Of a stretch of 64,000 bases of DNA, positions 1 through 64,000 are shown one piece after another. The stretch is from Marinomonas vulgaris (GTDB lineage Bacteria > Pseudomonadota > Gammaproteobacteria > Pseudomonadales > Marinomonadaceae). Positions within the stretch are counted from its first letter, which is position 1. The number at the start of each line of letters is the position of its first letter. Made by a program: the position numbers and the translations under genes. Location of the stretch: positions 1 through 64,000 of the forward strand of contig NZ_JAGSSV010000010.1 of NCBI RefSeq assembly GCF_018145875.1. Direction: 5' to 3'. The notes beneath the pieces are model-generated. The model was not told the origin of the DNA and searched no databases. It saw only the letters and a list, made by a program, of their open reading frames with translations.

Positions 1-59
1 AATCCACTGGTTTTCACTTACCGTCCCCTGTCTATTTATAATAACAAATGAGGCGACAA

Positions 60-269
60 CTATCCTGACACAGGGGGTAAATGCTCAACAGGAAAGTTGT
101 GCTGTCCTAAAAGACGAGATGAATTATTTGTGAGGTCAATGGCAAGTAACTTTGCACTGCTTGCACTCACCATAGAACAGGCACTTTTTACAAAGATGCT
201 CCAATCTTTCTGACCTAGCCCGCATTCATAAATTAGGTTGATAACACTCGCTAATGTGGAAGAACCCAT
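60..269 (-). CDS. Short protein resembling the N-terminus of a LuxR-type regulator, probably truncated or frameshifted
   Basis: A 69-codon reading frame with a credible ribosome binding site: AAAGGA lies 7 nt before the ATG at 269. The N-terminal pattern (LIYECGL...W..F...) resembles the amino-terminal part of LuxR-family regulators with a variable sensing domain, where a similar LIYxxxLxxxxW stretch is common. There is no helix-turn-helix in the visible part. The frame stops at a TAG (62-60), while another frame on the same strand stays open to the window edge, so the gene may be frameshifted, degraded, or really this short. It is divergent from the giant adhesin gene, which is where a dedicated regulator would be expected. 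The family call is a guess from pattern; the start is better supported than the function. Confidence 0.4.
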   Translation of the reverse strand: MGSSTLASVINLIYECGLGQKDWSIFVKSACSMVSASSAKLLAIDLTNNSSRLLGQHNFPVEHLPPVSG

Positions 270-314
270 TAAATTTTCCTTTTTATTGGGGTAAATACGC
301 TAATTAACTCAAAT

Positions 315-332
315 ATACCCTAAATGGGGTAT
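315..332. promoter_or_regulatory. Inverted repeat in the divergent promoter region of the adhesin
   Basis: ATACCC and GGGTAT form a 6-bp inverted repeat around a 6-nt centre. It lies about 85 nt upstream of the adhesin start codon and about 45 nt upstream of the divergent small gene. A second perfect repeat, TATATT-GCA-AATATA, lies at 354-368. The spacing suits an operator for a dimeric regulator, but the protein that would bind is unknown. Confidence 0.3.
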
Positions 333-416
333 GACGTAATCCACGTTGTCTCTTATATTGCAAATATAGTGAAAATATATGCACTTAAAAAATATTTGCC
401 TACACGGAGTCCAGTA

Positions 417-3400
417 ATGAAGAGTTCAATATTTATTCTTAAGAAAACCTCAGATCTACCTGCTCAACAACTTAAGCTGGGTGAGCATAGTCACATCTTC
501 GCTGAATCTGGTTCTGTTTATTCACTTGTAGACGCTGAAACAGGTCTTTACCCAGAAGGCGTATTGTTACAGCAAGAAGGTGATGACTTGCTGCTGATGC
601 TGGACGGCGATGTCCTGTTGGTACTGAATGAATATTTTAATGAAGAAAAAGACGTGTCTTTCGACCAAGTAGGCCATTATTTTGCGGCTTCTGATAGCAG
701 CGAAGCGCAACAGCCAGCTGAACACGCGCCATCTAAGCCAATTTGGAGTGCAGAGACAGATACTCTTGTTAGTCTCGACAACCCTGATGCAGCAAGCAAA
801 GCACCAGAAACTGTGTCGGCTGATGGCGCAGTGGATACCTCGCTACCAAACGAGCTGAGTTCAGCCAATGGTGAGGTGGCGGGTATGGATCCTGCACGTC
901 CCGCTCCTGATCAAGCCCATGATAAAGGTCTAGGCGTAGAAGAAGGGGTTGTGGGTAAAGGCGGACTTGAGTCCATTGGCTGGGGATGGTATGCCGGCGC
1001 GATTGGCTTGGGGGTAATTGGCGCGGCGGCGGGCGGTGGTGGCTCTTCTTCAAGTAGTGACTCTTCAAGTGGGAGTGGTGTTGGAGCTGCTACCAACTCG
1101 ATTTCTATCTCTGCCGCAGCGGGTACGTTTTTCTCGACTGTACAAATTGATGTTTACGATACGGATGGCAATTTATTAGTTTCTGAAGATCATAATTATT
1201 CGGACGGTGATTACGTTTATACAGGCACCTATTCTGGACCTATTTTGGTTGAAATCAGCGACATAAATAATGATGCTGCTGACTATACCGATGAAACCAC
1301 AGGACAAGCAAAAAGCTTAGGCACAACATTACGCGCCATGATGAACACCGAAGGCTCGGCGGATGCCGCAGTGAGCGTCACGCCATTGACTGAACTTGCT
1401 ACACAACTTGCTGGGGTTACTGGTAAGGCGATAACAGCTGAGAATGTTGGCTTTAACGGTCAAGTTGCTAAATTATTTGGATTGGACAGCATTACAGCTA
1501 AGCCTGCCCTTACAACAGACAATCCAGATGACCCAGCTACAGCAGACAGCTACGGTAAAATATTGGCGATTTTATCTGGTTCAGATTCCGATAAAGATGT
1601 GAGTGCAGCAGAGACTATTTCAACCATTAGCGCATCTTTAAAAGAGGTTATGGAGGTTGGAAAAGATCTTCAATTTAACTCTGAAGTAGCAGTCATTCTT
1701 TCTAACGGATTAGCGGAATTTAATGATAAGAATCCTGATAATACCATGACTTTAGATGTGGAATCGGGTCTCTCTAAATTGAATGTTCCTGTTCTAGTGC
1801 TTGGGAATGATGAAGCAGAAAAAGCAGTAAAAGTGCTTAATTCAGACGATGCTGGCAGTGAGACAAAACTAAAATTGAACGGTTTGTCTGCTAGCAATGA
1901 AGTTGTTTTAACTATTAATGGAGAAGAAATTACTGGTGCAGTTGTTGAGGATGGCTACTTAACCATACCTAGTTCAATATTTACTGGCACGGGTAATGTG
2001 GACGTTGTCATCAAAACTGACGGTCAAGAGTTTTCTGTAAAGGTAAAGGTCGATACTGAGGCGCCAGTAGCTCCGACAGTGATGATTACTGAAGATGCGA
2101 ACGACGACAGCCTGATCAGCGCGGCAGAGCTTGATGGTCAAGTGAACGTGACCATTTCTCTAACCGACACAGGTGCGGTTGTAGGTGATACCTTGACGGT
2201 GAACGGCGAGAGCATCACGTTAACAGCAGCTCACATCATAGAAGGCGAAGTGTTGACGGCGGTAGATGCGCCAGCAGAAGGGGCGACGGTAACAGTCGAA
2301 GCGAGCATTACCGATGTAGCGGGTAACGAGTCAGAGACAGGAACTGACAGTGCGAAACTGGATACGACAGCGGCGGGTGCGCCAGGTGTGACCATCATAG
2401 AAGATGCGAACGACGACGGCCTGATCAGCGAGGCAGAGCTTGATGGTCAAGTGAACGTGACCCTCTCTCTAACCGACACCAATGCGGTTGAAGGCGATAT
2501 CTTGACGGTGAACGGCACAGAGATCGAACTGACAGCGGCTCACATCACAGCAGGCGAAGTGTTGACGGCGGTAGATGTGCCAGCAGAAGGCGCGACGTTA
2601 ACAGTCGAAGCGACCATTACCGATGCGGCGGGTAACGTGTCAGAGACAGGTTCTGACAGTGCGAAACTGGATACGACAGCGACGGGTGCGCCAGGCGTGA
2701 CCATCACAGACGATGGGAACAGCGACGGCCTGATCAGCCAGGCTGAGTTGGGCGCAGACAACGTTCAAGTGAGCGTAGCAGTGAATGCAGCGGATCTTGC
2801 TGAAGGCGGCTCAGTGACGTTGACTATTATTAACGGTGACGCAGAAAGCCCCGTGACGTTGACAAAAGCGGATCTGGATGAGAGTGAGACTTACAGCTAC
2901 GATGCGAGCACAGGTAAGATCACGTGGACAGAAAGCGTGGCGGAAGGTGCGAATATCGACGTCAGTGCGACGCAAATGGATGCAGCGGGTAACGTGTCAG
3001 AGACAGGAACTGACAGTGCGAAACTGGATACGACAGCGGCGGGGGCGCCAGGTGTTGACATCACAGAAGATGCGGATAACGACGGCTACATTAACAAAGA
3101 CGAGCTGTCTGGTGACGTGAACGTGACCCTCTTTCTAACCGACACCAATGCGGTTGAAGGCGATATCTTGACGGTGAACGGCACAGAGATCGAACTGACA
3201 GCGGCTCACATCACAGCAGGCGAAGTGTTGACGGCGGTAGATGCACCAGCAGAAGGCGCGACGTTAACAGTCGAAGCGACCATTACCGATGCGGCGGGTA
3301 ACGTGTCTGATAAAGGCACAGACAGTGCGAAACTGGATACGACAGCGGCGGGTGCGCCAGGCGTGACCATCAAAGACGATGCGAACGACGACGGCCTGAT

Positions 3401-6400
3401 CAGCGCGGCAGAGCTGGATGGTCAAGTGAACGTGACCCTCTCTCTAACCGACACAGGTGCGGTTGAAGGCGATACCTTGACGGTGAACGGCGAGAGCATC
3501 ACGTTAACAGCAGCTCACATCATAGAAGACGAAGTGTTGACGGCGGTAGATGCACCAGCAGAAGGCGCGACGTTAACAGTCGAAGCGACCATTACCGATG
3601 CAGCGGGTAATGTGTCAGAGAGAGGGACTGACAGTGCGATCATAGATACTTCGGTATCTGCTCCTTCATTATCTTTTTCTACTACTCCAAATGACTTGAT
3701 TAGTACTACAGTTACTGTGTCTTTAGCCGAAGATGTTGCCAGTTGGCAGTACAGTCTTGATGGTGGTGATTCTTGGCAAGATGGCCAAGGTGAGCGCTTC
3801 AGTTTAGCGCCAGAAACGACCTATAACGTAGGTGAAATACGAGTTCGTCAAAGAGACATGGCTGGTAATGTAAGTGATTCTGTTTCTAATGAAAGTGTAC
3901 TAGAAACAGATGTAGCGATCGATCCACCAAGCTTTGAGTTAGCCTCTGATACAGGCCAATCTAATGTGGATTTCATCACATCATCTACTACAGTAAATGT
4001 TAGTTCGCTCGAAGGAGCGGAGTACTGGAATTATAGCGTTGACGGTGGGGGCTCTTGGTCTGATGATCAGTCGGTCGAAACAACGAGTTTTGAGTTAGAA
4101 GATGGTGTTTATACAATAGGTACTATTCTTGTTACTCAAACGGATGCTGATGGCAATGAAAGTACTTATGCGAACAATCCCACTAAAATTACCATTGATA
4201 CCAACATTGATTCACCAGCATTTAATATAACTGATACTGGAGCATTTAACTCAGATGGTGTGACAAATGAGTTAAATGTTGATGTTGATTTGGCTATCGA
4301 TGTTGCAAGTTGGCAATTCAGTTTAAATGGAGGTCAAACTTGGCAATCTGGATCAGGGGGAAGTTTCACTTTATCCGCAAATGAGAGTTATGAAGAAGGT
4401 CAAATTCAAGTTAAGCAAACGGATATAGCAGGAAACGAGAGTCTTGTCGTAATGAATACGAACGAGATAACAACAGACATATCCTTATTATCGTCACCTG
4501 TGTTTGGGTTAAATGATGATACTGGAGAAAATAAAACTGACGGCATTTCTAAAGACGCGACGGTTTTAGTTGAAATGTCTGAGGATGTTTATATTTGGCA
4601 GTATAGCCTTGACAGCGGCTCTACTTGGTCTGGCGAGCAATCACCCGAAGTAGAGAGTTTTGAATTAAATGGAAATACAATTTATCAAGCCGGTCAGATT
4701 CAAGTTCGCCAAATAGATTTGGCTGGTAATGTTAGTACGTCATCTAATCCAAATATAATTACGATTGATACTACTATGCTTTCAGAACCGACTATTACAT
4801 TAAACGACGATACTGGGTTCAATGATTCAGACAGCATTACGCAAGATTCAACGATTAATGTTGAGTTAGCCGAAGACGCTGTGAGTTGGACGTTCAGCAC
4901 GGACGCGGGCGAGACTTGGTCTGGTTCACAAGATATATCAGTCACTAGTTTTGAGTTGGGCGAGAATAGCTATTATGGGTCAAGCGGTATCCAAGTTAAG
5001 CAATTCGATGCGGCGGGTAATGAAAGTGATCCTACGGTATTGTCCTATGTTCAAACTGATACTGAGGTAGAAACGCCTATCTTGGAGCTCACTATTACCG
5101 GTGCGAATGGAACACATACTAGTGAGTTAGAAGTGTCTGTTGGCCTTGTTAATGACGTATCTACTTGGCGATACAGTTTGGATGGTGGTTCAAATTGGCA
5201 AGAGGGCAACGGCACTAGCTTTACATTGGAAGATAGCTCTACATATGCTGCGGGCGATATTAAAGTGGAACAAACAGACATGGCCGGTAACATCAGTGCC
5301 TCTGCTGTCGTTGATCAAGCCGTGATTACCAATACGTCTCTTCCTAGTATTCCTCAATTAAACTTCTCTTACAGCAATGACTATTATAGCTATGTCACGA
5401 GTGATACAACCGTTACCGTGACCCTCGATGAAAATGTAGCAAGCTGGCGTTATAGTAAAGATGCGGGGTTTAGCTGGACAGAAGGGGTTGGAGACAGTTT
5501 TGAACTAGAGACTGGTCAAGGCGTTTATTATGGTGTGGGTGATCTTCTTGTTGAGCAGACAGACCCTGCTGGTAATGTTAGTAGTCAAGGGCTAAACGAA
5601 TCTTATATTTCTATTGATACTATTGCACCAAAACCAACTTTCGAGTTGGTAGAAGATACGGGTGCTAACGACGCTGATGGCATCACCAGTAATATTACAG
5701 TGAATTTTACCTATATAAATGAATGGTTGCCCGATAGCTGGCAATACAGTCTTGATGGCGGTGAAACTTGGTCTGAACCAAGTGCTAACAATAGTTCAAA
5801 TAGCTTTGCTTTAGAGAGTAATACATTCTACGAAGTAGGTGAGATTCAGGTCCGTCAGACAGACCTGGCAGGTAACGTAAGCTTGGCTTATTCGAATGAG
5901 ATTGAAATTACGACTGATACCCTCGCGCCAGTCGCGCCATCCTTTGCCCTTCATAATGATACGGGTGATTCTGACAGTGATTATATTACCAGTGACACGA
6001 CCATCGACGTGACTTCGATAGAAAGTGGTGCCAGCTGGCAATACTCTTTAGACGGTGGCGAGACATGGATAGAGGGTTCCGGTACCAGCTTTGAAATGGG
6101 AGCCTTACAGACCTATAAAATTGGTCAAATCCAAGTTCGTCAAATCGATGTCGCAGGGAATATCAGTGCAGTAGCCAGCAATGATGTGGTGTTTGTGTCT
6201 GACTCCTTACCAGCACCTATTGTTACCTTAGCGGAAGATAGTGGTGTATCTGACAGCGACAATGTTACTAATGTTATGACTGTAAATGTTGGCTTGGATG
6301 CGAACGCGACAAGTTGGCAATACAGCCTTGACGCTGGTGGAAATTGGCTAGATGGTGTTGGTGATAGCTTTGAGCTGGCTGAAAACACTACTTATGAAAC

Positions 6401-9400
6401 TGGTCAGATTCAGGTCAAACAGTTTGATGTTAACAGCAATGAGAGCTCAATTTTTAGTAATGATACGCAGGTTATTACAGATATTATCGCTCCATCTGAA
6501 GACAGTATTGATGTCTTAGAAGATGGCAGTGCTGAAATTGAATTGGGTGAATACTACCGAAACGTTGAGAGTTATCAAGTTGGTGACACAGGGGAAGTTA
6601 TTCAAACATGGATTTACTATCCTGATTACTCAAATCAAGCAACGCTCAATATTCAACGAGTTACAGAAGAGGGCGAGTTAAGTAATCTTCCTTACGTGAT
6701 TGAGTTGGGCTCATCGTTTGAAGGGTACTATATTAATGATGTGTTAACTGCTGGCTCAGACGACTCAGTGATCATCTCTTGGCAAGGGTTTGAATATAAC
6801 GACGAGGAAAACGAGTACGAAGATAGCGCTTTATTCTTTCAACTCTTTGACTCCAATTGGAGTCCGATTGGTGAAGTTCAACAGGCTGAGTCAAGCACTG
6901 ATTGGCATAACGATTCAGAAATATTCGCGTTAAATGGCTCTAATCAATTTGCTTTGACATGGGTTGAAGAGTCCAATGACGGCGTTAACGCATACTTACA
7001 ATTGCTCAATGCAAAGACAGGCGAACAAGGTCAACTATTAACCTTTACTGACAGTGTAACCCCTTATGTTCAAAGTATTGGTAATAGTGGTCAATTTTTA
7101 GTGGTGTGGAATGAAGTTCAGAATTTTAAAGAAGCTTCCGCTATTACTAAAACACAAACTTACAACGCCGACGGAACTCCTGCTAATGCTGCTTTCGAGC
7201 TTAATCCTGATGCAGGCGAGTACAGTGAGGACATCTATCCATTAGGCTCAGAGGGTGCTTTTGTTGCTTTGATGGTGAATGAAACAGAAGGAACCTTAAG
7301 CCTACAAACTGTCAGTGCAACTGGTCAGCTTGCTGACCGTGTTGAGCTTGGTCGTTATTCAAATGATGGCGACTTTGAAATTGATATATCTACCGTTAAT
7401 ACTGACAATGATTTTGCAATCACTTGGGCTGGCCTTAACGATACAGATGAAACAACGCTGTATACGCAATTGTTTCATGCTGATGGCACAGCGGACGGTG
7501 AGGCTCTTTCATTACCTATGTTGTTTGACGGCGAAGAAGAATACGGTATTGATTTTTCTTTAGTGAGTGGTACATCCGATCAAGGCTATTTTATCAATGC
7601 AGAGCAGTATTTTTACGGTGAGCAAGAAGAAGATACATCTGAAATAGCGGTGTATTTTATAAAGGATAACGAAGTCACAGTTATTGCGCAAAGCGAAGAG
7701 AATGATAATTGGCATTCTTTTGGTACGGAACTTTTAAACGACGAAGGTGATGTACTTGTTTATAAAGAAGGTCAAGACCTAGAATCATACGATAGTGATT
7801 CTTGGTTCCAAATATACAACGCAGATGGAACGGCGAAAACAGCTCAAACTTTCTTTGCTGACGGTATTTATAACCTTGATTTTACTGTGGTCAACGACGA
7901 AGGCGACTTCCTCGTATCTTGGGTTTCATATGGCGGCTATCAAGACGAAAATTACCAATGGATCTCTCAAACTACCAATCATATTCAACTTTATGCCGCT
8001 GATGGCAGCTTGATTACGCCTACAGAAATTAACCCTGGAGAAGAGTTATCTGTCTACACGGCAGAAGCTGGTGCTGTTTATATTGTTAATGCTGACGAAG
8101 AGGTTGTCAGTATGACGGATATTATTGAACTAGAAAGCGATCTTTGGAACAGCGTCGAGACAGAAGGAGATGTAAATGTTTCTGTGAGTTCGTCGGATTT
8201 AGGAGAAGGAAGCTACTATCTCTATGTTAGTGACTTGGCCGGCAATCTTACTCAACACGCCAAACTAGTCAATATTGTTCCATTTGATAGTGAATTCTCT
8301 GAACCAGATGTAGATTTAAATGCTGATACGGGTTGGAGTGATGAAGACGACATTACCAACGATACTCTGGTTAATGTGAAATTAACGGATGGAGCGATTC
8401 GTTGGGAGTACTCACTTGATCATGGTGTGACTTGGACTAAAGGTGAAAATGACTCTTTTGATCTGACTGATAATACTGAGTTTAATCTTAACGACATCCA
8501 GATTCGCCAATACGATGAAGAGGATAACGTCAGCGAAGTTGCAAGCAACTCCGATGGCTACCTTATTACCGATAATCAGATTAGCGTTCCCGAGATCGAA
8601 ATTGTAGGTACAACAGTTCTAGTGACGCTAGACGATGACTGGCACGTATGGGATTACTCGCTTGATGGCGGTGATACTTGGCTTACAAGTAACACAGACA
8701 GTTTTCAGTTAGAGCCAGATACGACATACGAAGCAGGTAGCATTATAGTTTGGCAAGAGGATCGTGCGGGTAACGAAGGCGAACTTGAATACAATCAAAC
8801 TTACACAACACCTGCACCATACCAAGCACCGACGTTTAAATTATTTGAAGACACGGGTATATCGGAGAGCGACGGCATTACCAACGAAGGCTCGTTAGAT
8901 GTGACTTTAGCGGATGATGCTGTGGCTTTTGAATATTCACTGGATGGCGGTGAAAACTGGCAGTTTGGCTCAGGTGCCTATGTGCTACTTGGCGATACTG
9001 AGTTCGCTACCAAAGATTTTGTAGCTTATCAATATGATGCTGATGGTAACGAATCTGAATTAACCCTTGATTATGACGACGAGTCTGTTGACTTTGCGAT
9101 AGGTTTTGATGTTCTGGAAGGCACGGTTCGTTGGAAATACTCTATTGATGATGGGGAAACATTTACAGAGAAAAATTGGGCTGATGTTGACGGCCACTTT
9201 ATTGATCTAGATTATGGTGAAGAATATGCCATTGGTGATATTCAAGTTCGTCAAATTAATGCTGAGGGTGAAATAAGCTTAGTCGCTAAAAACGAACTAG
9301 TTATTATTGTCGATGATAATGCGCCCTATGACCTAACCGTTTCACCAAGTTATACGAAATTGGAGGGTACCGATACATCACTAGGCAGTTTTGATCTGCA

Positions 9401-11480
9401 AAGCACGAAGTCTGAAACACTTGGCGATAGTGGTTTATTTAATTTATCTTGGGTTGAGCAAAATTACATTGAAGGTGAATCGACAACAGAAGCGTTTGTC
9501 CAAGTGATCGATTCAGACGGTAATGCTGTTTCTGAGAAAATTGCCATTGCACCAACTACAGAAGATGTACGAATTCCCGCAATTGAAATGATCGCGCTAG
9601 GTAACACGGGATCATTTGTTGTTACATGGTGGGAGCAGAACGATGATTACACTGAGAAAAACTATTTTTATCAGGTTTATGACGCGGATGGTGCTGTAAC
9701 AAGTCCTGTTGGAATGGAAGGGGAGTACTACGAAGAGTTTATTTCATCTGTTAATGATAATGGCAACTTTGTGTTGTCTTACTATTCTGACATAGGTGAT
9801 GAACAGCATACTAAATCAGCATTATTCGATGTAAATGGCGACAAAATCACAGACCTTTTAGATATTGAATATAGCTATTCCTTAGCAGAGACACTTTCAG
9901 TTGGTAGCGAAGGTAACTTTGTAGTGCTTCAAAATAATACATTGGCATTGTTTGATGAAGTAGGAGTGGCGATCAATTCGACAACCTTATCGTCTTGGTC
10001 TCCTGAGTTATTAACATTAGGAACAAGTGGTGGGTATGGTGCCTTGTATACTGGCGATGTTTATTATGAAAGTTTTGGTGAGTATGTTAATAGCATTGTA
10101 ATAGACCGCTTTGATGAAAGTGGGACATCATTAGAAGAGGTTGCTCTCGTTACGTTAGGTGACGGTGGGTATGCCGACATTCTTAGTGCAACTGCATCAG
10201 ATAATGGTGGTTTCGCTGTATCTTGGAGTAATAATTCGCAAACCTACCTTCAAGCGTTTGATGCTGATGGTGCTTCATTCAGCGAAGCAGTTGTAATTGT
10301 TCCAGCAAGTGATCTCGGTACGGTAAATGCTTGGGGCGTGTCTATTGAGAGCATTGAATATAATTCATCGTACATAGTTACCGGTGAATATAATGTGCAG
10401 AATAATGAAACTAATTATTATAGTGGCACGGTTTACTTCGCTCGTTTAATGGATTCAGATGGCGCCATGACTACCATTTTCGAAAGTGATGCCTATAGCA
10501 ATTATAAGGTTGCTGCTGTAGGTGACAATGGAGCATTTGTTGTCACGTGGGAGGAATCCGATGAATACGGCCAAGATCTTATGGTACAAGTTCACAATGC
10601 GGATGGAACAGTCAGTGATGTGGTCACATTAGAAGCGAGTCAATATTCCTATGATCAAAATGGATTCATTATTGAGCTGGATAATGGTGAATTTGCTGTT
10701 AGCTGGACTGGAGATGTTTATTACAGTCAAGATAATAAGACTTCGAACGTATACATCCAAAAATTCAACGCAGATGGCACTATTGTTGATAAAACCATTA
10801 TTGATGATACTGGAGAAGTGTCGGTTGAGAGTGCCGACGATGGTATTGCTTATTTGGTAAGCAGTGACTTATTCAATGACACAGACTCTGCTAGTTTCTT
10901 TGATGACTATGGGCAGTGGGAAGATGTTTATTACGATTCTTTGATGGATAAAACTGATAATTCTTCACAATGGAACAGTGTAGAAGTAACGGGTGGGGAA
11001 GAAGCCTTTATTTCGGCAGAAGGTTTAGAAACGGGCAGTTACTATGTTCTGATGGCAGATACAGCGGGTAATGTTTACCTCAGTGATGTCGGTATTACCG
11101 TGAATCAAGCGGTAACCTTTGATCTTGTTAATGGCGAGTCAACGGATCTTGATAGTCAGACATTCGACGCAGACGAAACCTACAACATCTATATTAATAT
11201 TGGTGATGGTTCTACTTTGACTCTAAACAATGGTGAGCAATGGAGTGGTGCAGCGAATTTAGGTGAAGACGATACTATTATTTTGATAACTAATAGTTCT
11301 GTTACAGGCTTCTCTGTTGATAATGAAGACATTACTTGGGCCAGTGGAAGCGGTGATGCAATCCTGAGTAACAGTGGAGAATTTACCATTGAAGACAGCC
11401 CTGCTGTAGACCTTTGGGATGGCAATGTTACAGCGATGTCTAATGTGATGGTTCAAGTCACTGAACCATCCGACGTATAA
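417..11480 (+). CDS. Giant Bap/Lap-type repetitive adhesin, predicted type I secretion substrate
   Basis: About 3,690 residues. The start chosen is the ATG at 417, because GGAG lies 8 nt upstream and the protein then begins with a Bap/LapF-like prefix domain (residues ~1-85); an in-frame ATG at 324 has no such signal. Order of parts: prefix; acidic linker; hydrophobic Gly/Ser stretch (~188-223), typical of this family; a TDG/YTDETTG-type domain with a VTPLTELA motif (~225-350); five Ig-like repeats of 103 or 119 residues, each with an EF-hand-like DxNxDGxIxxxE loop (546-1076); ten repeats with a W-x-Y-S-x-D-x-G-x-x-W core (~1077-2028); a propeller-like block with FVVTW...DADG repeats (~2028-2621); four more W-YS-D-G repeats; a second propeller-like block (~2967-3560); and a unique acidic C-terminus. 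No RTX nonapeptides were seen. The TolC, ABC and HlyD genes downstream imply type I export. Likely role: surface attachment or biofilm formation. Confidence 0.85.
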   Translation: MKSSIFILKKTSDLPAQQLKLGEHSHIFAESGSVYSLVDAETGLYPEGVLLQQEGDDLLLMLDGDVLLVLNEYFNEEKDVSFDQVGHYFAASDSSEAQQPAEHAPSKPIWSAETDTLVSLDNPDAASKAPETVSADGAVDTSLPNELSSANGEVAGMDPARPAPDQAHDKGLGVEEGVVGKGGLESIGWGWYAGAIGLGVIGAAAGGGGSSSSSDSSSGSGVGAATNSISISAAAGTFFSTVQIDVYDTDGNLLVSEDHNYSDGDYVYTGTYSGPILVEISDINNDAADYTDETTGQAKSLGTTLRAMMNTEGSADAAVSVTPLTELATQLAGVTGKAITAENVGFNGQVAKLFGLDSITAKPALTTDNPDDPATADSYGKILAILSGSDSDKDVSAAETISTISASLKEVMEVGKDLQFNSEVAVILSNGLAEFNDKNPDNTMTLDVESGLSKLNVPVLVLGNDEAEKAVKVLNSDDAGSETKLKLNGLSASNEVVLTINGEEITGAVVEDGYLTIPSSIFTGTGNVDVVIKTDGQEFSVKVKVDTEAPVAPTVMITEDANDDSLISAAELDGQVNVTISLTDTGAVVGDTLTVNGESITLTAAHIIEGEVLTAVDAPAEGATVTVEASITDVAGNESETGTDSAKLDTTAAGAPGVTIIEDANDDGLISEAELDGQVNVTLSLTDTNAVEGDILTVNGTEIELTAAHITAGEVLTAVDVPAEGATLTVEATITDAAGNVSETGSDSAKLDTTATGAPGVTITDDGNSDGLISQAELGADNVQVSVAVNAADLAEGGSVTLTIINGDAESPVTLTKADLDESETYSYDASTGKITWTESVAEGANIDVSATQMDAAGNVSETGTDSAKLDTTAAGAPGVDITEDADNDGYINKDELSGDVNVTLFLTDTNAVEGDILTVNGTEIELTAAHITAGEVLTAVDAPAEGATLTVEATITDAAGNVSDKGTDSAKLDTTAAGAPGVTIKDDANDDGLISAAELDGQVNVTLSLTDTGAVEGDTLTVNGESITLTAAHIIEDEVLTAVDAPAEGATLTVEATITDAAGNVSERGTDSAIIDTSVSAPSLSFSTTPNDLISTTVTVSLAEDVASWQYSLDGGDSWQDGQGERFSLAPETTYNVGEIRVRQRDMAGNVSDSVSNESVLETDVAIDPPSFELASDTGQSNVDFITSSTTVNVSSLEGAEYWNYSVDGGGSWSDDQSVETTSFELEDGVYTIGTILVTQTDADGNESTYANNPTKITIDTNIDSPAFNITDTGAFNSDGVTNELNVDVDLAIDVASWQFSLNGGQTWQSGSGGSFTLSANESYEEGQIQVKQTDIAGNESLVVMNTNEITTDISLLSSPVFGLNDDTGENKTDGISKDATVLVEMSEDVYIWQYSLDSGSTWSGEQSPEVESFELNGNTIYQAGQIQVRQIDLAGNVSTSSNPNIITIDTTMLSEPTITLNDDTGFNDSDSITQDSTINVELAEDAVSWTFSTDAGETWSGSQDISVTSFELGENSYYGSSGIQVKQFDAAGNESDPTVLSYVQTDTEVETPILELTITGANGTHTSELEVSVGLVNDVSTWRYSLDGGSNWQEGNGTSFTLEDSSTYAAGDIKVEQTDMAGNISASAVVDQAVITNTSLPSIPQLNFSYSNDYYSYVTSDTTVTVTLDENVASWRYSKDAGFSWTEGVGDSFELETGQGVYYGVGDLLVEQTDPAGNVSSQGLNESYISIDTIAPKPTFELVEDTGANDADGITSNITVNFTYINEWLPDSWQYSLDGGETWSEPSANNSSNSFALESNTFYEVGEIQVRQTDLAGNVSLAYSNEIEITTDTLAPVAPSFALHNDTGDSDSDYITSDTTIDVTSIESGASWQYSLDGGETWIEGSGTSFEMGALQTYKIGQIQVRQIDVAGNISAVASNDVVFVSDSLPAPIVTLAEDSGVSDSDNVTNVMTVNVGLDANATSWQYSLDAGGNWLDGVGDSFELAENTTYETGQIQVKQFDVNSNESSIFSNDTQVITDIIAPSEDSIDVLEDGSAEIELGEYYRNVESYQVGDTGEVIQTWIYYPDYSNQATLNIQRVTEEGELSNLPYVIELGSSFEGYYINDVLTAGSDDSVIISWQGFEYNDEENEYEDSALFFQLFDSNWSPIGEVQQAESSTDWHNDSEIFALNGSNQFALTWVEESNDGVNAYLQLLNAKTGEQGQLLTFTDSVTPYVQSIGNSGQFLVVWNEVQNFKEASAITKTQTYNADGTPANAAFELNPDAGEYSEDIYPLGSEGAFVALMVNETEGTLSLQTVSATGQLADRVELGRYSNDGDFEIDISTVNTDNDFAITWAGLNDTDETTLYTQLFHADGTADGEALSLPMLFDGEEEYGIDFSLVSGTSDQGYFINAEQYFYGEQEEDTSEIAVYFIKDNEVTVIAQSEENDNWHSFGTELLNDEGDVLVYKEGQDLESYDSDSWFQIYNADGTAKTAQTFFADGIYNLDFTVVNDEGDFLVSWVSYGGYQDENYQWISQTTNHIQLYAADGSLITPTEINPGEELSVYTAEAGAVYIVNADEEVVSMTDIIELESDLWNSVETEGDVNVSVSSSDLGEGSYYLYVSDLAGNLTQHAKLVNIVPFDSEFSEPDVDLNADTGWSDEDDITNDTLVNVKLTDGAIRWEYSLDHGVTWTKGENDSFDLTDNTEFNLNDIQIRQYDEEDNVSEVASNSDGYLITDNQISVPEIEIVGTTVLVTLDDDWHVWDYSLDGGDTWLTSNTDSFQLEPDTTYEAGSIIVWQEDRAGNEGELEYNQTYTTPAPYQAPTFKLFEDTGISESDGITNEGSLDVTLADDAVAFEYSLDGGENWQFGSGAYVLLGDTEFATKDFVAYQYDADGNESELTLDYDDESVDFAIGFDVLEGTVRWKYSIDDGETFTEKNWADVDGHFIDLDYGEEYAIGDIQVRQINAEGEISLVAKNELVIIVDDNAPYDLTVSPSYTKLEGTDTSLGSFDLQSTKSETLGDSGLFNLSWVEQNYIEGESTTEAFVQVIDSDGNAVSEKIAIAPTTEDVRIPAIEMIALGNTGSFVVTWWEQNDDYTEKNYFYQVYDADGAVTSPVGMEGEYYEEFISSVNDNGNFVLSYYSDIGDEQHTKSALFDVNGDKITDLLDIEYSYSLAETLSVGSEGNFVVLQNNTLALFDEVGVAINSTTLSSWSPELLTLGTSGGYGALYTGDVYYESFGEYVNSIVIDRFDESGTSLEEVALVTLGDGGYADILSATASDNGGFAVSWSNNSQTYLQAFDADGASFSEAVVIVPASDLGTVNAWGVSIESIEYNSSYIVTGEYNVQNNETNYYSGTVYFARLMDSDGAMTTIFESDAYSNYKVAAVGDNGAFVVTWEESDEYGQDLMVQVHNADGTVSDVVTLEASQYSYDQNGFIIELDNGEFAVSWTGDVYYSQDNKTSNVYIQKFNADGTIVDKTIIDDTGEVSVESADDGIAYLVSSDLFNDTDSASFFDDYGQWEDVYYDSLMDKTDNSSQWNSVEVTGGEEAFISAEGLETGSYYVLMADTAGNVYLSDVGITVNQAVTFDLVNGESTDLDSQTFDADETYNIYINIGDGSTLTLNNGEQWSGAANLGEDDTIILITNSSVTGFSVDNEDITWASGSGDAILSNSGEFTIEDSPAVDLWDGNVTAMSNVMVQVTEPSDV
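2052..3644 (+). repeat. Five tandem Ig-like coding repeats (309, 309, 357, 309, 309 bp)
   Basis: Units begin at 2052, 2361, 2670, 3027 and 3336, each opening with a D-T-[ETA]-A core. Units 2 and 4 share a subtype (TNAVEGDILTVNG) and are almost identical over about 170 bp. Units 1 and 5 share another subtype (GDTLTVNGESITL). Unit 3 is longer and divergent. The block is visibly more GC-rich than the coding sequence that follows it. Long identical stretches make it a likely site of recombination and of assembly error. Confidence 0.9.
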
Positions 11481-11512
11481 CATTACATGTAAATAAAGTA
11501 AAAAAACAAAGG

Positions 11513-11557
11513 AGAACCGAGCTTGGCGCCTTGTGCTGGGTAAGGTTCTCTTTTTTT
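11513..11557 (+). terminator. Terminator-like hairpin between adhesin and secretion genes
   Basis: GAGAACC (11513-11519) pairs with GGTTCTC (11544-11550) and is followed directly by seven T residues. It begins 32 nt after the adhesin stop codon, and the next gene starts 10 nt after the T-tract. It could end most adhesin transcripts or act as an attenuator that sets a low ratio of exporter to substrate. Confidence 0.6.
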
Positions 11558-11566
11558 GGTGTATTT

Positions 11567-13645
11567 ATGGACGCAACATTACATTTGCTTCGAGAGATGG
11601 CAGAGCAAAGAGAGTATCAAGCGTTGCAGCAGGCTTGTGCGGATTTTTTGTTACTGGACAATCACCCCGAGGTTTTGATTTTGCAGATGTTGGCTCTGGC
11701 AAACATGGGCAAAAAAGACAGCGCGGCGTCTTTATTGGCGGCATTTGAACAGACGACAGACCTTGACGGTCTGTCGTCGTTTGCGCGTTTGGATATGGGC
11801 TCTGTATATTCGGCGTTGGCCAGGTTCGAAGAGGCAGAAAACCTCTTCGATGGGTTAATCGAACAAGCTTTTTGCCTAGGTGTTGTATTAGCAAAAAAAG
11901 CTTATTGCCGCTTGATGCAAGGAGACGAAGCAGGTGCAGAGGCGCTTTTTGTTAAGGCGTTAGAGCATGAAAACTGCCCGCTCGAAGTGGTGATTAATTT
12001 ATGCGAACTGCACTTAGCAAGATCCTCTCAGCTACCTTCGATAGACAGGGTGCAGGCGTATCTAGCTCATTCAGAACAAGAAGAGCATACACTTTTAGAT
12101 ACTGGCTCCGAGTACCAACTGGGGCTACGCGAACAGCTCGATTCCATTCGTTTAGAGTGCTGGGTAAAGCAGGGGCAAAAAGCCGAGGCGGAATCTTGGT
12201 TGCGCGATATGACGGCTGACGAGCCAAGGTACGCACAGAACATAGCCAGCTACGTGGATTATCTGGTTGATAAATGTGACCTCTTTAATAGTTGCGATCA
12301 TATTGCAGCGGAAGCTATTTTGCGGTTTGGCTTAAAAACCTACCCTAATAATCCATTGCTTCTTCATCGCCTAGATGAAGTTTGCTCAATTTTTGCCGAA
12401 AACGTGGCCGCACAACCGGCAATAAAAGCGTCTTTGGGTGCCAGAGTCCGCGCTAGGTTTCATCCTACTTTTTTGTCGTCTCGACTATTGGGAGCGGATC
12501 ACCATACAGTAGAAACCCCTTCGTACGCTTTAGGGCCGGACAGGTTGACGTTTTCGCCGGTGTTTTTATTGGGTTTGCCTTGCTCTGGCGTCTCTCTTTT
12601 AGCAGACGCATTGTCTGAGCAAATGTTGTCGGTGGGAGAGAAAGTGGTGCCTTGTGCGACGTCGATCATTGGTGTCGCAATTGAAGGCATTGATATGGCG
12701 CAGCGCACATTGGGCACAAGGCGAGCCTACCCTGACAACCTCGATGTACTTACCCCAGAGCAGATACAAGGATTGGCTGAGAGCATTCAGTTGGCCTATC
12801 AAAACAAATCGACCAGTGATCTAGTAATAGACACTAACTTGGATAATATTCACCATCTGGGTTTTATTAAATGGTTGTTTCCCAAAGCAAAATGTATTTT
12901 GGTGAACCAGGATGTTCGAGAGTGGCTAGCTTCATCCAGTCTAGATCAATGGCTGGTTCAACAAGGGCTTACCAGTACGGAAGAAAAAGCCGACTGTTTG
13001 GGGGAGCAATTTGCAGACTTCAAAGCCTTATCCGCTCACTGGCAGCGTTATTTTTCTGCAGACATGCTTACCGTGTCGATCGAGCAATGGCAACAATCTC
13101 CTACTGAAACCTTGGCCGAGATAGCGGATTTTATTGGCATGAAAAGTATTGGAATGGAAGGTATTGAGATGGAGCAAAACAGTGTTCCATCTATGTCCGC
13201 TTATGAAGAAACGCTTGACGATACTCTGCTCGAAGAGAAAGGCCTTGAAGAGAAAAAGTCCAAGAGTAGAGCGAGCGCCTTGCCAAAAAGATCCATGCTG
13301 CAGTTGGCGTTTAATAAAGCCCTGCTAAAATACAAAACAGCGGCTCCTGTGACCGATATGGTGACCTTGCCCAAAGCGGGTCTCTTAACCGACGCGTTTC
13401 GCTTGTATACTGATCAGCAACCTCGTGACGCCGAGTACCAATGTAAGGTGATATTGCACCATTTACCCTCGTTCGCTCCTGCACATTATTTGCTTGGTGA
13501 GCTGTACTTGGCCAATGGCCTGATTCAATTGGGTATTGACTCGATTGAGCGTGCTATTAGTTTATCGCCTTGGAAGGCGCCACGTTGGCAGCGCAATTTG
13601 CCTCAAGCTTATCAATTTGTAACAGATCAAAAGGAAGCTCAGTGA
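11567..13645 (+). CDS. TPR protein with sulfotransferase-like domain
   Basis: 692 residues. The N-terminal ~270 residues are helical and TPR-like (ALANMGKKDSA..., ARFEEAENLF). The middle resembles the PAPS-dependent sulfotransferase fold: a P-loop-like GLPCSGVSLL at ~336-345 where the family has GxPRSGT[ST], and a later region (WLFPKAKCILVNQDVREWLASS, ~433-455) in the place of the usual LFPxAxxIxxxRDPRD. A TPR-like segment with AHYLLGELYLANG returns near the C-terminus. The arginine of the PAPS loop is Cys and both arginines before the later Asp are changed, so activity is uncertain. The ATG at 11567 is chosen; an upstream in-frame TTG at 11531 lies inside the terminator hairpin. The gene sits between the adhesin and its exporter and overlaps the next gene by 4 nt, so a role in modifying or handling the adhesin is plausible but inferred. 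Confidence 0.65.
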   Translation: MDATLHLLREMAEQREYQALQQACADFLLLDNHPEVLILQMLALANMGKKDSAASLLAAFEQTTDLDGLSSFARLDMGSVYSALARFEEAENLFDGLIEQAFCLGVVLAKKAYCRLMQGDEAGAEALFVKALEHENCPLEVVINLCELHLARSSQLPSIDRVQAYLAHSEQEEHTLLDTGSEYQLGLREQLDSIRLECWVKQGQKAEAESWLRDMTADEPRYAQNIASYVDYLVDKCDLFNSCDHIAAEAILRFGLKTYPNNPLLLHRLDEVCSIFAENVAAQPAIKASLGARVRARFHPTFLSSRLLGADHHTVETPSYALGPDRLTFSPVFLLGLPCSGVSLLADALSEQMLSVGEKVVPCATSIIGVAIEGIDMAQRTLGTRRAYPDNLDVLTPEQIQGLAESIQLAYQNKSTSDLVIDTNLDNIHHLGFIKWLFPKAKCILVNQDVREWLASSSLDQWLVQQGLTSTEEKADCLGEQFADFKALSAHWQRYFSADMLTVSIEQWQQSPTETLAEIADFIGMKSIGMEGIEMEQNSVPSMSAYEETLDDTLLEEKGLEEKKSKSRASALPKRSMLQLAFNKALLKYKTAAPVTDMVTLPKAGLLTDAFRLYTDQQPRDAEYQCKVILHHLPSFAPAHYLLGELYLANGLIQLGIDSIERAISLSPWKAPRWQRNLPQAYQFVTDQKEAQ

Positions 13646-14916
13646 GACTCTCTTATTTATTGTGTGTGTGCTGTCTAGGTGGGTTGTTTTTACCTGCTAC
13701 TGTCAGTCAAGCGATTGGACAATCCTCTGAACAGGTAGACTTGCCAACGGCGTTGATGTCGATGATGCAGCGACACCCTGCGTTGATGGGCAAGCAAGCG
13801 CAAATTGAATCCAAGGATTCCCTATTAAAAAGCGCCGAAGCGGAGCGTTTGCCCAGTTTAGATGTGTCCTATGGTGAAGACAGAGACGGCAACCAAGAGG
13901 GGGCTTTTATTGTCAAGCAGCCCTTGTGGGCGTTTGGCCGTATTGATACGGGCATCGACTACGCAACCATTGATTTGTCGGCGGAATCCATTGATAAACT
14001 GCGCTTAACCAGAGAGCTATTGGAAGACACCGCGTTGGCGTATGCGAAGGTGGTTGGGGTGCAAGAGCAGTTGCAGATAGTCGAGCAAAACATTGCTCAA
14101 CATCAAGCTTTTCTTGAGCAAATTCAGCGGCGTCGAGAGGGGCGTTTAGCCTCAGAAACTGACACCAAATTGGCGGCTTCCCGCTTAACTCAAGCGCAAG
14201 TACAAGACATTCAAATGCGTGGTGATTTACGTGACGCCTTGATGGCGCTGCAAACCCTCGCACAGCGGCCGATTGATGTCGTGTTACCAATCACGCCAGA
14301 CATGTTCCAAAACTTACCGGACGATACCACCATAGAGCAGCAAGTACTCAGACAAAGTGCAGAGGTACAGTATAAGGAGCAGTTGGTCAGCCTTGCCATT
14401 CAAGATGTCTATCGTAAACGCTCGAGTTTTATGCCGACGCTCTATTTAAAGTTTTCCCATGAATACAGTGACAGCGCGACCTATCCCGATGACTCTCGCG
14501 TTAGCTTGGTAATGGAAGGTGGCCTAGAAGGTCTGGGGATGATCACCCGATATGAAGAACAATCGGCTAATTCTCAGTTAAACGCTGCGGAACGGGATGT
14601 AGAAGTGACGCAGTTTGAGTTGACGAATCGGTTAAATACCTTGCTATTGAATCGTAAAATACAGCAGTCGTTAATCGATATTCATCAGTCATCTATTGAT
14701 CAATTGAATTCGACTTTGGCGTCTTATCAGCGACAATACAAAAGTGGTCGCAAAGAATGGCTGGATGTTTTGAACATTCAGCGAGAAATAACCGAACAGA
14801 AAATATCCCAAGCCCAAGCTGAAAACCGCTTATTGGTCAACTTGTTAAGCTTAGCGGCGTTAATGGGTGGGCTAGATGAACTCACGAACAGAAAAGGATA
14901 CCCGGGTGAGCAGTAA
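13642..14916 (+). CDS. TolC-family outer-membrane protein of a type I secretion system
   Basis: 424 residues from a GTG start at 13642. AAGGAA lies 5-6 nt upstream and the start overlaps the preceding stop (GTGA), indicating translational coupling. The first ~27 residues form a signal peptide (hydrophobic core LLCVCCLGGLFLPA). The rest is rich in long amphipathic helices with the two-fold repeat typical of outer-membrane efflux proteins: LPTALMSMMQRHPAL near the start, a QEQLQIVEQNIAQH helix, and a matching helical pair near the end (SYQRQYKSGRKEWLDVLN). It should form the outer-membrane channel-tunnel for the ABC and HlyD-type proteins encoded next to it, equivalent to LapE in the Lap system. 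Confidence 0.85.
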   Translation: MRLSYLLCVCCLGGLFLPATVSQAIGQSSEQVDLPTALMSMMQRHPALMGKQAQIESKDSLLKSAEAERLPSLDVSYGEDRDGNQEGAFIVKQPLWAFGRIDTGIDYATIDLSAESIDKLRLTRELLEDTALAYAKVVGVQEQLQIVEQNIAQHQAFLEQIQRRREGRLASETDTKLAASRLTQAQVQDIQMRGDLRDALMALQTLAQRPIDVVLPITPDMFQNLPDDTTIEQQVLRQSAEVQYKEQLVSLAIQDVYRKRSSFMPTLYLKFSHEYSDSATYPDDSRVSLVMEGGLEGLGMITRYEEQSANSQLNAAERDVEVTQFELTNRLNTLLLNRKIQQSLIDIHQSSIDQLNSTLASYQRQYKSGRKEWLDVLNIQREITEQKISQAQAENRLLVNLLSLAALMGGLDELTNRKGYPGEQ

Positions 14917-17104
14917 ACACACCAATGAAGGTGACATCGCACTAAGCAGTGCTGTCGTACATCGATTATTCAATGAATTAAGGTTAGGAATTTCTAAGGG
15001 CGACATAGACAACGCCTTGGAAGCGGACGAGCTGCAAACACTGCCAGCGTTAGACCAATTAAGAGCCCTATTAAACCGACTTAATATAAAAGGCATTAAG
15101 GGTGGGGCTGTCGCTTGGCATCGATTCGACCGCAGACAATTGCCTGCCTTGGTATGTTTTGATGAACAATGGTGGTTGGCCAGTAACGATGGTGACGATG
15201 TGTTATTGCAAAGCGATGAAGGGCAATCGGATCGTGTGGTGTCCAGCAGCGAGTTATCTGGGGTGTCGGTACTTTGGTTAAAGCGCGTTAGCAGCGGGCG
15301 GGATAAAGATGCCGAGACGCCTACGGCTAGAAAACTGATTATGAGCGCCTTGTTTCAAGACAAAGCCTGGTTAGGTAATGTCATGGTGGCCACGGTTATT
15401 GTGAATATACTGGCCGTGGCGACTTCGCTGTTTGCCTTACAAGTTTACGATCGTGTAGTGCCGACGCTGGCTTATTCCACTTTGACGACCTTGGTCGTGG
15501 GTATGGCGGGTATTGTTCTATTGGATTGGTTGCTCAAACGCACTCGCGCCAAGGTGTTAGACAGTTTGGCGGCGGATGTGGACATGCGATTATCCAAGCA
15601 GGTCTTTCAGCATTTGTTGCATTTACGTTTAGACAATCAGCCGAACAGCTTGGGCACCTTGAATGCGCAGGTAAACGGACTTGAATCAGTACGACAGTTT
15701 TTTACCTCCGGCATCGTGTTTGGCCTGATTGATTTGCCGTTTGCCATTATGTTTATCGCCTTTATTGGGGTGATTGGTGGTGTGGTTGGCTGGGTGTATG
15801 CCTTATTGTTTCCTATTGCCATTATCCTTGGGTTAATTACTCAGTTTCGTCTGAAGAGCCTGATTAAAAAGCAAATTATGCGGTCGAATGAGCGCCAAGG
15901 TTTATTGATTGATGTGATTCGTGGCTCTGAATCTATTCGAGCTAACAACGCTGGATGGCGTTTTTCGAAAGAGTGGGAACAGATCACCCAATCGCTGGCG
16001 TCTTATCAGGTACGACAAAAAACCATTAGCCAGTTAAGCACTGCCACTACTGGCAGCTTATCGACCATTGCTTATGTGTCGGCTGTGGTGGTTGGGGTGT
16101 TTCAGGTGGAAGCGGGCAACCTCACCATGGGGGGCATGATCGCTTGCAGTATCTTGGGTGGTCGGGTGATTAACCCTATTTCTCAAGGCGTACAGTATTT
16201 GGTGCAGTGGCAATCTGTGTCGCAATCATTAAATATGGTGGATCAGTTATTGGCGCTGGAGTTAGAGCGCCAGCCCGATCAGCATTTGTTGGTGGGTGAG
16301 AAAACCATCGAGTCTATTGCGGTCGACAATGTGCGCTTTGCCTATACGGATTCGCCAGTCAAACACCTTGATATTGAGTCGCTTACTTTTCATGCCGGTG
16401 ACCGCGTCCTTTTGGTGGGGCCGATTGGTTGCGGTAAATCCACTTTGCTTAAAGTGCTGGCTGGCTTGTATCGGCCTGGTGAGGGTCGAGTCAAACTGGG
16501 TTCCTTGGATTTATGGGAAATTGATCCGCAATTTGTGACGTCTCACATCAGTTATTTACCGCAAAATGTGCATTTGTTTAAAGGCACACTTAAAAGCAAC
16601 CTGACTTTATCCGGTACGGTAAGTGATACCGAGATGATGGACGTAGTGAAAGAACTTGGTGTGGACAAAATCGCTCAAGGCAACCCAAAGGGCATGGAAT
16701 TAGAGGTATCTGAAGGAGGCGAAGGCTTGTCGGGTGGGCAGCGTCAGCTCGTTGCTTTGTCGCGAACCATTACCGCGAAACCGACTATTTGGTTATTAGA
16801 TGAACCAACGGCGTCATTAGATGGCGACAGTGAAAAGCGGGTTTGGGAAGTGCTAAAACAACACATTAAACCGACCGATATTTTGGTGGTATCGACTCAT
16901 CGTCCTATGTTGGCGGCGCATATTGCGAATCGGGTATTAGTCATGCAGCAAGGAAAAGTAGTACGCGATGGCGCTCCAGCGGCAATTTTGCCGGGTTTGA
17001 TGAGTAATAAAGCCACCAAGCCAGCAACATCGACTGCACCCGCTGCCACAAAGGAAGCATCTTCCCCTTCGAGCCGTACTAAGCGAGGTTTCAATGCCAT
17101 CTAA
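14906..17104 (+). CDS. Type I secretion ABC transporter with cysteine-less C39-like domain
   Basis: 732 residues from a GTG at 14906, preferred because AAGGA lies 7 nt upstream; an in-frame ATG at 14876 would overlap the TolC gene further. The N-terminal ~130 residues look like the C39-like domain of RTX/Lap exporters but lack the catalytic cysteine, so the domain should bind substrate rather than cleave a double-glycine leader. A six-helix membrane domain follows (from ~residue 155). The nucleotide-binding domain has Walker A GPIGCGKST (~505), signature LSGGQRQ (~608) and Walker B IWLLDEPTASLD (~627-638). It resembles LapB. It overlaps the TolC-like gene upstream and the HlyD-type gene downstream by 11 nt each, so the three should be made together as one export machine. 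Confidence 0.88.
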   Translation: MSSKHTNEGDIALSSAVVHRLFNELRLGISKGDIDNALEADELQTLPALDQLRALLNRLNIKGIKGGAVAWHRFDRRQLPALVCFDEQWWLASNDGDDVLLQSDEGQSDRVVSSSELSGVSVLWLKRVSSGRDKDAETPTARKLIMSALFQDKAWLGNVMVATVIVNILAVATSLFALQVYDRVVPTLAYSTLTTLVVGMAGIVLLDWLLKRTRAKVLDSLAADVDMRLSKQVFQHLLHLRLDNQPNSLGTLNAQVNGLESVRQFFTSGIVFGLIDLPFAIMFIAFIGVIGGVVGWVYALLFPIAIILGLITQFRLKSLIKKQIMRSNERQGLLIDVIRGSESIRANNAGWRFSKEWEQITQSLASYQVRQKTISQLSTATTGSLSTIAYVSAVVVGVFQVEAGNLTMGGMIACSILGGRVINPISQGVQYLVQWQSVSQSLNMVDQLLALELERQPDQHLLVGEKTIESIAVDNVRFAYTDSPVKHLDIESLTFHAGDRVLLVGPIGCGKSTLLKVLAGLYRPGEGRVKLGSLDLWEIDPQFVTSHISYLPQNVHLFKGTLKSNLTLSGTVSDTEMMDVVKELGVDKIAQGNPKGMELEVSEGGEGLSGGQRQLVALSRTITAKPTIWLLDEPTASLDGDSEKRVWEVLKQHIKPTDILVVSTHRPMLAAHIANRVLVMQQGKVVRDGAPAAILPGLMSNKATKPATSTAPAATKEASSPSSRTKRGFNAI

Positions 17105-18347
17105 TCCGACAACAGCCGCAGCGGTTTCGTCTATGCAAACAGCGGCTCAGCAAAAAGAGGATCTAAAAGACGCTCATCAAGCCCATGAAGCTTTTGGTTA
17201 CCACAAAAAAAAGCGCGCGCTGGTGGTATGGCCCTTGTTATTCGCGTTGATTGGTTTTGTGGTATGGGCTGATCGCTTTTATATCGACGAAGTGGCTCAG
17301 GCACAAGGTGAGGTGATTGCCAGTAGCCGAGTACAGTTAATCCAATCGGTAGACGGCGGTGTGATTGCTGAGCTTAATGTGCGCGAAGGCGATCGAGTGG
17401 AAGCCGGTGAGCTGTTGGGGCAGCTGGATCAAACTCGACTAAAAGCCTCGGTTGGTGAGACGGAGTCTCGAGTGTTTGCGTTAAAAGCCAAAGCCATACG
17501 CTTGAGAGCAGAAATTTTAGGTGAGGCGAGCTTGTCGTTTCCCGACGACTTGCTGCAGCGTTATCCTGATACAGCTCAAGTCGAAAAAGCCTTGTTTGAT
17601 CAACGCCGTACCGGCATCAAAGAAGAACTGAGAACCTTGAATGTGTCAGTGTCTTTGGCCAAAGAAGAACTGGATATCGTGAAAAATCTTCACGAAACCG
17701 GTGATGTTAGCAGTACCGAAATGCTCAAAGCACGGGAAGCACTGAACGCCGCCGAAGCTAAGTTAATTAACCGAAAAAACCAGTTTTTAGAAGAAGCCAA
17801 CGCAGAGCGCGCTAAGGTGGAAGATGAACTAGGCCAAAGTGAACAAATCCTTGCTAGAAAACAGCAAGAACTGCAAGACAGTGTGTTCATTGCCAAGGTG
17901 CCAGGCATTATAAAAAATGTCAGTGTGACCACGGTGGGCGGGGTGCTTCGCGCTGGTGAAGAAATCATGCAGATTATTCCCATTGATGATGAGCTGATTG
18001 TCGAGGCGAAAATACGACCTGAAGATATCTCCCGAGTGAAGCAAGGGCTGACCGCCAATATCCGCTTAGACCCTTTTGATTACACCATTTACGGTGGTGT
18101 GGAGGCAAAGGTGGTGTATGTCAGTGCTGATACTCTAAAAGAAGAATCCTCCCAAGGAGAGGAAGTCTATTACCGCGTGCACGTGGTGCCTTTGCAACTG
18201 CCTATCAAGACGACCATTGGACGTTCGGTTGAGATGTTGCCTGGTATGACAGCTCAAGTATCCATTAAAACCGATGAACGCACGGTGATGGATTACTTGC
18301 TTAAGCCGTTACGTAAAACCCTAAGCGAAGCCTTTGGTGAAAAATAA
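17094..18347 (+). CDS. HlyD/LapC-family periplasmic adaptor of the type I secretion system
   Basis: 417 residues. A cytoplasmic N-terminal tail is followed by one membrane helix (~42-60, VVWPLLFALIGFVVWA). Next come a lipoyl-like half-motif (SVDGGVIAELNVREGDRVEAGELLGQLD), a long coiled-coil hairpin (~130-265) and the second lipoyl/beta-barrel part (VPGIIKNVSVTTVGGVLRAGEEIMQIIP). The C-terminus has the MLPGMTAQVSIKT motif common to the family. It should bridge the inner-membrane ABC exporter and the TolC-like channel. Its ATG lies inside the end of the ABC gene (11-nt overlap). Its stop codon lies in the loop of a strong hairpin that closes the operon. Confidence 0.9.
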   Translation: MPSNPTTAAAVSSMQTAAQQKEDLKDAHQAHEAFGYHKKKRALVVWPLLFALIGFVVWADRFYIDEVAQAQGEVIASSRVQLIQSVDGGVIAELNVREGDRVEAGELLGQLDQTRLKASVGETESRVFALKAKAIRLRAEILGEASLSFPDDLLQRYPDTAQVEKALFDQRRTGIKEELRTLNVSVSLAKEELDIVKNLHETGDVSSTEMLKAREALNAAEAKLINRKNQFLEEANAERAKVEDELGQSEQILARKQQELQDSVFIAKVPGIIKNVSVTTVGGVLRAGEEIMQIIPIDDELIVEAKIRPEDISRVKQGLTANIRLDPFDYTIYGGVEAKVVYVSADTLKEESSQGEEVYYRVHVVPLQLPIKTTIGRSVEMLPGMTAQVSIKTDERTVMDYLLKPLRKTLSEAFGEK

Positions 18348-18360
18348 ATTCACCAAAGGC
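18330..18360. terminator. Hairpin between convergent secretion operon and ldhA, stop codon in the loop
   Basis: GCCTTTGGTGAA (18330-18341) pairs perfectly with TTCACCAAAGGC (18349-18360) around a 7-nt loop. The loop carries the TAA stop of the HlyD-type gene. Neither strand has a good T-tract, so it may be a Rho-dependent end, a processing site or an mRNA-stabilising hairpin rather than a standard intrinsic terminator. It sits between convergent genes. Confidence 0.5.
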
Positions 18361-18370
18361 CATATTAACT

Positions 18371-19360
18371 TTAAGCCAAACGTCTTGTTTGGCTGGTCTC
18401 GGCATCATGGTGAAGTAGGTTATCTACCGTAGTAGCTGCAATGTGGTTGAGCGCTTCTATGGTGAAGTAGCCTTGATGGCCGGTAACGACCACGTTGGGG
18501 AAGGTGAGCATGAGTTGGAAGACGCTGTCTTGGATGATGTGAGAAGACATGTCTTCGAAGAAGATGGCGTTTTCTTGCTCATAAACGTCTAACCCAAGGT
18601 AGCCAATTTTTCCGGAATATAGGGCGTCGATGGCTTCTTGAGCATGAACAAGAGCCCCACGACTGGTGTTGATGATCATCACGCCGTCTTTCATTTTGTC
18701 TAGTGTGTGTTTGTTGACAAGGTGATGGGTAAATTCGTTCAGCGGGCAATGCAGGCTGATGATGTCGCTTTTTTCATACAAATCGTCGAGTATGACGTAT
18801 TCACAACCAAGATCGATTAAAGCGGGATCTGGGTGTAAATCAAAGCAATAAACATGGCAGCCAAAGCCTTTCATGATGCGACAAAACGCCGCACCGATGC
18901 GTCCTGTGCCAATGCAACCGACTGTTTTGCCTTCTAAGTTGAAGCCCATCAAGCCTTCCAAAGCAAAGTTGCCTTCTTTTACTCTGTGGTAAGCGCGGTG
19001 AGTTTTTCGGTTCAGTGTCATGATGAGCGCAACGGCGTGTTCCGCCACAGACGTTGGGCTGTAATCGGGCACATGAAAGACTTCAATGCCTTCGGCCTTG
19101 GCGGCATCTAAATCCACATTATTAAAGCCAGCACAACGAAGAGCAATTACTTGGACGCCTTGTTTTTTCAAACAGCGAACAACTTCTGCGTTTACATCGT
19201 CATTTACGAAGCAAGACACCGCATCGAACCCCTGAACCAAGCCTATGGTCTCCATGCTCAGCCGGCTTTCAAAAAAAGTCATAGTAAGGTGAGTGTCATG
19301 GGCATGGTTGGAAAGCGTTCTTTTGTCGTAAGGCTTGCAAGAAAAAACAGCGATCTTCAT
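18371..19360 (-). CDS. ldhA: D-lactate dehydrogenase (fermentative, NAD-dependent)
   Basis: 329 residues, the same length as E. coli LdhA. It reduces pyruvate to D-lactate with NADH in the cytoplasm. The Rossmann motif GCIGTGRIG is present, as are the family's catalytic residues: Arg in NTSRGALV, Glu in DVYEQE and His in GHQGYFT. AGGA lies about 9 nt before the ATG. It is transcribed alone, convergent with the secretion operon and divergent from the sensor kinase, with which it shares a ~195-bp upstream region. No FNR-like or other clear operator was recognised there. Confidence 0.94.
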   Translation of the reverse strand: MKIAVFSCKPYDKRTLSNHAHDTHLTMTFFESRLSMETIGLVQGFDAVSCFVNDDVNAEVVRCLKKQGVQVIALRCAGFNNVDLDAAKAEGIEVFHVPDYSPTSVAEHAVALIMTLNRKTHRAYHRVKEGNFALEGLMGFNLEGKTVGCIGTGRIGAAFCRIMKGFGCHVYCFDLHPDPALIDLGCEYVILDDLYEKSDIISLHCPLNEFTHHLVNKHTLDKMKDGVMIINTSRGALVHAQEAIDALYSGKIGYLGLDVYEQENAIFFEDMSSHIIQDSVFQLMLTFPNVVVTGHQGYFTIEALNHIAATTVDNLLHHDAETSQTRRLA

Positions 19361-19555
19361 AAAACCGAATCCTATCGTTTTGGAGGTGGTATTTTGCTAG
19401 GTGTGTGGATAGTTATATAACAAAAGAAGCGTTTTTGCTTGTTTTGGGTATATTTACTAAGAAGAGTCGAAGTAATTCTTATACACTGAGCAAAAGTGGA
19501 ATGTGCGTGAATTGTATTTATTGAGATGCGAACAAGATTTGCCAGGAGGCAATGT

Positions 19556-22500
19556 TTGAACTGGAAAATGTCAGAGTATCTACTCAATCGTTGGGTGGTG
19601 TTGACCCTATTACTTGGCGTGTTAGTAACGTTTGGTGTGTCCTATCAAATTTATTATTCCAACCAATCGCGGATTAAGGAAAAAGCACAAGAGGCTTCTC
19701 ATCAAGTTTTTCAAGAAATTGTTGCGCGAATTCGTTTATATCAATACGGTTTGCGCGGAGCCCGTGGTGCAGTGGTCACAGCTGGCGAGACTAGCTTGCG
19801 TCGAGAAGATTTTAAGAAATACAGTTTAACCCGTGATATCAACGTTGAATTTCCTGGCGCCAGAGGTTTTGGCTTTATCCGCCGTGTGCCTGTGGCTCAA
19901 GAAGCAAATTTTATTGCAGCGGCAAGACAAGACGGCTGGCCGAATTTCACCATCAAAACCCTGTACTCGAACTTTACTGAACGCTATGTCATTCAATATC
20001 TTGAGCCTATGCAGGGTAATTCAGGAGCCATTGGACTTGATATCGCCTCCGAACAAAACCGTCGTGAAGCAGCGACTTCGTCTTTATATACCGGTGAAGT
20101 ACGATTAACCGCGCCTATTACCTTGGTGCAAGCGTCTGGCAAGCCGGAGCAGTCTTTTTTGATCTTGATGCCAATCTATTCCGGTGGCAGTACGCCGACG
20201 TCACAAGCGGAACGCATCAAAACCGGCTTTGGTTGGAGTTATGCACCTTTGTTAATGGAAGAAGTATTAAGCGGTTTGGCTATTGACGTTAAAAAGGTAC
20301 GTGTGTCACTACAGGATATAACTGACCGGGACGAGCAAATTTCGTTTTATGACAGTGGTTCACTTTACAACCCTCAGTACGAACATACTCAAACGGCTTG
20401 GGTTTTTGGGCGGCAATGGCAGAGTAAGTTTGTGGTATCGCCGGCGTTTGTTAAGGATTTGCACTTACCCAATCCTGTTTTATTTCTTATTCAAGGCTTA
20501 ATTATCAACTTATTAGCGGCGATTTTGGTGGCTGTTGTGCGCCTTAGCATAGCCCGTAATCGAGAAGTGATCAGCTATCAATCTAAAATAACGGCAGTAG
20601 TAGAGAGTTCAGCCGACGCTATTATCAGTAAAAATTTGCAAGGTCAAATTGACAGCTGGAATAAGGGGGCGGAGCATTTGTTTGGTTTTACTGCAGAAGA
20701 AGCACTGGGAAATACCGTGCAGGACCTGTTAGTACCCATTTCACTTAAAGCCGAAAGTGAAGATCTGGTTGAGGTGGTGAAACAAAAGAAACAGGCATTA
20801 TCTGTGGAAACCCGAAGGGTCACCAAGTACGGTACGGAAGTGCCCGTGTCTGTGATGATTTCGCCTATCTTTGATGGCGATCATGCCATAACGGGTATCT
20901 CTCAAAGCATTCGTGATATGTCTGAGCACAAAAAAGCTCAAGCCAAAATCCAAGAGTTAAACACCAGCTTAGAGAACCAAGTTAAAGAGCGCACCGCCGA
21001 ATTGCGAGAGCTGAATTATTTGTTGAGCGAAGTGTTAAACGCGTCGTCTGAAGTCTCGATTATTGCTACAGACCTAGATGGCAATATCACGCTCTTTAAT
21101 CGAGGTGCTGAAAAAATGCTGTGTTACAGCGCAGCCGAGGTGGTTGGCCACCTGAGCCCAGTGGTGTTCCACTGCGATACCGAAATCGAACGCAGACGTA
21201 AGGCTATTTACGAAGAGACGGGCAAGGTTGTGTCTACCGCAATGAACGTGCTGGTATTCAATGCTTTGCAAAACGATTCTGACAGCCAAGAATGGACTTA
21301 TTTAGATAAATTCGGACATCCGTGCCCGGTGTCGTTAGCTGTTACCCCAATGAAGAACAGCGAACAAGTGGTGACAGGCTTTCTTGGCATAGCGATGAGC
21401 ATTAGTGAGCAGAAAAAAACTCAGCAGGCTCTTACGTACGCTAGAGATCAGCTGTTAATGGCGGCCAATGTAGCGCGCTTGGGGATTTGGAGTTATAACA
21501 TAGAAACCAGCGTGCTGGAGTGGAACGACCTTATGTACGACTTGTATCAGGTGCCGTTATCGAAAAAAGAGGAAGGTATTGTCTACGATGACTGGTTTAC
21601 CTGTGTTCACCCAGACGATAAAGACAAAGCGTGTGCAGCTATGAAGTCTTGTGTTTTGGGCGAGAAGAATTTTGATATTGTTTTTCGTATTTTATTGCCA
21701 GGTGGTTCAACGCGTCACATTGAAGCCAGTGCGTCCTTGCAAGAAGGTGAAGACGGTAAACGAACGAAAGTGATGGGGATTAACCGAGACATTACTCAAG
21801 AACGGGAGTTGGAGCATTGGTTGCGTAAAGCGAAAAACGATGCTGACGCTACCAGCGCGGCTAAGTCGAGCTTTTTAGCGAATATGAGTCACGAAATTCG
21901 CACCCCAATGAGTGCTATTTTAGGCATGTTGCACTTGGCTAAACGCACCCCTTTGACGGCGCAGCAGCGTGATTATATTACCAAAGCCCATGTGTCGGCT
22001 CAGTCTTTGCTGGGTTTGATTAACGATATTTTGGATTTTTCTAAGGTCGATGCGGGAAAAATGCAACTTGAAAAAGCCCCATTCGAGCTGGCGGCTCTGT
22101 TGTCTGAATTGTCGGCGGTGATGTCCAGTGTCGCCACAGAAAAAAACATTGAATTGGATTTTGATATAGACAGCACCATCCCTCCCTATTTGCTTGGCGA
22201 TCGGTTACGTTTGCTGCAAGTGCTGATAAACCTGTTGAGCAATGCGGTGAAATTCACCTTGCAAGGGCGGGTGGTTTTGAGCATCGAACAAACCAAGCTC
22301 GAAGACGATGTGGTTTGTTTGCTCATAGCGGTGAAAGACACCGGTATTGGTATTGCTAAAGAGCAGTTGGACAGTATTTTTGATGTGTTTTCTCAGGCCG
22401 AATCTTCAACAGCACGACGCTTCGGCGGATCGGGTCTTGGTTTGGTGATCAGCCGTCGCTTTGTCGAGTTGATGGGCGGGAAGTTACAAGTGAAGAGTGA

Positions 22501-23446
22501 GCTAGACAAAGGAAGCTGCTTTTATTTTACCATCGCTTTGCCAATCGTCGCTGCTGACCATGTTCATCACAATGAAGAGCGTGAAGTTAATGAGGCTCGC
22601 TTGGTGGGCTTACGAATTTTATTGGTTGAAGACAATGCTTTTAATCAGCAAATTGCTAGTGAATTGTTAACCGCTGAGGGAGCAGAAATCAGTGTCGCTA
22701 GCAGCGGTTTAGAAGGTGTGTCACTGGTATTAGATCATGATGATAGGTACTTTGATGTGGTGTTGATGGATATGCAAATGCCAGGAATGGACGGTTTAGA
22801 AGCTACAAGGCAAATTCGTCGTGTTGAACGATTCCGCTCTTTACCGATTATCGCGATGACGGCAAATGTGTCCCAAGCCGACCGTCAACAGTGCTTTGAT
22901 GCGGGCATGAACGATCATATTGGCAAGCCTTTAGACATTGAGAAGATGATTCAGAGTATTGCGCAAAACACCTCTGTGTTACAGCACGACAACCCTAAGC
23001 CAATGGCAGAAACTACCGAACGTAAAGCTCAGATGATTGAAAAAGCGGTTAACATCATGAAGCAAGAAGTGACAAGTATGAATCAAGAATATGAAGCGGT
23101 CTCAGATGTTTTAGATCGTTTTGGAGGCAGTGTTGAGCTTTTTCATAGCGTAGTAGAAGCCTACAGAGAAGAGTCTTCGGCGTTGATCGTGAGCATTCAT
23201 CAGGCGATTCTCGAAGGCAATCATCTGTTGGTGCGAGAGCATTTACACAGTTTGAAAGGTGCGTCGCTGACCTTGGGTTTGTCGGGGTTAGCGAAAAGGT
23301 TGGCAGAGTGGGAAGCGATATTGAAAGCGAGCCAAGACCAAGACAACATTCGCCGTCATTTGGAGGATATTGGCAAGGAGGCTTGGCAGGCAGAATTGGA
23401 TGATGCCGTGTCGACCATGGTGAAACACATGGGTGACACGGCTTAA
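19556..23446 (+). CDS. CHASE-domain hybrid sensor histidine kinase with three PAS domains, receiver and Hpt
   Basis: About 1,296 residues. A TTG start at 19556 is preferred because AGGAGG lies 6 nt upstream; an in-frame ATG at 19568 would be too far from it. Order: TM1 (~13-33); periplasmic CHASE-like sensor domain (~60-255, with ARGFGFIRRV); TM2 (~307-333); three PAS domains (~346, ~492, ~637); HisKA with phospho-accepting His in SHEIRTP (~778); HATPase with GIGI and GGSGLGL boxes (~880-996); receiver with phospho-accepting Asp in VVLMDMQMPGMDG (~1071); and a C-terminal Hpt domain with HLHSLKG (~1229). It can run a full His-Asp-His relay internally. The final response regulator is not encoded next door, so the output pathway is unknown. 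CHASE domains bind small extracellular ligands; the ligand here cannot be inferred. Confidence 0.9.
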   Translation: MNWKMSEYLLNRWVVLTLLLGVLVTFGVSYQIYYSNQSRIKEKAQEASHQVFQEIVARIRLYQYGLRGARGAVVTAGETSLRREDFKKYSLTRDINVEFPGARGFGFIRRVPVAQEANFIAAARQDGWPNFTIKTLYSNFTERYVIQYLEPMQGNSGAIGLDIASEQNRREAATSSLYTGEVRLTAPITLVQASGKPEQSFLILMPIYSGGSTPTSQAERIKTGFGWSYAPLLMEEVLSGLAIDVKKVRVSLQDITDRDEQISFYDSGSLYNPQYEHTQTAWVFGRQWQSKFVVSPAFVKDLHLPNPVLFLIQGLIINLLAAILVAVVRLSIARNREVISYQSKITAVVESSADAIISKNLQGQIDSWNKGAEHLFGFTAEEALGNTVQDLLVPISLKAESEDLVEVVKQKKQALSVETRRVTKYGTEVPVSVMISPIFDGDHAITGISQSIRDMSEHKKAQAKIQELNTSLENQVKERTAELRELNYLLSEVLNASSEVSIIATDLDGNITLFNRGAEKMLCYSAAEVVGHLSPVVFHCDTEIERRRKAIYEETGKVVSTAMNVLVFNALQNDSDSQEWTYLDKFGHPCPVSLAVTPMKNSEQVVTGFLGIAMSISEQKKTQQALTYARDQLLMAANVARLGIWSYNIETSVLEWNDLMYDLYQVPLSKKEEGIVYDDWFTCVHPDDKDKACAAMKSCVLGEKNFDIVFRILLPGGSTRHIEASASLQEGEDGKRTKVMGINRDITQERELEHWLRKAKNDADATSAAKSSFLANMSHEIRTPMSAILGMLHLAKRTPLTAQQRDYITKAHVSAQSLLGLINDILDFSKVDAGKMQLEKAPFELAALLSELSAVMSSVATEKNIELDFDIDSTIPPYLLGDRLRLLQVLINLLSNAVKFTLQGRVVLSIEQTKLEDDVVCLLIAVKDTGIGIAKEQLDSIFDVFSQAESSTARRFGGSGLGLVISRRFVELMGGKLQVKSELDKGSCFYFTIALPIVAADHVHHNEEREVNEARLVGLRILLVEDNAFNQQIASELLTAEGAEISVASSGLEGVSLVLDHDDRYFDVVLMDMQMPGMDGLEATRQIRRVERFRSLPIIAMTANVSQADRQQCFDAGMNDHIGKPLDIEKMIQSIAQNTSVLQHDNPKPMAETTERKAQMIEKAVNIMKQEVTSMNQEYEAVSDVLDRFGGSVELFHSVVEAYREESSALIVSIHQAILEGNHLLVREHLHSLKGASLTLGLSGLAKRLAEWEAILKASQDQDNIRRHLEDIGKEAWQAELDDAVSTMVKHMGDTA

Positions 23447-23476
23447 GGCGGTTTTTTAGAAACCGTAAATCCAGCG

Positions 23477-25804
23477 TTAGACGGCAGACAGAGAAATGTT
23501 TTGCGGACTTTCTATGTAGGCTTCTAGCTCAATCGCGATGCTTTTCGATGTTGGGGTATGGCTAAATTCACCGTAGCTATCTAAAGGCACCAAGGGGTTG
23601 GTTTCTGGGTAGTACGCCGCTATGTTGCCAGCCGGAATGCTGTAAGGCACCAGTTTAAAGCCACTTACTCGACGTGTGACGCCATCGTCCCATAGAGAGC
23701 GAAGTGTCACGGCTTGCCCTTCTTCAAAGCCGAGGCGTTGAATGTCGGCAGGGTTGATAAACACCACTTTACGCTCGCCTTTAATACCGCGATAGCGATC
23801 GTTCATGCCATATATGGTGGTGTTGTATTGATCATGCGAGCGTAATGTTTGCATGATTAGAGTGGTATTAGTGAGCAAGCCTCTAGCGCGTTTTGGCAAG
23901 ATGGATTCAGGTAGCGTATGGGTGTGACAAATGGCTTTGCCTGAAGGCGTTTTCCAATTACGCTCACGAGCGCTGTTCCCTAAGTAAAACCCACCTTCCT
24001 GTAAAATCCGTTCATTGAAGCCGTCGAACCCAGGAACAACAGCGGCAATGTGCTCGCGAATTTGATCATAGTCTTCAATGGTAGTATTCCAATCAATAGG
24101 AAACGAACCAAGTGTCGCCGCCGCCATGCCAGCAATGATAGCGGGCTCGGATTTTTGTTGTTTGCTTAAGGGCTCTAACACGCCGCCAGAGGCATGAATC
24201 ATACTGAATGAATCTTCCACGGTCACTTTTTGCAGACCCTTGGCTTGATGATCGATGTCGGTACGACCAAGGCAAGGTAAAATCAACGCCTCGGTTCCGG
24301 TGATCAAATGTGAACGGTTGAGCTTGGTGCTGATTTGCACCGTTAGTTGGCAGTTTTGCAGTGCTTTCGCGGTGGCCTCTGTGTCTGGAGTAGCGGCGGC
24401 AAAATTACCGCCTAGGCCAATAAACACGCCAATTTCACCATCGCGCATGGCACGAATGGTATCAACTACCGCCAAACCGTGTTCTTGTGGTGGAGCAAAG
24501 TTGAAATGTTTACCTAAGGCGTCCAAAAAGGCTTGAGAAGGGTGCTCGTTGATGCCCATGGTGCGATCGCCTTGTACATTACTGTGACCGCGAACAGGGC
24601 AGGCTCCCGCACCTGGTTTACCCAAGTTGCCACGCAACGCCAGCAGGTTGACCATTTCATGAATGGTCGGCACTGAATGATGATGTTGAGTGATGCCCAT
24701 TGCCCACGTGATGATTGCACTGTCTGCTTTGGCGTACACAGTGGCGGCGTGAACGATGTCGTCTATAGACAAGCCAGATTGCTCAATAATGGCGTCCCAA
24801 GGGGTATTTTTTACTTCTTCTAGGTAGTCATCAAGGCCCTGAGTATGCTGTTCGATAAAGTCGTGGTCAAAGATGGCTTTGCCTTGCTGTTGCGCTTTTT
24901 CTTCTAGGTCGATAAGCACTTTCACCATGCCACGAACAACGGCCATGTCACCGCCAATTTTCGGGCAGTAATAACCGGTATTGGTCGGTTTAGAGCCGTT
25001 AGTCAGCATTTCGATCGGGTTTTGAGGGTTTTGAAAACGCTCTAACCCGCGTTCTTTCAAGGTATTAAACGTCAGTATCTGTCCGCCTCTTTGGACGACC
25101 TCTTTGAGCGTTTCGAGCATCCGAGGGTGATTCGTGCCAGGGTTTTGACCAAACACAAACACCGCATCGGCGCGTTCGAAATCGTCTATTTCTACTGTGC
25201 CTTTGCCAATACCAATACTGCTGATTAATGCATACCCACTGGCTTCGTGACACATGTTGGAGCAGTCTGGGAAGTTATTTGTACCGTAAGCGCGAGCAAA
25301 CAATTGATACAAGAATGCCGCTTCGTTACTGGCACGACCAGACGTATAAAAAGCCACGTTGTCAGGGCTAGATTGGCTTTTTAAGGTATCGGCGATTTGC
25401 GTAAACGCTTGCTCCCAAGAAATGGCTTCATAATGATCTGTGTCTTTGTTGTAGCGCATCGGTTCGGTCAGACGACCTTGGTATTCTAGGAAATAATCGC
25501 TTTGGGAGTTTAGCCAAGAGACGCTGTGTTCGGCCATGAAAGCGGCATCCACTTTGCGTGAGGTGGCTTCCCAATTGACCGCTTTGGCACCGTTTTCACA
25601 GAAACGAATTTTAGATGGGTCGTGCTTTTCACCCCATGCACAGCCTGGGCAGTCAAAGCCATGGGGCTGGTTAGTTTTTAGTAAGGTGTTGATGTTGCGT
25701 ACAGCGTTGTCGCTTTTTAACCAGTGAGATGTGGTGCTTTGCAGCGCACCCCAACCACCGGCTGGGCCCTTATATGGTGTATAAAAATCCGTCTTTTTAC
25801 TCAT
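23477..25804 (-). CDS. FdhF/YdeP-family molybdopterin oxidoreductase
   Basis: 775 residues from the ATG at 25804 (AAGG 8 nt upstream). This start matches the YdeP family N-terminus (YKGPAGGWGAL). A Cys pair (FDCPGCAWGE) lies near residue 50. The molybdopterin oxidoreductase core follows (TSGRASNEAAFLYQLFAR, CHEASG, FGQNPGTNHPRMLE), and a C-terminal molydopterin-dinucleotide-binding domain lies at ~640-775. E. coli YdeP is linked to acid resistance, and its substrate is unknown. The start overlaps the end of fdhD by 8 nt (ATGAGTAA), so the two are co-translated. That fits FdhD supplying sulfur to the molybdenum cofactor of this enzyme. Calling it a formate dehydrogenase would go beyond the evidence. 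Confidence 0.85.
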   Translation of the reverse strand: MSKKTDFYTPYKGPAGGWGALQSTTSHWLKSDNAVRNINTLLKTNQPHGFDCPGCAWGEKHDPSKIRFCENGAKAVNWEATSRKVDAAFMAEHSVSWLNSQSDYFLEYQGRLTEPMRYNKDTDHYEAISWEQAFTQIADTLKSQSSPDNVAFYTSGRASNEAAFLYQLFARAYGTNNFPDCSNMCHEASGYALISSIGIGKGTVEIDDFERADAVFVFGQNPGTNHPRMLETLKEVVQRGGQILTFNTLKERGLERFQNPQNPIEMLTNGSKPTNTGYYCPKIGGDMAVVRGMVKVLIDLEEKAQQQGKAIFDHDFIEQHTQGLDDYLEEVKNTPWDAIIEQSGLSIDDIVHAATVYAKADSAIITWAMGITQHHHSVPTIHEMVNLLALRGNLGKPGAGACPVRGHSNVQGDRTMGINEHPSQAFLDALGKHFNFAPPQEHGLAVVDTIRAMRDGEIGVFIGLGGNFAAATPDTEATAKALQNCQLTVQISTKLNRSHLITGTEALILPCLGRTDIDHQAKGLQKVTVEDSFSMIHASGGVLEPLSKQQKSEPAIIAGMAAATLGSFPIDWNTTIEDYDQIREHIAAVVPGFDGFNERILQEGGFYLGNSARERNWKTPSGKAICHTHTLPESILPKRARGLLTNTTLIMQTLRSHDQYNTTIYGMNDRYRGIKGERKVVFINPADIQRLGFEEGQAVTLRSLWDDGVTRRVSGFKLVPYSIPAGNIAAYYPETNPLVPLDSYGEFSHTPTSKSIAIELEAYIESPQNISLSAV

Positions 25805-26630
25805 GATTTGTGCCTTCTGATTGCTGCGACGACGCGAACACGCGAGGCGCATCTTGCTTGGGTAAGTGAATGAGGGTAAGTCCGTAATGTCGAGCAAGTT
25901 TCACCGCCAATGTACTGGGGGAAGCGAGATGTATTAATCTTGATAAGCCCACGCGAACGGCTTTTTGCACTAATTCTGTGCTGCATCGGCTCGACATCAG
26001 CACACTGTGATTGTGTAAGTTTATCCCTTGTTGAAGGGCGTAGCCAAGTATCTTGTCTAAAGCATTGTGTCGGCCGATGTCTTCCATGCAGATGATGGCG
26101 TCGCCTGCGGGGGACAATAGTAAAGCGCCATGAACCGCTCCAGTTTGATTGCCGAGGGTTTGATGTTGATGAAATTGCCTGCGTAATTGTGTCAACAGAG
26201 CGTCTTGAAGCGGCCTACATGGTGCGAGCTGCTCAAGCTCTGGCACGGCTGCGGCGATTGATTCAACACCGCATAAACCACAGCCGCTAGCACCAAGATG
26301 AGTATGCTTACGTTGTTTGAATCGGGCAAATTGTCGTGGGCTGATTACAAGGTTAATGGCAAGACTTTGAACACCCATTGCTGAGGAGCTTTCTTCTATT
26401 TCCATATCGCGCACGTTATCAAGCTGGGTGATGAGTCCCTCACTGCGGGCGAACCCTAATACAAACGCCTCTAGATGTAAGGGCGTTACCATCATGACCG
26501 CATGGGCAATACCATTAATGCTGATAGCAAGCGGGGTTTCTTCTACCAGATCGGCGCAGCCTTGTTCACCCCCAATGCGATCGAATGCATAGGCGCCATG
26601 GCTGGAGAAGGAAAAAGGTAAATGCCACAT
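25797..26630 (-). CDS. fdhD: FdhD, sulfurtransferase for molybdenum cofactor of formate-dehydrogenase-like enzymes
   Basis: 277 residues, the usual FdhD length. FdhD carries sulfur from IscS to the molybdenum cofactor. The conserved CxxC loop is visible as GCGLCG (~residues 116-121), with downstream family motifs GAVHGALL, EDIGRHNALDK and SSRCSTELVQKA. The ATG at 26630 has no strong Shine-Dalgarno sequence. The 3' end overlaps the YdeP-like oxidoreductase by 8 nt, tying the pair into one operon. Confidence 0.93.
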   Translation of the reverse strand: MWHLPFSFSSHGAYAFDRIGGEQGCADLVEETPLAISINGIAHAVMMVTPLHLEAFVLGFARSEGLITQLDNVRDMEIEESSSAMGVQSLAINLVISPRQFARFKQRKHTHLGASGCGLCGVESIAAAVPELEQLAPCRPLQDALLTQLRRQFHQHQTLGNQTGAVHGALLLSPAGDAIICMEDIGRHNALDKILGYALQQGINLHNHSVLMSSRCSTELVQKAVRVGLSRLIHLASPSTLAVKLARHYGLTLIHLPKQDAPRVFASSQQSEGTNHE

Positions 26631-26960
26631 AGGTTGAATTCTAGGTTAGTAAATGATCTTAATACTACGTAGACCGCACGAGGTCGTCCAATGCTTTTGT
26701 CTTTCTTTGCCCCTCAAAATACCGTATTCTTTGGTTCTAATTTAGAGGACGTTATATATTTTGACGGGTGAAAATATCGTTCAAAAACATCGTCTTTAAC
26801 AAGCAGAAAAAGAAAATTTTCTTTTCTGTGGTGGCAAGGAAAAGGCACATGCGACAAGGTATGGTTCTGTTTTTGTCATGTATTGAGCGCTACCTGGTGA
26901 CGGTATTCCCATCTGAAAGTGCGTCTCTTTGAACCAATATTGTTTTATGAGTGTCTGTTT
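26631..26960. other. 330-bp divergent intergenic region between fdhD and the M23 peptidase
   Basis: This is the shared upstream region of two divergent genes. It holds a perfect 18-bp palindrome AAAAGAAAATTTTCTTTT (26808-26825). It also holds a 27-codon frame (26849-26932) with AAGGAAAAGG ahead of its ATG, encoding a peptide beginning MRQGMVLFLSC. That frame overlaps the possible GTG start of the peptidase at 26919. No confident -35/-10 pair was found. Confidence 0.4.
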
Positions 26961-28361
26961 ATGTCATCTTTTATCGGTTTTTTACGTGTGATCTTAGCCG
27001 GTCCACGGCTTCTTGTTGTCAGTATTATTATCGTTTTTCTTATCGGCTTGTATGCCTATGATGTGCTTGTTTCTTCGAAACAATCCTTGGACAGTTATCA
27101 AGTCCCTGTAGTTACCAAAACCCCCCTTTTGATTGAAAGCAAGAAAGTATTCGATGCACCTGCTTTTGAAGTAGATTCGGTTAGTAGTGATGTAAATGAA
27201 GAGGAGATTCCGGTTTCCTTGGTGACGACAGACCCTCTTGAAGAGGTCGAAAAAGCCCCCGTTGCGCCACCTGAGGTTAAGTATGTGGTGAAGTCTGGTG
27301 ATACTCTGGCCGGCATTTTTACAGGGCTTGGCTTGTCTATCGACTCCATGTACGCCGTGCTCGAAGCAGACCAAGAATACTTGGTGCTCGAGCCTTTGAT
27401 GCCAAAAGACGAGTATCATTTTAAGTTAGATGATAAAGGCGCTTTGCTTGAATTAACTCGGTCTTTAGACGCCAGCAAAAGTGTGTCGTATATACGACAT
27501 GAGAATGGTGGGTTTACCTATCAAGAAACAACCAAGCCCATCACTTACACCAGCGAAGCTTTGCACAGTGAAATCGAAGGGAACTTCTACCTTTCGGCGA
27601 AAAAAATTGGCCTGACAGATGCCACGATTTTACTGATCAATGATGTTCTCAAAGGGCGAGTGAATTTCCATAAAGATTTAAGAATGGGTGATACATTTAA
27701 CGTGGTGATAAAAAAAGGCAGTGTTGATGGGGTAAAAGTCGGCAAAAACCAACTTGAAGCACTACAGTTGACGGCAAGGGGCCAAACTTATCGAGCGTTT
27801 TTGCACTCAGATGGACGCTTTTATGATGGTGATGGCAACAGTTTGACGCCGGCGCTTTTGCGTTGGCCAACACGTAAACAGTTCCGGATCAGTTCGCCGT
27901 TTAATGCGAATCGACTTCATCCTATTACAGGTCGTAAATCACCACATAATGGTGTGGATTTAGCGACGCCCATTGGCACTGAATTGCTTGCGACTGGGGA
28001 TGGTGTGGTCACTCGGGTGACGTCCCACAAGTACGCAGGAAAGTACATAGTGATTGATTACACTGGGCCTTACGGATCAAGGTATCTGCATTTAAGCAAA
28101 GCCTTGGTCAAAAAAGGGCAACGGGTAAAACGCGGTCAAGTGGTGGCGTTGTCTGGAAACACGGGACGCAGTACAGGTCCTCACTTACACTATGAACTGC
28201 ACATCAATGGTAGGCCAGTTAACCCGATGACAGCTGAAATCCCTACTACGCAGTCCATCCCTAGTGGCGAGCATCAGGCTTATCTAGATAAGGTGGATTA
28301 TTGGGTTAAACTGATGGCAGCGCAAAATACCGCTAAAAATAATCTAACCGATAACATTTAA
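26961..28361 (+). CDS. OapA/LysM-like and M23-family peptidoglycan endopeptidase (MepM-like)
   Basis: 466 residues from the ATG at 26961; a GTG at 26919 would add 14 residues, and neither has a strong ribosome binding site. An N-terminal membrane anchor (~15-35) is followed by an acidic, Pro-rich linker. An OapA/LysM-like domain follows (YVVKSGDTLAGIFTGLGLS, ~110-190), then an M23 LytM domain at ~310-430. The zinc ligands are visible: His and Asp in SPHNGVDLATP and the HxH in GPHLHYELH. It should cut peptide cross-links in periplasmic murein during growth or division, like E. coli MepM. It is monocistronic and convergent with csiV. Confidence 0.88.
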   Translation: MSSFIGFLRVILAGPRLLVVSIIIVFLIGLYAYDVLVSSKQSLDSYQVPVVTKTPLLIESKKVFDAPAFEVDSVSSDVNEEEIPVSLVTTDPLEEVEKAPVAPPEVKYVVKSGDTLAGIFTGLGLSIDSMYAVLEADQEYLVLEPLMPKDEYHFKLDDKGALLELTRSLDASKSVSYIRHENGGFTYQETTKPITYTSEALHSEIEGNFYLSAKKIGLTDATILLINDVLKGRVNFHKDLRMGDTFNVVIKKGSVDGVKVGKNQLEALQLTARGQTYRAFLHSDGRFYDGDGNSLTPALLRWPTRKQFRISSPFNANRLHPITGRKSPHNGVDLATPIGTELLATGDGVVTRVTSHKYAGKYIVIDYTGPYGSRYLHLSKALVKKGQRVKRGQVVALSGNTGRSTGPHLHYELHINGRPVNPMTAEIPTTQSIPSGEHQAYLDKVDYWVKLMAAQNTAKNNLTDNI

Positions 28362-28399
28362 GAATATCTGGCGTTAGGTGGCAATGAGCGTGTGGTTAT

Positions 28400-29191
28400 T
28401 TAATTTACCAGCTCATTGGTGCTGTTCAGGGCATCGTAAGTTAGGCTGTTACCGGTTTCTGGTACAACGGCTTTTGATGCCATTCTTTCCATCGCGACTT
28501 CCAAATCTAGCGGTTCAAAGTACAGCAGAGTGCCTATGGTTGGGTGGTCTAAATAATTGACTTTCTTGCTGGCTGTTTTGTTGCTTTGATGTAAGTTAAG
28601 TACCAAACCTGGCTCAAACGCTTTGAATTTTGACACAATATCGGATTCACTGACATCAAATGGATTGTCGCTTGTTACAGCTGGTACTGGTTGAGAAAAG
28701 CTGTCAAACAAATAATGCTGATAACGAATGTCAGATTCTAAATAACGGCCTAACGTTACCTTGAAAGTACCGGTAAGTTCAGGGTAACCGTCTTTTTGTT
28801 GCTCACTGTAAAAAGTCCTTTGCAGAGTGTCGCCCGAATCTTTAAAAATCAGCGTCCATTTTTGGTGAGATAACATGGTGACACGACGAGAAAGTTGCTG
28901 TTCGACCTTGGCAAGGGGGGAATTGTCTTCATAATTTGCAGGAGTCGACTCAGGTTTTATGTTGTTGCTTGTTTGCTCGTCCGTTTGTGTAGTCGGTAAG
29001 CGTAATAAATGATCGGTGACGTAGACATTTTGGTAATCAATTTGCTCTTTTGTCTGACCCTCAGGCCATAAAAAAGTCACCAGATAGCCCTCGTAGGCTC
29101 GAGCGGTATCGGGATTGAAGTTACTTTCCTCTGCCAGCAGAGACGTGCTGACGCTGGCTGAAAGTAGAGCGGTAACAAAAAAGGCTCTCAA
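28400..29191 (-). CDS. csiV: CsiV-family periplasmic protein
   Basis: 263 residues with a signal peptide (AFFVTALLSASVSTSLLA). Family hallmarks near the C-terminal half are LTGTFKVTLGRYLE and KKVNYLDHPTIGTLLYFEPL. CsiV was described in Vibrio cholerae as a peptidoglycan-binding protein needed for growth with non-canonical D-amino acids, acting with LpoA and PBP1a. The start is TTG at 29191, overlapping the mfd stop (TTGA), so it is translationally coupled to mfd; the mfd-csiV order is common in gammaproteobacteria. Confidence 0.82.
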   Translation of the reverse strand: MRAFFVTALLSASVSTSLLAEESNFNPDTARAYEGYLVTFLWPEGQTKEQIDYQNVYVTDHLLRLPTTQTDEQTSNNIKPESTPANYEDNSPLAKVEQQLSRRVTMLSHQKWTLIFKDSGDTLQRTFYSEQQKDGYPELTGTFKVTLGRYLESDIRYQHYLFDSFSQPVPAVTSDNPFDVSESDIVSKFKAFEPGLVLNLHQSNKTASKKVNYLDHPTIGTLLYFEPLDLEVAMERMASKAVVPETGNSLTYDALNSTNELVN

Positions 29192-32100
29192 TGTAATAAT
29201 TCCAAAGTTAGGGTCGTTTGTTGAAAACGTTCTTCGGCCGTGTTCATTGTGGCGAGGAACTTCAAGGTATCTGAGCCAACTAGTTTGTAGTTGTTTGGCT
29301 TGGTCTGAATCAGTTTTATCAGCTTCATTGGGTCAACTGGAGTCTTACTGTTAAAAAAGATCTTACCTTCTTTCGCGTTAGCTTCAATTTTATTAATGCC
29401 CAGGCTTTCTGCTTTCAGCTTCAATTCGGTTTGGCGAAACAAATTTTTTGTCGCGTCTGGCAATAAACCAAATCGATCAATCATTTCTACTTGTAAATCT
29501 TTTAGCTCACCGCTGACTTTGGCGCTGGCGATGCGTTTGTACAAGATCAGCCGAGAATGCACGTCGCCCAGGTAGTCCTCTGGAATCAAGGCGGGAACGC
29601 GCAAATTCACGTCGGTTTGCGCTGGTGAAGTGATGTCAACGTCTGGTGATTCGCCGTTTTTCAAGGATTTTACCGCTCTGTCTAGCATGTCCATGAATAA
29701 AGAAAATCCAACGTGCTCAATATGACCACTTTGACCGTCCCCTAGCAATTCCCCGGTACCACGGATTTCCAAATCGTGTGTGGCGAGAGTGAAGCCTGCA
29801 CCGAGAGTATCCGCAAGGGTGATGGCTTCGAGGCGTTTTTCGGCATCACTGGTTACTTTGCGATCGTTAGGTGTGAGCAAATAGGCATAGGCCTGATGGT
29901 GAGAACGACCCACGCGACCACGCAACTGATGCAACTGCGCCAAGCCAAATTTGTCCGCGCGTTCGATAATAATGGTGTTGGCGTTAGGGATATCGATACC
30001 GGTTTCTATGATGGTCGAGCAAACTAATACATTGGCACGTTTGTGGTAGAAATCGGACATAACCTGCTCCAATTCTCTCTCGCGCATCTGGCCATGTCCG
30101 ACAATAACACGGGCTTCGGGGATCAATTCTTCCAATTCTTCCGCGGTTTTTTGAATGGTTTGTACTTCGTTGTGTAAGAAGTAAACCTGACCGCCACGGT
30201 GTAATTCACGCAGAATAGCCTCTTTGATCTGGTGGTCATCTTTTTGTTTAACAAAGGTTTTGACTGACAAACGTTTCGCTGGTGGTGTGGCTATAATCGA
30301 CAAATCACGAATGCCCGACAAAGACATGTTTAAGGTTCGTGGAATCGGTGTCGCGGTGAGTGTCAATATGTCAACTTCAGCTCTCAATGCTTTGAACTGC
30401 TCTTTTTGTTTCACCCCAAAGCGGTGCTCTTCGTCGATAATGACCAAACCAAGATTGGCAAATTTGATGTCGCTTTGAATCAACTTATGCGTGCCGACCA
30501 CAATGTCTGCTTTTCCTTCTTGGAGTCTGTCGATGGCGGCATTGGACTGCTTTCCCGAGCGGAATCGTGATAGTAGCTCTATTTCAACAGGCCAGTCGGC
30601 GAAGCGGTCACAAAAGTTCTCATAATGTTGTTGTGCCAAAAGAGTGGTTGGCACCAACACGGCGACTTGCTTGCCATCTTGTACGGCTAGGAAAGCGGCG
30701 CGCATGGCGACTTCCGTTTTGCCGAAGCCCACATCACCACAAACTAAGCGATCCATCGGTTTCTTAGCAGACATGTCTTTCATGACCGCATCAATGGCCA
30801 TTTGTTGGTCTGGGGTTTCTTCGAATGGAAAACCGGCGGCGAACAATTCGTATTGATCGTCAGGCTTGGCAAAGGCATAGCCTACGCGAGATTCGCGTTG
30901 TGCATAGATTTCAAGCAATTCTGCGGCGGTGTCGCGGGCTTTTTCAGCGGCTTTTTGTTTGGCGACGCTCCATTTGTCTGTACCCAATTTGTGCAGGGGG
31001 GCTGTGTCTTCATCAGCGCCGGTGTAGCGTGAAATTAATTGCAAAGAAGAAACAGGTACATAAAGTTTGGCGTCGTTGGCGTAACCCAAGGTGAGCAGTT
31101 CCGTTTCTTGGCCGTCGATCTGTAGATTGGTTAAGCCCAAATAGCGACCAACGCCATGATCGATGTGTACCACGGGAGCATTCATTCTTAACTCGGTTAA
31201 GTTTCGAATGATGGCGTCTTCGCTGATGTTGTTTTGTTTGTTGCGACGGCGATGTTGTGAGACACGTTCACCCAATATTTCACTTTCAGGGATCAGTGTC
31301 AGTTCATCATTAATGGTGAAGCCGCGACCAATATTGCCTTCAGTAATCGCCAGAGACTTGGTGGACTTGCTAAAGGCTTTCCAATCGTCAACTTGTTTGG
31401 GTTTGATGCCATGCTTTTTTAACAGGTCAAGTAAAGCTTCTCGTCGCCCTGCAGATTCAGCAACGATCAAGACTCGCGTGTGTGTCTGATCTAAAAAGGC
31501 TTTTAATTTGCTTAATGGCTGGGGCGATTTGGAATCAATTTTCACCACATCCAAAGGGGAATAAACAGGGTGCTCACCTTCGGCGGAAAAAACCACATTG
31601 GTGTATAAATTGAGCTGTGCAAATATTTCGTCTTCTTTTAGACATATTTCTTCTGGGCGCAGCACAGGGCGTTCGATATTGTAATTTAGAGATTCGTGAC
31701 GGCTGCGATAGTCGAGCTGAATGCTGGCCAGTTGCTCGTGGAAAGTGTCGGACCGCACAATCAATGTATTGTCGGGTAAGTAATCAAATACGCTGGCGGT
31801 GTGTTCAAAAAACAGCGGCAAGTAATATTCAATGCCAGCAGGAATAATGCCACTGGAAATGTCTTGGTAAATGGGGCTGCTCAGCGGGTTGGTCTCGAAG
31901 CGCTCTCGAAAGGCCTGTCGAAATTGCTGTATACCTTGGGGCGTGGTGGGAAACTCCTTAGCCGGCAGCATTTTGATCTCGTCGACCTTGTCTATACTGC
32001 GTTGAGTTTCAGGGTCAAACCAGCGGATTGAGTCGACCTCATTGTCAAACCAGTCAATACGGATGGGGTTTTCAGCGCCCATCGGATACACGTCCATCAA

Positions 32101-32601
32101 GGCTCCGCGAATGGCGTATTCACCGTGTTCATGAACATTGTCGACGTTTAAATAACCGGCGTTGGTGAGTTTTCTTGATAGCTGCTCAAGGGGCAGTTCC
32201 TGTCCGGCTTTTAAGTGGAAGCGTTGCGCGTGCAAATGTTGTTTCGGGCAGAGGCGCGTCAAACAGGATGCTACAGTAGTGAGAACAACCGGGTTGGTGG
32301 TTTCACTCAAGCGCGCTAGCGTTTCTAGGCGTTGCGAAACAATGTCTTGATGAGGAGAAAATGCATCATACGGCAAGGTCTCCCAATCGCTAAAACGAAG
32401 GATGTCTTTTTTGTGCTGATTCAGAAACTGCAGCTCATCTTCCAGTTCATTTAGTTCGGCAACGGTGTTTACCATAAACAAAACCGGCTGCTTGTACTGG
32501 GCGGCAATCGCTAATAACTGCAGTGCTTTTCGGCTGCCATCTAGGCCGCATAACGTGTTTTTAAAGCCGGGTTTTAAGGTGAGCGATACAGTTTCTGACA
32601 T
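29188..32601 (-). CDS. mfd: Transcription-repair coupling factor Mfd
   Basis: 1,137 residues, full length. Mfd displaces RNA polymerase stalled at DNA damage and recruits UvrA. The UvrB-homology region is N-terminal. The RNA-polymerase-interacting domain holds VHIDHGVGRYLGL (~480). The RecG-like translocase has GDVGFGKTEVAMRAAF (Walker A, ~625) and the IIDEEHRFG DExH box (~725). The TRCF domain forms the C-terminus. It lies 7 nt downstream of folX and overlaps csiV, so the three appear co-transcribed leftward. Confidence 0.97.
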   Translation of the reverse strand: MSETVSLTLKPGFKNTLCGLDGSRKALQLLAIAAQYKQPVLFMVNTVAELNELEDELQFLNQHKKDILRFSDWETLPYDAFSPHQDIVSQRLETLARLSETTNPVVLTTVASCLTRLCPKQHLHAQRFHLKAGQELPLEQLSRKLTNAGYLNVDNVHEHGEYAIRGALMDVYPMGAENPIRIDWFDNEVDSIRWFDPETQRSIDKVDEIKMLPAKEFPTTPQGIQQFRQAFRERFETNPLSSPIYQDISSGIIPAGIEYYLPLFFEHTASVFDYLPDNTLIVRSDTFHEQLASIQLDYRSRHESLNYNIERPVLRPEEICLKEDEIFAQLNLYTNVVFSAEGEHPVYSPLDVVKIDSKSPQPLSKLKAFLDQTHTRVLIVAESAGRREALLDLLKKHGIKPKQVDDWKAFSKSTKSLAITEGNIGRGFTINDELTLIPESEILGERVSQHRRRNKQNNISEDAIIRNLTELRMNAPVVHIDHGVGRYLGLTNLQIDGQETELLTLGYANDAKLYVPVSSLQLISRYTGADEDTAPLHKLGTDKWSVAKQKAAEKARDTAAELLEIYAQRESRVGYAFAKPDDQYELFAAGFPFEETPDQQMAIDAVMKDMSAKKPMDRLVCGDVGFGKTEVAMRAAFLAVQDGKQVAVLVPTTLLAQQHYENFCDRFADWPVEIELLSRFRSGKQSNAAIDRLQEGKADIVVGTHKLIQSDIKFANLGLVIIDEEHRFGVKQKEQFKALRAEVDILTLTATPIPRTLNMSLSGIRDLSIIATPPAKRLSVKTFVKQKDDHQIKEAILRELHRGGQVYFLHNEVQTIQKTAEELEELIPEARVIVGHGQMRERELEQVMSDFYHKRANVLVCSTIIETGIDIPNANTIIIERADKFGLAQLHQLRGRVGRSHHQAYAYLLTPNDRKVTSDAEKRLEAITLADTLGAGFTLATHDLEIRGTGELLGDGQSGHIEHVGFSLFMDMLDRAVKSLKNGESPDVDITSPAQTDVNLRVPALIPEDYLGDVHSRLILYKRIASAKVSGELKDLQVEMIDRFGLLPDATKNLFRQTELKLKAESLGINKIEANAKEGKIFFNSKTPVDPMKLIKLIQTKPNNYKLVGSDTLKFLATMNTAEERFQQTTLTLELLH

Positions 32602-32608
32602 GTTGGTT

Positions 32609-32977
32609 TTAGGTTTCTCTAGTAGCAGACAATGTTAAGGACACGGAATCGGCAAAGCGTAAAGCGTGTGGCTTAGAAACTTCTATTTTAGCAAAGGTAA
32701 CATGCTTTGAGGTCATGCATAACGCTAGTAAGTCGGCCGTCATTTTTTCGAGCAACAAAAAACGGTTGTTTTCTGTGTGAGCGATCATTTCTTTGCAAAT
32801 AGTACGATAATTTACCGCGTTTTCTACGTCGTCGGTATCGAACGCTTGGGACGCCGGGTACTGAATCCAAGCATTGATGATGACGTCTTGTTTGTTTTGT
32901 TTTTCAGATTCATTAAATCCGATGTACGTTCGTAAGCGTAAGTTTTTTATATGAATTTGAGCTTCAGGATTGATCAT
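32609..32977 (-). CDS. folX: Dihydroneopterin triphosphate 2'-epimerase
   Basis: 122 residues, matching E. coli FolX more closely than FolB: IHIKNLRLRTYIGFNESE, VNYRTICKEMIAH, NNRFLLLEKMT and KPHALRFADSVSLTLS. It epimerises 7,8-dihydroneopterin triphosphate at C2' in the tetrahydromonapterin pathway and usually forms an octamer. FolB (dihydroneopterin aldolase) is the alternative in the same fold family. GGAAGC lies upstream of the ATG. It is the first gene of the leftward folX-mfd-csiV unit. Confidence 0.88.
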   Translation of the reverse strand: MINPEAQIHIKNLRLRTYIGFNESEKQNKQDVIINAWIQYPASQAFDTDDVENAVNYRTICKEMIAHTENNRFLLLEKMTADLLALCMTSKHVTFAKIEVSKPHALRFADSVSLTLSATRET

Positions 32978-33411
32978 AACGTAGCTTCCATTATTAAGCT
33001 TACTAGAAGTAAGGCGATATTGTGTCGTTTTCGGCCTGGTATGGCAACTCAGTGAATACGCATTGGGGCTTAGTTTTGGATTGATTGCTAGGGTTTTAAT
33101 TCAACTTTATGGGTTTGTTTTAATAGCCGATTGTTTGTTGTGCAAGTAATTTGTCAAAAGTCAGTCAATTAAAGGAGGTTATGTCAGTAATCAACACAAA
33201 CAATTGGATTTAAAGAAAAGTTGGCGATTAAAGACGACCTCGTACGCTGGTCAAGGGGGGAAATGACCTTTATAATACTCCGGTTTTTTGGTGAAGTGAG
33301 TTTGCGTTTACATAACCTTTAAGGTTTGTCCGCTTGTGCATGTTTTCCCGGAGGGGGGTATGAGCAAAGCGCATTACGCTTTTTGTGTTCAATTTATTGT
33401 TGGGCAGACAT
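32978..33411. other. 434-bp divergent region between folX and the nqr operon
   Basis: Contents on the right-hand strand: a 10-codon frame (33181-33213) with a very strong AAAGGAGG and the peptide MSVINTNNWI; a promoter-like pair at 33248-33276; a small palindrome AACCTTTAAGGTT (33312-33324); and a 19-codon leader frame overlapping the nqrA start. No known riboswitch motif was recognised. Confidence 0.6.
33248..33276 (+). promoter_or_regulatory. Candidate sigma-70 promoter for the nqr operon
   Basis: TGGTCA (33248-33253; 4 of 6 matches to TTGACA) is separated by 17 nt from a perfect TATAAT (33271-33276). It would give a ~130-nt leader containing the 19-codon frame before nqrA. Confidence 0.5.
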
Positions 33412-33419
33412 ATGTATAA
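33360..33419 (+). CDS. Possible 19-codon leader peptide overlapping the nqrA start
   Basis: The ATG at 33360 follows a strong GGAGGGGGG tract. The 19-residue frame (MSKAHYAFCVQFIVGQTYV) ends at TAA 33417-33419, which straddles the nqrA ATG at 33412. nqrA itself has only a weak ribosome binding site, so its translation could depend on ribosomes finishing this frame. A small hairpin AAAGCG-CATTA-CGCTTT lies inside the frame. Whether the peptide is made is unknown. Confidence 0.4.
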   Translation: MSKAHYAFCVQFIVGQTYV

Positions 33420-34749
33420 AATTACAAAAGGCCTAGATCTTCCGATCTCAGGTGCTCCCAATCAAGTTATCGATAAAGCAGCAGCGGTTAAAACTGTCGC
33501 TTTGATCGGTCCTGACTACCATGGCATGAAACCGACCATGTTGGTTCAGGAGGGAGATAAAGTTAAAAAAGGGCAGGTTATCTTTACAGATAAGAAAACC
33601 GAAGGTGTAAAATACACCGCGCCTGCTGCTGGAACCATCAAAGCGATCAATCGTGGCGAAAGACGTGTTTTTCAATCTCTTGTTATTCAAGTTGAAGGCA
33701 ATGATTGTGAAAAATTCGCGGCGTATTCTGGTTCTGAGTTAAAATCTTTGGATCGTGCAAAAGTCGTTGAGAATCTAGTGGAATCTGGATTGTGGACGGC
33801 CTTTCGTACGCGTCCATTTTCAAAAGTCCCTGAAATTGCTTCAGAGCCAAGCTCTATTTTCGTGACGGCAATGGACACGAATCCTTTAGCGGCTTCGCCT
33901 GAAGTGGTTTTGGCTGATCAAGCGGAAGCCTTCGCCGATGGTCTGACGGTATTAACCCGTCTGACGAAAGGTAAAGTATTTGTTTGTAAGGCACCTGGGG
34001 CTAAGATCCCAACAACTTCTGATGTGTCGGTTGAAGAGTTTTCTGGTGTTCACCCTGCTGGTCTTGCTGGTACGCACATCCATTTCCTTGATCCAGTTAG
34101 CGACAAGAAAACAGTTTGGTCAGTAAATTACCAGGATGTTGTGGCATTTGGTAAATTGTTTGTTACTGGCGAGTTGAGCACAGAGCGTGTTGTCTCGATT
34201 GCTGGTCCTCAAGTTAAGAAGCCACGCCTTGTTCGTACGCAAGTAGGCGCAAGCTTGGATGGGTTGTTGTCAGGTGAAGTAGCACAAGCTGAAAATCGCG
34301 TGATATCTGGTTCAGTGTTGTCTGGTCGAAATGCGCAAGGTCCATTTGCTTACTTAGGCCGTTATCATAATCAGGTATCTGTACTAGAAGAAGGTCGTGA
34401 GCGTCAAATGATGCATTACCTTCGTGCTGGTGTGGAAAAACACTCGATCATGAACGTGTTTTTCTCAAAACTGACAGGCAAAAAGTCATTTGATATGACC
34501 ACTACCACAAATGGTAGTGATCGTACTATGTTGCCACTTGGAAACTTTGAACGCCTTGTGCCAATGGATATTTTGCCAACTCAATTGCTACGTGCGTTAG
34601 TAGTGAACGATACAGAGCAAGCTCAAAAACTAGGTGCACTTGAGTTAGACGATGAAGATTTGGCTTTGTGTACTTACAGCTGCTCAGGTAAGTTCGAATA
34701 TGGCCCGATCCTTCGGGATTGCCTAACTCTAATAGAGAAAGAGGGTTAA
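33412..34749 (+). CDS. nqrA: Na+-translocating NADH:quinone reductase subunit A
   Basis: 445 residues from the ATG at 33412, the usual NqrA length. It is the large peripheral cytoplasmic subunit of the sodium pump and takes part in quinone and inhibitor binding. Recognised by the N-terminal KITKGLDLPISG, the lipoyl-like VQEGDKVKKGQVIF, AGTIKAINRGERR, GLHTHFL-like GLAGTHIHFLDPV and the Cys-containing TYSCSGKFEYGPILRDCL near the end. The gene lies 3 nt before nqrB and heads a six-gene operon. Confidence 0.97.
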   Translation: MYKITKGLDLPISGAPNQVIDKAAAVKTVALIGPDYHGMKPTMLVQEGDKVKKGQVIFTDKKTEGVKYTAPAAGTIKAINRGERRVFQSLVIQVEGNDCEKFAAYSGSELKSLDRAKVVENLVESGLWTAFRTRPFSKVPEIASEPSSIFVTAMDTNPLAASPEVVLADQAEAFADGLTVLTRLTKGKVFVCKAPGAKIPTTSDVSVEEFSGVHPAGLAGTHIHFLDPVSDKKTVWSVNYQDVVAFGKLFVTGELSTERVVSIAGPQVKKPRLVRTQVGASLDGLLSGEVAQAENRVISGSVLSGRNAQGPFAYLGRYHNQVSVLEEGRERQMMHYLRAGVEKHSIMNVFFSKLTGKKSFDMTTTTNGSDRTMLPLGNFERLVPMDILPTQLLRALVVNDTEQAQKLGALELDDEDLALCTYSCSGKFEYGPILRDCLTLIEKEG

Positions 34750-34752
34750 TTC

Positions 34753-35949
34753 ATGGGGCTTAGAAAAGTACTCGATAAAATGGAGCCTGAGTTCCACTCA
34801 GGTGGTAAATACGAAAAGTGGTATGCACTTTTTGAAGCGGTAGACACCATTTTCTACCGTCCAAGTTCTGTTACTAAAAATGGTTCCCATGTTCGTGATG
34901 CGGTTGATATGAAACGTATTATGATCTTAGTGTGGATGTGTACCTTCCCTGCAATGTTCTTTGGTATGTATAACATTGGCTTGCAAGCCAATAGTGCCAT
35001 GGATGTGATGGGTGTTGAGGCTGCAGACACTTGGCGCCATTCCATTATTGGTAGTTTGACTAGTTATAATGTCAACAGTGTGTGGGACAACATGATTTAC
35101 GGCGCAATGTACTTTTTGCCTGTTTATCTAACGACCTTCCTTGTTGGTGGTTTCTGGGAAGTCTTGTTTTCTTCTGTGCGTAAGCACGAGATCAACGAAG
35201 GCTTCTTTGTTACCTCCATTCTTTTCTCTTTGTCTTTGCCTGCTACTGTGCCGTTATGGCAAGTCGCTTTGGGTATTACCTTCGGTGTGGTATTGGCGAA
35301 AGAAGTGTTTGGTGGTACGGGCAAAAACTTCCTTAACCCTGCTCTTGCGGGTCGTGCCTTCTTGTTCTTCGCTTATCCAGCGTCTATGTCGGGTGATGCA
35401 GTATGGACAGCGGTTGACGGCTTCTCTGGGGCAACAGCATTAAGCCAATTAGCGGCTGATGGCGTAGCCGGTTTGAGTGTTGTTTGGTCGGATGCATTCT
35501 TCGGCTTCATTCAAGGGTCTATGGGTGAAACATCCACATTAGCTATTTTAATTGGTGGTTCTGTACTACTGATTATGAGAATAGCGGCGTGGCGCATTGT
35601 TGCCGGTGTTATGTTGGGTATGGTGTTAACGTCATCACTGTTTAACGTGATTGGTTCAGATACTAACCCTATGTTTTCAACTCCATGGTACTGGCACCTA
35701 GTTTTAGGTGGTTTTGCTTTCGGTATGATGTACATGGCCACTGATCCAGTGTCTGCGTCCATGACAAATCGTGGCAAATGGTTCTATGGTGCTTTGATCG
35801 GTTTGATGGTTGTGCTTATTCGTGTTGTTAACCCAGCTTACCCAGAGGGTATGATGTTGGCTATTCTGTTTGCAAACTTGTTCTCGCCATTTATTGACCA
35901 CTTTGTGGTTCAGGCAAACATTAAGCGGAGGGTAGCTCGTAATGTCTAG
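34753..35949 (+). CDS. nqrB: Na+-NQR subunit B
   Basis: 398 residues with about ten membrane helices. NqrB carries a covalent FMN and riboflavin and forms much of the sodium and quinone path. The flavinylation motif DGFSGAT is present, so Thr228 should be the FMN attachment site, added by ApbE encoded downstream. The start ATGGGGCTTAG lies 3 nt after the nqrA stop; the end overlaps nqrC by 8 nt. Confidence 0.97.
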
Positions 35950-36742
35950 TAGTAACGATAGCATTCAAAAGACAATCATAGTTGCTCTATCCTTATGTTT
36001 GGTTTGTTCTATCTTCGTTGCAGCGGCAGCGGTGGGCCTTAAGCCTATTCAGAACTCCAACAAAGACTTAGACCGTAAACGTAACATCTTATCTGCGGCC
36101 GGTATGCTAGAACCTGGCAAAACCGTTGATGAGATTTTTGCAACGGTTGAGACACGCATCGTTAATTTGGAAACTGGGGCTTTTGCAACAGACGCTGAAT
36201 TAAACGAAGCAGGTATCAATCCGGCAACTTATGATCAAACAGCGGCATCTAAAGACCCTCAGTTATCTCAAGCGTTGAGCGGTGAAAATGATCCAGCGAG
36301 CATTAAGCGTCGTGTAGATTATTCATCTGTATACTTGGTTAAGTCTGAAGGTGAAATCGACAGAATCATTCTTCCTGTTCATGGTTACGGACTTTGGTCA
36401 ACTATGTATGGTTTTATGGCACTGAAAAATGATTTTAACACCGTTATTGGTTTTGGTTTCTACGCCCAAGGTGAAACACCTGGGCTTGGTGGCGAAGTCG
36501 ACAATCCAAACTGGAAAGCCCTGTGGAATGGTAAAGAAGTTTATGACGACCAAGGTGAGGCGGTTATTCGTCTTGCCAAAGCGGGCGTCGACAGTTCTGA
36601 TCCTCAAGCGATGCACAAGGTTGATGGTTTGTCTGGTGCAACCTTGACCAGCCGTGGTGTGACTAACCTTGTTCAATACTGGTTGGGTAAAGAAGGTTTT
36701 GCGCCTTTCTTGACAAAACTTCGTAGTGAAGGAGCTCAATAA
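35942..36742 (+). CDS. nqrC: Na+-NQR subunit C
   Basis: 266 residues: one N-terminal membrane helix (~10-33) and a periplasmic flavin domain. [10 protein letters not shown] places the covalently bound FMN on Thr234. Family motifs [12 protein letters not shown] and [10 protein letters not shown] are visible. The gene overlaps nqrB by 8 nt and shares one base with the nqrD start (TAATG), indicating coupled translation. Confidence 0.97.
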
Positions 36743-37404
36743 TGTCTGATGTGAAAAAAGTTCTCTTTGGGCCGATTCTTGCGAATAACCCAATCGCTTT
36801 ACAGATCTTAGGTATTTGTTCTGCATTGGCGGTAACCAGTAGTTTGAAAGTTAGTTTGGTTATGGCGATTGCCTTGACCCTAGTAACGGCGTTTTCAAAC
36901 TTCTTCATCGCGATTATTCGTAACCACATTCCAAACAGCATTCGAATCATTGTTCAGATGATCATCATTGCGTCCTTGGTTATCGTGGTGGACCAAATTC
37001 TGAAAGCTTTTGCGTTTGAAATCAGTAAACAGCTTTCTGTGTTTGTCGGTTTGATCATTACGAACTGTATCGTAATGGGTCGTGCCGAAGCGTTCGCGAT
37101 GAAAAATGGACCGGCTATGAGCTTTGTCGATGGTATCGGTAATGGCTTGGGCTACAGTGCAATGTTGATCATTGTTGCCTTCTTCCGTGAATTACTTGGT
37201 GCAGGTAAACTGTTCGGTGTTGAAATCTTGGCAACGGTTCAAAATGGTGGCTGGTATCAGCCAAACGGTTTGATGTTGCTGCCACCAAGTGCCTTCTTCG
37301 TGATTGGCTTGGTAATTTGGGCGCTACGTTCTTATAAGAAAGAGCAAGTAGAAGAGCCTGACTTTAAGATTGCAGCGAATTCTCGTTCTCAGGAGGCGCT
37401 ATAA
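36742..37404 (+). CDS. nqrD: Na+-NQR subunit D
   Basis: 220 residues, six membrane helices. NqrD and NqrE form a symmetric pair that holds an Fe centre through membrane cysteines; here the Cys in [16 protein letters not shown] is the expected ligand. The N-terminal [23 protein letters not shown] is typical of the subunit and includes a second Cys. It is followed directly by nqrE. Confidence 0.96.
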
Positions 37405-38013
37405 ATGGAACATTTAATTAGTCTATTTGTTAAGGCTGTTTTTGTTGAAAACATGGCGTTGGCATTCTTCCTTGGTATGTGTACTTTCTTGGCATTGTCT
37501 AAGAAAGTAGAAACAGCTATTGGTTTGGGTATTGCGGTTGTTGTTGTGTTGGCGATTACGGTTCCACTTAACAACTTGTTGTACAAAAATTTATTGGCTG
37601 ACGGCGCACTTGAATGGGCCGGTTTACCAGGGGTTGATCTTAGCTTTTTGGGTCTGTTGAGCTATATCGGTGTTATTGCCGCTGTGGTGCAGATACTCGA
37701 AATGACGTTAGATAAATACATGCCTGCGCTGTATAACGCTTTGGGCGTGTTTTTGCCACTAATCACAGTGAACTGTGCCATCATGGGTGCGTCTTTGTTC
37801 ATGGTAGAGCGTGACTACAACTTCAGTGAAAGTCTTGTTTACGGTGTAGGTGCGGGTGTTGGTTGGGCGTTAGCTATTGCAGCGCTTGCTGGTATTCGAG
37901 AGAAACTAAAATATTCAGATGTTCCTGCTGGTCTACGTGGTCTTGGCATCACGTTCATCACTGTTGGTCTAATGAGTTTAGGTTTCATGTCATTTTCAGG
38001 TGTGCAGCTTTAA
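37405..38013 (+). CDS. nqrE: Na+-NQR subunit E
   Basis: 202 residues, six membrane helices, inverted-topology homologue of NqrD. Fe-ligand cysteines are expected in [16 protein letters not shown] and in [14 protein letters not shown]. The ATG immediately follows the nqrD stop, with AGGAGG inside the nqrD end (37391-37396). Confidence 0.96.
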
Positions 38014-38055
38014 TAAGCGGCACTGTTAGACAACCAAGAATAAGGTGTAACTAAC

Positions 38056-39282
38056 ATGGTCAACTTAGAAATTATTCTAGGTGTGGTGATGTTCACAGCT
38101 ATCGTGCTTGCGTTAGTGGCAATTATCCTTGCTGCTCGTGCACGCTTGGTAAGCACTGGGGACGTTACAATTCGCATCAATGGTGAAAAAGAAGTAACTG
38201 CGCCTGCTGGTGGTAAGTTGCTTCAAACTTTGGCAAACAGTGGTATTTTTCTATCATCGGCGTGCGGCGGTGGTGGTACATGTGCACAGTGTAAATGTAA
38301 AGTAACAAGTGGCGGTGGTTCTATGCTGTCTACTGAGCAGTCTCACTTTACACGTCGCGATGAAAAAGAAGGGTATCGTTTGTCTTGTCAGGTTTCTGTG
38401 AAACAGGACATGGACGTAGAAGTACCTGAAGAAGTGTTTGGTGTAAAAGCATGGGATTGTACGGTTGAGTCAAACCCTAACTTAGCGACCTTCATCAAGG
38501 AACTGACGTTGAAATTGCCAGAAGGCGAAAACGTAGATTTTCGCGCAGGTGGTTACGTTCAGCTTGAAGCGCCCGCTCATACGGTTCACTACAAAGACTT
38601 TGATATCGAAGAAGAGTACCGTGGCGATTGGGACAAATTCAATCTTTGGAAATTTGTTTCTAAAGTTGATGAAACCGTAATTCGTGCTTACTCAATGGCG
38701 AACTACCCAGAAGAAAAAGGCATCGTGAAGTTCAATATCCGTATTGCTTCTCCACCTCCAGGTAAAGACGATTTACCACCGGGTCAGATGTCTTCTTATG
38801 TATTTAGTTTGAAACCAGGCGATAAGATCAAAGTATACGGGCCTTTCGGTGAGTTCTTTGCGAAAGACACTGATGCTGAAATGGTCTTTGTGGGTGGTGG
38901 TGCTGGTATGGCACCAATGCGCTCGCACATTTTCGATCAGCTGAAGCGTTTGAATTCGAAACGTAAAATTTCTTTCTGGTACGGTGCACGTAGCGTCCGT
39001 GAAGCTTTCTACTCTGAAGAGTACGATAAGTTACAAGAAGAAAATGAAAACTTCGAATGGCACTTGGCGTTGTCAGATCCTCAACCAGAGGATAACTGGG
39101 AAGGCAAAACAGGGTTCATACACAACGTTTTGTATGATAGCTATTTGAAAGATCATCCAGCTCCAGAAGATTGTGAGTTCTACATGTGTGGACCTCCAAT
39201 GATGAACGCGTCTGTGATCAAAATGTTAGAAGATCTTGGTGTAGAAAAAGAAAACATCCTGTTGGATGATTTCGGCGGCTAG
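38056..39282 (+). CDS. nqrF: Na+-NQR subunit F, NADH-oxidising flavoprotein
   Basis: 408 residues. A single N-terminal membrane helix (~5-27) is followed by a [2Fe-2S] ferredoxin domain whose four cysteines fall at 70, 76, 79 and 111. FAD- and NADH-binding domains come next ([37 protein letters not shown]). NqrF takes electrons from NADH and passes them to the other subunits. A strong terminator follows within 10 nt. Confidence 0.97.
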
Positions 39283-39287
39283 CACCT

Positions 39288-39325
39288 AAATAAAGACCCA
39301 CCCTAAGGTGGGTCTTTATTTTTAT
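39288..39325 (+). terminator. Intrinsic terminator after nqrF
   Basis: AAATAAAGACCCACC (39288-39302) pairs perfectly with GGTGGGTCTTTATTT (39307-39321) over a 4-nt loop and runs into a T-rich tract. It ends 21 nt before the apbE start codon, so apbE and nqrM need read-through or their own promoter. Confidence 0.85.
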
Positions 39326-39346
39326 TGGCAACTAAAAAGATGTTAT

Positions 39347-40360
39347 ATGCGTAAAAAAATACTGTTTTCTGCTTTTTTACTTGTTGTTATTGCGGTGGTG
39401 TACCGCGTATCTGTTTTTACTCCAGAATTAGTCAGTTTTTCCGGCCCTACTATGGGCACAACTTATACGGTTAAGTTTTTCACTACGGAAAACGTGACCA
39501 GTTCTCGTGACTTAAAAGACGACGTAGATGCCGTTTTAGTCAAAGTGAACGCATTAATGTCCACCTATGATTCAAACTCGGAACTTTCATTGTTTAATGC
39601 CATGCCGGCAGGGGCATCCACAACGGTAAGCGAAGAGCTTACTTATGTTGTCGATAAGGCCTTATTGATCAGTGAAATGAGTGGTGGTGAGTACGATGTT
39701 ACCATTGGTCCATTAGTGAATTTATGGGGTTTTGGCCCTGGTAAACGTGATGATAAGGTGCCGTCTCAAGTTGAAATAGATGAAGCGAAAGAGCGCGTTG
39801 GTTACAAATATTTGACGCTAGACGGGCGTCAGCTAGCCAAACAAAAAGATGTTTATGTGGATTTGTCTTCCATTGCCAAAGGTTACGGCGTAGATGCTGT
39901 GGCGCAGGTACTTCAAAACAAAGGCATTAGTAGTTATCTTGTTGAAGTCGGTGGTGAGATTGTCTCTAAAGGAATGAAATCTGACGGTATCCCTTGGCGA
40001 ATTGCCATAGAAAGTCCTGCCGGTGGTCATGATATTGCCGAGAGAGTCATAGATGTGACCAACATCGCTGTCGCAACCTCGGGTGATTATCGAAATTATT
40101 TTGAGAAAAATGGTGTGCGTTACTCTCACACTATCAATCCAATCACGGGACGACCTATCACGCACCGTTTGGTTTCTGTTACTGTGGTCGATAAAACTGC
40201 CACCATGGCTGATGGCTTGGCCACGGCGATTACCGTATTAGGCCCAGATAAAGGCTTTAAGTTCGCCCAAGAAAACGGCGTTGCCGCTTACATGCTGGTA
40301 AAAACAGACTTTGGCTTTGAAGAGCGCCCTTCGGATGCGTTCAAGCCTTATTTGAAATAA
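39347..40360 (+). CDS. apbE: FAD:protein FMN transferase ApbE
   Basis: 337 residues from the ATG at 39347. An N-terminal membrane anchor or signal (KKILFSAFLLVVIAVVYRVSVF) lacks a lipobox Cys. Family motifs: GPTMGTTYTV, FNAMPAG, GEYDVTIGPLVNLWGFGP, VDLSSIAKGYGVD, GGEI and SHTINPITGRPI (metal and FAD site), then ATMADGLATAITVLG. It attaches FMN to the threonines of NqrB and NqrC in the periplasm, which explains its position right after nqrF. Confidence 0.95.
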   Translation: MRKKILFSAFLLVVIAVVYRVSVFTPELVSFSGPTMGTTYTVKFFTTENVTSSRDLKDDVDAVLVKVNALMSTYDSNSELSLFNAMPAGASTTVSEELTYVVDKALLISEMSGGEYDVTIGPLVNLWGFGPGKRDDKVPSQVEIDEAKERVGYKYLTLDGRQLAKQKDVYVDLSSIAKGYGVDAVAQVLQNKGISSYLVEVGGEIVSKGMKSDGIPWRIAIESPAGGHDIAERVIDVTNIAVATSGDYRNYFEKNGVRYSHTINPITGRPITHRLVSVTVVDKTATMADGLATAITVLGPDKGFKFAQENGVAAYMLVKTDFGFEERPSDAFKPYLK

Positions 40361-40396
40361 TTTCTTAAACTTGTTTTTAATTTGTAGGAGAGTCTT

Positions 40397-40630
40397 ATGT
40401 TAACCGTTGTTTTGGCATTTGCCCTTATGTTGTTATTGGTTGCCGCTATGGCTGTGGGTGTTCTTATGGGCAGAAAGCCCATCTCTGGTTCTTGTGGCGG
40501 TATGAGCTCTTTAGGGATGGAGGTTGCCTGTGATATTTGCGGTGGCGACAAAGGCAAATGTGATGAAGAAACCAAAAAAGGTGCTTTAGCGAAAGTCTCA
40601 GATAGTACGTATTACGACGCAACTAAATAA
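40397..40630 (+). CDS. nqrM: NqrM, Na+-NQR maturation protein
   Basis: 77 residues: one membrane helix (~3-25) followed by a cysteine cluster (GSCGGM...ACDICGGDKGKC). NqrM is required for assembly of active NQR, probably by delivering iron to the NqrD/NqrE site. AGGAG lies upstream of the ATG. It sits between apbE and sthA, as in many NQR-bearing gammaproteobacteria. Confidence 0.93.
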   Translation: MLTVVLAFALMLLLVAAMAVGVLMGRKPISGSCGGMSSLGMEVACDICGGDKGKCDEETKKGALAKVSDSTYYDATK

Positions 40631-40650
40631 TAGGATGGTAAGAGGGTATT

Positions 40651-42045
40651 ATGACAACAAGACATTATGATGTGGTGGTTTTAGGCACAGGACCTGCTGG
40701 GGAAGGCGCTGCAATGAGTGCAGTAAAGGCCGGCAAGAAAGTAGCAGTTGTTGAAGCCAGCTCTCAGGTCGGTGGTAGCTGTACACATCTAGGCACAATT
40801 CCATCCAAAGCGTTGCGTCACGCTGTGAAAGAAATCATTGTGTTTAATACCAATCCGATGTTTCGTGATATCGGTGAACCACGTTGGTTCTCATTTCCTA
40901 AAGTGTTAGATCGCGCTAACCGAGTTATTGATCAGCAGGTAATGGGACGAACGGAATATTACGCGCGCAATCGTATTGACATATATTTTGGTCGCGGTAA
41001 GTTTAAAGATGCCAACACCATAGAAGTGAATACCTACGAAAAAGGTCCAGAGTTGTTAGTTGCAAAAAAAGTGGTGATTGCGACCGGCTCACGTCCTTAT
41101 CGCCCTGCCAATATTGATTTCTCTCATCCTCGTATTTATTGCTCTGACACTATTTTGAGTTTGAGTCACACACCTCGTTCATTGATTATTTACGGTGCCG
41201 GCGTTATCGGCTGTGAATATGCGTCGATCTTCTGTGGTTTGGGCGTGCGTGTTGAGCTTATCAATCCGGCGAAGAAGTTATTGAGCTTTTTGGATGATGA
41301 AATCACTGACGCCCTTAGTTACCATTTACGTGATGGTGGTGTCCTCATTCGTCACAATGAAACCTATGAATCTGTAGAAACAACAGATCGTGGTGTTGTG
41401 ATGCACATGGCCTCTGGTAAAAAGTTGCGCGCTGATGCCTTGTTGTTCTGTAACGGCCGTTCTGGAAACACGGATAATCTCGGTCTAGAAGCTATTAATC
41501 TAGAAGCGAATGGCCGTGGTCAGCTAGCGGTGAATGATACTTACCAAACACAAACGGAAAATGTATACGCAGCAGGTGATGTTATCGGTTGGCCAAGCCT
41601 TGCCAGTGCCGCTTATGACCAAGGTCGTGCTGCGGCAGGTAACATGTTTGGTTTAGAAAATAGCGAGTTCATCAGTGAAGTACCCACTGGTATTTACACT
41701 ATTCCTGAAATTAGCTCGGTAGGTAAAACAGAGGCCGAGTTGACGGCTGAAAAAGTGCCTTATGAAGTTGGTCGTGCGTTCTTTAAGCATACAGCACGCG
41801 CACAGATAACTGGTGAAGCTGTTGGTATGCTTAAACTACTTTTTCATCGTGAAACGCTCGAGATATTAGGTATCCATTGTTTTGGTGACCAAGCGTCTGA
41901 GATTGTGCACATAGGTCAAGCGATCATGAAGCAGCCAGGCGAACAAAATACGTTGAAATATTTCTTGAATACAACATTTAACTACCCAACGATGGCAGAG
42001 GCTTATCGCGTTGCCGCATTAAATGGTTTTAATCGCGTGTTCTAA
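40651..42045 (+). CDS. sthA: Soluble pyridine nucleotide transhydrogenase
   Basis: 464 residues. It transfers hydride between NADPH and NAD+ and is an FAD flavoprotein of the disulfide oxidoreductase family. [10 protein letters not shown] is the FAD dinucleotide-binding loop, and [17 protein letters not shown] is the SthA signature, in which the usual redox disulfide is replaced by Cys...Thr. [12 protein letters not shown] is the NAD loop and the dimerisation domain closes the protein. It lies 20 nt after nqrM and ends at a strong terminator. Confidence 0.96.
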
Positions 42046-42061
42046 TATCAGTATGAAAAAC

Positions 42062-42099
42062 AATGCCCGCTACGCTGAAACAGTCTAGCGGGCATTTTT
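42062..42099. terminator. Bidirectional terminator between sthA and hpt
   Basis: AATGCCCGCTA (42062-42072) pairs with TAGCGGGCATT (42086-42096), followed by T residues rightward. On the other strand the hairpin is followed by TGTTTTTC... after the stem, so it can serve the convergent hpt gene as well. Confidence 0.85.
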
Positions 42100-42126
42100 G
42101 TTTGGGTGATTTATTTTAGAGAAAGC

Positions 42127-42678
42127 CTAGCTGCCCTTAATGGCGTAAATACCTTTAAGGTTTCTAAAGTAGCCCTTGTAGTCCATACCGTAACCAAATA
42201 AAAATCTGTCCGCGACGTCTGTTCCAACATAATCCGGTGTCATATCGGTTTTACGATCATGCAGCTTATTGATGATGGTCGCGGTGCGAACGCTACGAGT
42301 TTCTTGTTGTTCCAGCCACCCTATAATTGCTTGAAGCGTGTGGCCTTGGTCAAAGATATCGTCGATGACAAGTACGTGTCTGTCTTTAAGGCTAGTTTGT
42401 GGGTAGCTTAACCAGTTCAAAGATGAGCCTTCGGTTTCCATGCCGTATCGTGTTGCGTGAATATAATCTACTTCCAGCGGAAATTTAAGGCGCTCAATTA
42501 AGGCCGCAGTCGGGATCAAGCCACCATTCATAACGCACAAAACCAAAGGTAATTTATCGGACAGATCGGCGGTGATTTGTGCAGCAATGTTATCGAGGGT
42601 CGCGTTGATGGTTGCTTCGTCGACTAAGCAATCCGCTTCCTCTAAAATTTTGTTTAGTTCGTCGATTGTGTTCGTCAT
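42127..42678 (-). CDS. hpt: Hypoxanthine-guanine phosphoribosyltransferase
   Basis: 183 residues. It salvages hypoxanthine and guanine to IMP and GMP using PRPP. The PRPP-binding loop is HVLVIDDIFDQGHTL (~100-115) and the N-terminal LCVMNGGLIPTAALIERL is characteristic. The C-terminal YVGTDVADRFLFGYGMDYKGYFRNL carries the purine-binding region. It matches the Pseudomonas-type hypoxanthine-guanine enzyme more than E. coli Hpt, so the symbol is by function. Transcribed leftward, 52 nt after the YihY-family gene. Confidence 0.88.
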   Translation of the reverse strand: MTNTIDELNKILEEADCLVDEATINATLDNIAAQITADLSDKLPLVLCVMNGGLIPTAALIERLKFPLEVDYIHATRYGMETEGSSLNWLSYPQTSLKDRHVLVIDDIFDQGHTLQAIIGWLEQQETRSVRTATIINKLHDRKTDMTPDYVGTDVADRFLFGYGMDYKGYFRNLKGIYAIKGS

Positions 42679-42730
42679 GATAAGCCCTATTAAAAAATTT
42701 TTGCGATTTTACATTAATCCTGACCGGATG

Positions 42731-43555
42731 CTAAGTATTTATATTGTGGAGCGTGGCGCACAGACAAATGGAGCTGAGTACAATCAGCCATGAGCTTTGT
42801 AACCAAACCAGAAAAATAGGGATGGCTGCGAAGGCGCCATAGACCACCTGGTAGCTGGTAAAAAACTGCGCAAACGAACTAAAAATAGTGTTTAGCACAT
42901 AAAGTGCAACACTGCCGACCAAAGCTGAGATTGACGCCCATTTGAGTGAAACATCGGCATTAGGGGTTAAAAAATTCAGTGTCAGCAACATTAAAAAATA
43001 CAAAGCGACCGTGCCTAGCTCCAATAGGTTGTTTATCCATGAGCTGGTTTGCGTGTCGTAAATTTGCATAGAGATAAGCGTGCCGTAAAGGCTCAAAGAG
43101 GCGGCAAACAAAATAGGCCCTAAAGTCAAAATAGCCCAATACGTCAATAGTCTTTCACGAATCTTACGTGCATTTTTAATGCCCCATATAGATTGAACAC
43201 TGCCTTCAAAACTGTTTAGCAATAAAAGTGCGGTTAAAAACAGCGCCACCAAGCCGGCGACGGGTAGGTTTTTGGCTTGTGACGAAAAGGTCATTAAATA
43301 GGGCAGCATTATGTCGCTGGAACCTGGCGCTAGGTGCTGTTCAATCAGTTGAAAGAGTTGGGTTTGCATGTCTTCTAAAGCAGGGGTGAAGCTCAGTATT
43401 CCAACAATAATAGTGATAATGGGTACGGCGGCGAGCAGGCTAGACAAAGTCAGCTGAGCCGCTCTTTGCGATAAATTACTATGTTGAAACCTTGTGGCAG
43501 TCAATCCCCCATACCGCTTGATGAGTAGAAGGGCGAAAATAAGGCGATCTTGCAT
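42731..43555 (-). CDS. YihY/UPF0761-family inner-membrane protein
   Basis: 274 residues with six or so membrane helices. The family N-terminus (RAAQLTLSSLLAAVPIITIIVGILS) and the SFEGSVQSIWGIKNARK motif are clear. The family was once misnamed ribonuclease BN; its real function is unknown. The C-terminal membrane segment ends in a short tail (CATLHNINT), and the GAE motif often found there in YihY is not visible. Confidence 0.85.
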   Translation of the reverse strand: MQDRLIFALLLIKRYGGLTATRFQHSNLSQRAAQLTLSSLLAAVPIITIIVGILSFTPALEDMQTQLFQLIEQHLAPGSSDIMLPYLMTFSSQAKNLPVAGLVALFLTALLLLNSFEGSVQSIWGIKNARKIRERLLTYWAILTLGPILFAASLSLYGTLISMQIYDTQTSSWINNLLELGTVALYFLMLLTLNFLTPNADVSLKWASISALVGSVALYVLNTIFSSFAQFFTSYQVVYGAFAAIPIFLVWLQSSWLIVLSSICLCATLHNINT

Positions 43556-43788
43556 GAAAGGCGGTCTCTATTTGGTGAACATAAAGAATACCATAGGCGG
43601 CTGATATTCTTGAAAACTTACGTTTGTGCACATTGCACAAATACGGTGCAATGTGAATCTTTTTGGCGCATTTGCTTGTCTTGACCTCCTCGAAGCAGTA
43701 TTATTCGTCTCGTTCCTTTTGTGATATTTGTGCTGCGGCATAGTGAATATTTACTATTCTCGGTTCCTTAGTTACAAATAGTCATTTT

Positions 43789-43812
43789 AGCCCAGTTTTG
43801 CTGGGCTTTTTT
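43789..43812 (+). terminator. Orphan intrinsic terminator
   Basis: AGCCCAG-TTTTG-CTGGGCT followed by six T residues. No rightward coding gene precedes it: the nearest upstream gene runs leftward and begins at 43555. It would end an unannotated rightward transcript. Confidence 0.75.
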
Positions 43813-43823
43813 ATGTCTATTGG

Positions 43824-43851
43824 TTGACGATTAATATTCCGTCCCTATAAT
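43824..43851 (+). promoter_or_regulatory. Sigma-70 promoter of tRNA-Arg
   Basis: TTGACG, a 16-nt spacer, and a perfect TATAAT, followed by a GC-rich stretch (AGCCCACC) as in stringently controlled stable-RNA promoters. The mature tRNA begins 30 nt downstream. Confidence 0.8.
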
Positions 43852-43880
43852 AGCCCACCACATGAAATGTAATGAGCTCA

Positions 43881-43957
43881 GTTCCGTTAGCTCAGTTGGA
43901 TAGAGCAACCGCCTTCTAAGCGGTAGGTCACTGGTTCGAATCCAGTACGGAGCACCA
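43881..43957 (+). tRNA. tRNA-Arg (anticodon TCT)
   Basis: 77 nt including an encoded CCA. Acceptor GTTCCGT pairs with ACGGAGC (one G-T pair). The D-arm holds AGCTCAGTTGGATAGAG. The anticodon stem ACCGC/GCGGT encloses loop CTTCTAA with anticodon TCT (43915-43917). The T-arm is ACTGG-TTCGAAT-CCAGT. It reads AGA and AGG codons. Confidence 0.97.
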
Positions 43958-44075
43958 TTTCAGTCCATTACTTTAATTAAACTGTTATTTAGGTTTTGTT
44001 GGCTTTTTTTACATGAATATCTTACTCACTGTGAGATAACCAACAAATTTAAGCAAGTTCCCGAGAGGAAGTTTT

Positions 44076-45401
44076 ATGCAAGTTTCTGTAGAGACAACGT
44101 CTTCAATTGAGCGCGTTCTTACCATCAGTATCCCAGCTGCTCGTGTTGACGAAAAAGTAAATTCTGAAGTGGCAAAAACAGCGAAAAAAGCACAAATCGA
44201 CGGCTTCCGTAAAGGCAAAGTGCCAGTTAGCGTGATCAAAAAACGTTACGGTCAAGGCATTCGTTTAGATACGGTCGAGCAAATGATGCGTGATGCGTAT
44301 GTTGAAGCGATCCAGCAAGAGTCTATTCAGCCTGCTGGCATGCCATCTATTGAGCCAAAAAACATCACTGAAGGTGCAGACCTTGAGTTCGTTGTAAAAG
44401 TTGAAGTTTACCCAGAAGTGACTCTAGCCGACAACTCAGCGATCAAAGTTGAACGCGTATTGTCTGAAGTAACCGATGCTGATGTTGATACAATGTTGGA
44501 AACGTTACGTAAGCAGAATGCAGAGTGGACAGCGGTAGAGCGCGAATCTGCAGATGGCGACCAAGTTACTATCGATTTTGTTGGTTACCTTGGCGACGAA
44601 GCCTTTGAAGGCGGCGCAGCAGAAGGTCATAAACTGGTTCTTGGTTCTAACACCATGATCCCAGGTTTTGAAACTGGCATCGTTGGCGCTAAAGCAGGTG
44701 AAGAACGCACTATTACGGTTACTTTCCCAGAAGACTACCAAGCAGAAAATTTGAAAGGCAAAGAAGCGACTTTCAAAATCACTGTGTCTGAAGTCGCTGA
44801 GCAAATTCTTCCTGAACTGAACGATGCTTTCGTTGAAAAATTCGGTCTAGAAGAAGCAACTATCGATGCTCTTCGTGCTGAAGTACGTAAAAACATGGAT
44901 CGTGAATTGAACCAAGCGGTTAAATCTAAGCTGAAAAATGCTTTGTTTGAAGGTTTGTCTTCTATCAACGAAGTTGAAGTACCTGCTGCCCTTGCTGATC
45001 AAGAAGTTGATGCACTACGTAAACAAGCTGCTCAGCAGTTTGGTGGTGAAGGTTTTGATGCGTCTCAACTGCCTGCTGAATTGTTCCTAGAAGAAGCGAA
45101 AAAACGCGCTAAACTTGGCTTGTTGATTTCTGAAGTAATCAAGCAAAACGATATGAAAGTGGACGACGATCGTGTTCGTGCTTTCCTAGAAGACATGGCT
45201 CAAGCTTACCAAGAGCCTCAGCAAGTTGTTGACTTCTACTTGAAAAATAAAGAACAGCTAGCACAAGTTCAATCTGCTGTACTTGAAGAGCAAGTTGTTG
45301 ATAAACTGCTAGAATCAGCTCAAGTTACTGAAGTAACATTGGGTTATGAAGACGCTATCAAGCCAAATGCCCAAGCTGAAGAGGCTGGGGAAGAAGCATA
45401 A
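44076..45401 (+). CDS. tig: Trigger factor, ribosome-associated chaperone and prolyl isomerase
   Basis: 441 residues. The N-terminal ribosome-binding domain has the signature GFRKGKVPVSVIKKRYG (~46-62). A central FKBP-type PPIase domain follows (GDQVTIDFVGYLGDEAFEGG, ~155-240), then a helical C-terminal chaperone domain. GAGGA lies 7-9 nt before the ATG. It heads the conserved tig-clpP-clpX-lon run; a strong terminator separates it from clpP. Confidence 0.97.
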   Translation: MQVSVETTSSIERVLTISIPAARVDEKVNSEVAKTAKKAQIDGFRKGKVPVSVIKKRYGQGIRLDTVEQMMRDAYVEAIQQESIQPAGMPSIEPKNITEGADLEFVVKVEVYPEVTLADNSAIKVERVLSEVTDADVDTMLETLRKQNAEWTAVERESADGDQVTIDFVGYLGDEAFEGGAAEGHKLVLGSNTMIPGFETGIVGAKAGEERTITVTFPEDYQAENLKGKEATFKITVSEVAEQILPELNDAFVEKFGLEEATIDALRAEVRKNMDRELNQAVKSKLKNALFEGLSSINEVEVPAALADQEVDALRKQAAQQFGGEGFDASQLPAELFLEEAKKRAKLGLLISEVIKQNDMKVDDDRVRAFLEDMAQAYQEPQQVVDFYLKNKEQLAQVQSAVLEEQVVDKLLESAQVTEVTLGYEDAIKPNAQAEEAGEEA

Positions 45402-45425
45402 GACGAGTCTTATCTCTTTAATAAG

Positions 45426-45456
45426 GTCGACATAGCTTTGCTATGTCGACTTTTTT
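45426..45456 (+). terminator. Intrinsic terminator after tig
   Basis: GTCGACATAGC (45426-45436) and GCTATGTCGAC (45440-45450) form a perfect 11-bp stem with a TTT loop, followed by six T residues. It lies 18 nt before the clpP start. Confidence 0.88.
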
Positions 45457-45473
45457 GTTTTAAGGAATGCGAT

Positions 45474-46106
45474 ATGAATTTAATGAACCCTACTACCGGT
45501 CCAGTTGCTATCACGAGTAACGGTCTTGTCCCAATGGTTATTGAGCAGACAGCTCGTGGTGAAAGGTCATTTGATATTTACTCGCGCTTGCTCAAGGAGC
45601 GAGTGATCTTTTTAGTTGGTCAGGTTGAAGATCACATGGCTAACCTGGTTGTGGCTCAGTTGCTGTTTTTAGAGTCAGAAAACCCAGATAAAGATATCCA
45701 CCTGTACATTAATTCTCCAGGTGGCTCTGTTACTGCTGGTATGTCTATTTATGACACCATGCAGTTTATTAAGCCGGATGTAAGTACCATGTGTATTGGC
45801 CAAGCGGCGAGCATGGGAGCTTTGTTATTAACGGCGGGTGCTGACGGTAAGCGTTTCTGTTTGCCTAACTCTCGAGTGATGATTCACCAACCATTAGGTG
45901 GTTATCAAGGGCAGGCGTCAGATATTGAGATCCACACACGTGAGATCTTAAGTATTAAACATAAGCTTAATGAAATTATTTCTTTTCACACTGGTAAGCC
46001 TATTGAGCAAGTGGCCATTGATACGGATCGTGATAACTTCATGAATCCTGAAACCGCAAAAGAATACGGTTTGATCGATGAGATTTTGTTGAAAAGAACC
46101 GTTTAA
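45474..46106 (+). CDS. clpP: ATP-dependent Clp protease proteolytic subunit
   Basis: 210 residues from the ATG at 45474 (AAGGA 8 nt upstream). It is the barrel-shaped serine peptidase that degrades substrates delivered by ClpX or ClpA. The catalytic serine lies in [10 protein letters not shown] and the histidine in MIHQPLGG; the catalytic aspartate is expected in the following helix region (TDRDNFM). The segment before [21 protein letters not shown] is a short propeptide. Its stop is 14 nt before clpX. Confidence 0.97.
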
Positions 46107-46120
46107 AAAAGGGTGAATAG

Positions 46121-47401
46121 ATGTCGGATGATAAGTTTAGCCGTGGCGATAATTCTGATCGGCTATTGTATTGCTCTTTTTGTGGAAAGAGCCAAGACGA
46201 AGTAAAAAAACTGATTGCAGGGCCTTCTGTTTATATCTGTAACGAATGTGTTGACTTATGCAATAACATTATTACGCAAGAGTTGTCGCAAATTACCGAA
46301 GAAGGCGATGCCTCTGACGAGTTGCCAACTCCAGCTAAGTTGAGTGCAGCACTGGATGACTATGTCATTGGTCAAGATCGAGCCAAACGTGTTCTTGCGG
46401 TTGCTGTTTATAATCACTACAAGCGTTTGCGTCATCAAGGTAAAACCGACACTACGATTGAACTGGGCAAAAGTAACATCTTGCTGATTGGTCCAACTGG
46501 TAGCGGCAAAACCTTGCTTGCACAAACCTTGGCTCGTGTACTAGATGTGCCTTTTACCATTGCTGATGCGACCACATTGACGGAAGCCGGTTATGTGGGT
46601 GAAGACGTTGAAAACATCATTCAAAAATTATTGCAGAATTGCGATTATGATGTAGACAAAGCTCAGCGTGGTATCGTTTACATTGACGAAATCGATAAGA
46701 TTTCTAGAAAGTCAGATAATCCATCAATTACTCGTGATGTGTCTGGTGAAGGTGTTCAACAAGCCTTGCTTAAATTGATTGAAGGTACGGTTGCTTCTGT
46801 TCCACCTCAAGGCGGTCGTAAGCATCCTCAGCAAGAGTTTTTGCAAGTAGACACTTCAAATATACTATTTATCTGTGGTGGTGCATTCGCGGGTCTTGAG
46901 CGAGTGATCAGTGATAGAACAGAAAAAAGCAGTATTGGTTTCTCTGCAATGGTGAAAAGCAAAGATGAAGGTAAATCTTTTTCTGAAGCTGTGCACCGTG
47001 TTGAAACAGAAGATTTGGTTAAATTTGGTTTGATTCCAGAATTTGTCGGACGTTTGCCTGTTGTGGCGACACTGTCTGAGCTGGACGAAGAAGCCTTGAT
47101 GACCATCTTGAGCGAGCCTAAAAATGCACTCGTTAAACAATATCAGCATTTGTTTGAGTTAGAAGGGGTTGAGTTAGAGTTTACACCTGAATCTCTGAAA
47201 GAGGCTGCTAAACTTGCTCTTGAGCGTAAAACGGGTGCTCGTGGTTTACGTAGTATTTTGGAGTCCTCTTTACTTGATTGCATGTACGAATTACCAACGC
47301 GTAACGATGTAGTAAAAGTTGTTATGGATGGCAGTTCAATTCGTGGTGAGTCCAAACCACTTATGGTGCTTGAAAAAGAAGAGTCTGCGGAAAACGCTTA
47401 A
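46121..47401 (+). CDS. clpX: ClpX unfoldase, ATP-binding subunit of ClpXP
   Basis: 426 residues. The N-terminal zinc-binding domain has four cysteines (YCSFCGKS...[10 protein letters not shown]). The AAA+ domain has Walker A GPTGSGKT (~125), Walker [11 protein letters not shown] and the pore loop GYVGEDVE. An IGF-type loop that docks on ClpP is expected near SSIGFSAMV (~270). It unfolds tagged substrates and feeds them to ClpP. Two hairpins follow the gene. Confidence 0.97.
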
Positions 47402-47470
47402 CTTTCTTCTTGCTGAGAAGAAAGTGAAAAGGCCGAGTTTAAGTTTAATCGCTTAAATTCGGCCTTTTTC
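47402..47470 (+). terminator. Two tandem hairpins after clpX, the second an intrinsic terminator
   Basis: First hairpin: CTTTCTTCT-TGCTG-AGAAGAAAG (47402-47424). Second: a 16-bp stem, one G-T pair, formed by 47428-47443 and 47452-47467, followed by T residues. They separate clpX from lon, which has its own promoter just downstream. Confidence 0.82.
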
Positions 47471-47479
47471 GTTGCTGAG

Positions 47480-47507
47480 CTTGTATTTTGTTGCTTCGCC
47501 CCTATCT
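47480..47507 (+). promoter_or_regulatory. Sigma-32 (heat-shock) type promoter of lon
   Basis: CTTGTA, a 13-nt spacer, then CCCCTATCT. This closely fits the RpoH pattern CTTGAA-N13/14-CCCCATNT and lies 66 nt before the lon start, as in E. coli where lon is heat-inducible. Confidence 0.72.
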
Positions 47508-47572
47508 CTTTCCTAACAATGCTTTAAATATAAAAGTGCGCTTATGTTTATGCGCCCGAATTGGAAAAAAAT

Positions 47573-49966
47573 ATGACAGATTCTTTGCTCCTTCCAATGT
47601 TGCCACTGCGTGATGTGGTTGTGTATCCCCATATGGTGCTGCCGTTGTTTGTTGGTCGTGCTAAATCCATCGCCGCTCTTGAGTCAGCAATGGAAAATGA
47701 TAAATACGTTTTTTTGGTCGCACAGCAAGACGCTTCTAAAGACGATCCAGCGTTAAAAGACCTTTACAATATAGGTACGACAGCCAAGGTCATGCAGTTG
47801 TTAAGGCTTCCTGATGGTACAGTAAAGGTATTGGTAGAAGGGCATAAGCGAGCTCGACTCGAGAAAATCGAGGAAGCGGATAATTTTTCTCTAGGGCGTA
47901 TTGTCGAGCTCGAGTTCCTAGAGGAAGACAAAGCCGGTCATGGGGTTATTCGCAATGCGTTGTTGAAGCAGCTAGATGAATATGTGGCCGGTAGCAAGCG
48001 TATTCCTGCTGAGGTGGTTGCCTCTTTAAAATCCATTGATGACTTGGCGAAATTGATCGACAACATCACAGGTCACATGAGTCTCAAGCTTGAAGATAAG
48101 CAAAAAGTCCTCGAAATTGATTCGCTAACGGGTCGTGGTGAATATTTGATCGGCTTGATGGAAGGTGAGTTGGATATTGCTCATCTTGAGAAAAACATCC
48201 GCAGCCGTGTTAAAAAGCAGATGGAAAAAAGTCAGCGCGAGTACTATTTGAATGAGCAAATGAAAGCCATTCAGAAAGAGCTGGGCGATATGGAAGACGG
48301 CAGTAACGAGCTAGATCAGCTTCAAGAAAAGATTGCTGAAGTTGGTATGTCTGACGAGGCAAAAGAAAAAGCAGAGGGCGAACTTAAAAAGCTACGCATG
48401 ATGTCGCCTATGTCGGCCGAAGCAGCTGTTGTTCGCGGCTACATTGATTGGCTGACGTCTTTGCCTTGGAAAAAACGCAGTAAAGTCCGTAACGACTTGG
48501 CGTACGCTGAAAAAGTCTTAAATCAAGACCACTACGGCCTTCAAGATGTGAAAGAACGTATTTTAGAATTCCTTGCTGTTCAGCAGCGCGTGAAAAAAGT
48601 CAAAGGGCCGGTTTTGTGTTTGGTTGGGCCACCGGGTGTTGGTAAAACCTCATTAGGGCAATCCATTGCCAAAGCGGTAAACCGCCAATATGTTCGTATG
48701 GCTCTAGGTGGTGTGCGCGATGAAGCAGAAATTCGTGGTCATCGTCGGACTTACATTGGTTCCATGCCTGGTAAATTGTTGCAAAAATTGGCCAAAGTGA
48801 AGGTGAAAAACCCACTCTTTTTGCTCGATGAAATAGACAAAATGGGTATGGATCAGCGTGGCGATCCAGCATCGGCGTTGTTGGAAGTGTTGGATCCTGA
48901 ACAAAATCATACGTTCAACGATCATTACCTTGAAGTCGATTTTGATTTGTCTGATGTGATGTTTATTTGTACATCAAACAGTATGAATATTCCCGGCCCA
49001 CTGTTGGATCGTATGGAAGTTATTCGTATTCCAGGCTACACAGAAGACGAAAAACTGAATATTGCCAAGCGTTATTTACTGCCTAAGCAAGTTAAGTTGG
49101 CGGGCTTGAAAGATAGCGAAATCAGTGTCACTGATGACGCTCTTATGGACGTTATCCGCTATTACACTAAAGAAGCAGGTGTGCGTGGCTTAGAGCGTGA
49201 ATTGAGTAAAATTTGTCGTCGAGTGGTGAAAAAACAAGCATTGAGCGCCAAAAAAGACGCCAAGGTGGTGGAGGTGTCTGCCGAAAATCTAGAAGATTTC
49301 TCGGGTGTGCATAAATTTAGTTATGGTAAAGCCGAGGAAAAGAACCAAATTGGTCAGGTAACTGGTTTGGCTTGGACGTCAGTGGGTGGTGAATTATTAA
49401 CCATAGAAGCGGCTGGTGTGGTTGGTAAAGGCCGTCATGTCAAAACGGGTTCGCTTGGTGATGTTATGCAAGAATCCATTCAAGCGGCACTCACGGTGGT
49501 AAGAAGCCGAGCCGTTGGTTTGGGTATCGATGAAGATTTCCATGAAAAAACCGACTTGCATTTGCATGTACCCGAAGGCGCGACACCCAAAGATGGTCCA
49601 AGTGCTGGCGTAGCGATGTGTACTGCTATCGTTTCTGTTCTAACTAAGGTGCCTGTTAAAGCGTCTGTGGCTATGACAGGGGAGATTACCTTACGCGGCG
49701 AGGTGTTACCTATTGGTGGGTTAAAAGAGAAGCTTCTGGCGGCTCACAGGGGGGGCATAAAAACAGTGATTATTCCTCATGAAAATGCTCGCGATTTAAA
49801 AGAGATACCAGACAATATCAAAGCTGATATTGAGGTTATTCCAGTAAGATGGATTGATGAAGTGCTGGATATTGCTCTAGAGTACATTCCTTCACCAAAA
49901 ACAGCAGAAACCTTGCCTGCGAGTGAAAAAACTGTTGATGAACAAGAAACTGTCAGTCATCATTAG
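47573..49966 (+). CDS. lon: Lon ATP-dependent protease
   Basis: 797 residues from the ATG at 47573 (GGAA ~8 nt upstream). The N-terminal substrate-binding domain (LPMLPLRDVVVYPHMVLPLFVGR), a coiled-coil region, and an AAA+ module with GPPGVGKTS (~350) and LLDEIDKM are followed by the protease domain. The catalytic Ser is in KDGPSAGVAM and the Lys in the stretch before VLPIGGLKEKLLAAHRGG. It degrades misfolded and short-lived regulatory proteins. Confidence 0.97.
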   Translation: MTDSLLLPMLPLRDVVVYPHMVLPLFVGRAKSIAALESAMENDKYVFLVAQQDASKDDPALKDLYNIGTTAKVMQLLRLPDGTVKVLVEGHKRARLEKIEEADNFSLGRIVELEFLEEDKAGHGVIRNALLKQLDEYVAGSKRIPAEVVASLKSIDDLAKLIDNITGHMSLKLEDKQKVLEIDSLTGRGEYLIGLMEGELDIAHLEKNIRSRVKKQMEKSQREYYLNEQMKAIQKELGDMEDGSNELDQLQEKIAEVGMSDEAKEKAEGELKKLRMMSPMSAEAAVVRGYIDWLTSLPWKKRSKVRNDLAYAEKVLNQDHYGLQDVKERILEFLAVQQRVKKVKGPVLCLVGPPGVGKTSLGQSIAKAVNRQYVRMALGGVRDEAEIRGHRRTYIGSMPGKLLQKLAKVKVKNPLFLLDEIDKMGMDQRGDPASALLEVLDPEQNHTFNDHYLEVDFDLSDVMFICTSNSMNIPGPLLDRMEVIRIPGYTEDEKLNIAKRYLLPKQVKLAGLKDSEISVTDDALMDVIRYYTKEAGVRGLERELSKICRRVVKKQALSAKKDAKVVEVSAENLEDFSGVHKFSYGKAEEKNQIGQVTGLAWTSVGGELLTIEAAGVVGKGRHVKTGSLGDVMQESIQAALTVVRSRAVGLGIDEDFHEKTDLHLHVPEGATPKDGPSAGVAMCTAIVSVLTKVPVKASVAMTGEITLRGEVLPIGGLKEKLLAAHRGGIKTVIIPHENARDLKEIPDNIKADIEVIPVRWIDEVLDIALEYIPSPKTAETLPASEKTVDEQETVSHH

Positions 49967-49980
49967 GCAAATATTGTGTG

Positions 49981-50010
49981 TTGACAGGGAATAGGCTGGG
50001 CTTGTATAAC
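49981..50010 (+). promoter_or_regulatory. Candidate promoter of hupB
   Basis: A perfect TTGACA, an 18-nt spacer and TATAAC in the lon-hupB gap, 80 nt before the hupB start. Confidence 0.6.
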
Positions 50011-50090
50011 TTCTCGCTCGGCCTTGTTGGTAGGCATTTATTCTGTGCCGAAAATAGTAAGGAACCACGAAAATACTAAAGGGGTACAAC

Positions 50091-50363
50091 GTGAACAAAT
50101 CTGAATTGATTGATGCTATTGCAGCGACAGCTGATTTATCTAAGGCGTCTGCTAGTAATGCTTTAGACGCGACTTTAAAAGCAATTGAAGCAGCGTTAGC
50201 AAAAGGTGACCAGGTTACACTAGTTGGTTTTGGTACTTTTGCAGTTAAAGAACGTGCGGCACGTACAGGCCGTAACCCTCAAACTGGTGAGGAAATCCAA
50301 ATTAAAGCAGCGAAAGTTCCAGGATTTAAGGCCGGTAAAGGTCTTAAAGACGCTGTAAACTAA
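50091..50363 (+). CDS. hupB: DNA-binding protein HU-beta
   Basis: 90 residues from a GTG start at 50091 (AAGGGG 7 nt upstream). The sequence is a typical [39 protein letters not shown] (the DNA-binding arm with its conserved proline) and [15 protein letters not shown]. It is a small nucleoid protein that bends DNA. hupB after lon is standard in gammaproteobacteria. tRNA-Asp begins 8 nt downstream. Confidence 0.96.
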
Positions 50364-50370
50364 TGTTTTA

Positions 50371-50447
50371 GGAGTGGTAGTTCAGTTGGTTAGAATACCT
50401 GCCTGTCACGCAGGGGGTCGCGGGTTCGAGTCCCGTCCATTCCGCCA
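50371..50447 (+). tRNA. tRNA-Asp (anticodon GTC)
   Basis: 77 nt including CCA. Acceptor GGAGTGG pairs with CCATTCC (one G-T pair). The D-arm is TAGTTCAGTTGGTTAGAA, and the anticodon stem CCTGC/GCAGG encloses loop CTGTCAC with anticodon GTC. The T-arm is GCGGG-TTCGAGT-CCCGT. It lies 7 nt after hupB and is probably co-transcribed with it. Confidence 0.96.
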
Positions 50448-50456
50448 TTAGACACA

Positions 50457-50489
50457 AAAGGTGTATTCCAAGCGGAATGCACCTTTTTT
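50457..50489 (+). terminator. Intrinsic terminator after tRNA-Asp
   Basis: AAAGGTGTATTCC (50457-50469) pairs with GGAATGCACCTTT (50474-50486) with one G-T pair and a 4-nt loop, then runs into T residues. Confidence 0.86.
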
Positions 50490-50523
50490 ATTTGTTATTT
50501 AATTCACTCATGTGGAGGCAGTA

Positions 50524-52347
50524 ATGCTCCAAGATATAAGAGATAAGTCACAAGGTATTGTGGTAAAGATCATAGTCGGTTTTATCGTTGTGACTTTTGC
50601 TCTATTTGGCGTAGACGCCTTGGTTCAAAGTTTCAGTTCATCGGATACCGTAGCTGAAGTAGATGGGGTCGAAATTAGCCGCACTCAAATGCTACAAGGC
50701 GCAGAAACACAACGTCGTCAGTTAATTTCGATGATGGGTGGTCAAATCAATCCTGCCTTGTTAGAAGACAACCTTCTTCAACGTCGTGCGTTGGATGAAC
50801 TGGTTCAGCGCATTGTTTTAGAGAATCAATCAGAGAAGTTAGGGCTTGGCGTATCGGATGATCAGGTGAACGCATATCTGCTGCAAGCGGAGCAATTTCA
50901 AACAGATGGCCAGTTTGATCAAAACAAATACCTAAACTTTATTAATTCCCTTGGTTTTACGCCTTTAGCTTTTCAACAACGTATTAAACAAGATGTATTA
51001 ATACAGCAACCACGTAATGCTATTGCTGGTTCTGAGTTCGTTTTACCTTATGAAGTGGAGGCAGTGTCTAAACTGCAGTCACAAGAAAGATCATTTGATT
51101 ATGTGTCTTTTTCATTGGCTGATGAAGCGGAAAACATCAGTGTGACAGACGATGAGCTCAAAGCCTATTATGATGCCAACAAAGACAGTTTTAAAACGCC
51201 TGAACAGGTAAAAGTTGACTATGTCTTGATTTCGTCAGAAGACTTTTACAACAAGGTGTCAGTAACAGACGAAGAGTTGCAACAAGCGTATCAGGCGTCC
51301 ATCTCTGATTTGGCGCAAGAAGAGCGCTCTGCCTCTCATATTTTGTTCGAAACGTCGGATCGCACCGATGCTGAAGCACAAAGCTTATTAGACGAAGTGC
51401 AAGCCAAACTCGATGCTGGCGAAAGTTTTGCCGAGCTTGCTGCACAATATTCTGATGATATTGGTTCCAAAGACGACGGCGGTAATCTAGGGTACGTTGA
51501 AGCTGGCATGATAGACACTGCTTTCGACGATGCGCTTTTTTCAATGGTAAAAGGCGATGTTCGATCTGTTAAAACGCAGTTTGGTTATCATTTGATTCAA
51601 CTGAACGACATCACATCGGCTGAGTTACCTAGTTTTGCGTCTTTAGAAGACGAGCTAAAACAGGGTTTAATGCAAGACAAAGCGCGAGATGCGTTGTTGA
51701 CGGCTCACGAAGACATTACAGATCTAGCTTATGCCAGCGACAAGCTAGACATCCTTGCTAAGGAATACGGTGTTGATGTAAAGCAGAGCGGTTATTTTGG
51801 TCGCGATGGTGGAATAGATGACGTAACTAGCAATGCGAGTGTTATCGCTGCTGCTTTCGATGTTGCTGTGCTTGAAGACAATCAAAACAGTGATTTGATT
51901 GAGCTGAGCGACGATCAAGTAGCAGTGATTCATTTGAATGATCACAAATTAGAAGCTGTACAGCCGTTTGAAGAAACACTGGAAGAAGTGACTTCTGTTG
52001 TGGTCCAGCAAAAAGCGTTGGCGTCCTTGAAGCTTAAAGCAGAACAAGCAAAAGACGATGCAACGACAATTTGGTCTTCAGTGAGCGATGCTCAGCGTGG
52101 CCAAGATGAAATGGCGTCTTTGGCTTTCACCATGGCGCACCCAGAAGGCGCACCGGTAGTTGATATTAAAAACTTATCTAATGGCGATTTGGCGTTGATT
52201 CGTTTGACTAGTGTAAGTATGGGCAATATCGAGGTTCCAGAAGATCAGCAAGCGGCTTACGAGCGTTATTTGAGTCAAACTCAAGCGACTTTGAGCACGC
52301 AAGGTCAAGAAGATTTCTTGACGAATTCGGCGGTTATCGAAAGATAA
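50524..52347 (+). CDS. ppiD: PpiD, membrane-anchored periplasmic chaperone
   Basis: 607 residues from the ATG at 50524 (GGAGG 6 nt upstream). One N-terminal membrane helix (IVVKIIVGFIVVTFALFGVDALV) is followed by a SurA/PpiD N-domain and a parvulin-type domain (~260-365: SASHILFETSD, AAQYSDDIGSKDDGGNLGYV, KTQFGYHLIQL). It helps proteins emerging from the Sec translocon to fold. It follows hupB in many gammaproteobacteria. A strong terminator follows. Confidence 0.93.
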   Translation: MLQDIRDKSQGIVVKIIVGFIVVTFALFGVDALVQSFSSSDTVAEVDGVEISRTQMLQGAETQRRQLISMMGGQINPALLEDNLLQRRALDELVQRIVLENQSEKLGLGVSDDQVNAYLLQAEQFQTDGQFDQNKYLNFINSLGFTPLAFQQRIKQDVLIQQPRNAIAGSEFVLPYEVEAVSKLQSQERSFDYVSFSLADEAENISVTDDELKAYYDANKDSFKTPEQVKVDYVLISSEDFYNKVSVTDEELQQAYQASISDLAQEERSASHILFETSDRTDAEAQSLLDEVQAKLDAGESFAELAAQYSDDIGSKDDGGNLGYVEAGMIDTAFDDALFSMVKGDVRSVKTQFGYHLIQLNDITSAELPSFASLEDELKQGLMQDKARDALLTAHEDITDLAYASDKLDILAKEYGVDVKQSGYFGRDGGIDDVTSNASVIAAAFDVAVLEDNQNSDLIELSDDQVAVIHLNDHKLEAVQPFEETLEEVTSVVVQQKALASLKLKAEQAKDDATTIWSSVSDAQRGQDEMASLAFTMAHPEGAPVVDIKNLSNGDLALIRLTSVSMGNIEVPEDQQAAYERYLSQTQATLSTQGQEDFLTNSAVIER

Positions 52348-52402
52348 AAAGTTACGCTACTGGTCTAGTAAAGTAAAACGAGCGTCGTACATTGATCTCA
52401 AT

Positions 52403-52440
52403 AAAAAGCCACTTCACTGACAATGTGAAGTGGCTTTTTT
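52403..52440. terminator. Bidirectional terminator between ppiD and the Dyp peroxidase
   Basis: AAAAAGCCACTTCAC (52403-52417) and GTGAAGTGGCTTTTT (52425-52439) form a perfect 15-bp stem with a 7-nt loop, T-rich on both strands. It can serve both convergent genes. Confidence 0.88.
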
Positions 52441-52477
52441 TGTTTGATTGGAAGCTGTTGAGGGTGTTTTGCTTGTT

Positions 52478-53398
52478 TTAAGCTGTCGTCAGTTCAGTGA
52501 ACCAAGTATTTGACGGTATAAAGAAAGCTTGGCCAGTGGTCGCTTGTGTGTACTGCATCAGGTGATCGGTGTTGCCGTCTTCGTCACCCTTCACCATACT
52601 TTCTAACATGCGATTGAAAATCACCGGTGTTTTGCTGTAACTGGCAAACATCAAGCCTTTTTCAGTCAAAGACGCAAAAGGCATGCTGTGACGAAGAATC
52701 TCTAAAGATTTGCCCTGCTCATCTTTTAGCGAGGTGCGCTTAGTGTGAGCGTGAACGGATTTTTCGCTCGAAGGGTACTCTTCGTTGTCGAACTTGGTTC
52801 GGCCGTAAGTATCTTCTTGAGTTTTCAGGTCTTGTTGTTCCCATTTAGCCAAATCATGTACAAAACGCATCAGGTTGAAATAAGACCCTTGGATAAAGCG
52901 TTCGTCTTCTTCGCCGACTAAGGCCACCGCTTTACGCTGTTCTCCTTCTGGGTTTTCAGTGCCATCCACAAAGCCCGTTAGGTCGCGGTTATCTAAGTAT
53001 TTGAAGCCACTGACTTCTTCGACCAAGATAGCGTATTGGCTCAGTGTAGAATATAAGGCTTCGCCAAGTAGATAAGTTACATCACGTCGAGACGATCTTA
53101 AATGCAACACCATGTCCACGTCCGTTGAAGGGATTTGTATGTCTTTGCCCTCTATGGTCGGGAAGGGGGACAAATACTGAGGGCGCTGTGTGTCTAGCTC
53201 ATCCCAAATTAGATGACTAAAACCAATGGCCGCATGCAAGTGGGCGTCGGCATAGTCCTGTTGATATTGCTCAACCACAGAGGGCAAGCTTGCGAGTGTG
53301 GTCTTCAGCGCAGAAAGGTCAGAGCGATCAAGGTTAAGAGTGATAAACAGCGCATCGCTGGAGGCTTCTGCAATGATGCCGGATTGATAAGGGGTCAT
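52478..53398 (-). CDS. Dyp-type (dye-decolorising) heme peroxidase
   Basis: 306 residues, related to E. coli YfeX. The GxxDG motif is present in TGFVDGTENPEG (distal Asp ~150). A probable proximal heme-ligand His lies in SVHAHTKRTSL (~225), and LRHSMPFASLTEKGLMFASYSKTP is the family's C-terminal signature. It oxidises substrates with hydrogen peroxide; the natural substrate is unknown, and no encapsulin gene is nearby. No signal peptide, so it is probably cytoplasmic. AGGA lies 9 nt before the ATG. It sits 45 nt downstream of batD and may be read through from it. Confidence 0.92.
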   Translation of the reverse strand: MTPYQSGIIAEASSDALFITLNLDRSDLSALKTTLASLPSVVEQYQQDYADAHLHAAIGFSHLIWDELDTQRPQYLSPFPTIEGKDIQIPSTDVDMVLHLRSSRRDVTYLLGEALYSTLSQYAILVEEVSGFKYLDNRDLTGFVDGTENPEGEQRKAVALVGEEDERFIQGSYFNLMRFVHDLAKWEQQDLKTQEDTYGRTKFDNEEYPSSEKSVHAHTKRTSLKDEQGKSLEILRHSMPFASLTEKGLMFASYSKTPVIFNRMLESMVKGDEDGNTDHLMQYTQATTGQAFFIPSNTWFTELTTA

Positions 53399-53443
53399 TA
53401 TGATGATCCTTCTGACAATGTGTAAGTGGGAAACACCCCAACT

Positions 53444-55288
53444 CTAAAAGTTAGGGTACAGTGTTTTGAGTTGACTCGCCTGCGAGGGCTTAGCGTAGCC
53501 GCTGGTGTATTCTTCAAGCGCATCGGCCAAAGGCTCGCCTTGCCATTCATTGCTTGGGTTACTGGAATACATCATTAATTCGGCTTCCATTAAGAGTTGA
53601 GTCACTTGAACGCTGGTTAGCCGTTTTATGTCGTCTACGCTGCGGATTTCGTTGTCCCCCCAGCGGTGTCTAGCCCATTCTAGAAGGCTAGGTCGTAAAG
53701 AGGATAAATCATTCTGGCGACAACAGCTTATTAAGGCGTCAAATGCGCTGAATTCATCCACGGTATTGAGCGCGGCAAACTCTTGAAGTGTCGGTACATT
53801 AAGTTCAGCTTCCGGCGAGGGCTGGCGTTTTTTGAGCCAGATCCAAACCCAAAGAGCCAGCATAACCGTTGTCAGCACAAGTAATCCGGCAATTAAATAG
53901 GATCGCACAGAAAAAGAGGTGTCGCCTTGTTCTGTGTTGATTGGAAATGCGTCGTTATCTGGTGCGTTTCTCCTCGCTGATTCTGTTCCTGTCTGTGCTG
54001 TTGTTGCGCTAGACGGTGACGGTTTTTTGGCTAAAGAGATAGGCGCAACAGATCGTGTTTGAGCGGGTAAAGGGTCACTGATTGGTGTTTTTGTAGGATT
54101 GCTGGCCGTAGGCAGCGGTGCAATGTTGATGGTCGGCGTCGTGGCAATAACCGTTTGCAAGGCTCTTTGTTCGGTATCCCAATAGTTAATAGTGATATCA
54201 GGTAAGGTCAAAGGGCCTTCTTGGGTCGGAACCACCTCAATCACAATAAGCTGACGACCCACAACGCCATCGGCGCTTTTCTGAGTGTCGAATTCAGGGT
54301 TTTTAGGGTAAAGCTTATAGGCGCGGGTGCTGTTGAAATCGATCGGCGGAATTTGCTCTGGTAGCGCGCCTTTTGCCTGTACTTCAATAGTCCAAATTAG
54401 AGTGTCTCCTACTCGTGGAGAGTCGTTGGTTTTATCTAATGCCGTTGAGATTTTAACGCCTTGGCTGGGCAGCCAGGCTGTGCCTGAATAACTTGCTGGA
54501 ATTGGCAATACCTGAATGTTCAAAGGCTCGCTTTGAACCTTGATCATGCGTCTGCCAGTGGATGTATTCACCATGGCTTGAATGCTCTGGGGCGGCAAGG
54601 TCAACAAACCACTGCGTTGTGGAAAGGCTAAGTATTCCCGAGTAATCACCTGATATTGGGTGCCATTAACGGTTTGATAATTCATTTGATCATCGCTTAA
54701 TCGCTCGACCACTAAATCTGGGTGCTCTGGCACAGAACGGTTGGCGTTTTGTAAGGCAACTGAGGTGAAAAGTTGTACGCTGATAATGGTTTCTTGCTGC
54801 AAATACGGCTCGATCTCAGACACATCGGTCTTGATCATTACAGGTGGGTTGCCATTGGCATCCAACAGTTGAGGAGAGTTCTTGATTACCAAGCGAATCG
54901 GTTCAGAGGCGTGATCGCCGATCTTGATTGGAGGGATTTCAAAGGTGCCAACAGATTTCGGCATCAAGCTGACGACCCAAAAATTCAGTGCCGTTGTCGT
55001 GCCTAAATTAAAGCTAAATTGGCTGTTTTGGCTTTTGCCTAAAATCGTGAAGTCTCGCTCTAATGGCGATAAATCAGGGCCGTTTCCAGTATCTGAAAAA
55101 TCGGCCCTTAAGGTGAGCTGAACCACTTCATTTTCAACGGACACCGTTTTATTCAGCGATGCGCTGACAGTGTCAGCAAAAAGAGCATTGGAAAACAACA
55201 GACAAAGCAGAAGCATCACCGATGCCAAATAGACTCGATAGCGCGCGTCGTTGGCCTTGAAGGACGGTAAGTCGTGCTTTATTACCAT
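53444..55288 (-). CDS. batD: BatD-family protein
   Basis: 614 residues. Signal peptide (LASVMLLLCLLFSNALFA at ~20-38), then periplasmic beta-rich repeats typical of BatD (VSVENEVVQLTL, GTFEIPPIKIGDH, REYLAFPQRSGLLTLPP). A Ser/Thr/Pro-rich linker and a membrane helix follow (SYLIAGLLVLTTVMLALWVWIW, ~465-487), with a cytoplasmic tail. BatD is a partner of the BatA/BatB VWA proteins in a MoxR-linked envelope system whose exact role is unclear. Its start overlaps the batB end by 7 nt. Confidence 0.86.
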   Translation of the reverse strand: MVIKHDLPSFKANDARYRVYLASVMLLLCLLFSNALFADTVSASLNKTVSVENEVVQLTLRADFSDTGNGPDLSPLERDFTILGKSQNSQFSFNLGTTTALNFWVVSLMPKSVGTFEIPPIKIGDHASEPIRLVIKNSPQLLDANGNPPVMIKTDVSEIEPYLQQETIISVQLFTSVALQNANRSVPEHPDLVVERLSDDQMNYQTVNGTQYQVITREYLAFPQRSGLLTLPPQSIQAMVNTSTGRRMIKVQSEPLNIQVLPIPASYSGTAWLPSQGVKISTALDKTNDSPRVGDTLIWTIEVQAKGALPEQIPPIDFNSTRAYKLYPKNPEFDTQKSADGVVGRQLIVIEVVPTQEGPLTLPDITINYWDTEQRALQTVIATTPTINIAPLPTASNPTKTPISDPLPAQTRSVAPISLAKKPSPSSATTAQTGTESARRNAPDNDAFPINTEQGDTSFSVRSYLIAGLLVLTTVMLALWVWIWLKKRQPSPEAELNVPTLQEFAALNTVDEFSAFDALISCCRQNDLSSLRPSLLEWARHRWGDNEIRSVDDIKRLTSVQVTQLLMEAELMMYSSNPSNEWQGEPLADALEEYTSGYAKPSQASQLKTLYPNF

Positions 55289-57039
55289 GGGTCTTGCTTA
55301 TCCTCTTGAGTGAATTGCTGTTCGTTGCGTCGTTCTTGATGTAAGTACCAGAGCTTACGTTGCAGTAATAACCCAGGGTCGTCTTGAATTTGTCGTAGCC
55401 ATTGATCAAGTGCCTGCTGTTCTTCTTGATTTAGCGGCGTGTTCTGATCGAGTGGCGTGTCCTTAGCATCCTCTTGCTTATTATCCTCAGGTGTTTTGTT
55501 TTTGTCTTGTTTTTCAGGCGTTTTATTGTCATTTTTTTCGTCAGACGGTGGGTTCTGAGTGTTTTTATTTTCAGTATCGGAGTCCGAATTTTGCTCTTTG
55601 TTGTCAGGATTTGAATTATCTTGGGAATCCTGTTGCTCTGATTCTTGGTTTTGCTCTTGCTCTTGCTCTTGCTCTTGTTGCTGTTGCTGCTGAGCTTGTT
55701 GTTTCACGTACTCTAGATTTTCTCGGGCGGCGTCTAAATCTGGGTCTTGTTCTAAAGCCGTTTCATAGGCCTCAATGGCGCCTTGAAGGTCACCAGACAA
55801 AGCAAGGGCATTGCCTAAATTGTAGTTTTCGGCGGCGCTTCGCTGGTCTAGTGACGTTAGGGTTTGAATGGTTGAATCGTAGTTTTCCAGCGCATAAGAC
55901 GACGCCGCCTTCCATTTTGGCTGTTCAAAATAGCGGTCTGCCGTTGCCCAATCGCCTTGGTCGACCGCTTGTTGGCCTTTTTGATCGGGGGTGAGAAACC
56001 ACTCTAGCGGTGACGCTTGCAGTGAATCAAGGGGCAAAAAGCCCACACTGAGCAGCAACGCAAACACAGCACCACGACGAAATTGAAACGCTAGCCAAAT
56101 CAATAAGGGCAAGGCAAACCAGTGACCTTGTTCCACCCAGTGAATGCTTTTGTTTCGTGCTTGTTGCGTTTGCTCATTGCTGAGCGTATTGCGAGTGATG
56201 ACGGACAGATCTTGCGGTGAGAGTCGTCCTCGATAAAAGCGACCGCCCACTTTCTCCGTAAAGGCACTGAGTTCTGAAATGGGGGTGGAAGCGACAATGT
56301 TTTTGCCGTTACGTTTGAGAATCTGCCCGTCCGGTAGCTGTATTACTGCTCCTGCTTGAGTACCAATTGCCACGAGGTCTAGAGTGATTGCGTAATCGGC
56401 TAAGCGCTTAGGGATCTCGACTCGGTCTTTATCAGTTATCTCATCGGTTAAAATAATCAGGTGTAATGCTTGTTGTTTATCTTTGTGTAAGGATAAAGCC
56501 GTCTCGATGCCGCTGGTTAAGTTACTGCCGTAGGTGGGCATAATGATCGGATCGAGCGCCAATAAAAAATGGGTGATGGTTTCCCTGTCTTGACTAAAAG
56601 GGCTGATCACAAACCCTTCTCCCGCGAACGCCACGAGTGCCATTTCGCCATCTTTGTTCTGCGCCAAAATATCGCGAATGGTTTGCTTCAGTTGAGTTTG
56701 GCGATTAGGCGTAATGTCAGTGGCGTACATGGACAGCGACTGATCAACCACCAGTACGGTCTTTTGAGTACTTTCAAACATGGTAGTGGGAGCTTTTGTC
56801 CAGCTGATCCCCGCCAGACCAATCCAACATAAAGAAACGCAAATCAATCCTAACCACCTCACCACACGAGGCGAAGAGGATTTGTACACCAGATGCGGCA
56901 TCAAATGATCATCGATGAGATGTTTCAAAGGGCGCTGACCGTCACTGTGGCGGATAAAATACAAGCTTACTACCCAAGTGATGGGCAGGCACAATAGCCA
57001 AAAAGGGCGTTCAAAATGAATCAAATCAAAGAGCGTCAT
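55282..57039 (-). CDS. batB: BatB-like VWA and TPR membrane protein
   Basis: 585 residues. N-terminal membrane helices are followed by a von Willebrand A domain with the metal site DQSLSM (~99-104), then another membrane segment (~310-345) and TPR units (AAENYNLGNALALSGDLQGAIEAYE). The low-complexity tail (~455-550) is rich in Gln, Glu, Asn, Asp and Lys. The VWA plus TPR content corresponds to BatB fused with BatC-like TPRs. It overlaps batA by 4 nt (ATGA) and batD by 7 nt. A short hexanucleotide repeat in the tail could be prone to length change. Confidence 0.87.
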   Translation of the reverse strand: MTLFDLIHFERPFWLLCLPITWVVSLYFIRHSDGQRPLKHLIDDHLMPHLVYKSSSPRVVRWLGLICVSLCWIGLAGISWTKAPTTMFESTQKTVLVVDQSLSMYATDITPNRQTQLKQTIRDILAQNKDGEMALVAFAGEGFVISPFSQDRETITHFLLALDPIIMPTYGSNLTSGIETALSLHKDKQQALHLIILTDEITDKDRVEIPKRLADYAITLDLVAIGTQAGAVIQLPDGQILKRNGKNIVASTPISELSAFTEKVGGRFYRGRLSPQDLSVITRNTLSNEQTQQARNKSIHWVEQGHWFALPLLIWLAFQFRRGAVFALLLSVGFLPLDSLQASPLEWFLTPDQKGQQAVDQGDWATADRYFEQPKWKAASSYALENYDSTIQTLTSLDQRSAAENYNLGNALALSGDLQGAIEAYETALEQDPDLDAARENLEYVKQQAQQQQQQEQEQEQEQNQESEQQDSQDNSNPDNKEQNSDSDTENKNTQNPPSDEKNDNKTPEKQDKNKTPEDNKQEDAKDTPLDQNTPLNQEEQQALDQWLRQIQDDPGLLLQRKLWYLHQERRNEQQFTQEDKQDPW

Positions 57040-58034
57040 TGATGTTTGCCTCTTTGCCAGTTAATCGGCTTGCTGATTAGCGCAGACAGGGCAACGAACA
57101 GCAAGGCAGCCAAACCAAGCCAATGAAACAAACTGGTTAAAGGACGTTGCCAAACGTCTTCTGTCGGCGTTGGTTCTAAGGCGTCCAGTGTTTGATATAT
57201 TGCCTGAAGGTCTTCTGTACTTTTGGCGCGGAAATATTCGCCGCCGGTTTGAGCAGCGATGTTACGCAACAAGGTTTCGTCTAGGTCGCTGGAAGGGTTT
57301 ACCACTTTGGCGCCAAAAAAACTTTGCACCACCATGCTCTCAGCACCCATGCCGATGGTGTGTATGCGTACATTTTGCGCTTGAGCGAAAGCGGCGGCCT
57401 GCTCAGGTTGCACGCGGCCTGCGGTGTTGGCTCCGTCTGTCATTAATATCAATACTTTTTTATCGGAGGGTTTGTCTTCCAAGCGCTTTATGCCTAATCC
57501 GATGGCATCGCCAATGGCCGTTTGTTCGCCAGCGAAGCCAATTTGCGCTTCTTGAACTAATTGATTGATGGTGTCGGTATCAAAACTCAGCGGCGCTTGT
57601 AAATAGGCTTTGGTACCAAAAACGATAATGCCTACTCGGTCGCCGCGTCGCGCCTGAATGAAGTCGGCCAGCACGGATTTCGCTGTATCGAGGCGATTTG
57701 CGGGTTGATCATTCAGCACCATGTCGGACACCTGCATACTGCCGGATAAATCCAAGGCGATTAGTAGATCCCGACCGGACGGCGTTACCTTGGTCGGCTC
57801 GCCAAGCCAGATCGGTTGAGCGATGGCCAATATCAATAGCACCCAAGCGACGAATAAACAGATGGCTTGATTTGGCGGTCGCTTGGTGGTGATGGCCTTG
57901 TCTTGATATTGCATCAGTTGTGCGGTGCTGTTCCACCAAAGAGCGTCTTCTTTTGGGGTTGCCTTGGGCAAAAAACGCATTAATAAAGGCAACGGCAAGA
58001 GGAGTAAGCACCATGGCCAAGTCAATTCAAGCAT
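57036..58034 (-). CDS. batA: BatA-like VWA-domain membrane protein
   Basis: 332 residues. Two N-terminal membrane helices (~3-20, ~60-77) flank the family's short loop. A VWA domain with a complete MIDAS motif (DLSGSM ~94-99, TDGANT ~199) follows, and a C-terminal helix (LGLAALLFVALSALI) closes the protein. It overlaps the DUF4381 gene by 8 nt upstream and batB by 4 nt, a tightly coupled layout. Confidence 0.9.
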   Translation of the reverse strand: MLELTWPWCLLLLPLPLLMRFLPKATPKEDALWWNSTAQLMQYQDKAITTKRPPNQAICLFVAWVLLILAIAQPIWLGEPTKVTPSGRDLLIALDLSGSMQVSDMVLNDQPANRLDTAKSVLADFIQARRGDRVGIIVFGTKAYLQAPLSFDTDTINQLVQEAQIGFAGEQTAIGDAIGLGIKRLEDKPSDKKVLILMTDGANTAGRVQPEQAAAFAQAQNVRIHTIGMGAESMVVQSFFGAKVVNPSSDLDETLLRNIAAQTGGEYFRAKSTEDLQAIYQTLDALEPTPTEDVWQRPLTSLFHWLGLAALLFVALSALISKPINWQRGKHQ

Positions 58035-58506
58035 GGTGTTTCCTTATCCAAAACAGGGTGACGGCAATCATGTCGGCGCGTTGTTGCTCGTTGAGCTCTA
58101 TCACTGGTCGATAAGGCCCATCGATAAACCCAGCGCCAAGAGAAGAAAAGCGTTTTTTGCCGGGTAGTTGCTCGTCGAGTTGGGCAAACAGTTGGGCGCT
58201 GGGCAATGATACGAGGTGCTGCTTTCCTTCGCTGACTAGGCAACGTCGAACCATTTCGTGACACAGTAAGAGGCTCTCTTTGTCGCTCAGCTCGGCTATG
58301 CTTTGTGTAATGGCCTGACACGCTTCTCGTCGATAGGTACGTTTTTGATGACGTTTATAATAAAAAGCACCAAGCGCCGTGATGGCGATAAGTAAGGCAG
58401 CGACCAGCAACCAAGTCCACCACACAGGAGGCCACATGGGGATGTTATCGGGCAGTAAATACGCTTTATTCGGCAATTCAAGAGGCGGCGTTGGGGTGTT
58501 TTCCAT
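58027..58506 (-). CDS. DUF4381-family membrane protein
   Basis: 159 residues with one membrane helix (PVWWTWLLVAALLIAITALGAFYY, ~28-50) and a cytoplasmic helical domain containing ITQSIAELSDKESLLLCHEMVRRCL. The family is found almost only between the DUF58 and batA genes of MoxR operons, and its function is unknown. Its ATG shares one base with the DUF58 stop (TAATG). Confidence 0.85.
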   Translation of the reverse strand: MENTPTPPLELPNKAYLLPDNIPMWPPVWWTWLLVAALLIAITALGAFYYKRHQKRTYRREACQAITQSIAELSDKESLLLCHEMVRRCLVSEGKQHLVSLPSAQLFAQLDEQLPGKKRFSSLGAGFIDGPYRPVIELNEQQRADMIAVTLFWIRKHHA

Positions 58507-59414
58507 TAACGTAATGCTCCTTTTGCCAATAAGGTGCGAGCAATCTTTTCCGGCGATTCGTTTAAATCAAACACATAATGCTCAATGCCCAAGAGAGACA
58601 GGCGATGTTTGAATCTGGCATTGCTGGCAAAAAAGTCTGCCTTGGCCTGTTGAATACCTGATTCAGTCACTGAGATACGCTGAATGCCAAAGCCGCTGGT
58701 CATTTGGTAGTGTCCGGCGGGTAAATTAAAGGCGTGGCTGTCGATGATTTGTACCCAGTGAACGCGGTTGTGTTTGGCCAGTTGCCACAAGGCAGCTTCT
58801 TCTTTGTCGTCCCAATATTGTTTGTCCGTCAAGATGATCACATCTTTATTGTGAGCGTGATGAATCAAGGGGCTGCCTGTCCAAATACTGTCGGCAGTGT
58901 ATTTGTCTGCCCTATGGCTCAAAGCCGTGGCGTTTTTGAGTTGTGCTAGCAGCACAGACAACGATTGTGTGTTACCGCTGGTCTGATGCTGAGCACCGTA
59001 GGTTAGGCGGTAAGACAAAGCATCGCCTTGTTGCTTGGATCGCCACGCGATCAGCCCTGCTAGTTGAGCGAATCGTGTTGAAATAAAGGTGTGTTTTGTG
59101 CCGAAGTAAGCGCTAGGAGAAAGGTCCATGAGCAAAAGTCGCTGGTGGTCATTTTCTTGCGCGTACAAACGGGTATGAGCTTGGCCGGTGCGAGCCGTAA
59201 CACGCCAGTCGATATGGCGTAAATCGTCGCTAGCTTGATAGGAGCGCAGTTCGAGCATTTCCATGCCGTGGCCTTTTTGTCGGGACCGACGTTCTCCTGT
59301 GGTTGCAGCAAATCGCATGGCTTTGGGCGCTCGACCAAGGTGCTTTGCATAATGAGCGAGCAAAGCAAAATGCGTGTCGTCCAGTTCGGGGGAAGGGGCT
59401 AATAATGGGTTCAT
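58506..59414 (-). CDS. DUF58-family protein
   Basis: 302 residues with the DUF58 core: GMEMLELRSYQASDDLRHIDWRVTARTG (~50-78), where the family has R-x-Y-x-x-G-D-D-x-R-x-I-D-W. The usual Gly is Ala here. The C-terminal half has a VWA-like pattern (LLLMDLSPSAYFGT, DVIILTDKQYW). DUF58 proteins work with MoxR ATPases and Bat VWA proteins, but the biochemical role is unproven. It lies 25 nt after moxR. Confidence 0.88.
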   Translation of the reverse strand: MNPLLAPSPELDDTHFALLAHYAKHLGRAPKAMRFAATTGERRSRQKGHGMEMLELRSYQASDDLRHIDWRVTARTGQAHTRLYAQENDHQRLLLMDLSPSAYFGTKHTFISTRFAQLAGLIAWRSKQQGDALSYRLTYGAQHQTSGNTQSLSVLLAQLKNATALSHRADKYTADSIWTGSPLIHHAHNKDVIILTDKQYWDDKEEAALWQLAKHNRVHWVQIIDSHAFNLPAGHYQMTSGFGIQRISVTESGIQQAKADFFASNARFKHRLSLLGIEHYVFDLNESPEKIARTLLAKGALR

Positions 59415-59439
59415 AGGCCAATCATCGACTCAATGACCC

Positions 59440-60408
59440 TCACAGCGCAGGCACGTGACTGATGAGTCTTTTTAACAAGTCATCCACGGACAAGCCCGCC
59501 GCTTGTGCTTCAAAACTGATGATCACTCGATGGCGCAACACGGGCAAAGCAATCTGGCGCACATCGTCTGGGGTGACAAAATCACGACCATGAAGTAACG
59601 CATTGGCGCGGGCGCAACGGTCTAACGCCAATGTACCGCGTGGGCTGGCGCCGTAGTCGATTAGGTTGGTGCCCTTGCCGGCGTCGCCAAGGTACAACTC
59701 CGGCTGCCGTGTCGCCATAATGAGTTGCACTATGTATTGCTCCACGCTTTCTGACATGTACAAAGACAAGGCTTTTTGTTGCAGTGCGAGTACATCCGCT
59801 GGGGTGCAAATGGGTTGCGATGGCGTGGAGGTGGTTTTGTGTAAATCTTGTTGTCTCACTAAACGCAGCACTTCTAACTCGCTGGCCGCGCTTGGGTAGC
59901 CCAGGTTGATTTTCATCATGAAGCGATCTAACTGCGCTTCTGGCAAAGGGTAGGTGCCTTCTTGCTCGATGGGGTTTTGTGTGGCGATGACAAAAAACAA
60001 TTCGGACAAGGAGTAGCTGTGATTGCCAACGGTGACTTGCCGCTCGCCCATGGCTTCCAGTAACGCCGATTGCACTTTGGCTGGCGCGCGGTTGATTTCG
60101 TCGGCCAGTACAATGTCGTTCATGATGGGGCCAGGAATAAAGCTAAATTGTCCGGTTTCTTGCTGATAAATGTCGGAGCCGGTAACGTCGCCAGGCAGTA
60201 AATCTGGCGTAAATTGAATGCGTTGGAAGCGACTGTCGATAGCGTTCGCTAAGGCTTTAGCTGCGGTAGTTTTGGCAATTCCTGGCGGGCCTTCAAGCAG
60301 AACATGGCCATTGGCGATCAAGGCAACGAGTAATTCGTGGGTTAAATCGGGTTGGCCAAGAACGGCACGGTTTAAGTGGTCTTTTAATTGTTCAATTACA
60401 GCTACCAT
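59440..60408 (-). CDS. MoxR-family AAA+ ATPase
   Basis: 322 residues from the ATG at 60408. An AAA+ core with Walker A LLEGPPGIAKTT (~38-49), Walker B DEINRAPAKVQSALLEAMGE (~103-122) and sensor region IATQNPIEQEGTYPLPEAQLDRF is followed by the MoxR C-terminal domain (GASPRGTLALDRCARANALLHGRDFVTPDDV). It is thought to act as a chaperone for metal-dependent or VWA partner proteins. It heads the leftward Bat operon, and its upstream region is shared with the divergent DUF2835 gene. Confidence 0.94.
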   Translation of the reverse strand: MVAVIEQLKDHLNRAVLGQPDLTHELLVALIANGHVLLEGPPGIAKTTAAKALANAIDSRFQRIQFTPDLLPGDVTGSDIYQQETGQFSFIPGPIMNDIVLADEINRAPAKVQSALLEAMGERQVTVGNHSYSLSELFFVIATQNPIEQEGTYPLPEAQLDRFMMKINLGYPSAASELEVLRLVRQQDLHKTTSTPSQPICTPADVLALQQKALSLYMSESVEQYIVQLIMATRQPELYLGDAGKGTNLIDYGASPRGTLALDRCARANALLHGRDFVTPDDVRQIALPVLRHRVIISFEAQAAGLSVDDLLKRLISHVPAL

Positions 60409-60537
60409 CGAACCTAGGTTCCTTATACTTCTGTCAAAAAAAGTGTCAACGCAATATAATAGCGCCCATATTATCGGATTCAATTCTTTACGCACAGGGT
60501 GTTCTCTGTAAGGGTAATGTAAGCACAGGACGAAAAG

Positions 60538-60759
60538 ATGGCGAAAATTGTATTAAATGTGGCCCTGTCTGCATTGAAGTATGAGGCGATGTACGCTGGG
60601 TTGGCGAAAAACCTAGTGGCCAATAGCTTAGACGGTCGAAAAGTTCAGTTGCCCCTGTCAGCGTTTCAGCGTTTTGTCACCCACCAAGGAATTCACGGTT
60701 TTTTTGAAGTGGAATTTGATGATTCGAATAAACTGATTAGCGTTACAAAAATTAGATAG
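60538..60759 (+). CDS. DUF2835-family protein
   Basis: 73 residues; AGGA lies 8 nt before the ATG. It matches the small DUF2835 family: [47 protein letters not shown], with the conserved F-V-T-H-x-G-I-H-G. Function unknown; probably cytoplasmic. Divergent from moxR and 35 nt before pyrD, with which it is probably co-transcribed. Confidence 0.85.
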
Positions 60760-60794
60760 CGCTGTCTAATGTTAACCGCCTAGGAGCTTTATAT

Positions 60795-61835
60795 ATGTAC
60801 CAACTCGCGCGCTCATTGTTGTTTAAATTAGACGCTGAAGTGTCCCATGATCTGTCTTTGGAGCTTCTTGGAGCCAGCAGCCGATTGGGCCTTAAAAAGT
60901 TCCTAGGGGAAATGCCGGCTACCAAACCTGTTGATGTAATGGGGTTGCGTTTCCCTAACGCCGTGGGCTTGGCCGCAGGGCTAGACAAAAACGCCGATGC
61001 GTTCGAAGCGCTGGGTGCGTTGGGTTTTGGCTTTGTGGAAGTCGGGACGGTGACGCCCAAAGGCCAGTCGGGTAACCCAAAACCACGGTTGTTCCGTTTG
61101 CCTGAGCACGAGGCCATTATTAACCGCATGGGGTTCAACAACAAAGGCGTAGAGCACATGGTGTCACGCATCAAACAGCACCGTTACCCGGGCATTTTGG
61201 GCGTGAATATTGGTAAGAATTTGACCACATCGGTGGAAGACGCCGCCGCGGATTATTTGGCTTGTTTGACTCAAGTGATTCCTTATGCGGATTACATTAC
61301 CGCCAACATCAGTTCGCCAAATACTCCAGGGTTACGCAGTTTGCAATTTGGCGACAGCTTGGCGCAGTTGATTGCGCCGTTAAGCGAAGCCCGAGATCGT
61401 TACGAAGCCGAGCACGGTAAACGCGTGCCTTTGGCGGTGAAAATCGCCCCAGACATGACAGACGATGAAATCAAAATGGTCGCCGACACCTTGGTTGCTC
61501 AAGGTGTCGATGGCATTATCGCCACCAATACCACTTTATCTCGCGAGGCCGTAGTTGGTCATGCGTTTGAAAAAGAAGCCGGCGGATTGAGCGGTGCGCC
61601 GGTGCGCGATGCCTCTACTCATGTGGTGCGAGTATTGGCGGAGCATTTAAAAGACACCTTGCCGATCATTGGTGTGGGTGGTATTTCAAGCGGTGCCGAT
61701 GCGGTTGAAAAACTGCAAGCGGGCGCACGCTTGGTACAAATTTATTCCGGCTTTATTTACCACGGCCCAGAATTGATCAAAGAAGCCATTGCGACCACAG
61801 ACGCCTATTATCGTGAACGAGAGTTAGGCTTGTAG
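60795..61835 (+). CDS. pyrD: Dihydroorotate dehydrogenase (quinone), class 2
   Basis: 346 residues. It oxidises dihydroorotate to orotate in pyrimidine synthesis, passing electrons to quinone at the inner membrane. The N-terminal amphipathic helix that marks class 2 enzymes is [25 protein letters not shown] and substrate motifs: [41 protein letters not shown] and [33 protein letters not shown] lies upstream of the ATG. rlmL follows 49 nt later. Confidence 0.96.
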
Positions 61836-61884
61836 GTTGACCTTGCACGACACATTCACAGACATTAAAAAAAGTACTTTCATA

Positions 61885-64000
61885 ATGAGCACACAAACAC
61901 AGACTACCGAGTCAAACAGCCAGGTGTACGACCTAGAAATCACCTGCCCACTAGGCTTGGAAAACGTCTTAGAAAAAGAGTTACACAGTGAAGGGCTAAC
62001 CCAAACTCGGTTTGGTGAAGGCCAAGTCAAGTTGAACACCGATTTGGAAGGCATGTACCAAGTTTGCCTTTGGTCTCGTGTGGCGACCCGCGTTATGTTA
62101 CCGATTGCCAATTTTAAAATTGACTCTGCCGACGAGCTTTACGATGCGGTAAAAGCAATCAATTGGTCTGAGCACATGTCCGCGACCGACACCATTGCTA
62201 TTGATTGCCATGGTACTAACCACCACATTCGTAACACGCAATTTGGTGCCGTGCGCGCCAAAGACGCAATTGCCGATTACTTTGTTGATTTGTCTGGCGA
62301 GCGCCCCAGCGTGCAAAAAGAACAGCCAGATGTGCGTATCGCCTTGCGTATTAAGCGTGAAGTGGTGACGGTCAGTATCGATTTGTCTGGCGAAAGTATG
62401 CACCGCCGTGGTTATCGTCAACAAGGCAGCATGGCACCGCTAAAAGAAAACCTCGCGGCGGGTTTGTTGTTGCGCGCGGGTTGGCACAAAGACTGCGGTT
62501 TGACGCAGTTGATTGACCCTATGTGTGGTTCTGGCACCTTCTTGGTGGAAGCGGCGATGATGTCTTTGGACATGGCGCCGGGTTTGGGTCGTCAATACTG
62601 GGGGTTCAAAGGTTGGAAGCAGCACGATCATCGTTTGTTCCAGCAGTTGAGCGACTTCGCGAAGAACCGTAAGCGCAATGCTGATGAGCTTGGCTTGCGT
62701 TTCCAAGGCACCGACCAAGACCAAAGAGCCATTGCCGCGTCTCGTGAAAGCATCAAACGTGCTGGCCTAGTGGGCGTGATTGATGTCAACATGACCCCCT
62801 TCCAGCAACATGAATTTGCCATCGATGAAACCAAACCCGGTTTGGTGATTTGTAACCCGCCTTACGGTGAGCGAGTTGGCGACGAAATGGCGCTGATTGC
62901 TTTATACCGTGAATTAGGCGAATGGGTGGTGAATCATGCCCGCGGTTGGCAATTTATGATGCTGACCAGCAACGACCACTTGGCGCGTCAAATTCCAGTT
63001 CGTCCTGAAAAAAGCACTCGCGTGATCAACGGCGGCATCGAATGTCGTGCGTATTTGTTCCCATTGCTTGAAGGTAAAATCAAAGAAGACGTGGTTGCCC
63101 AAGCGGCGATGACGCCGGGCGCACAGATGTTCGCCAACCGATTGCAGAAAAATGCCAAGAAGCTGAAAAAATGGGTCGAGAAAAATAAGATCCAATGCTA
63201 TCGCGTGTACGACGCCGACATGCCTGAGTACGCCGTTGCGATCGATATTTACAGCGATTGGGCACACGTACAAGAATACCAAGCGCCGAAAAGCGTCGAT
63301 CCTGAAAAAGCCAAACAGCGTTTGTTTGAAGTGATGTCGGCGATTCCGAGCGCGCTCAACATTGCTGAATCCAAGGTGGTATTGAAGCAGCGTCAGCGTC
63401 AGTCTGGTAAAGAACAATACGAAAAGTTTGATCAAACCAAATATGAAATGACTGTCGAAGAGTACGGCTGTGATTTTATTGTGAACCTGAAAGACTACCT
63501 AGATACCGGCTTATTTTTGGATCATCGCCCCGTGCGCAAACTGATTCAAGACAAAGCCAACGGCAAGCGCTTCTTGAACTTGTTTTGCTATACGGCGACG
63601 GCGTCTGTTCACGCGGGTCAAGGTGGCGCGCGCAACTCGTTGAGCGTCGATATGTCCAATACCTACACCGAGTGGGCGCGTCGTAATATCGAGCTGAACG
63701 AATTTTCGGATTTGCATCACCAAGTGGAACGCGCCGATTGCATCGAGTGGCTTAAGCAAAGCCGTGATAAATTCGACCTGATCTTTATGGACCCACCGAC
63801 CTTTTCGAACTCGAAGAAAATGGCCGATGTGCTGGACATTCAGCGAGATCATGGGGAATTAGTGCGTTTGGCCATGGCGCGATTGGCACGAGGCGGAGAG
63901 CTTATTTTCTCCAACAACTATCGTCGATTTGTGCTTGATGCGGATCTTGAGCAAGAATTTAACGTGAAAAACATCACCAGTGAAACGCTTGACCCAGATT
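61885..64000 (+). CDS. rlmL: Bifunctional 23S rRNA methyltransferase RlmKL (5' part, runs off window)
   Basis: 705 codons are visible from the ATG at 61885 and the frame is open at the window edge, so the 3' end is missing. A THUMP domain comes first (YDLEITCPLGLENVLEKEL). The RlmL methyltransferase has DPMCGSGTFLVEA (SAM site) and CNPPYGER (catalytic NPPY), making m2G2445. The RlmK half begins around residue 470, with NLFCYTATASVHAG and MDPPTFSNSKK, making m7G2069. Both halves act on 23S rRNA. The ribosome binding site is weak. Confidence 0.95.
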   Translation, partial: MSTQTQTTESNSQVYDLEITCPLGLENVLEKELHSEGLTQTRFGEGQVKLNTDLEGMYQVCLWSRVATRVMLPIANFKIDSADELYDAVKAINWSEHMSATDTIAIDCHGTNHHIRNTQFGAVRAKDAIADYFVDLSGERPSVQKEQPDVRIALRIKREVVTVSIDLSGESMHRRGYRQQGSMAPLKENLAAGLLLRAGWHKDCGLTQLIDPMCGSGTFLVEAAMMSLDMAPGLGRQYWGFKGWKQHDHRLFQQLSDFAKNRKRNADELGLRFQGTDQDQRAIAASRESIKRAGLVGVIDVNMTPFQQHEFAIDETKPGLVICNPPYGERVGDEMALIALYRELGEWVVNHARGWQFMMLTSNDHLARQIPVRPEKSTRVINGGIECRAYLFPLLEGKIKEDVVAQAAMTPGAQMFANRLQKNAKKLKKWVEKNKIQCYRVYDADMPEYAVAIDIYSDWAHVQEYQAPKSVDPEKAKQRLFEVMSAIPSALNIAESKVVLKQRQRQSGKEQYEKFDQTKYEMTVEEYGCDFIVNLKDYLDTGLFLDHRPVRKLIQDKANGKRFLNLFCYTATASVHAGQGGARNSLSVDMSNTYTEWARRNIELNEFSDLHHQVERADCIEWLKQSRDKFDLIFMDPPTFSNSKKMADVLDIQRDHGELVRLAMARLARGGELIFSNNYRRFVLDADLEQEFNVKNITSETLDPD

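Follow-up and report, generated by a model that had tools for sequence, protein, structure and literature searches.

A catalytically degenerate TPR-sulfotransferase homologue between a giant adhesin and a type I exporter in Marinomonas vulgaris: a candidate adhesin chaperone

In Marinomonas vulgaris, a gene at 11567-13645 lies between a giant adhesin gene and the genes of a type I exporter, and we propose with moderate confidence that its product is a catalytically dead descendant of the TPR-sulfotransferases (TPR-STs), retained as a likely chaperone or adaptor for adhesins that carry a particular C-terminal domain (CTD). The proposal draws on the gene order and the fold of the protein, on catalytic residues that it has lost, on purifying selection acting in its relatives, on the co-occurrence of the CTD with TPR-STs and, at some intact loci, on an APS kinase gene. 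More tentatively, the family as a whole may carry out modification-coupled secretion, in which a TPR-ST reads the adhesin CTD and sulfates the adhesin using PAPS (with an APS kinase in some of the operons) ahead of type I export, the branch represented here having kept the reader as a pseudoenzyme. The window analysed is a stretch of 64,000 nt (assembly GCF_018145875.1, contig NZ_JAGSSV010000010.1, positions 1 to 64,000, forward strand), and its features are collected in Table 1.

Table 1. Features of the adhesin and exporter locus, in window coordinates.
Feature	Coordinates	Strand	Basis or remark
Giant adhesin, 3,687 aa	417..11480	+	ATG at 417; Pfam Big_13, BNR
AAAG, adhesin residues 203-206	1023..1034	+	another AAAG at residue 233
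Span of 14 Asp-box-like hairpins [WF]x[YF]Sx[DN]xG, starting at residues 1110 to 2906	3744..9155	+	motif scan; Pfam BNR/Asp-box match
CTD, conserved adhesin C-terminal domain, 125 residues	11103..11480	+	alignments A3, A5; all-beta model, pLDDT 92.9
Intercistronic hairpin, main stem-loop, AAAGGAG at foot	11511..11551	+	between adhesin stop and next ATG
TPR / putative pseudo-sulfotransferase protein, 692 aa	11567..13645	+	Pfam, alignments, motif comparison
Sulfotransfer_3 domain, residues 331-525	12557..13141	+	PF13469, 49.8 bits, cut-off 27
C-terminal helical/TPR region, residues 568-692	13268..13642	+	Pfam, further comparison
TolC-family outer membrane protein (OEP)	13642..14916	+	open frame from 13570; GTG 13642 overlaps preceding stop
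Type I secretion ABC transporter, LssB family	14876..17104	+	TIGR03375 best NCBIfam model
HlyD-family membrane fusion protein	17094..18347	+	TIGR01843, 315 bits, cut-off 209

Open reading frames and profiles place five plus-strand genes in the order adhesin, TPR/sulfotransferase-fold protein, TolC, ABC and HlyD, confirming the initial annotation down to the adhesin start codon and the overlap of the last four genes. With an ABC transporter, a membrane fusion protein and a TolC protein side by side, the locus has the makeup of a type I secretion system. The ABC protein scores 604 bits against TIGR03375, under the model cut-off of 693; its Pfam matches (E <= 0.001) are ABC_membrane, ABC_tran and SMC_N, with no Peptidase_C39 leader peptidase domain at the same threshold. 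The hairpin in the gap that follows the adhesin has a z of -4.83, and all six gaps tested gave values from -4.01 to -5.78. Relatives repeat the order of adhesin, sulfotransferase-like gene and exporter. The adhesin itself is built of an N-terminal module, Ig-like (Big_13) repeats and the C-terminal CTD. Its AAAG at residues 203-206 fits the pattern [TAP]AA[GT], which we take to describe a LapG-type site, and a LapG-family gene (PF06035) is present elsewhere in the genome, on contig C22 near another exporter.

The sulfotransferase fold suggested for the 11567-13645 product was recovered by the PF13469 match and by fold comparison, in which tyrosylprotein sulfotransferases (TPSTs) are the best matches among sulfotransferases. 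In PMC6637879, a 5'-PSB positive residue, a 3'-PB Ser and a base are named as essential for sulfotransferases, and PMC5562738 names R78, E99, K158 and S285 as key residues of TPST2. In the window protein, C339, T423, N447 and Q448 occupy the sites of Arg, Lys, Arg and Arg in relatives, so that the 5'-PSB Arg is replaced by Cys, the DK-motif Lys by Thr and a 3'-PB Arg by Gln, and the WQVRQP segment is absent. With columns paired by alignment and counting, C339 and T423 are the counterparts of TPST2 R78 and K158.

These losses divide the window's own branch, clade A (eight members), from the intact relatives of group B (54 rows, or 53 distinct sequences, since P0073 and L093 are identical). R339, T342 and the WQVRQP segment are each found in 0/8 clade-A rows vs 54/54 group-B rows, the 5'-PSB position being C, F or S throughout clade A. 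The 3'-PB Ser (S456) is retained in every row of both (8/8 and 54/54). Placement of the base Glu depends on the alignment: the window Glu falls on the base in alignment A4, where two of eight clade-A rows have E in that column, and within a six-residue insertion in A1. Because K423 is retained in six and R448 in seven of the eight clade-A members, weak PAP(S) binding is possible in some of them. Among group-B proteins, 119 of 120 have intact motifs, these being the best 120 of 244 matches; the exception, P0074, fails the pattern. Species with an intact group-B enzyme include Comamonas endophytica, in which a CTD was also seen, Psychromonas ingrahamii and Marinomonas primoryensis. The window protein is best read as a pseudo-sulfotransferase, and the loss of the Arg, the Lys, the second Arg and WQVRQP argues against the active enzyme first envisaged. 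Two clade-A proteins, P0007 and P0009, are annotated 'sulfotransferase' at source, a label that probably misdescribes their activity.

A search for the adhesin CTD links it to this family. In sequence searches of Pfam, NCBIfam and the PDB, the window CTD matched nothing above chance-level rows. A profile of 15 rows (A3) was built from CTDs that neighbour an ST gene, drawn from 13 of the 16 genomes positive for the CTD. CTD and TPR-ST occur in one genome in 10 of 48 genomes of the genus and 7 of 341 in the order sample, and on one plasmid, from Comamonas, among 72,556; with related genomes and overlapping samples, these counts are not independent events. The window genome has both, its CTD being itself a profile row. 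As the profile came from such loci, CTD presence in 13 of the 16 genomes is by construction, and the weight therefore rests on CTD absence elsewhere and on G178, G368 and the plasmid. Among 102 genomes of the order with only generic TPR-STs, no CTD match was obtained. The CTDs found independently of the profile rows are those of G027 (also adjacent to the ST gene), G178, G368 and the Comamonas plasmid, together with extra copies in several genomes. The CTD threshold was 1e-4, and those of the ST searches differed (1e-3, 1e-25, 1e-76 and 1e-30), with at most two ST candidates scored per genome in the 1e-25 search and at most three in the 1e-30 search. The ST matches of the class sample do not extend to the window-type (clade A) protein, and G000 itself lies under the 1e-76 threshold; G713 and G674 of this sample, whose partial-length matches were at 35-36%, were classed as generic and had no CTD match. 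The generic context control consisted of 26 loci (L066-L091) with flanks of about 1.5 kb or less and an ST-query ORF in 25, 'no exporter neighbour' meaning there that the exporter queries used gave no hit in blastp.

Within the CTD, several positions covary with the enzyme, namely an H (16/19 vs 0/7), the R of GxFxR (16/19 vs 0/7) and a tail Q (18/19 vs 0/7). The CTD might instead be a plain type I secretion signal; the TPR-ST would then accompany this exporter class but leave the CTD alone, and in intact relatives it would sulfate something else. Type I secretion signals sit at the C-terminus, most carriers have the CTD at or close to that end, and exporter, CTD and ST do travel together, in loci from which the CTD profile was itself derived. 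However, CTD and ST stay paired in G006 and G046, where the locus exporter is a different one (its ABC protein is shorter and 25% identical), and G178, with six CTD matches, and G368, with three, each have one family ST gene away from the exporter. We regard this account as rather unlikely. One CTD tyrosine (Y27 of the model) is present in 26 of 26 CTDs; it was considered as the sulfated residue and thought an unlikely acceptor, since it persists in CTDs whose partner enzyme is dead and lies at the start of a beta strand.

Clade A forms a single group (support 100/100) terminal to a branch of 2.23, in a tree of 47 of the 82 rows in which long branches were flagged and group B was reduced to 19 rows, its status as a clade not being established. 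Compared pairwise, ST domains are on average 48.6% identical within clade A vs 81.7% within group B; for the TPR regions the two groups give similar values (44.5 vs 47.5 and 55.0 vs 59.5). By this comparison, the extra constraint on the ST domain is gone in clade A only. The rapid change of the dead domain is as compatible with relaxed use as with co-evolution.

The long branch and low identity, along with a broken copy of the gene in G027, could also mean that the gene is a decaying relic surviving through its operon position. This is improbable, as purifying selection acts on the gene in those clade-A relatives that were tested: across three clade-A loci, the window excluded, dN/dS is 0.155-0.201 for the gene (three pairwise comparisons) and 0.169-0.232 for the dead domain, over the estimable parts, dS of the C-terminal part being saturated in one pair. 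In addition, eight distinct clade-A sequences have full-length open frames, and a close homologue of the window ABC protein, found in 8 of the 48 genus genomes, is always accompanied by the family ST gene, broken in G027. It is likewise improbable that the dead domain serves not as a chaperone but as a ligand-binding or regulatory module, for instance one that senses a nucleotide or carbohydrate: R380, R386, D422 and N427 are retained in 8/8 clade-A rows, but group B shares this conservation, which may be structural only, and no signalling gene was seen within the operon itself.

The initial annotation had also pointed to 14 adhesin repeats with Y-S-x-D as sites of the kind that TPSTs favour. 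There are indeed 14 hairpins, but Phe replaces Tyr in two of them, leaving 12 with Tyr, and the adhesin has 18 YSxD in total. Tyrosines in an acidic context (at least three D/E within five residues) show no enrichment in the adhesin, with 42 observed vs 37.2 +- 5.4 in shuffles. Since most of these motifs belong to a structural, Asp-box-like hairpin, with Phe in 2/14 and no excess of acidic-context Tyr, the window YSxD were rejected as sulfation sites. That the window protein is an active TPST acting on the adhesin is highly improbable: the fold with its TPST matches, the Rax-like layout (PMC4216712; PMC6637879), S456 and a Glu near the base position are in keeping with it, but the 5'-PSB Arg, the DK-motif Lys, the 3'-PB Arg and WQVRQP are missing, a 5'-PSB positive residue is named essential in PMC6637879 and R78 and K158 are among the TPST2 residues named in PMC5562738, and the candidate acceptor sites sit in a structural hairpin.

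Elsewhere in the family, the adhesin at L109 (genome G428, intact enzyme) has EYSxDxGxxW-type hairpins that hold 18 of its 22 Tyr, and an acidic residue precedes 17 Tyr vs 2.1 expected. At L031 there are five YSxD, every one inside a hairpin. YSxD is absent from seven of the nine ORFs analysed at intact loci, several of these ORFs being partial.

An APS kinase gene, whose product makes PAPS, directly follows HlyD in three of eight exporter-linked intact loci. None was found in the downstream stretches of seven clade-A genomes. The sequence covered 3' of HlyD is 46 kb long in the window and between 1.4 and 7 kb long in the clade-A loci, L023 being interrupted by Ns; the L110 contig stops 116 bases past HlyD. 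Sulfation-coupled adhesin export is thus plausible in relatives with an intact enzyme, given the intact motifs (119 of the 120 listed) and the APS kinase at 3/8 loci. In the mechanism we propose, the TPR-ST family would be partners of the CTD on giant type-I-secreted adhesins. In intact relatives, the TPR arms would bind the CTD-tagged adhesin in the cytoplasm while it is unfolded, and the PAPS-dependent domain would sulfate this adhesin ahead of export. The window's clade would have lost the sulfotransferase step but retained the protein, most likely as a non-catalytic, substrate-specific chaperone or adaptor, which may bind the CTD or the CTD tail and pass the adhesin to the exporter.

TPST1 and TPST2 are Golgi enzymes; the matched TPST chains, unlike the window protein, have no TPR part, and clade A differs from them in lacking the 5'-PSB Arg in 8/8 members. 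In HlyC-type systems, a modifying gene likewise lies beside toxin and exporter genes and cytoplasmic modification precedes export, but the reaction is acylation and the enzyme is small and of a different fold. The window locus resembles Lap/Bap systems in its giant repetitive adhesin, N-terminal module, possible LapG-type site and LssB-like ABC protein. It differs from them in that its CTD is not catalogued as a Lap/Bap C-terminus (NF045619 is matched by 1 of 15 CTDs, E 0.015) and in that the Pfam matches of the adhesin include no RTX family. To our knowledge, there are few systems in which protein sulfation by bacteria is established, and RaxX is the standard example. In Xanthomonas oryzae, RaxX is exported once RaxST has sulfated it (PMC6637879; PMC4216712), and in both systems a sulfotransferase gene adjoins a type I exporter. 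The Rax-like interpretation offered at first is partly supported: layout and fold agree with it, but the window domain lacks several essential residues. Furthermore, the RaxX precursor is 60 residues long and carries a double-glycine leader, whereas the window cargo is a giant adhesin and the window ABC protein has no leader peptidase domain; the TPR arms of the window protein have no mentioned equivalent in RaxST in the available portion of PMC6637879.

Among the papers listed by searches of an open-access collection that lacks most subscription papers, none connects a TPR-sulfotransferase with a type I adhesin locus in its title or abstract, and the present results point to an undescribed link of protein sulfation with giant-adhesin export. 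If secretion is indeed coupled to modification, the intact TPR-STs, with their ties to an adhesin domain, a type I exporter and, at some loci, an APS kinase, would provide a concrete substrate set for mass spectrometry. The enzyme-dead clade offers a natural control and a warning against reading a 'sulfotransferase' annotation as activity. Sulfation and export handling would also prove separable in nature, since the window branch would have dropped the chemistry and kept the reader.

The initial annotation described adhesin, TPR/sulfotransferase-like, TolC, ABC and HlyD genes in this order on one strand, and this arrangement was confirmed, with overlaps among the last four genes. The closest named relatives belong to Marinomonas, in keeping with a Marinomonas genome. 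A profile search against sulfotransferase families likewise bore out the suggested relationship of the second product, which matches Pfam Sulfotransfer_3 over residues 331-525 (49.8 bits) and is the sole such match in the genome (3.45 Mb, 56 contigs). ABC proteins comparable to that of the second type I exporter in this genome (E <= 1e-60) occur in 48/48 genomes of the genus, thus the window exporter is an extra one. The gap between the adhesin stop and the following ATG holds a strong hairpin, as in loci L022, L023, L024, L025, L027 and L028; its sequence varies among loci, and z against shuffles ranged from -4.01 to -5.78 in the six of seven gaps tested. The hairpin foot bears an AAGGAG-like site, with the ATG directly after, possibly forming a Shine-Dalgarno/hairpin/start arrangement or a stability element.

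Features of the window and of related stretches
Feature	Position	Strand	Remarks
Adhesin, 3,687 aa	417-11480	+	Pfam matches Big_13, BNR/Asp-box
Gap with hairpin	11481-11566
TPR/sulfotransferase-like protein, 692 aa	11567-13645	+	TPR flanks Sulfotransfer_3 domain on either side
TolC, LssB-like ABC protein, HlyD	3' of 11567-13645 gene	+	Overlapping genes
CHASE/PAS hybrid histidine kinase with Hpt domain	19526-23446		Downstream of operon
Second type I exporter, same genome	C22:108835-114046 (L099)		Near LapG-family gene; ABC ~30% identical
LuxR-type regulator-like gene, upstream of adhesin	L022:18738-19859; L023:399-1514; L025:332-1444	divergent	GerE match for L022; L023 and L025 genes judged alike by ends
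Open frame with CTD matches	L029:1-5238
Adhesin, 3,015 aa (G428)	L109:1379-10426
Adhesin, then sulfotransferase frame	L030:2894-6841; 7666-10593		Both open alike (MADN...), as if start region duplicated
Amidohydrolase gene, not TolC, 3' of TPR-sulfotransferase (G178, G368)	L094:14579-16087; L098:8258-9739

Sulfotransferases are described as requiring a positive residue in the 5'-PSB, a Ser in the 3'-PB and a base (excerpt of PMC6637879), and the residues named for TPST2 are R78, E99, K158 and S285 (excerpt of PMC5562738); alignment columns were converted to TPST2 numbering by hand counting on an alignment. Among relatives with intact motifs (group B; 244 proteins found, 120 of them listed), 119 of the 120 listed carry GMPRSGT[TS]L and as many carry DK[LM]PHN; 117 have GAGEL, and 115 match the 3'-PB pattern. 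In the eight window-type sequences (clade A: the window, P0007, P0008, P0009, L023, L024, L025 and L028), the 5'-PSB Arg is always replaced by Cys, Phe or Ser and the following Thr is always gone, and WQVRQP occurs in none, versus 54/54 rows (53 distinct) of the group-B alignment. The window protein also has Thr for the DK-motif Lys and Gln for one 3'-PB Arg, while the 3'-PB Ser is retained across clade A, the window included. The base Glu is placed in the window and L028 by one alignment; another puts the window's Glu in an insertion. Against PDB sequences, the intact domain finds TPST1/2 on top (E ~1e-10; domain alone, 3e-11), and the window domain alone has no TPST match up to E 10. The window protein is very probably a dead enzyme.

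Among three clade-A loci (L023, L024, L025; the window lies outside this comparison), dN/dS is well below 1 both for the whole gene (0.155-0.201) and for the dead domain (0.169-0.232); two of the three pairwise comparisons come close to saturated dS. TolC, ABC and HlyD give lower values (0.024-0.125). In the sulfotransferase domain, clade-A sequences are on average 48.6% identical to one another and group-B sequences 81.7%, whereas each TPR region shows similar conservation in the two sets. Clade A forms a single group in the tree (support 100/100, branch 2.23), TPR-sulfotransferases outside both sets (generics) form another, and group B sits between, not established as a clade. In combination, purifying dN/dS, domain divergence and the tree give a pattern that, judged from sequence, is that of a pseudoenzyme with its scaffold role retained. 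The clade-A locus of G027 (L026, L027) is broken, with sulfotransferase pieces on two contigs, a shortened HlyD and adhesin pieces facing opposite directions, which could be partly an assembly effect.

The giant adhesins of clade-A and group-B loci are homologous over their final 110-160 residues (alignments A3, A5), a C-terminal domain (CTD) confidently predicted to be all-beta (pLDDT 92.9). No convincing match was found for its sequence in Pfam, NCBIfam or PDB sequences, or for its model among solved structures; one of 15 members matches the NCBIfam BapA/Bap/LapF C-terminal model (E 0.015). In the L029 frame, CTD matches span residues 145-299, 725-894 (a weak one) and 1566-1742; the domain can therefore sit internally as well as terminally. 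Group-B (19 sequences) and clade-A (seven) CTDs differ at, among others, the His after the SS pair (16/19 vs 0/7), the Arg of GxFxR (16/19 vs 0/7), the Arg of SSxHSxR (18/19 vs 1/7) and, in the tail, the Gln of SQGL (18/19 vs 0/7). The two sets have most of the Tyr, Trp, Leu and Asp core positions in common.

The CTD occurs in 10/48 genomes of the genus sample and 7/341 of the order sample, in each case the identical genomes that encode the TPR-sulfotransferase, and in 3/369 of the class sample: the window's genome plus G428 and G564, which hold the full-length sulfotransferase matches of that sample. It was not found in the remaining genomes of the three samples, including 102 order genomes with generics only (E <= 1e-25). 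As the profile was built from 13 of the 16 genomes with both, this absence, the newly found CTDs (six matches in G178, three in G368, and G027) and the plasmid result are the informative part. Among 72,556 plasmid records, one has a CTD and one a full-length sulfotransferase, and these are the same record. Though the locus ABC protein differs in G006 and G046, both retain CTD and sulfotransferase, while in G178 and G368 an HlyD gene adjoins a CTD gene and the TPR-sulfotransferase gene lies elsewhere. The queries used found no exporter neighbour for generics (26 loci, short flanks). It is likely that the window protein partners the CTD.

A Comamonas endophytica plasmid encodes, on one strand, a 4,321-aa adhesin with CTD, a TPR-sulfotransferase with intact catalytic motifs, TolC, ABC, HlyD and cysC, an adenylyl-sulfate kinase gene, spaced by 73 bases after the adhesin, then 5, 3, an overlap and 1. 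APS kinase (PF01583) also lies 3' of HlyD in G046 (E 2e-67) and G006 (E 2.5e-64), and tblastn of the window and 19 loci found it only in these three. This amounts to 3/8 exporter-linked group-B loci (G043, G046, G006, G185, G287, G428, Comamonas, and G564, where the contig stops shortly past HlyD) and 0/2 others; the locus stretches examined in seven clade-A genomes have none. In the intact relatives, sulfation would likely precede export.

The initial annotation had suggested YSxD repeats as possible Tyr-sulfation sites; for the window this is unlikely, given a dead enzyme and a motif that forms an Asp-box-like hairpin. At the G428 locus, whose sulfotransferase is intact, the L109 adhesin has only 22 Tyr; EYSxDxGxxW-type hairpins account for 18. 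Since an acidic residue precedes 17 of the 22 in the hairpin repeat, YSxD-type sulfation is possible there.

The nearest precedent for sulfation with type I export is Rax, from which these loci differ in cargo size, the CTD, TPR arms, APS kinase at some loci and an enzyme-dead branch. Titles and abstracts of the open-access papers listed by literature searches yielded nothing joining sulfation, type I export, CTD, TPR arms and APS kinase. A chaperone or adaptor role for the window protein is about evenly balanced. Overall, the most likely reading, itself held at even weight, is that it would act as a non-catalytic reader or chaperone of the CTD-tagged adhesin for export.
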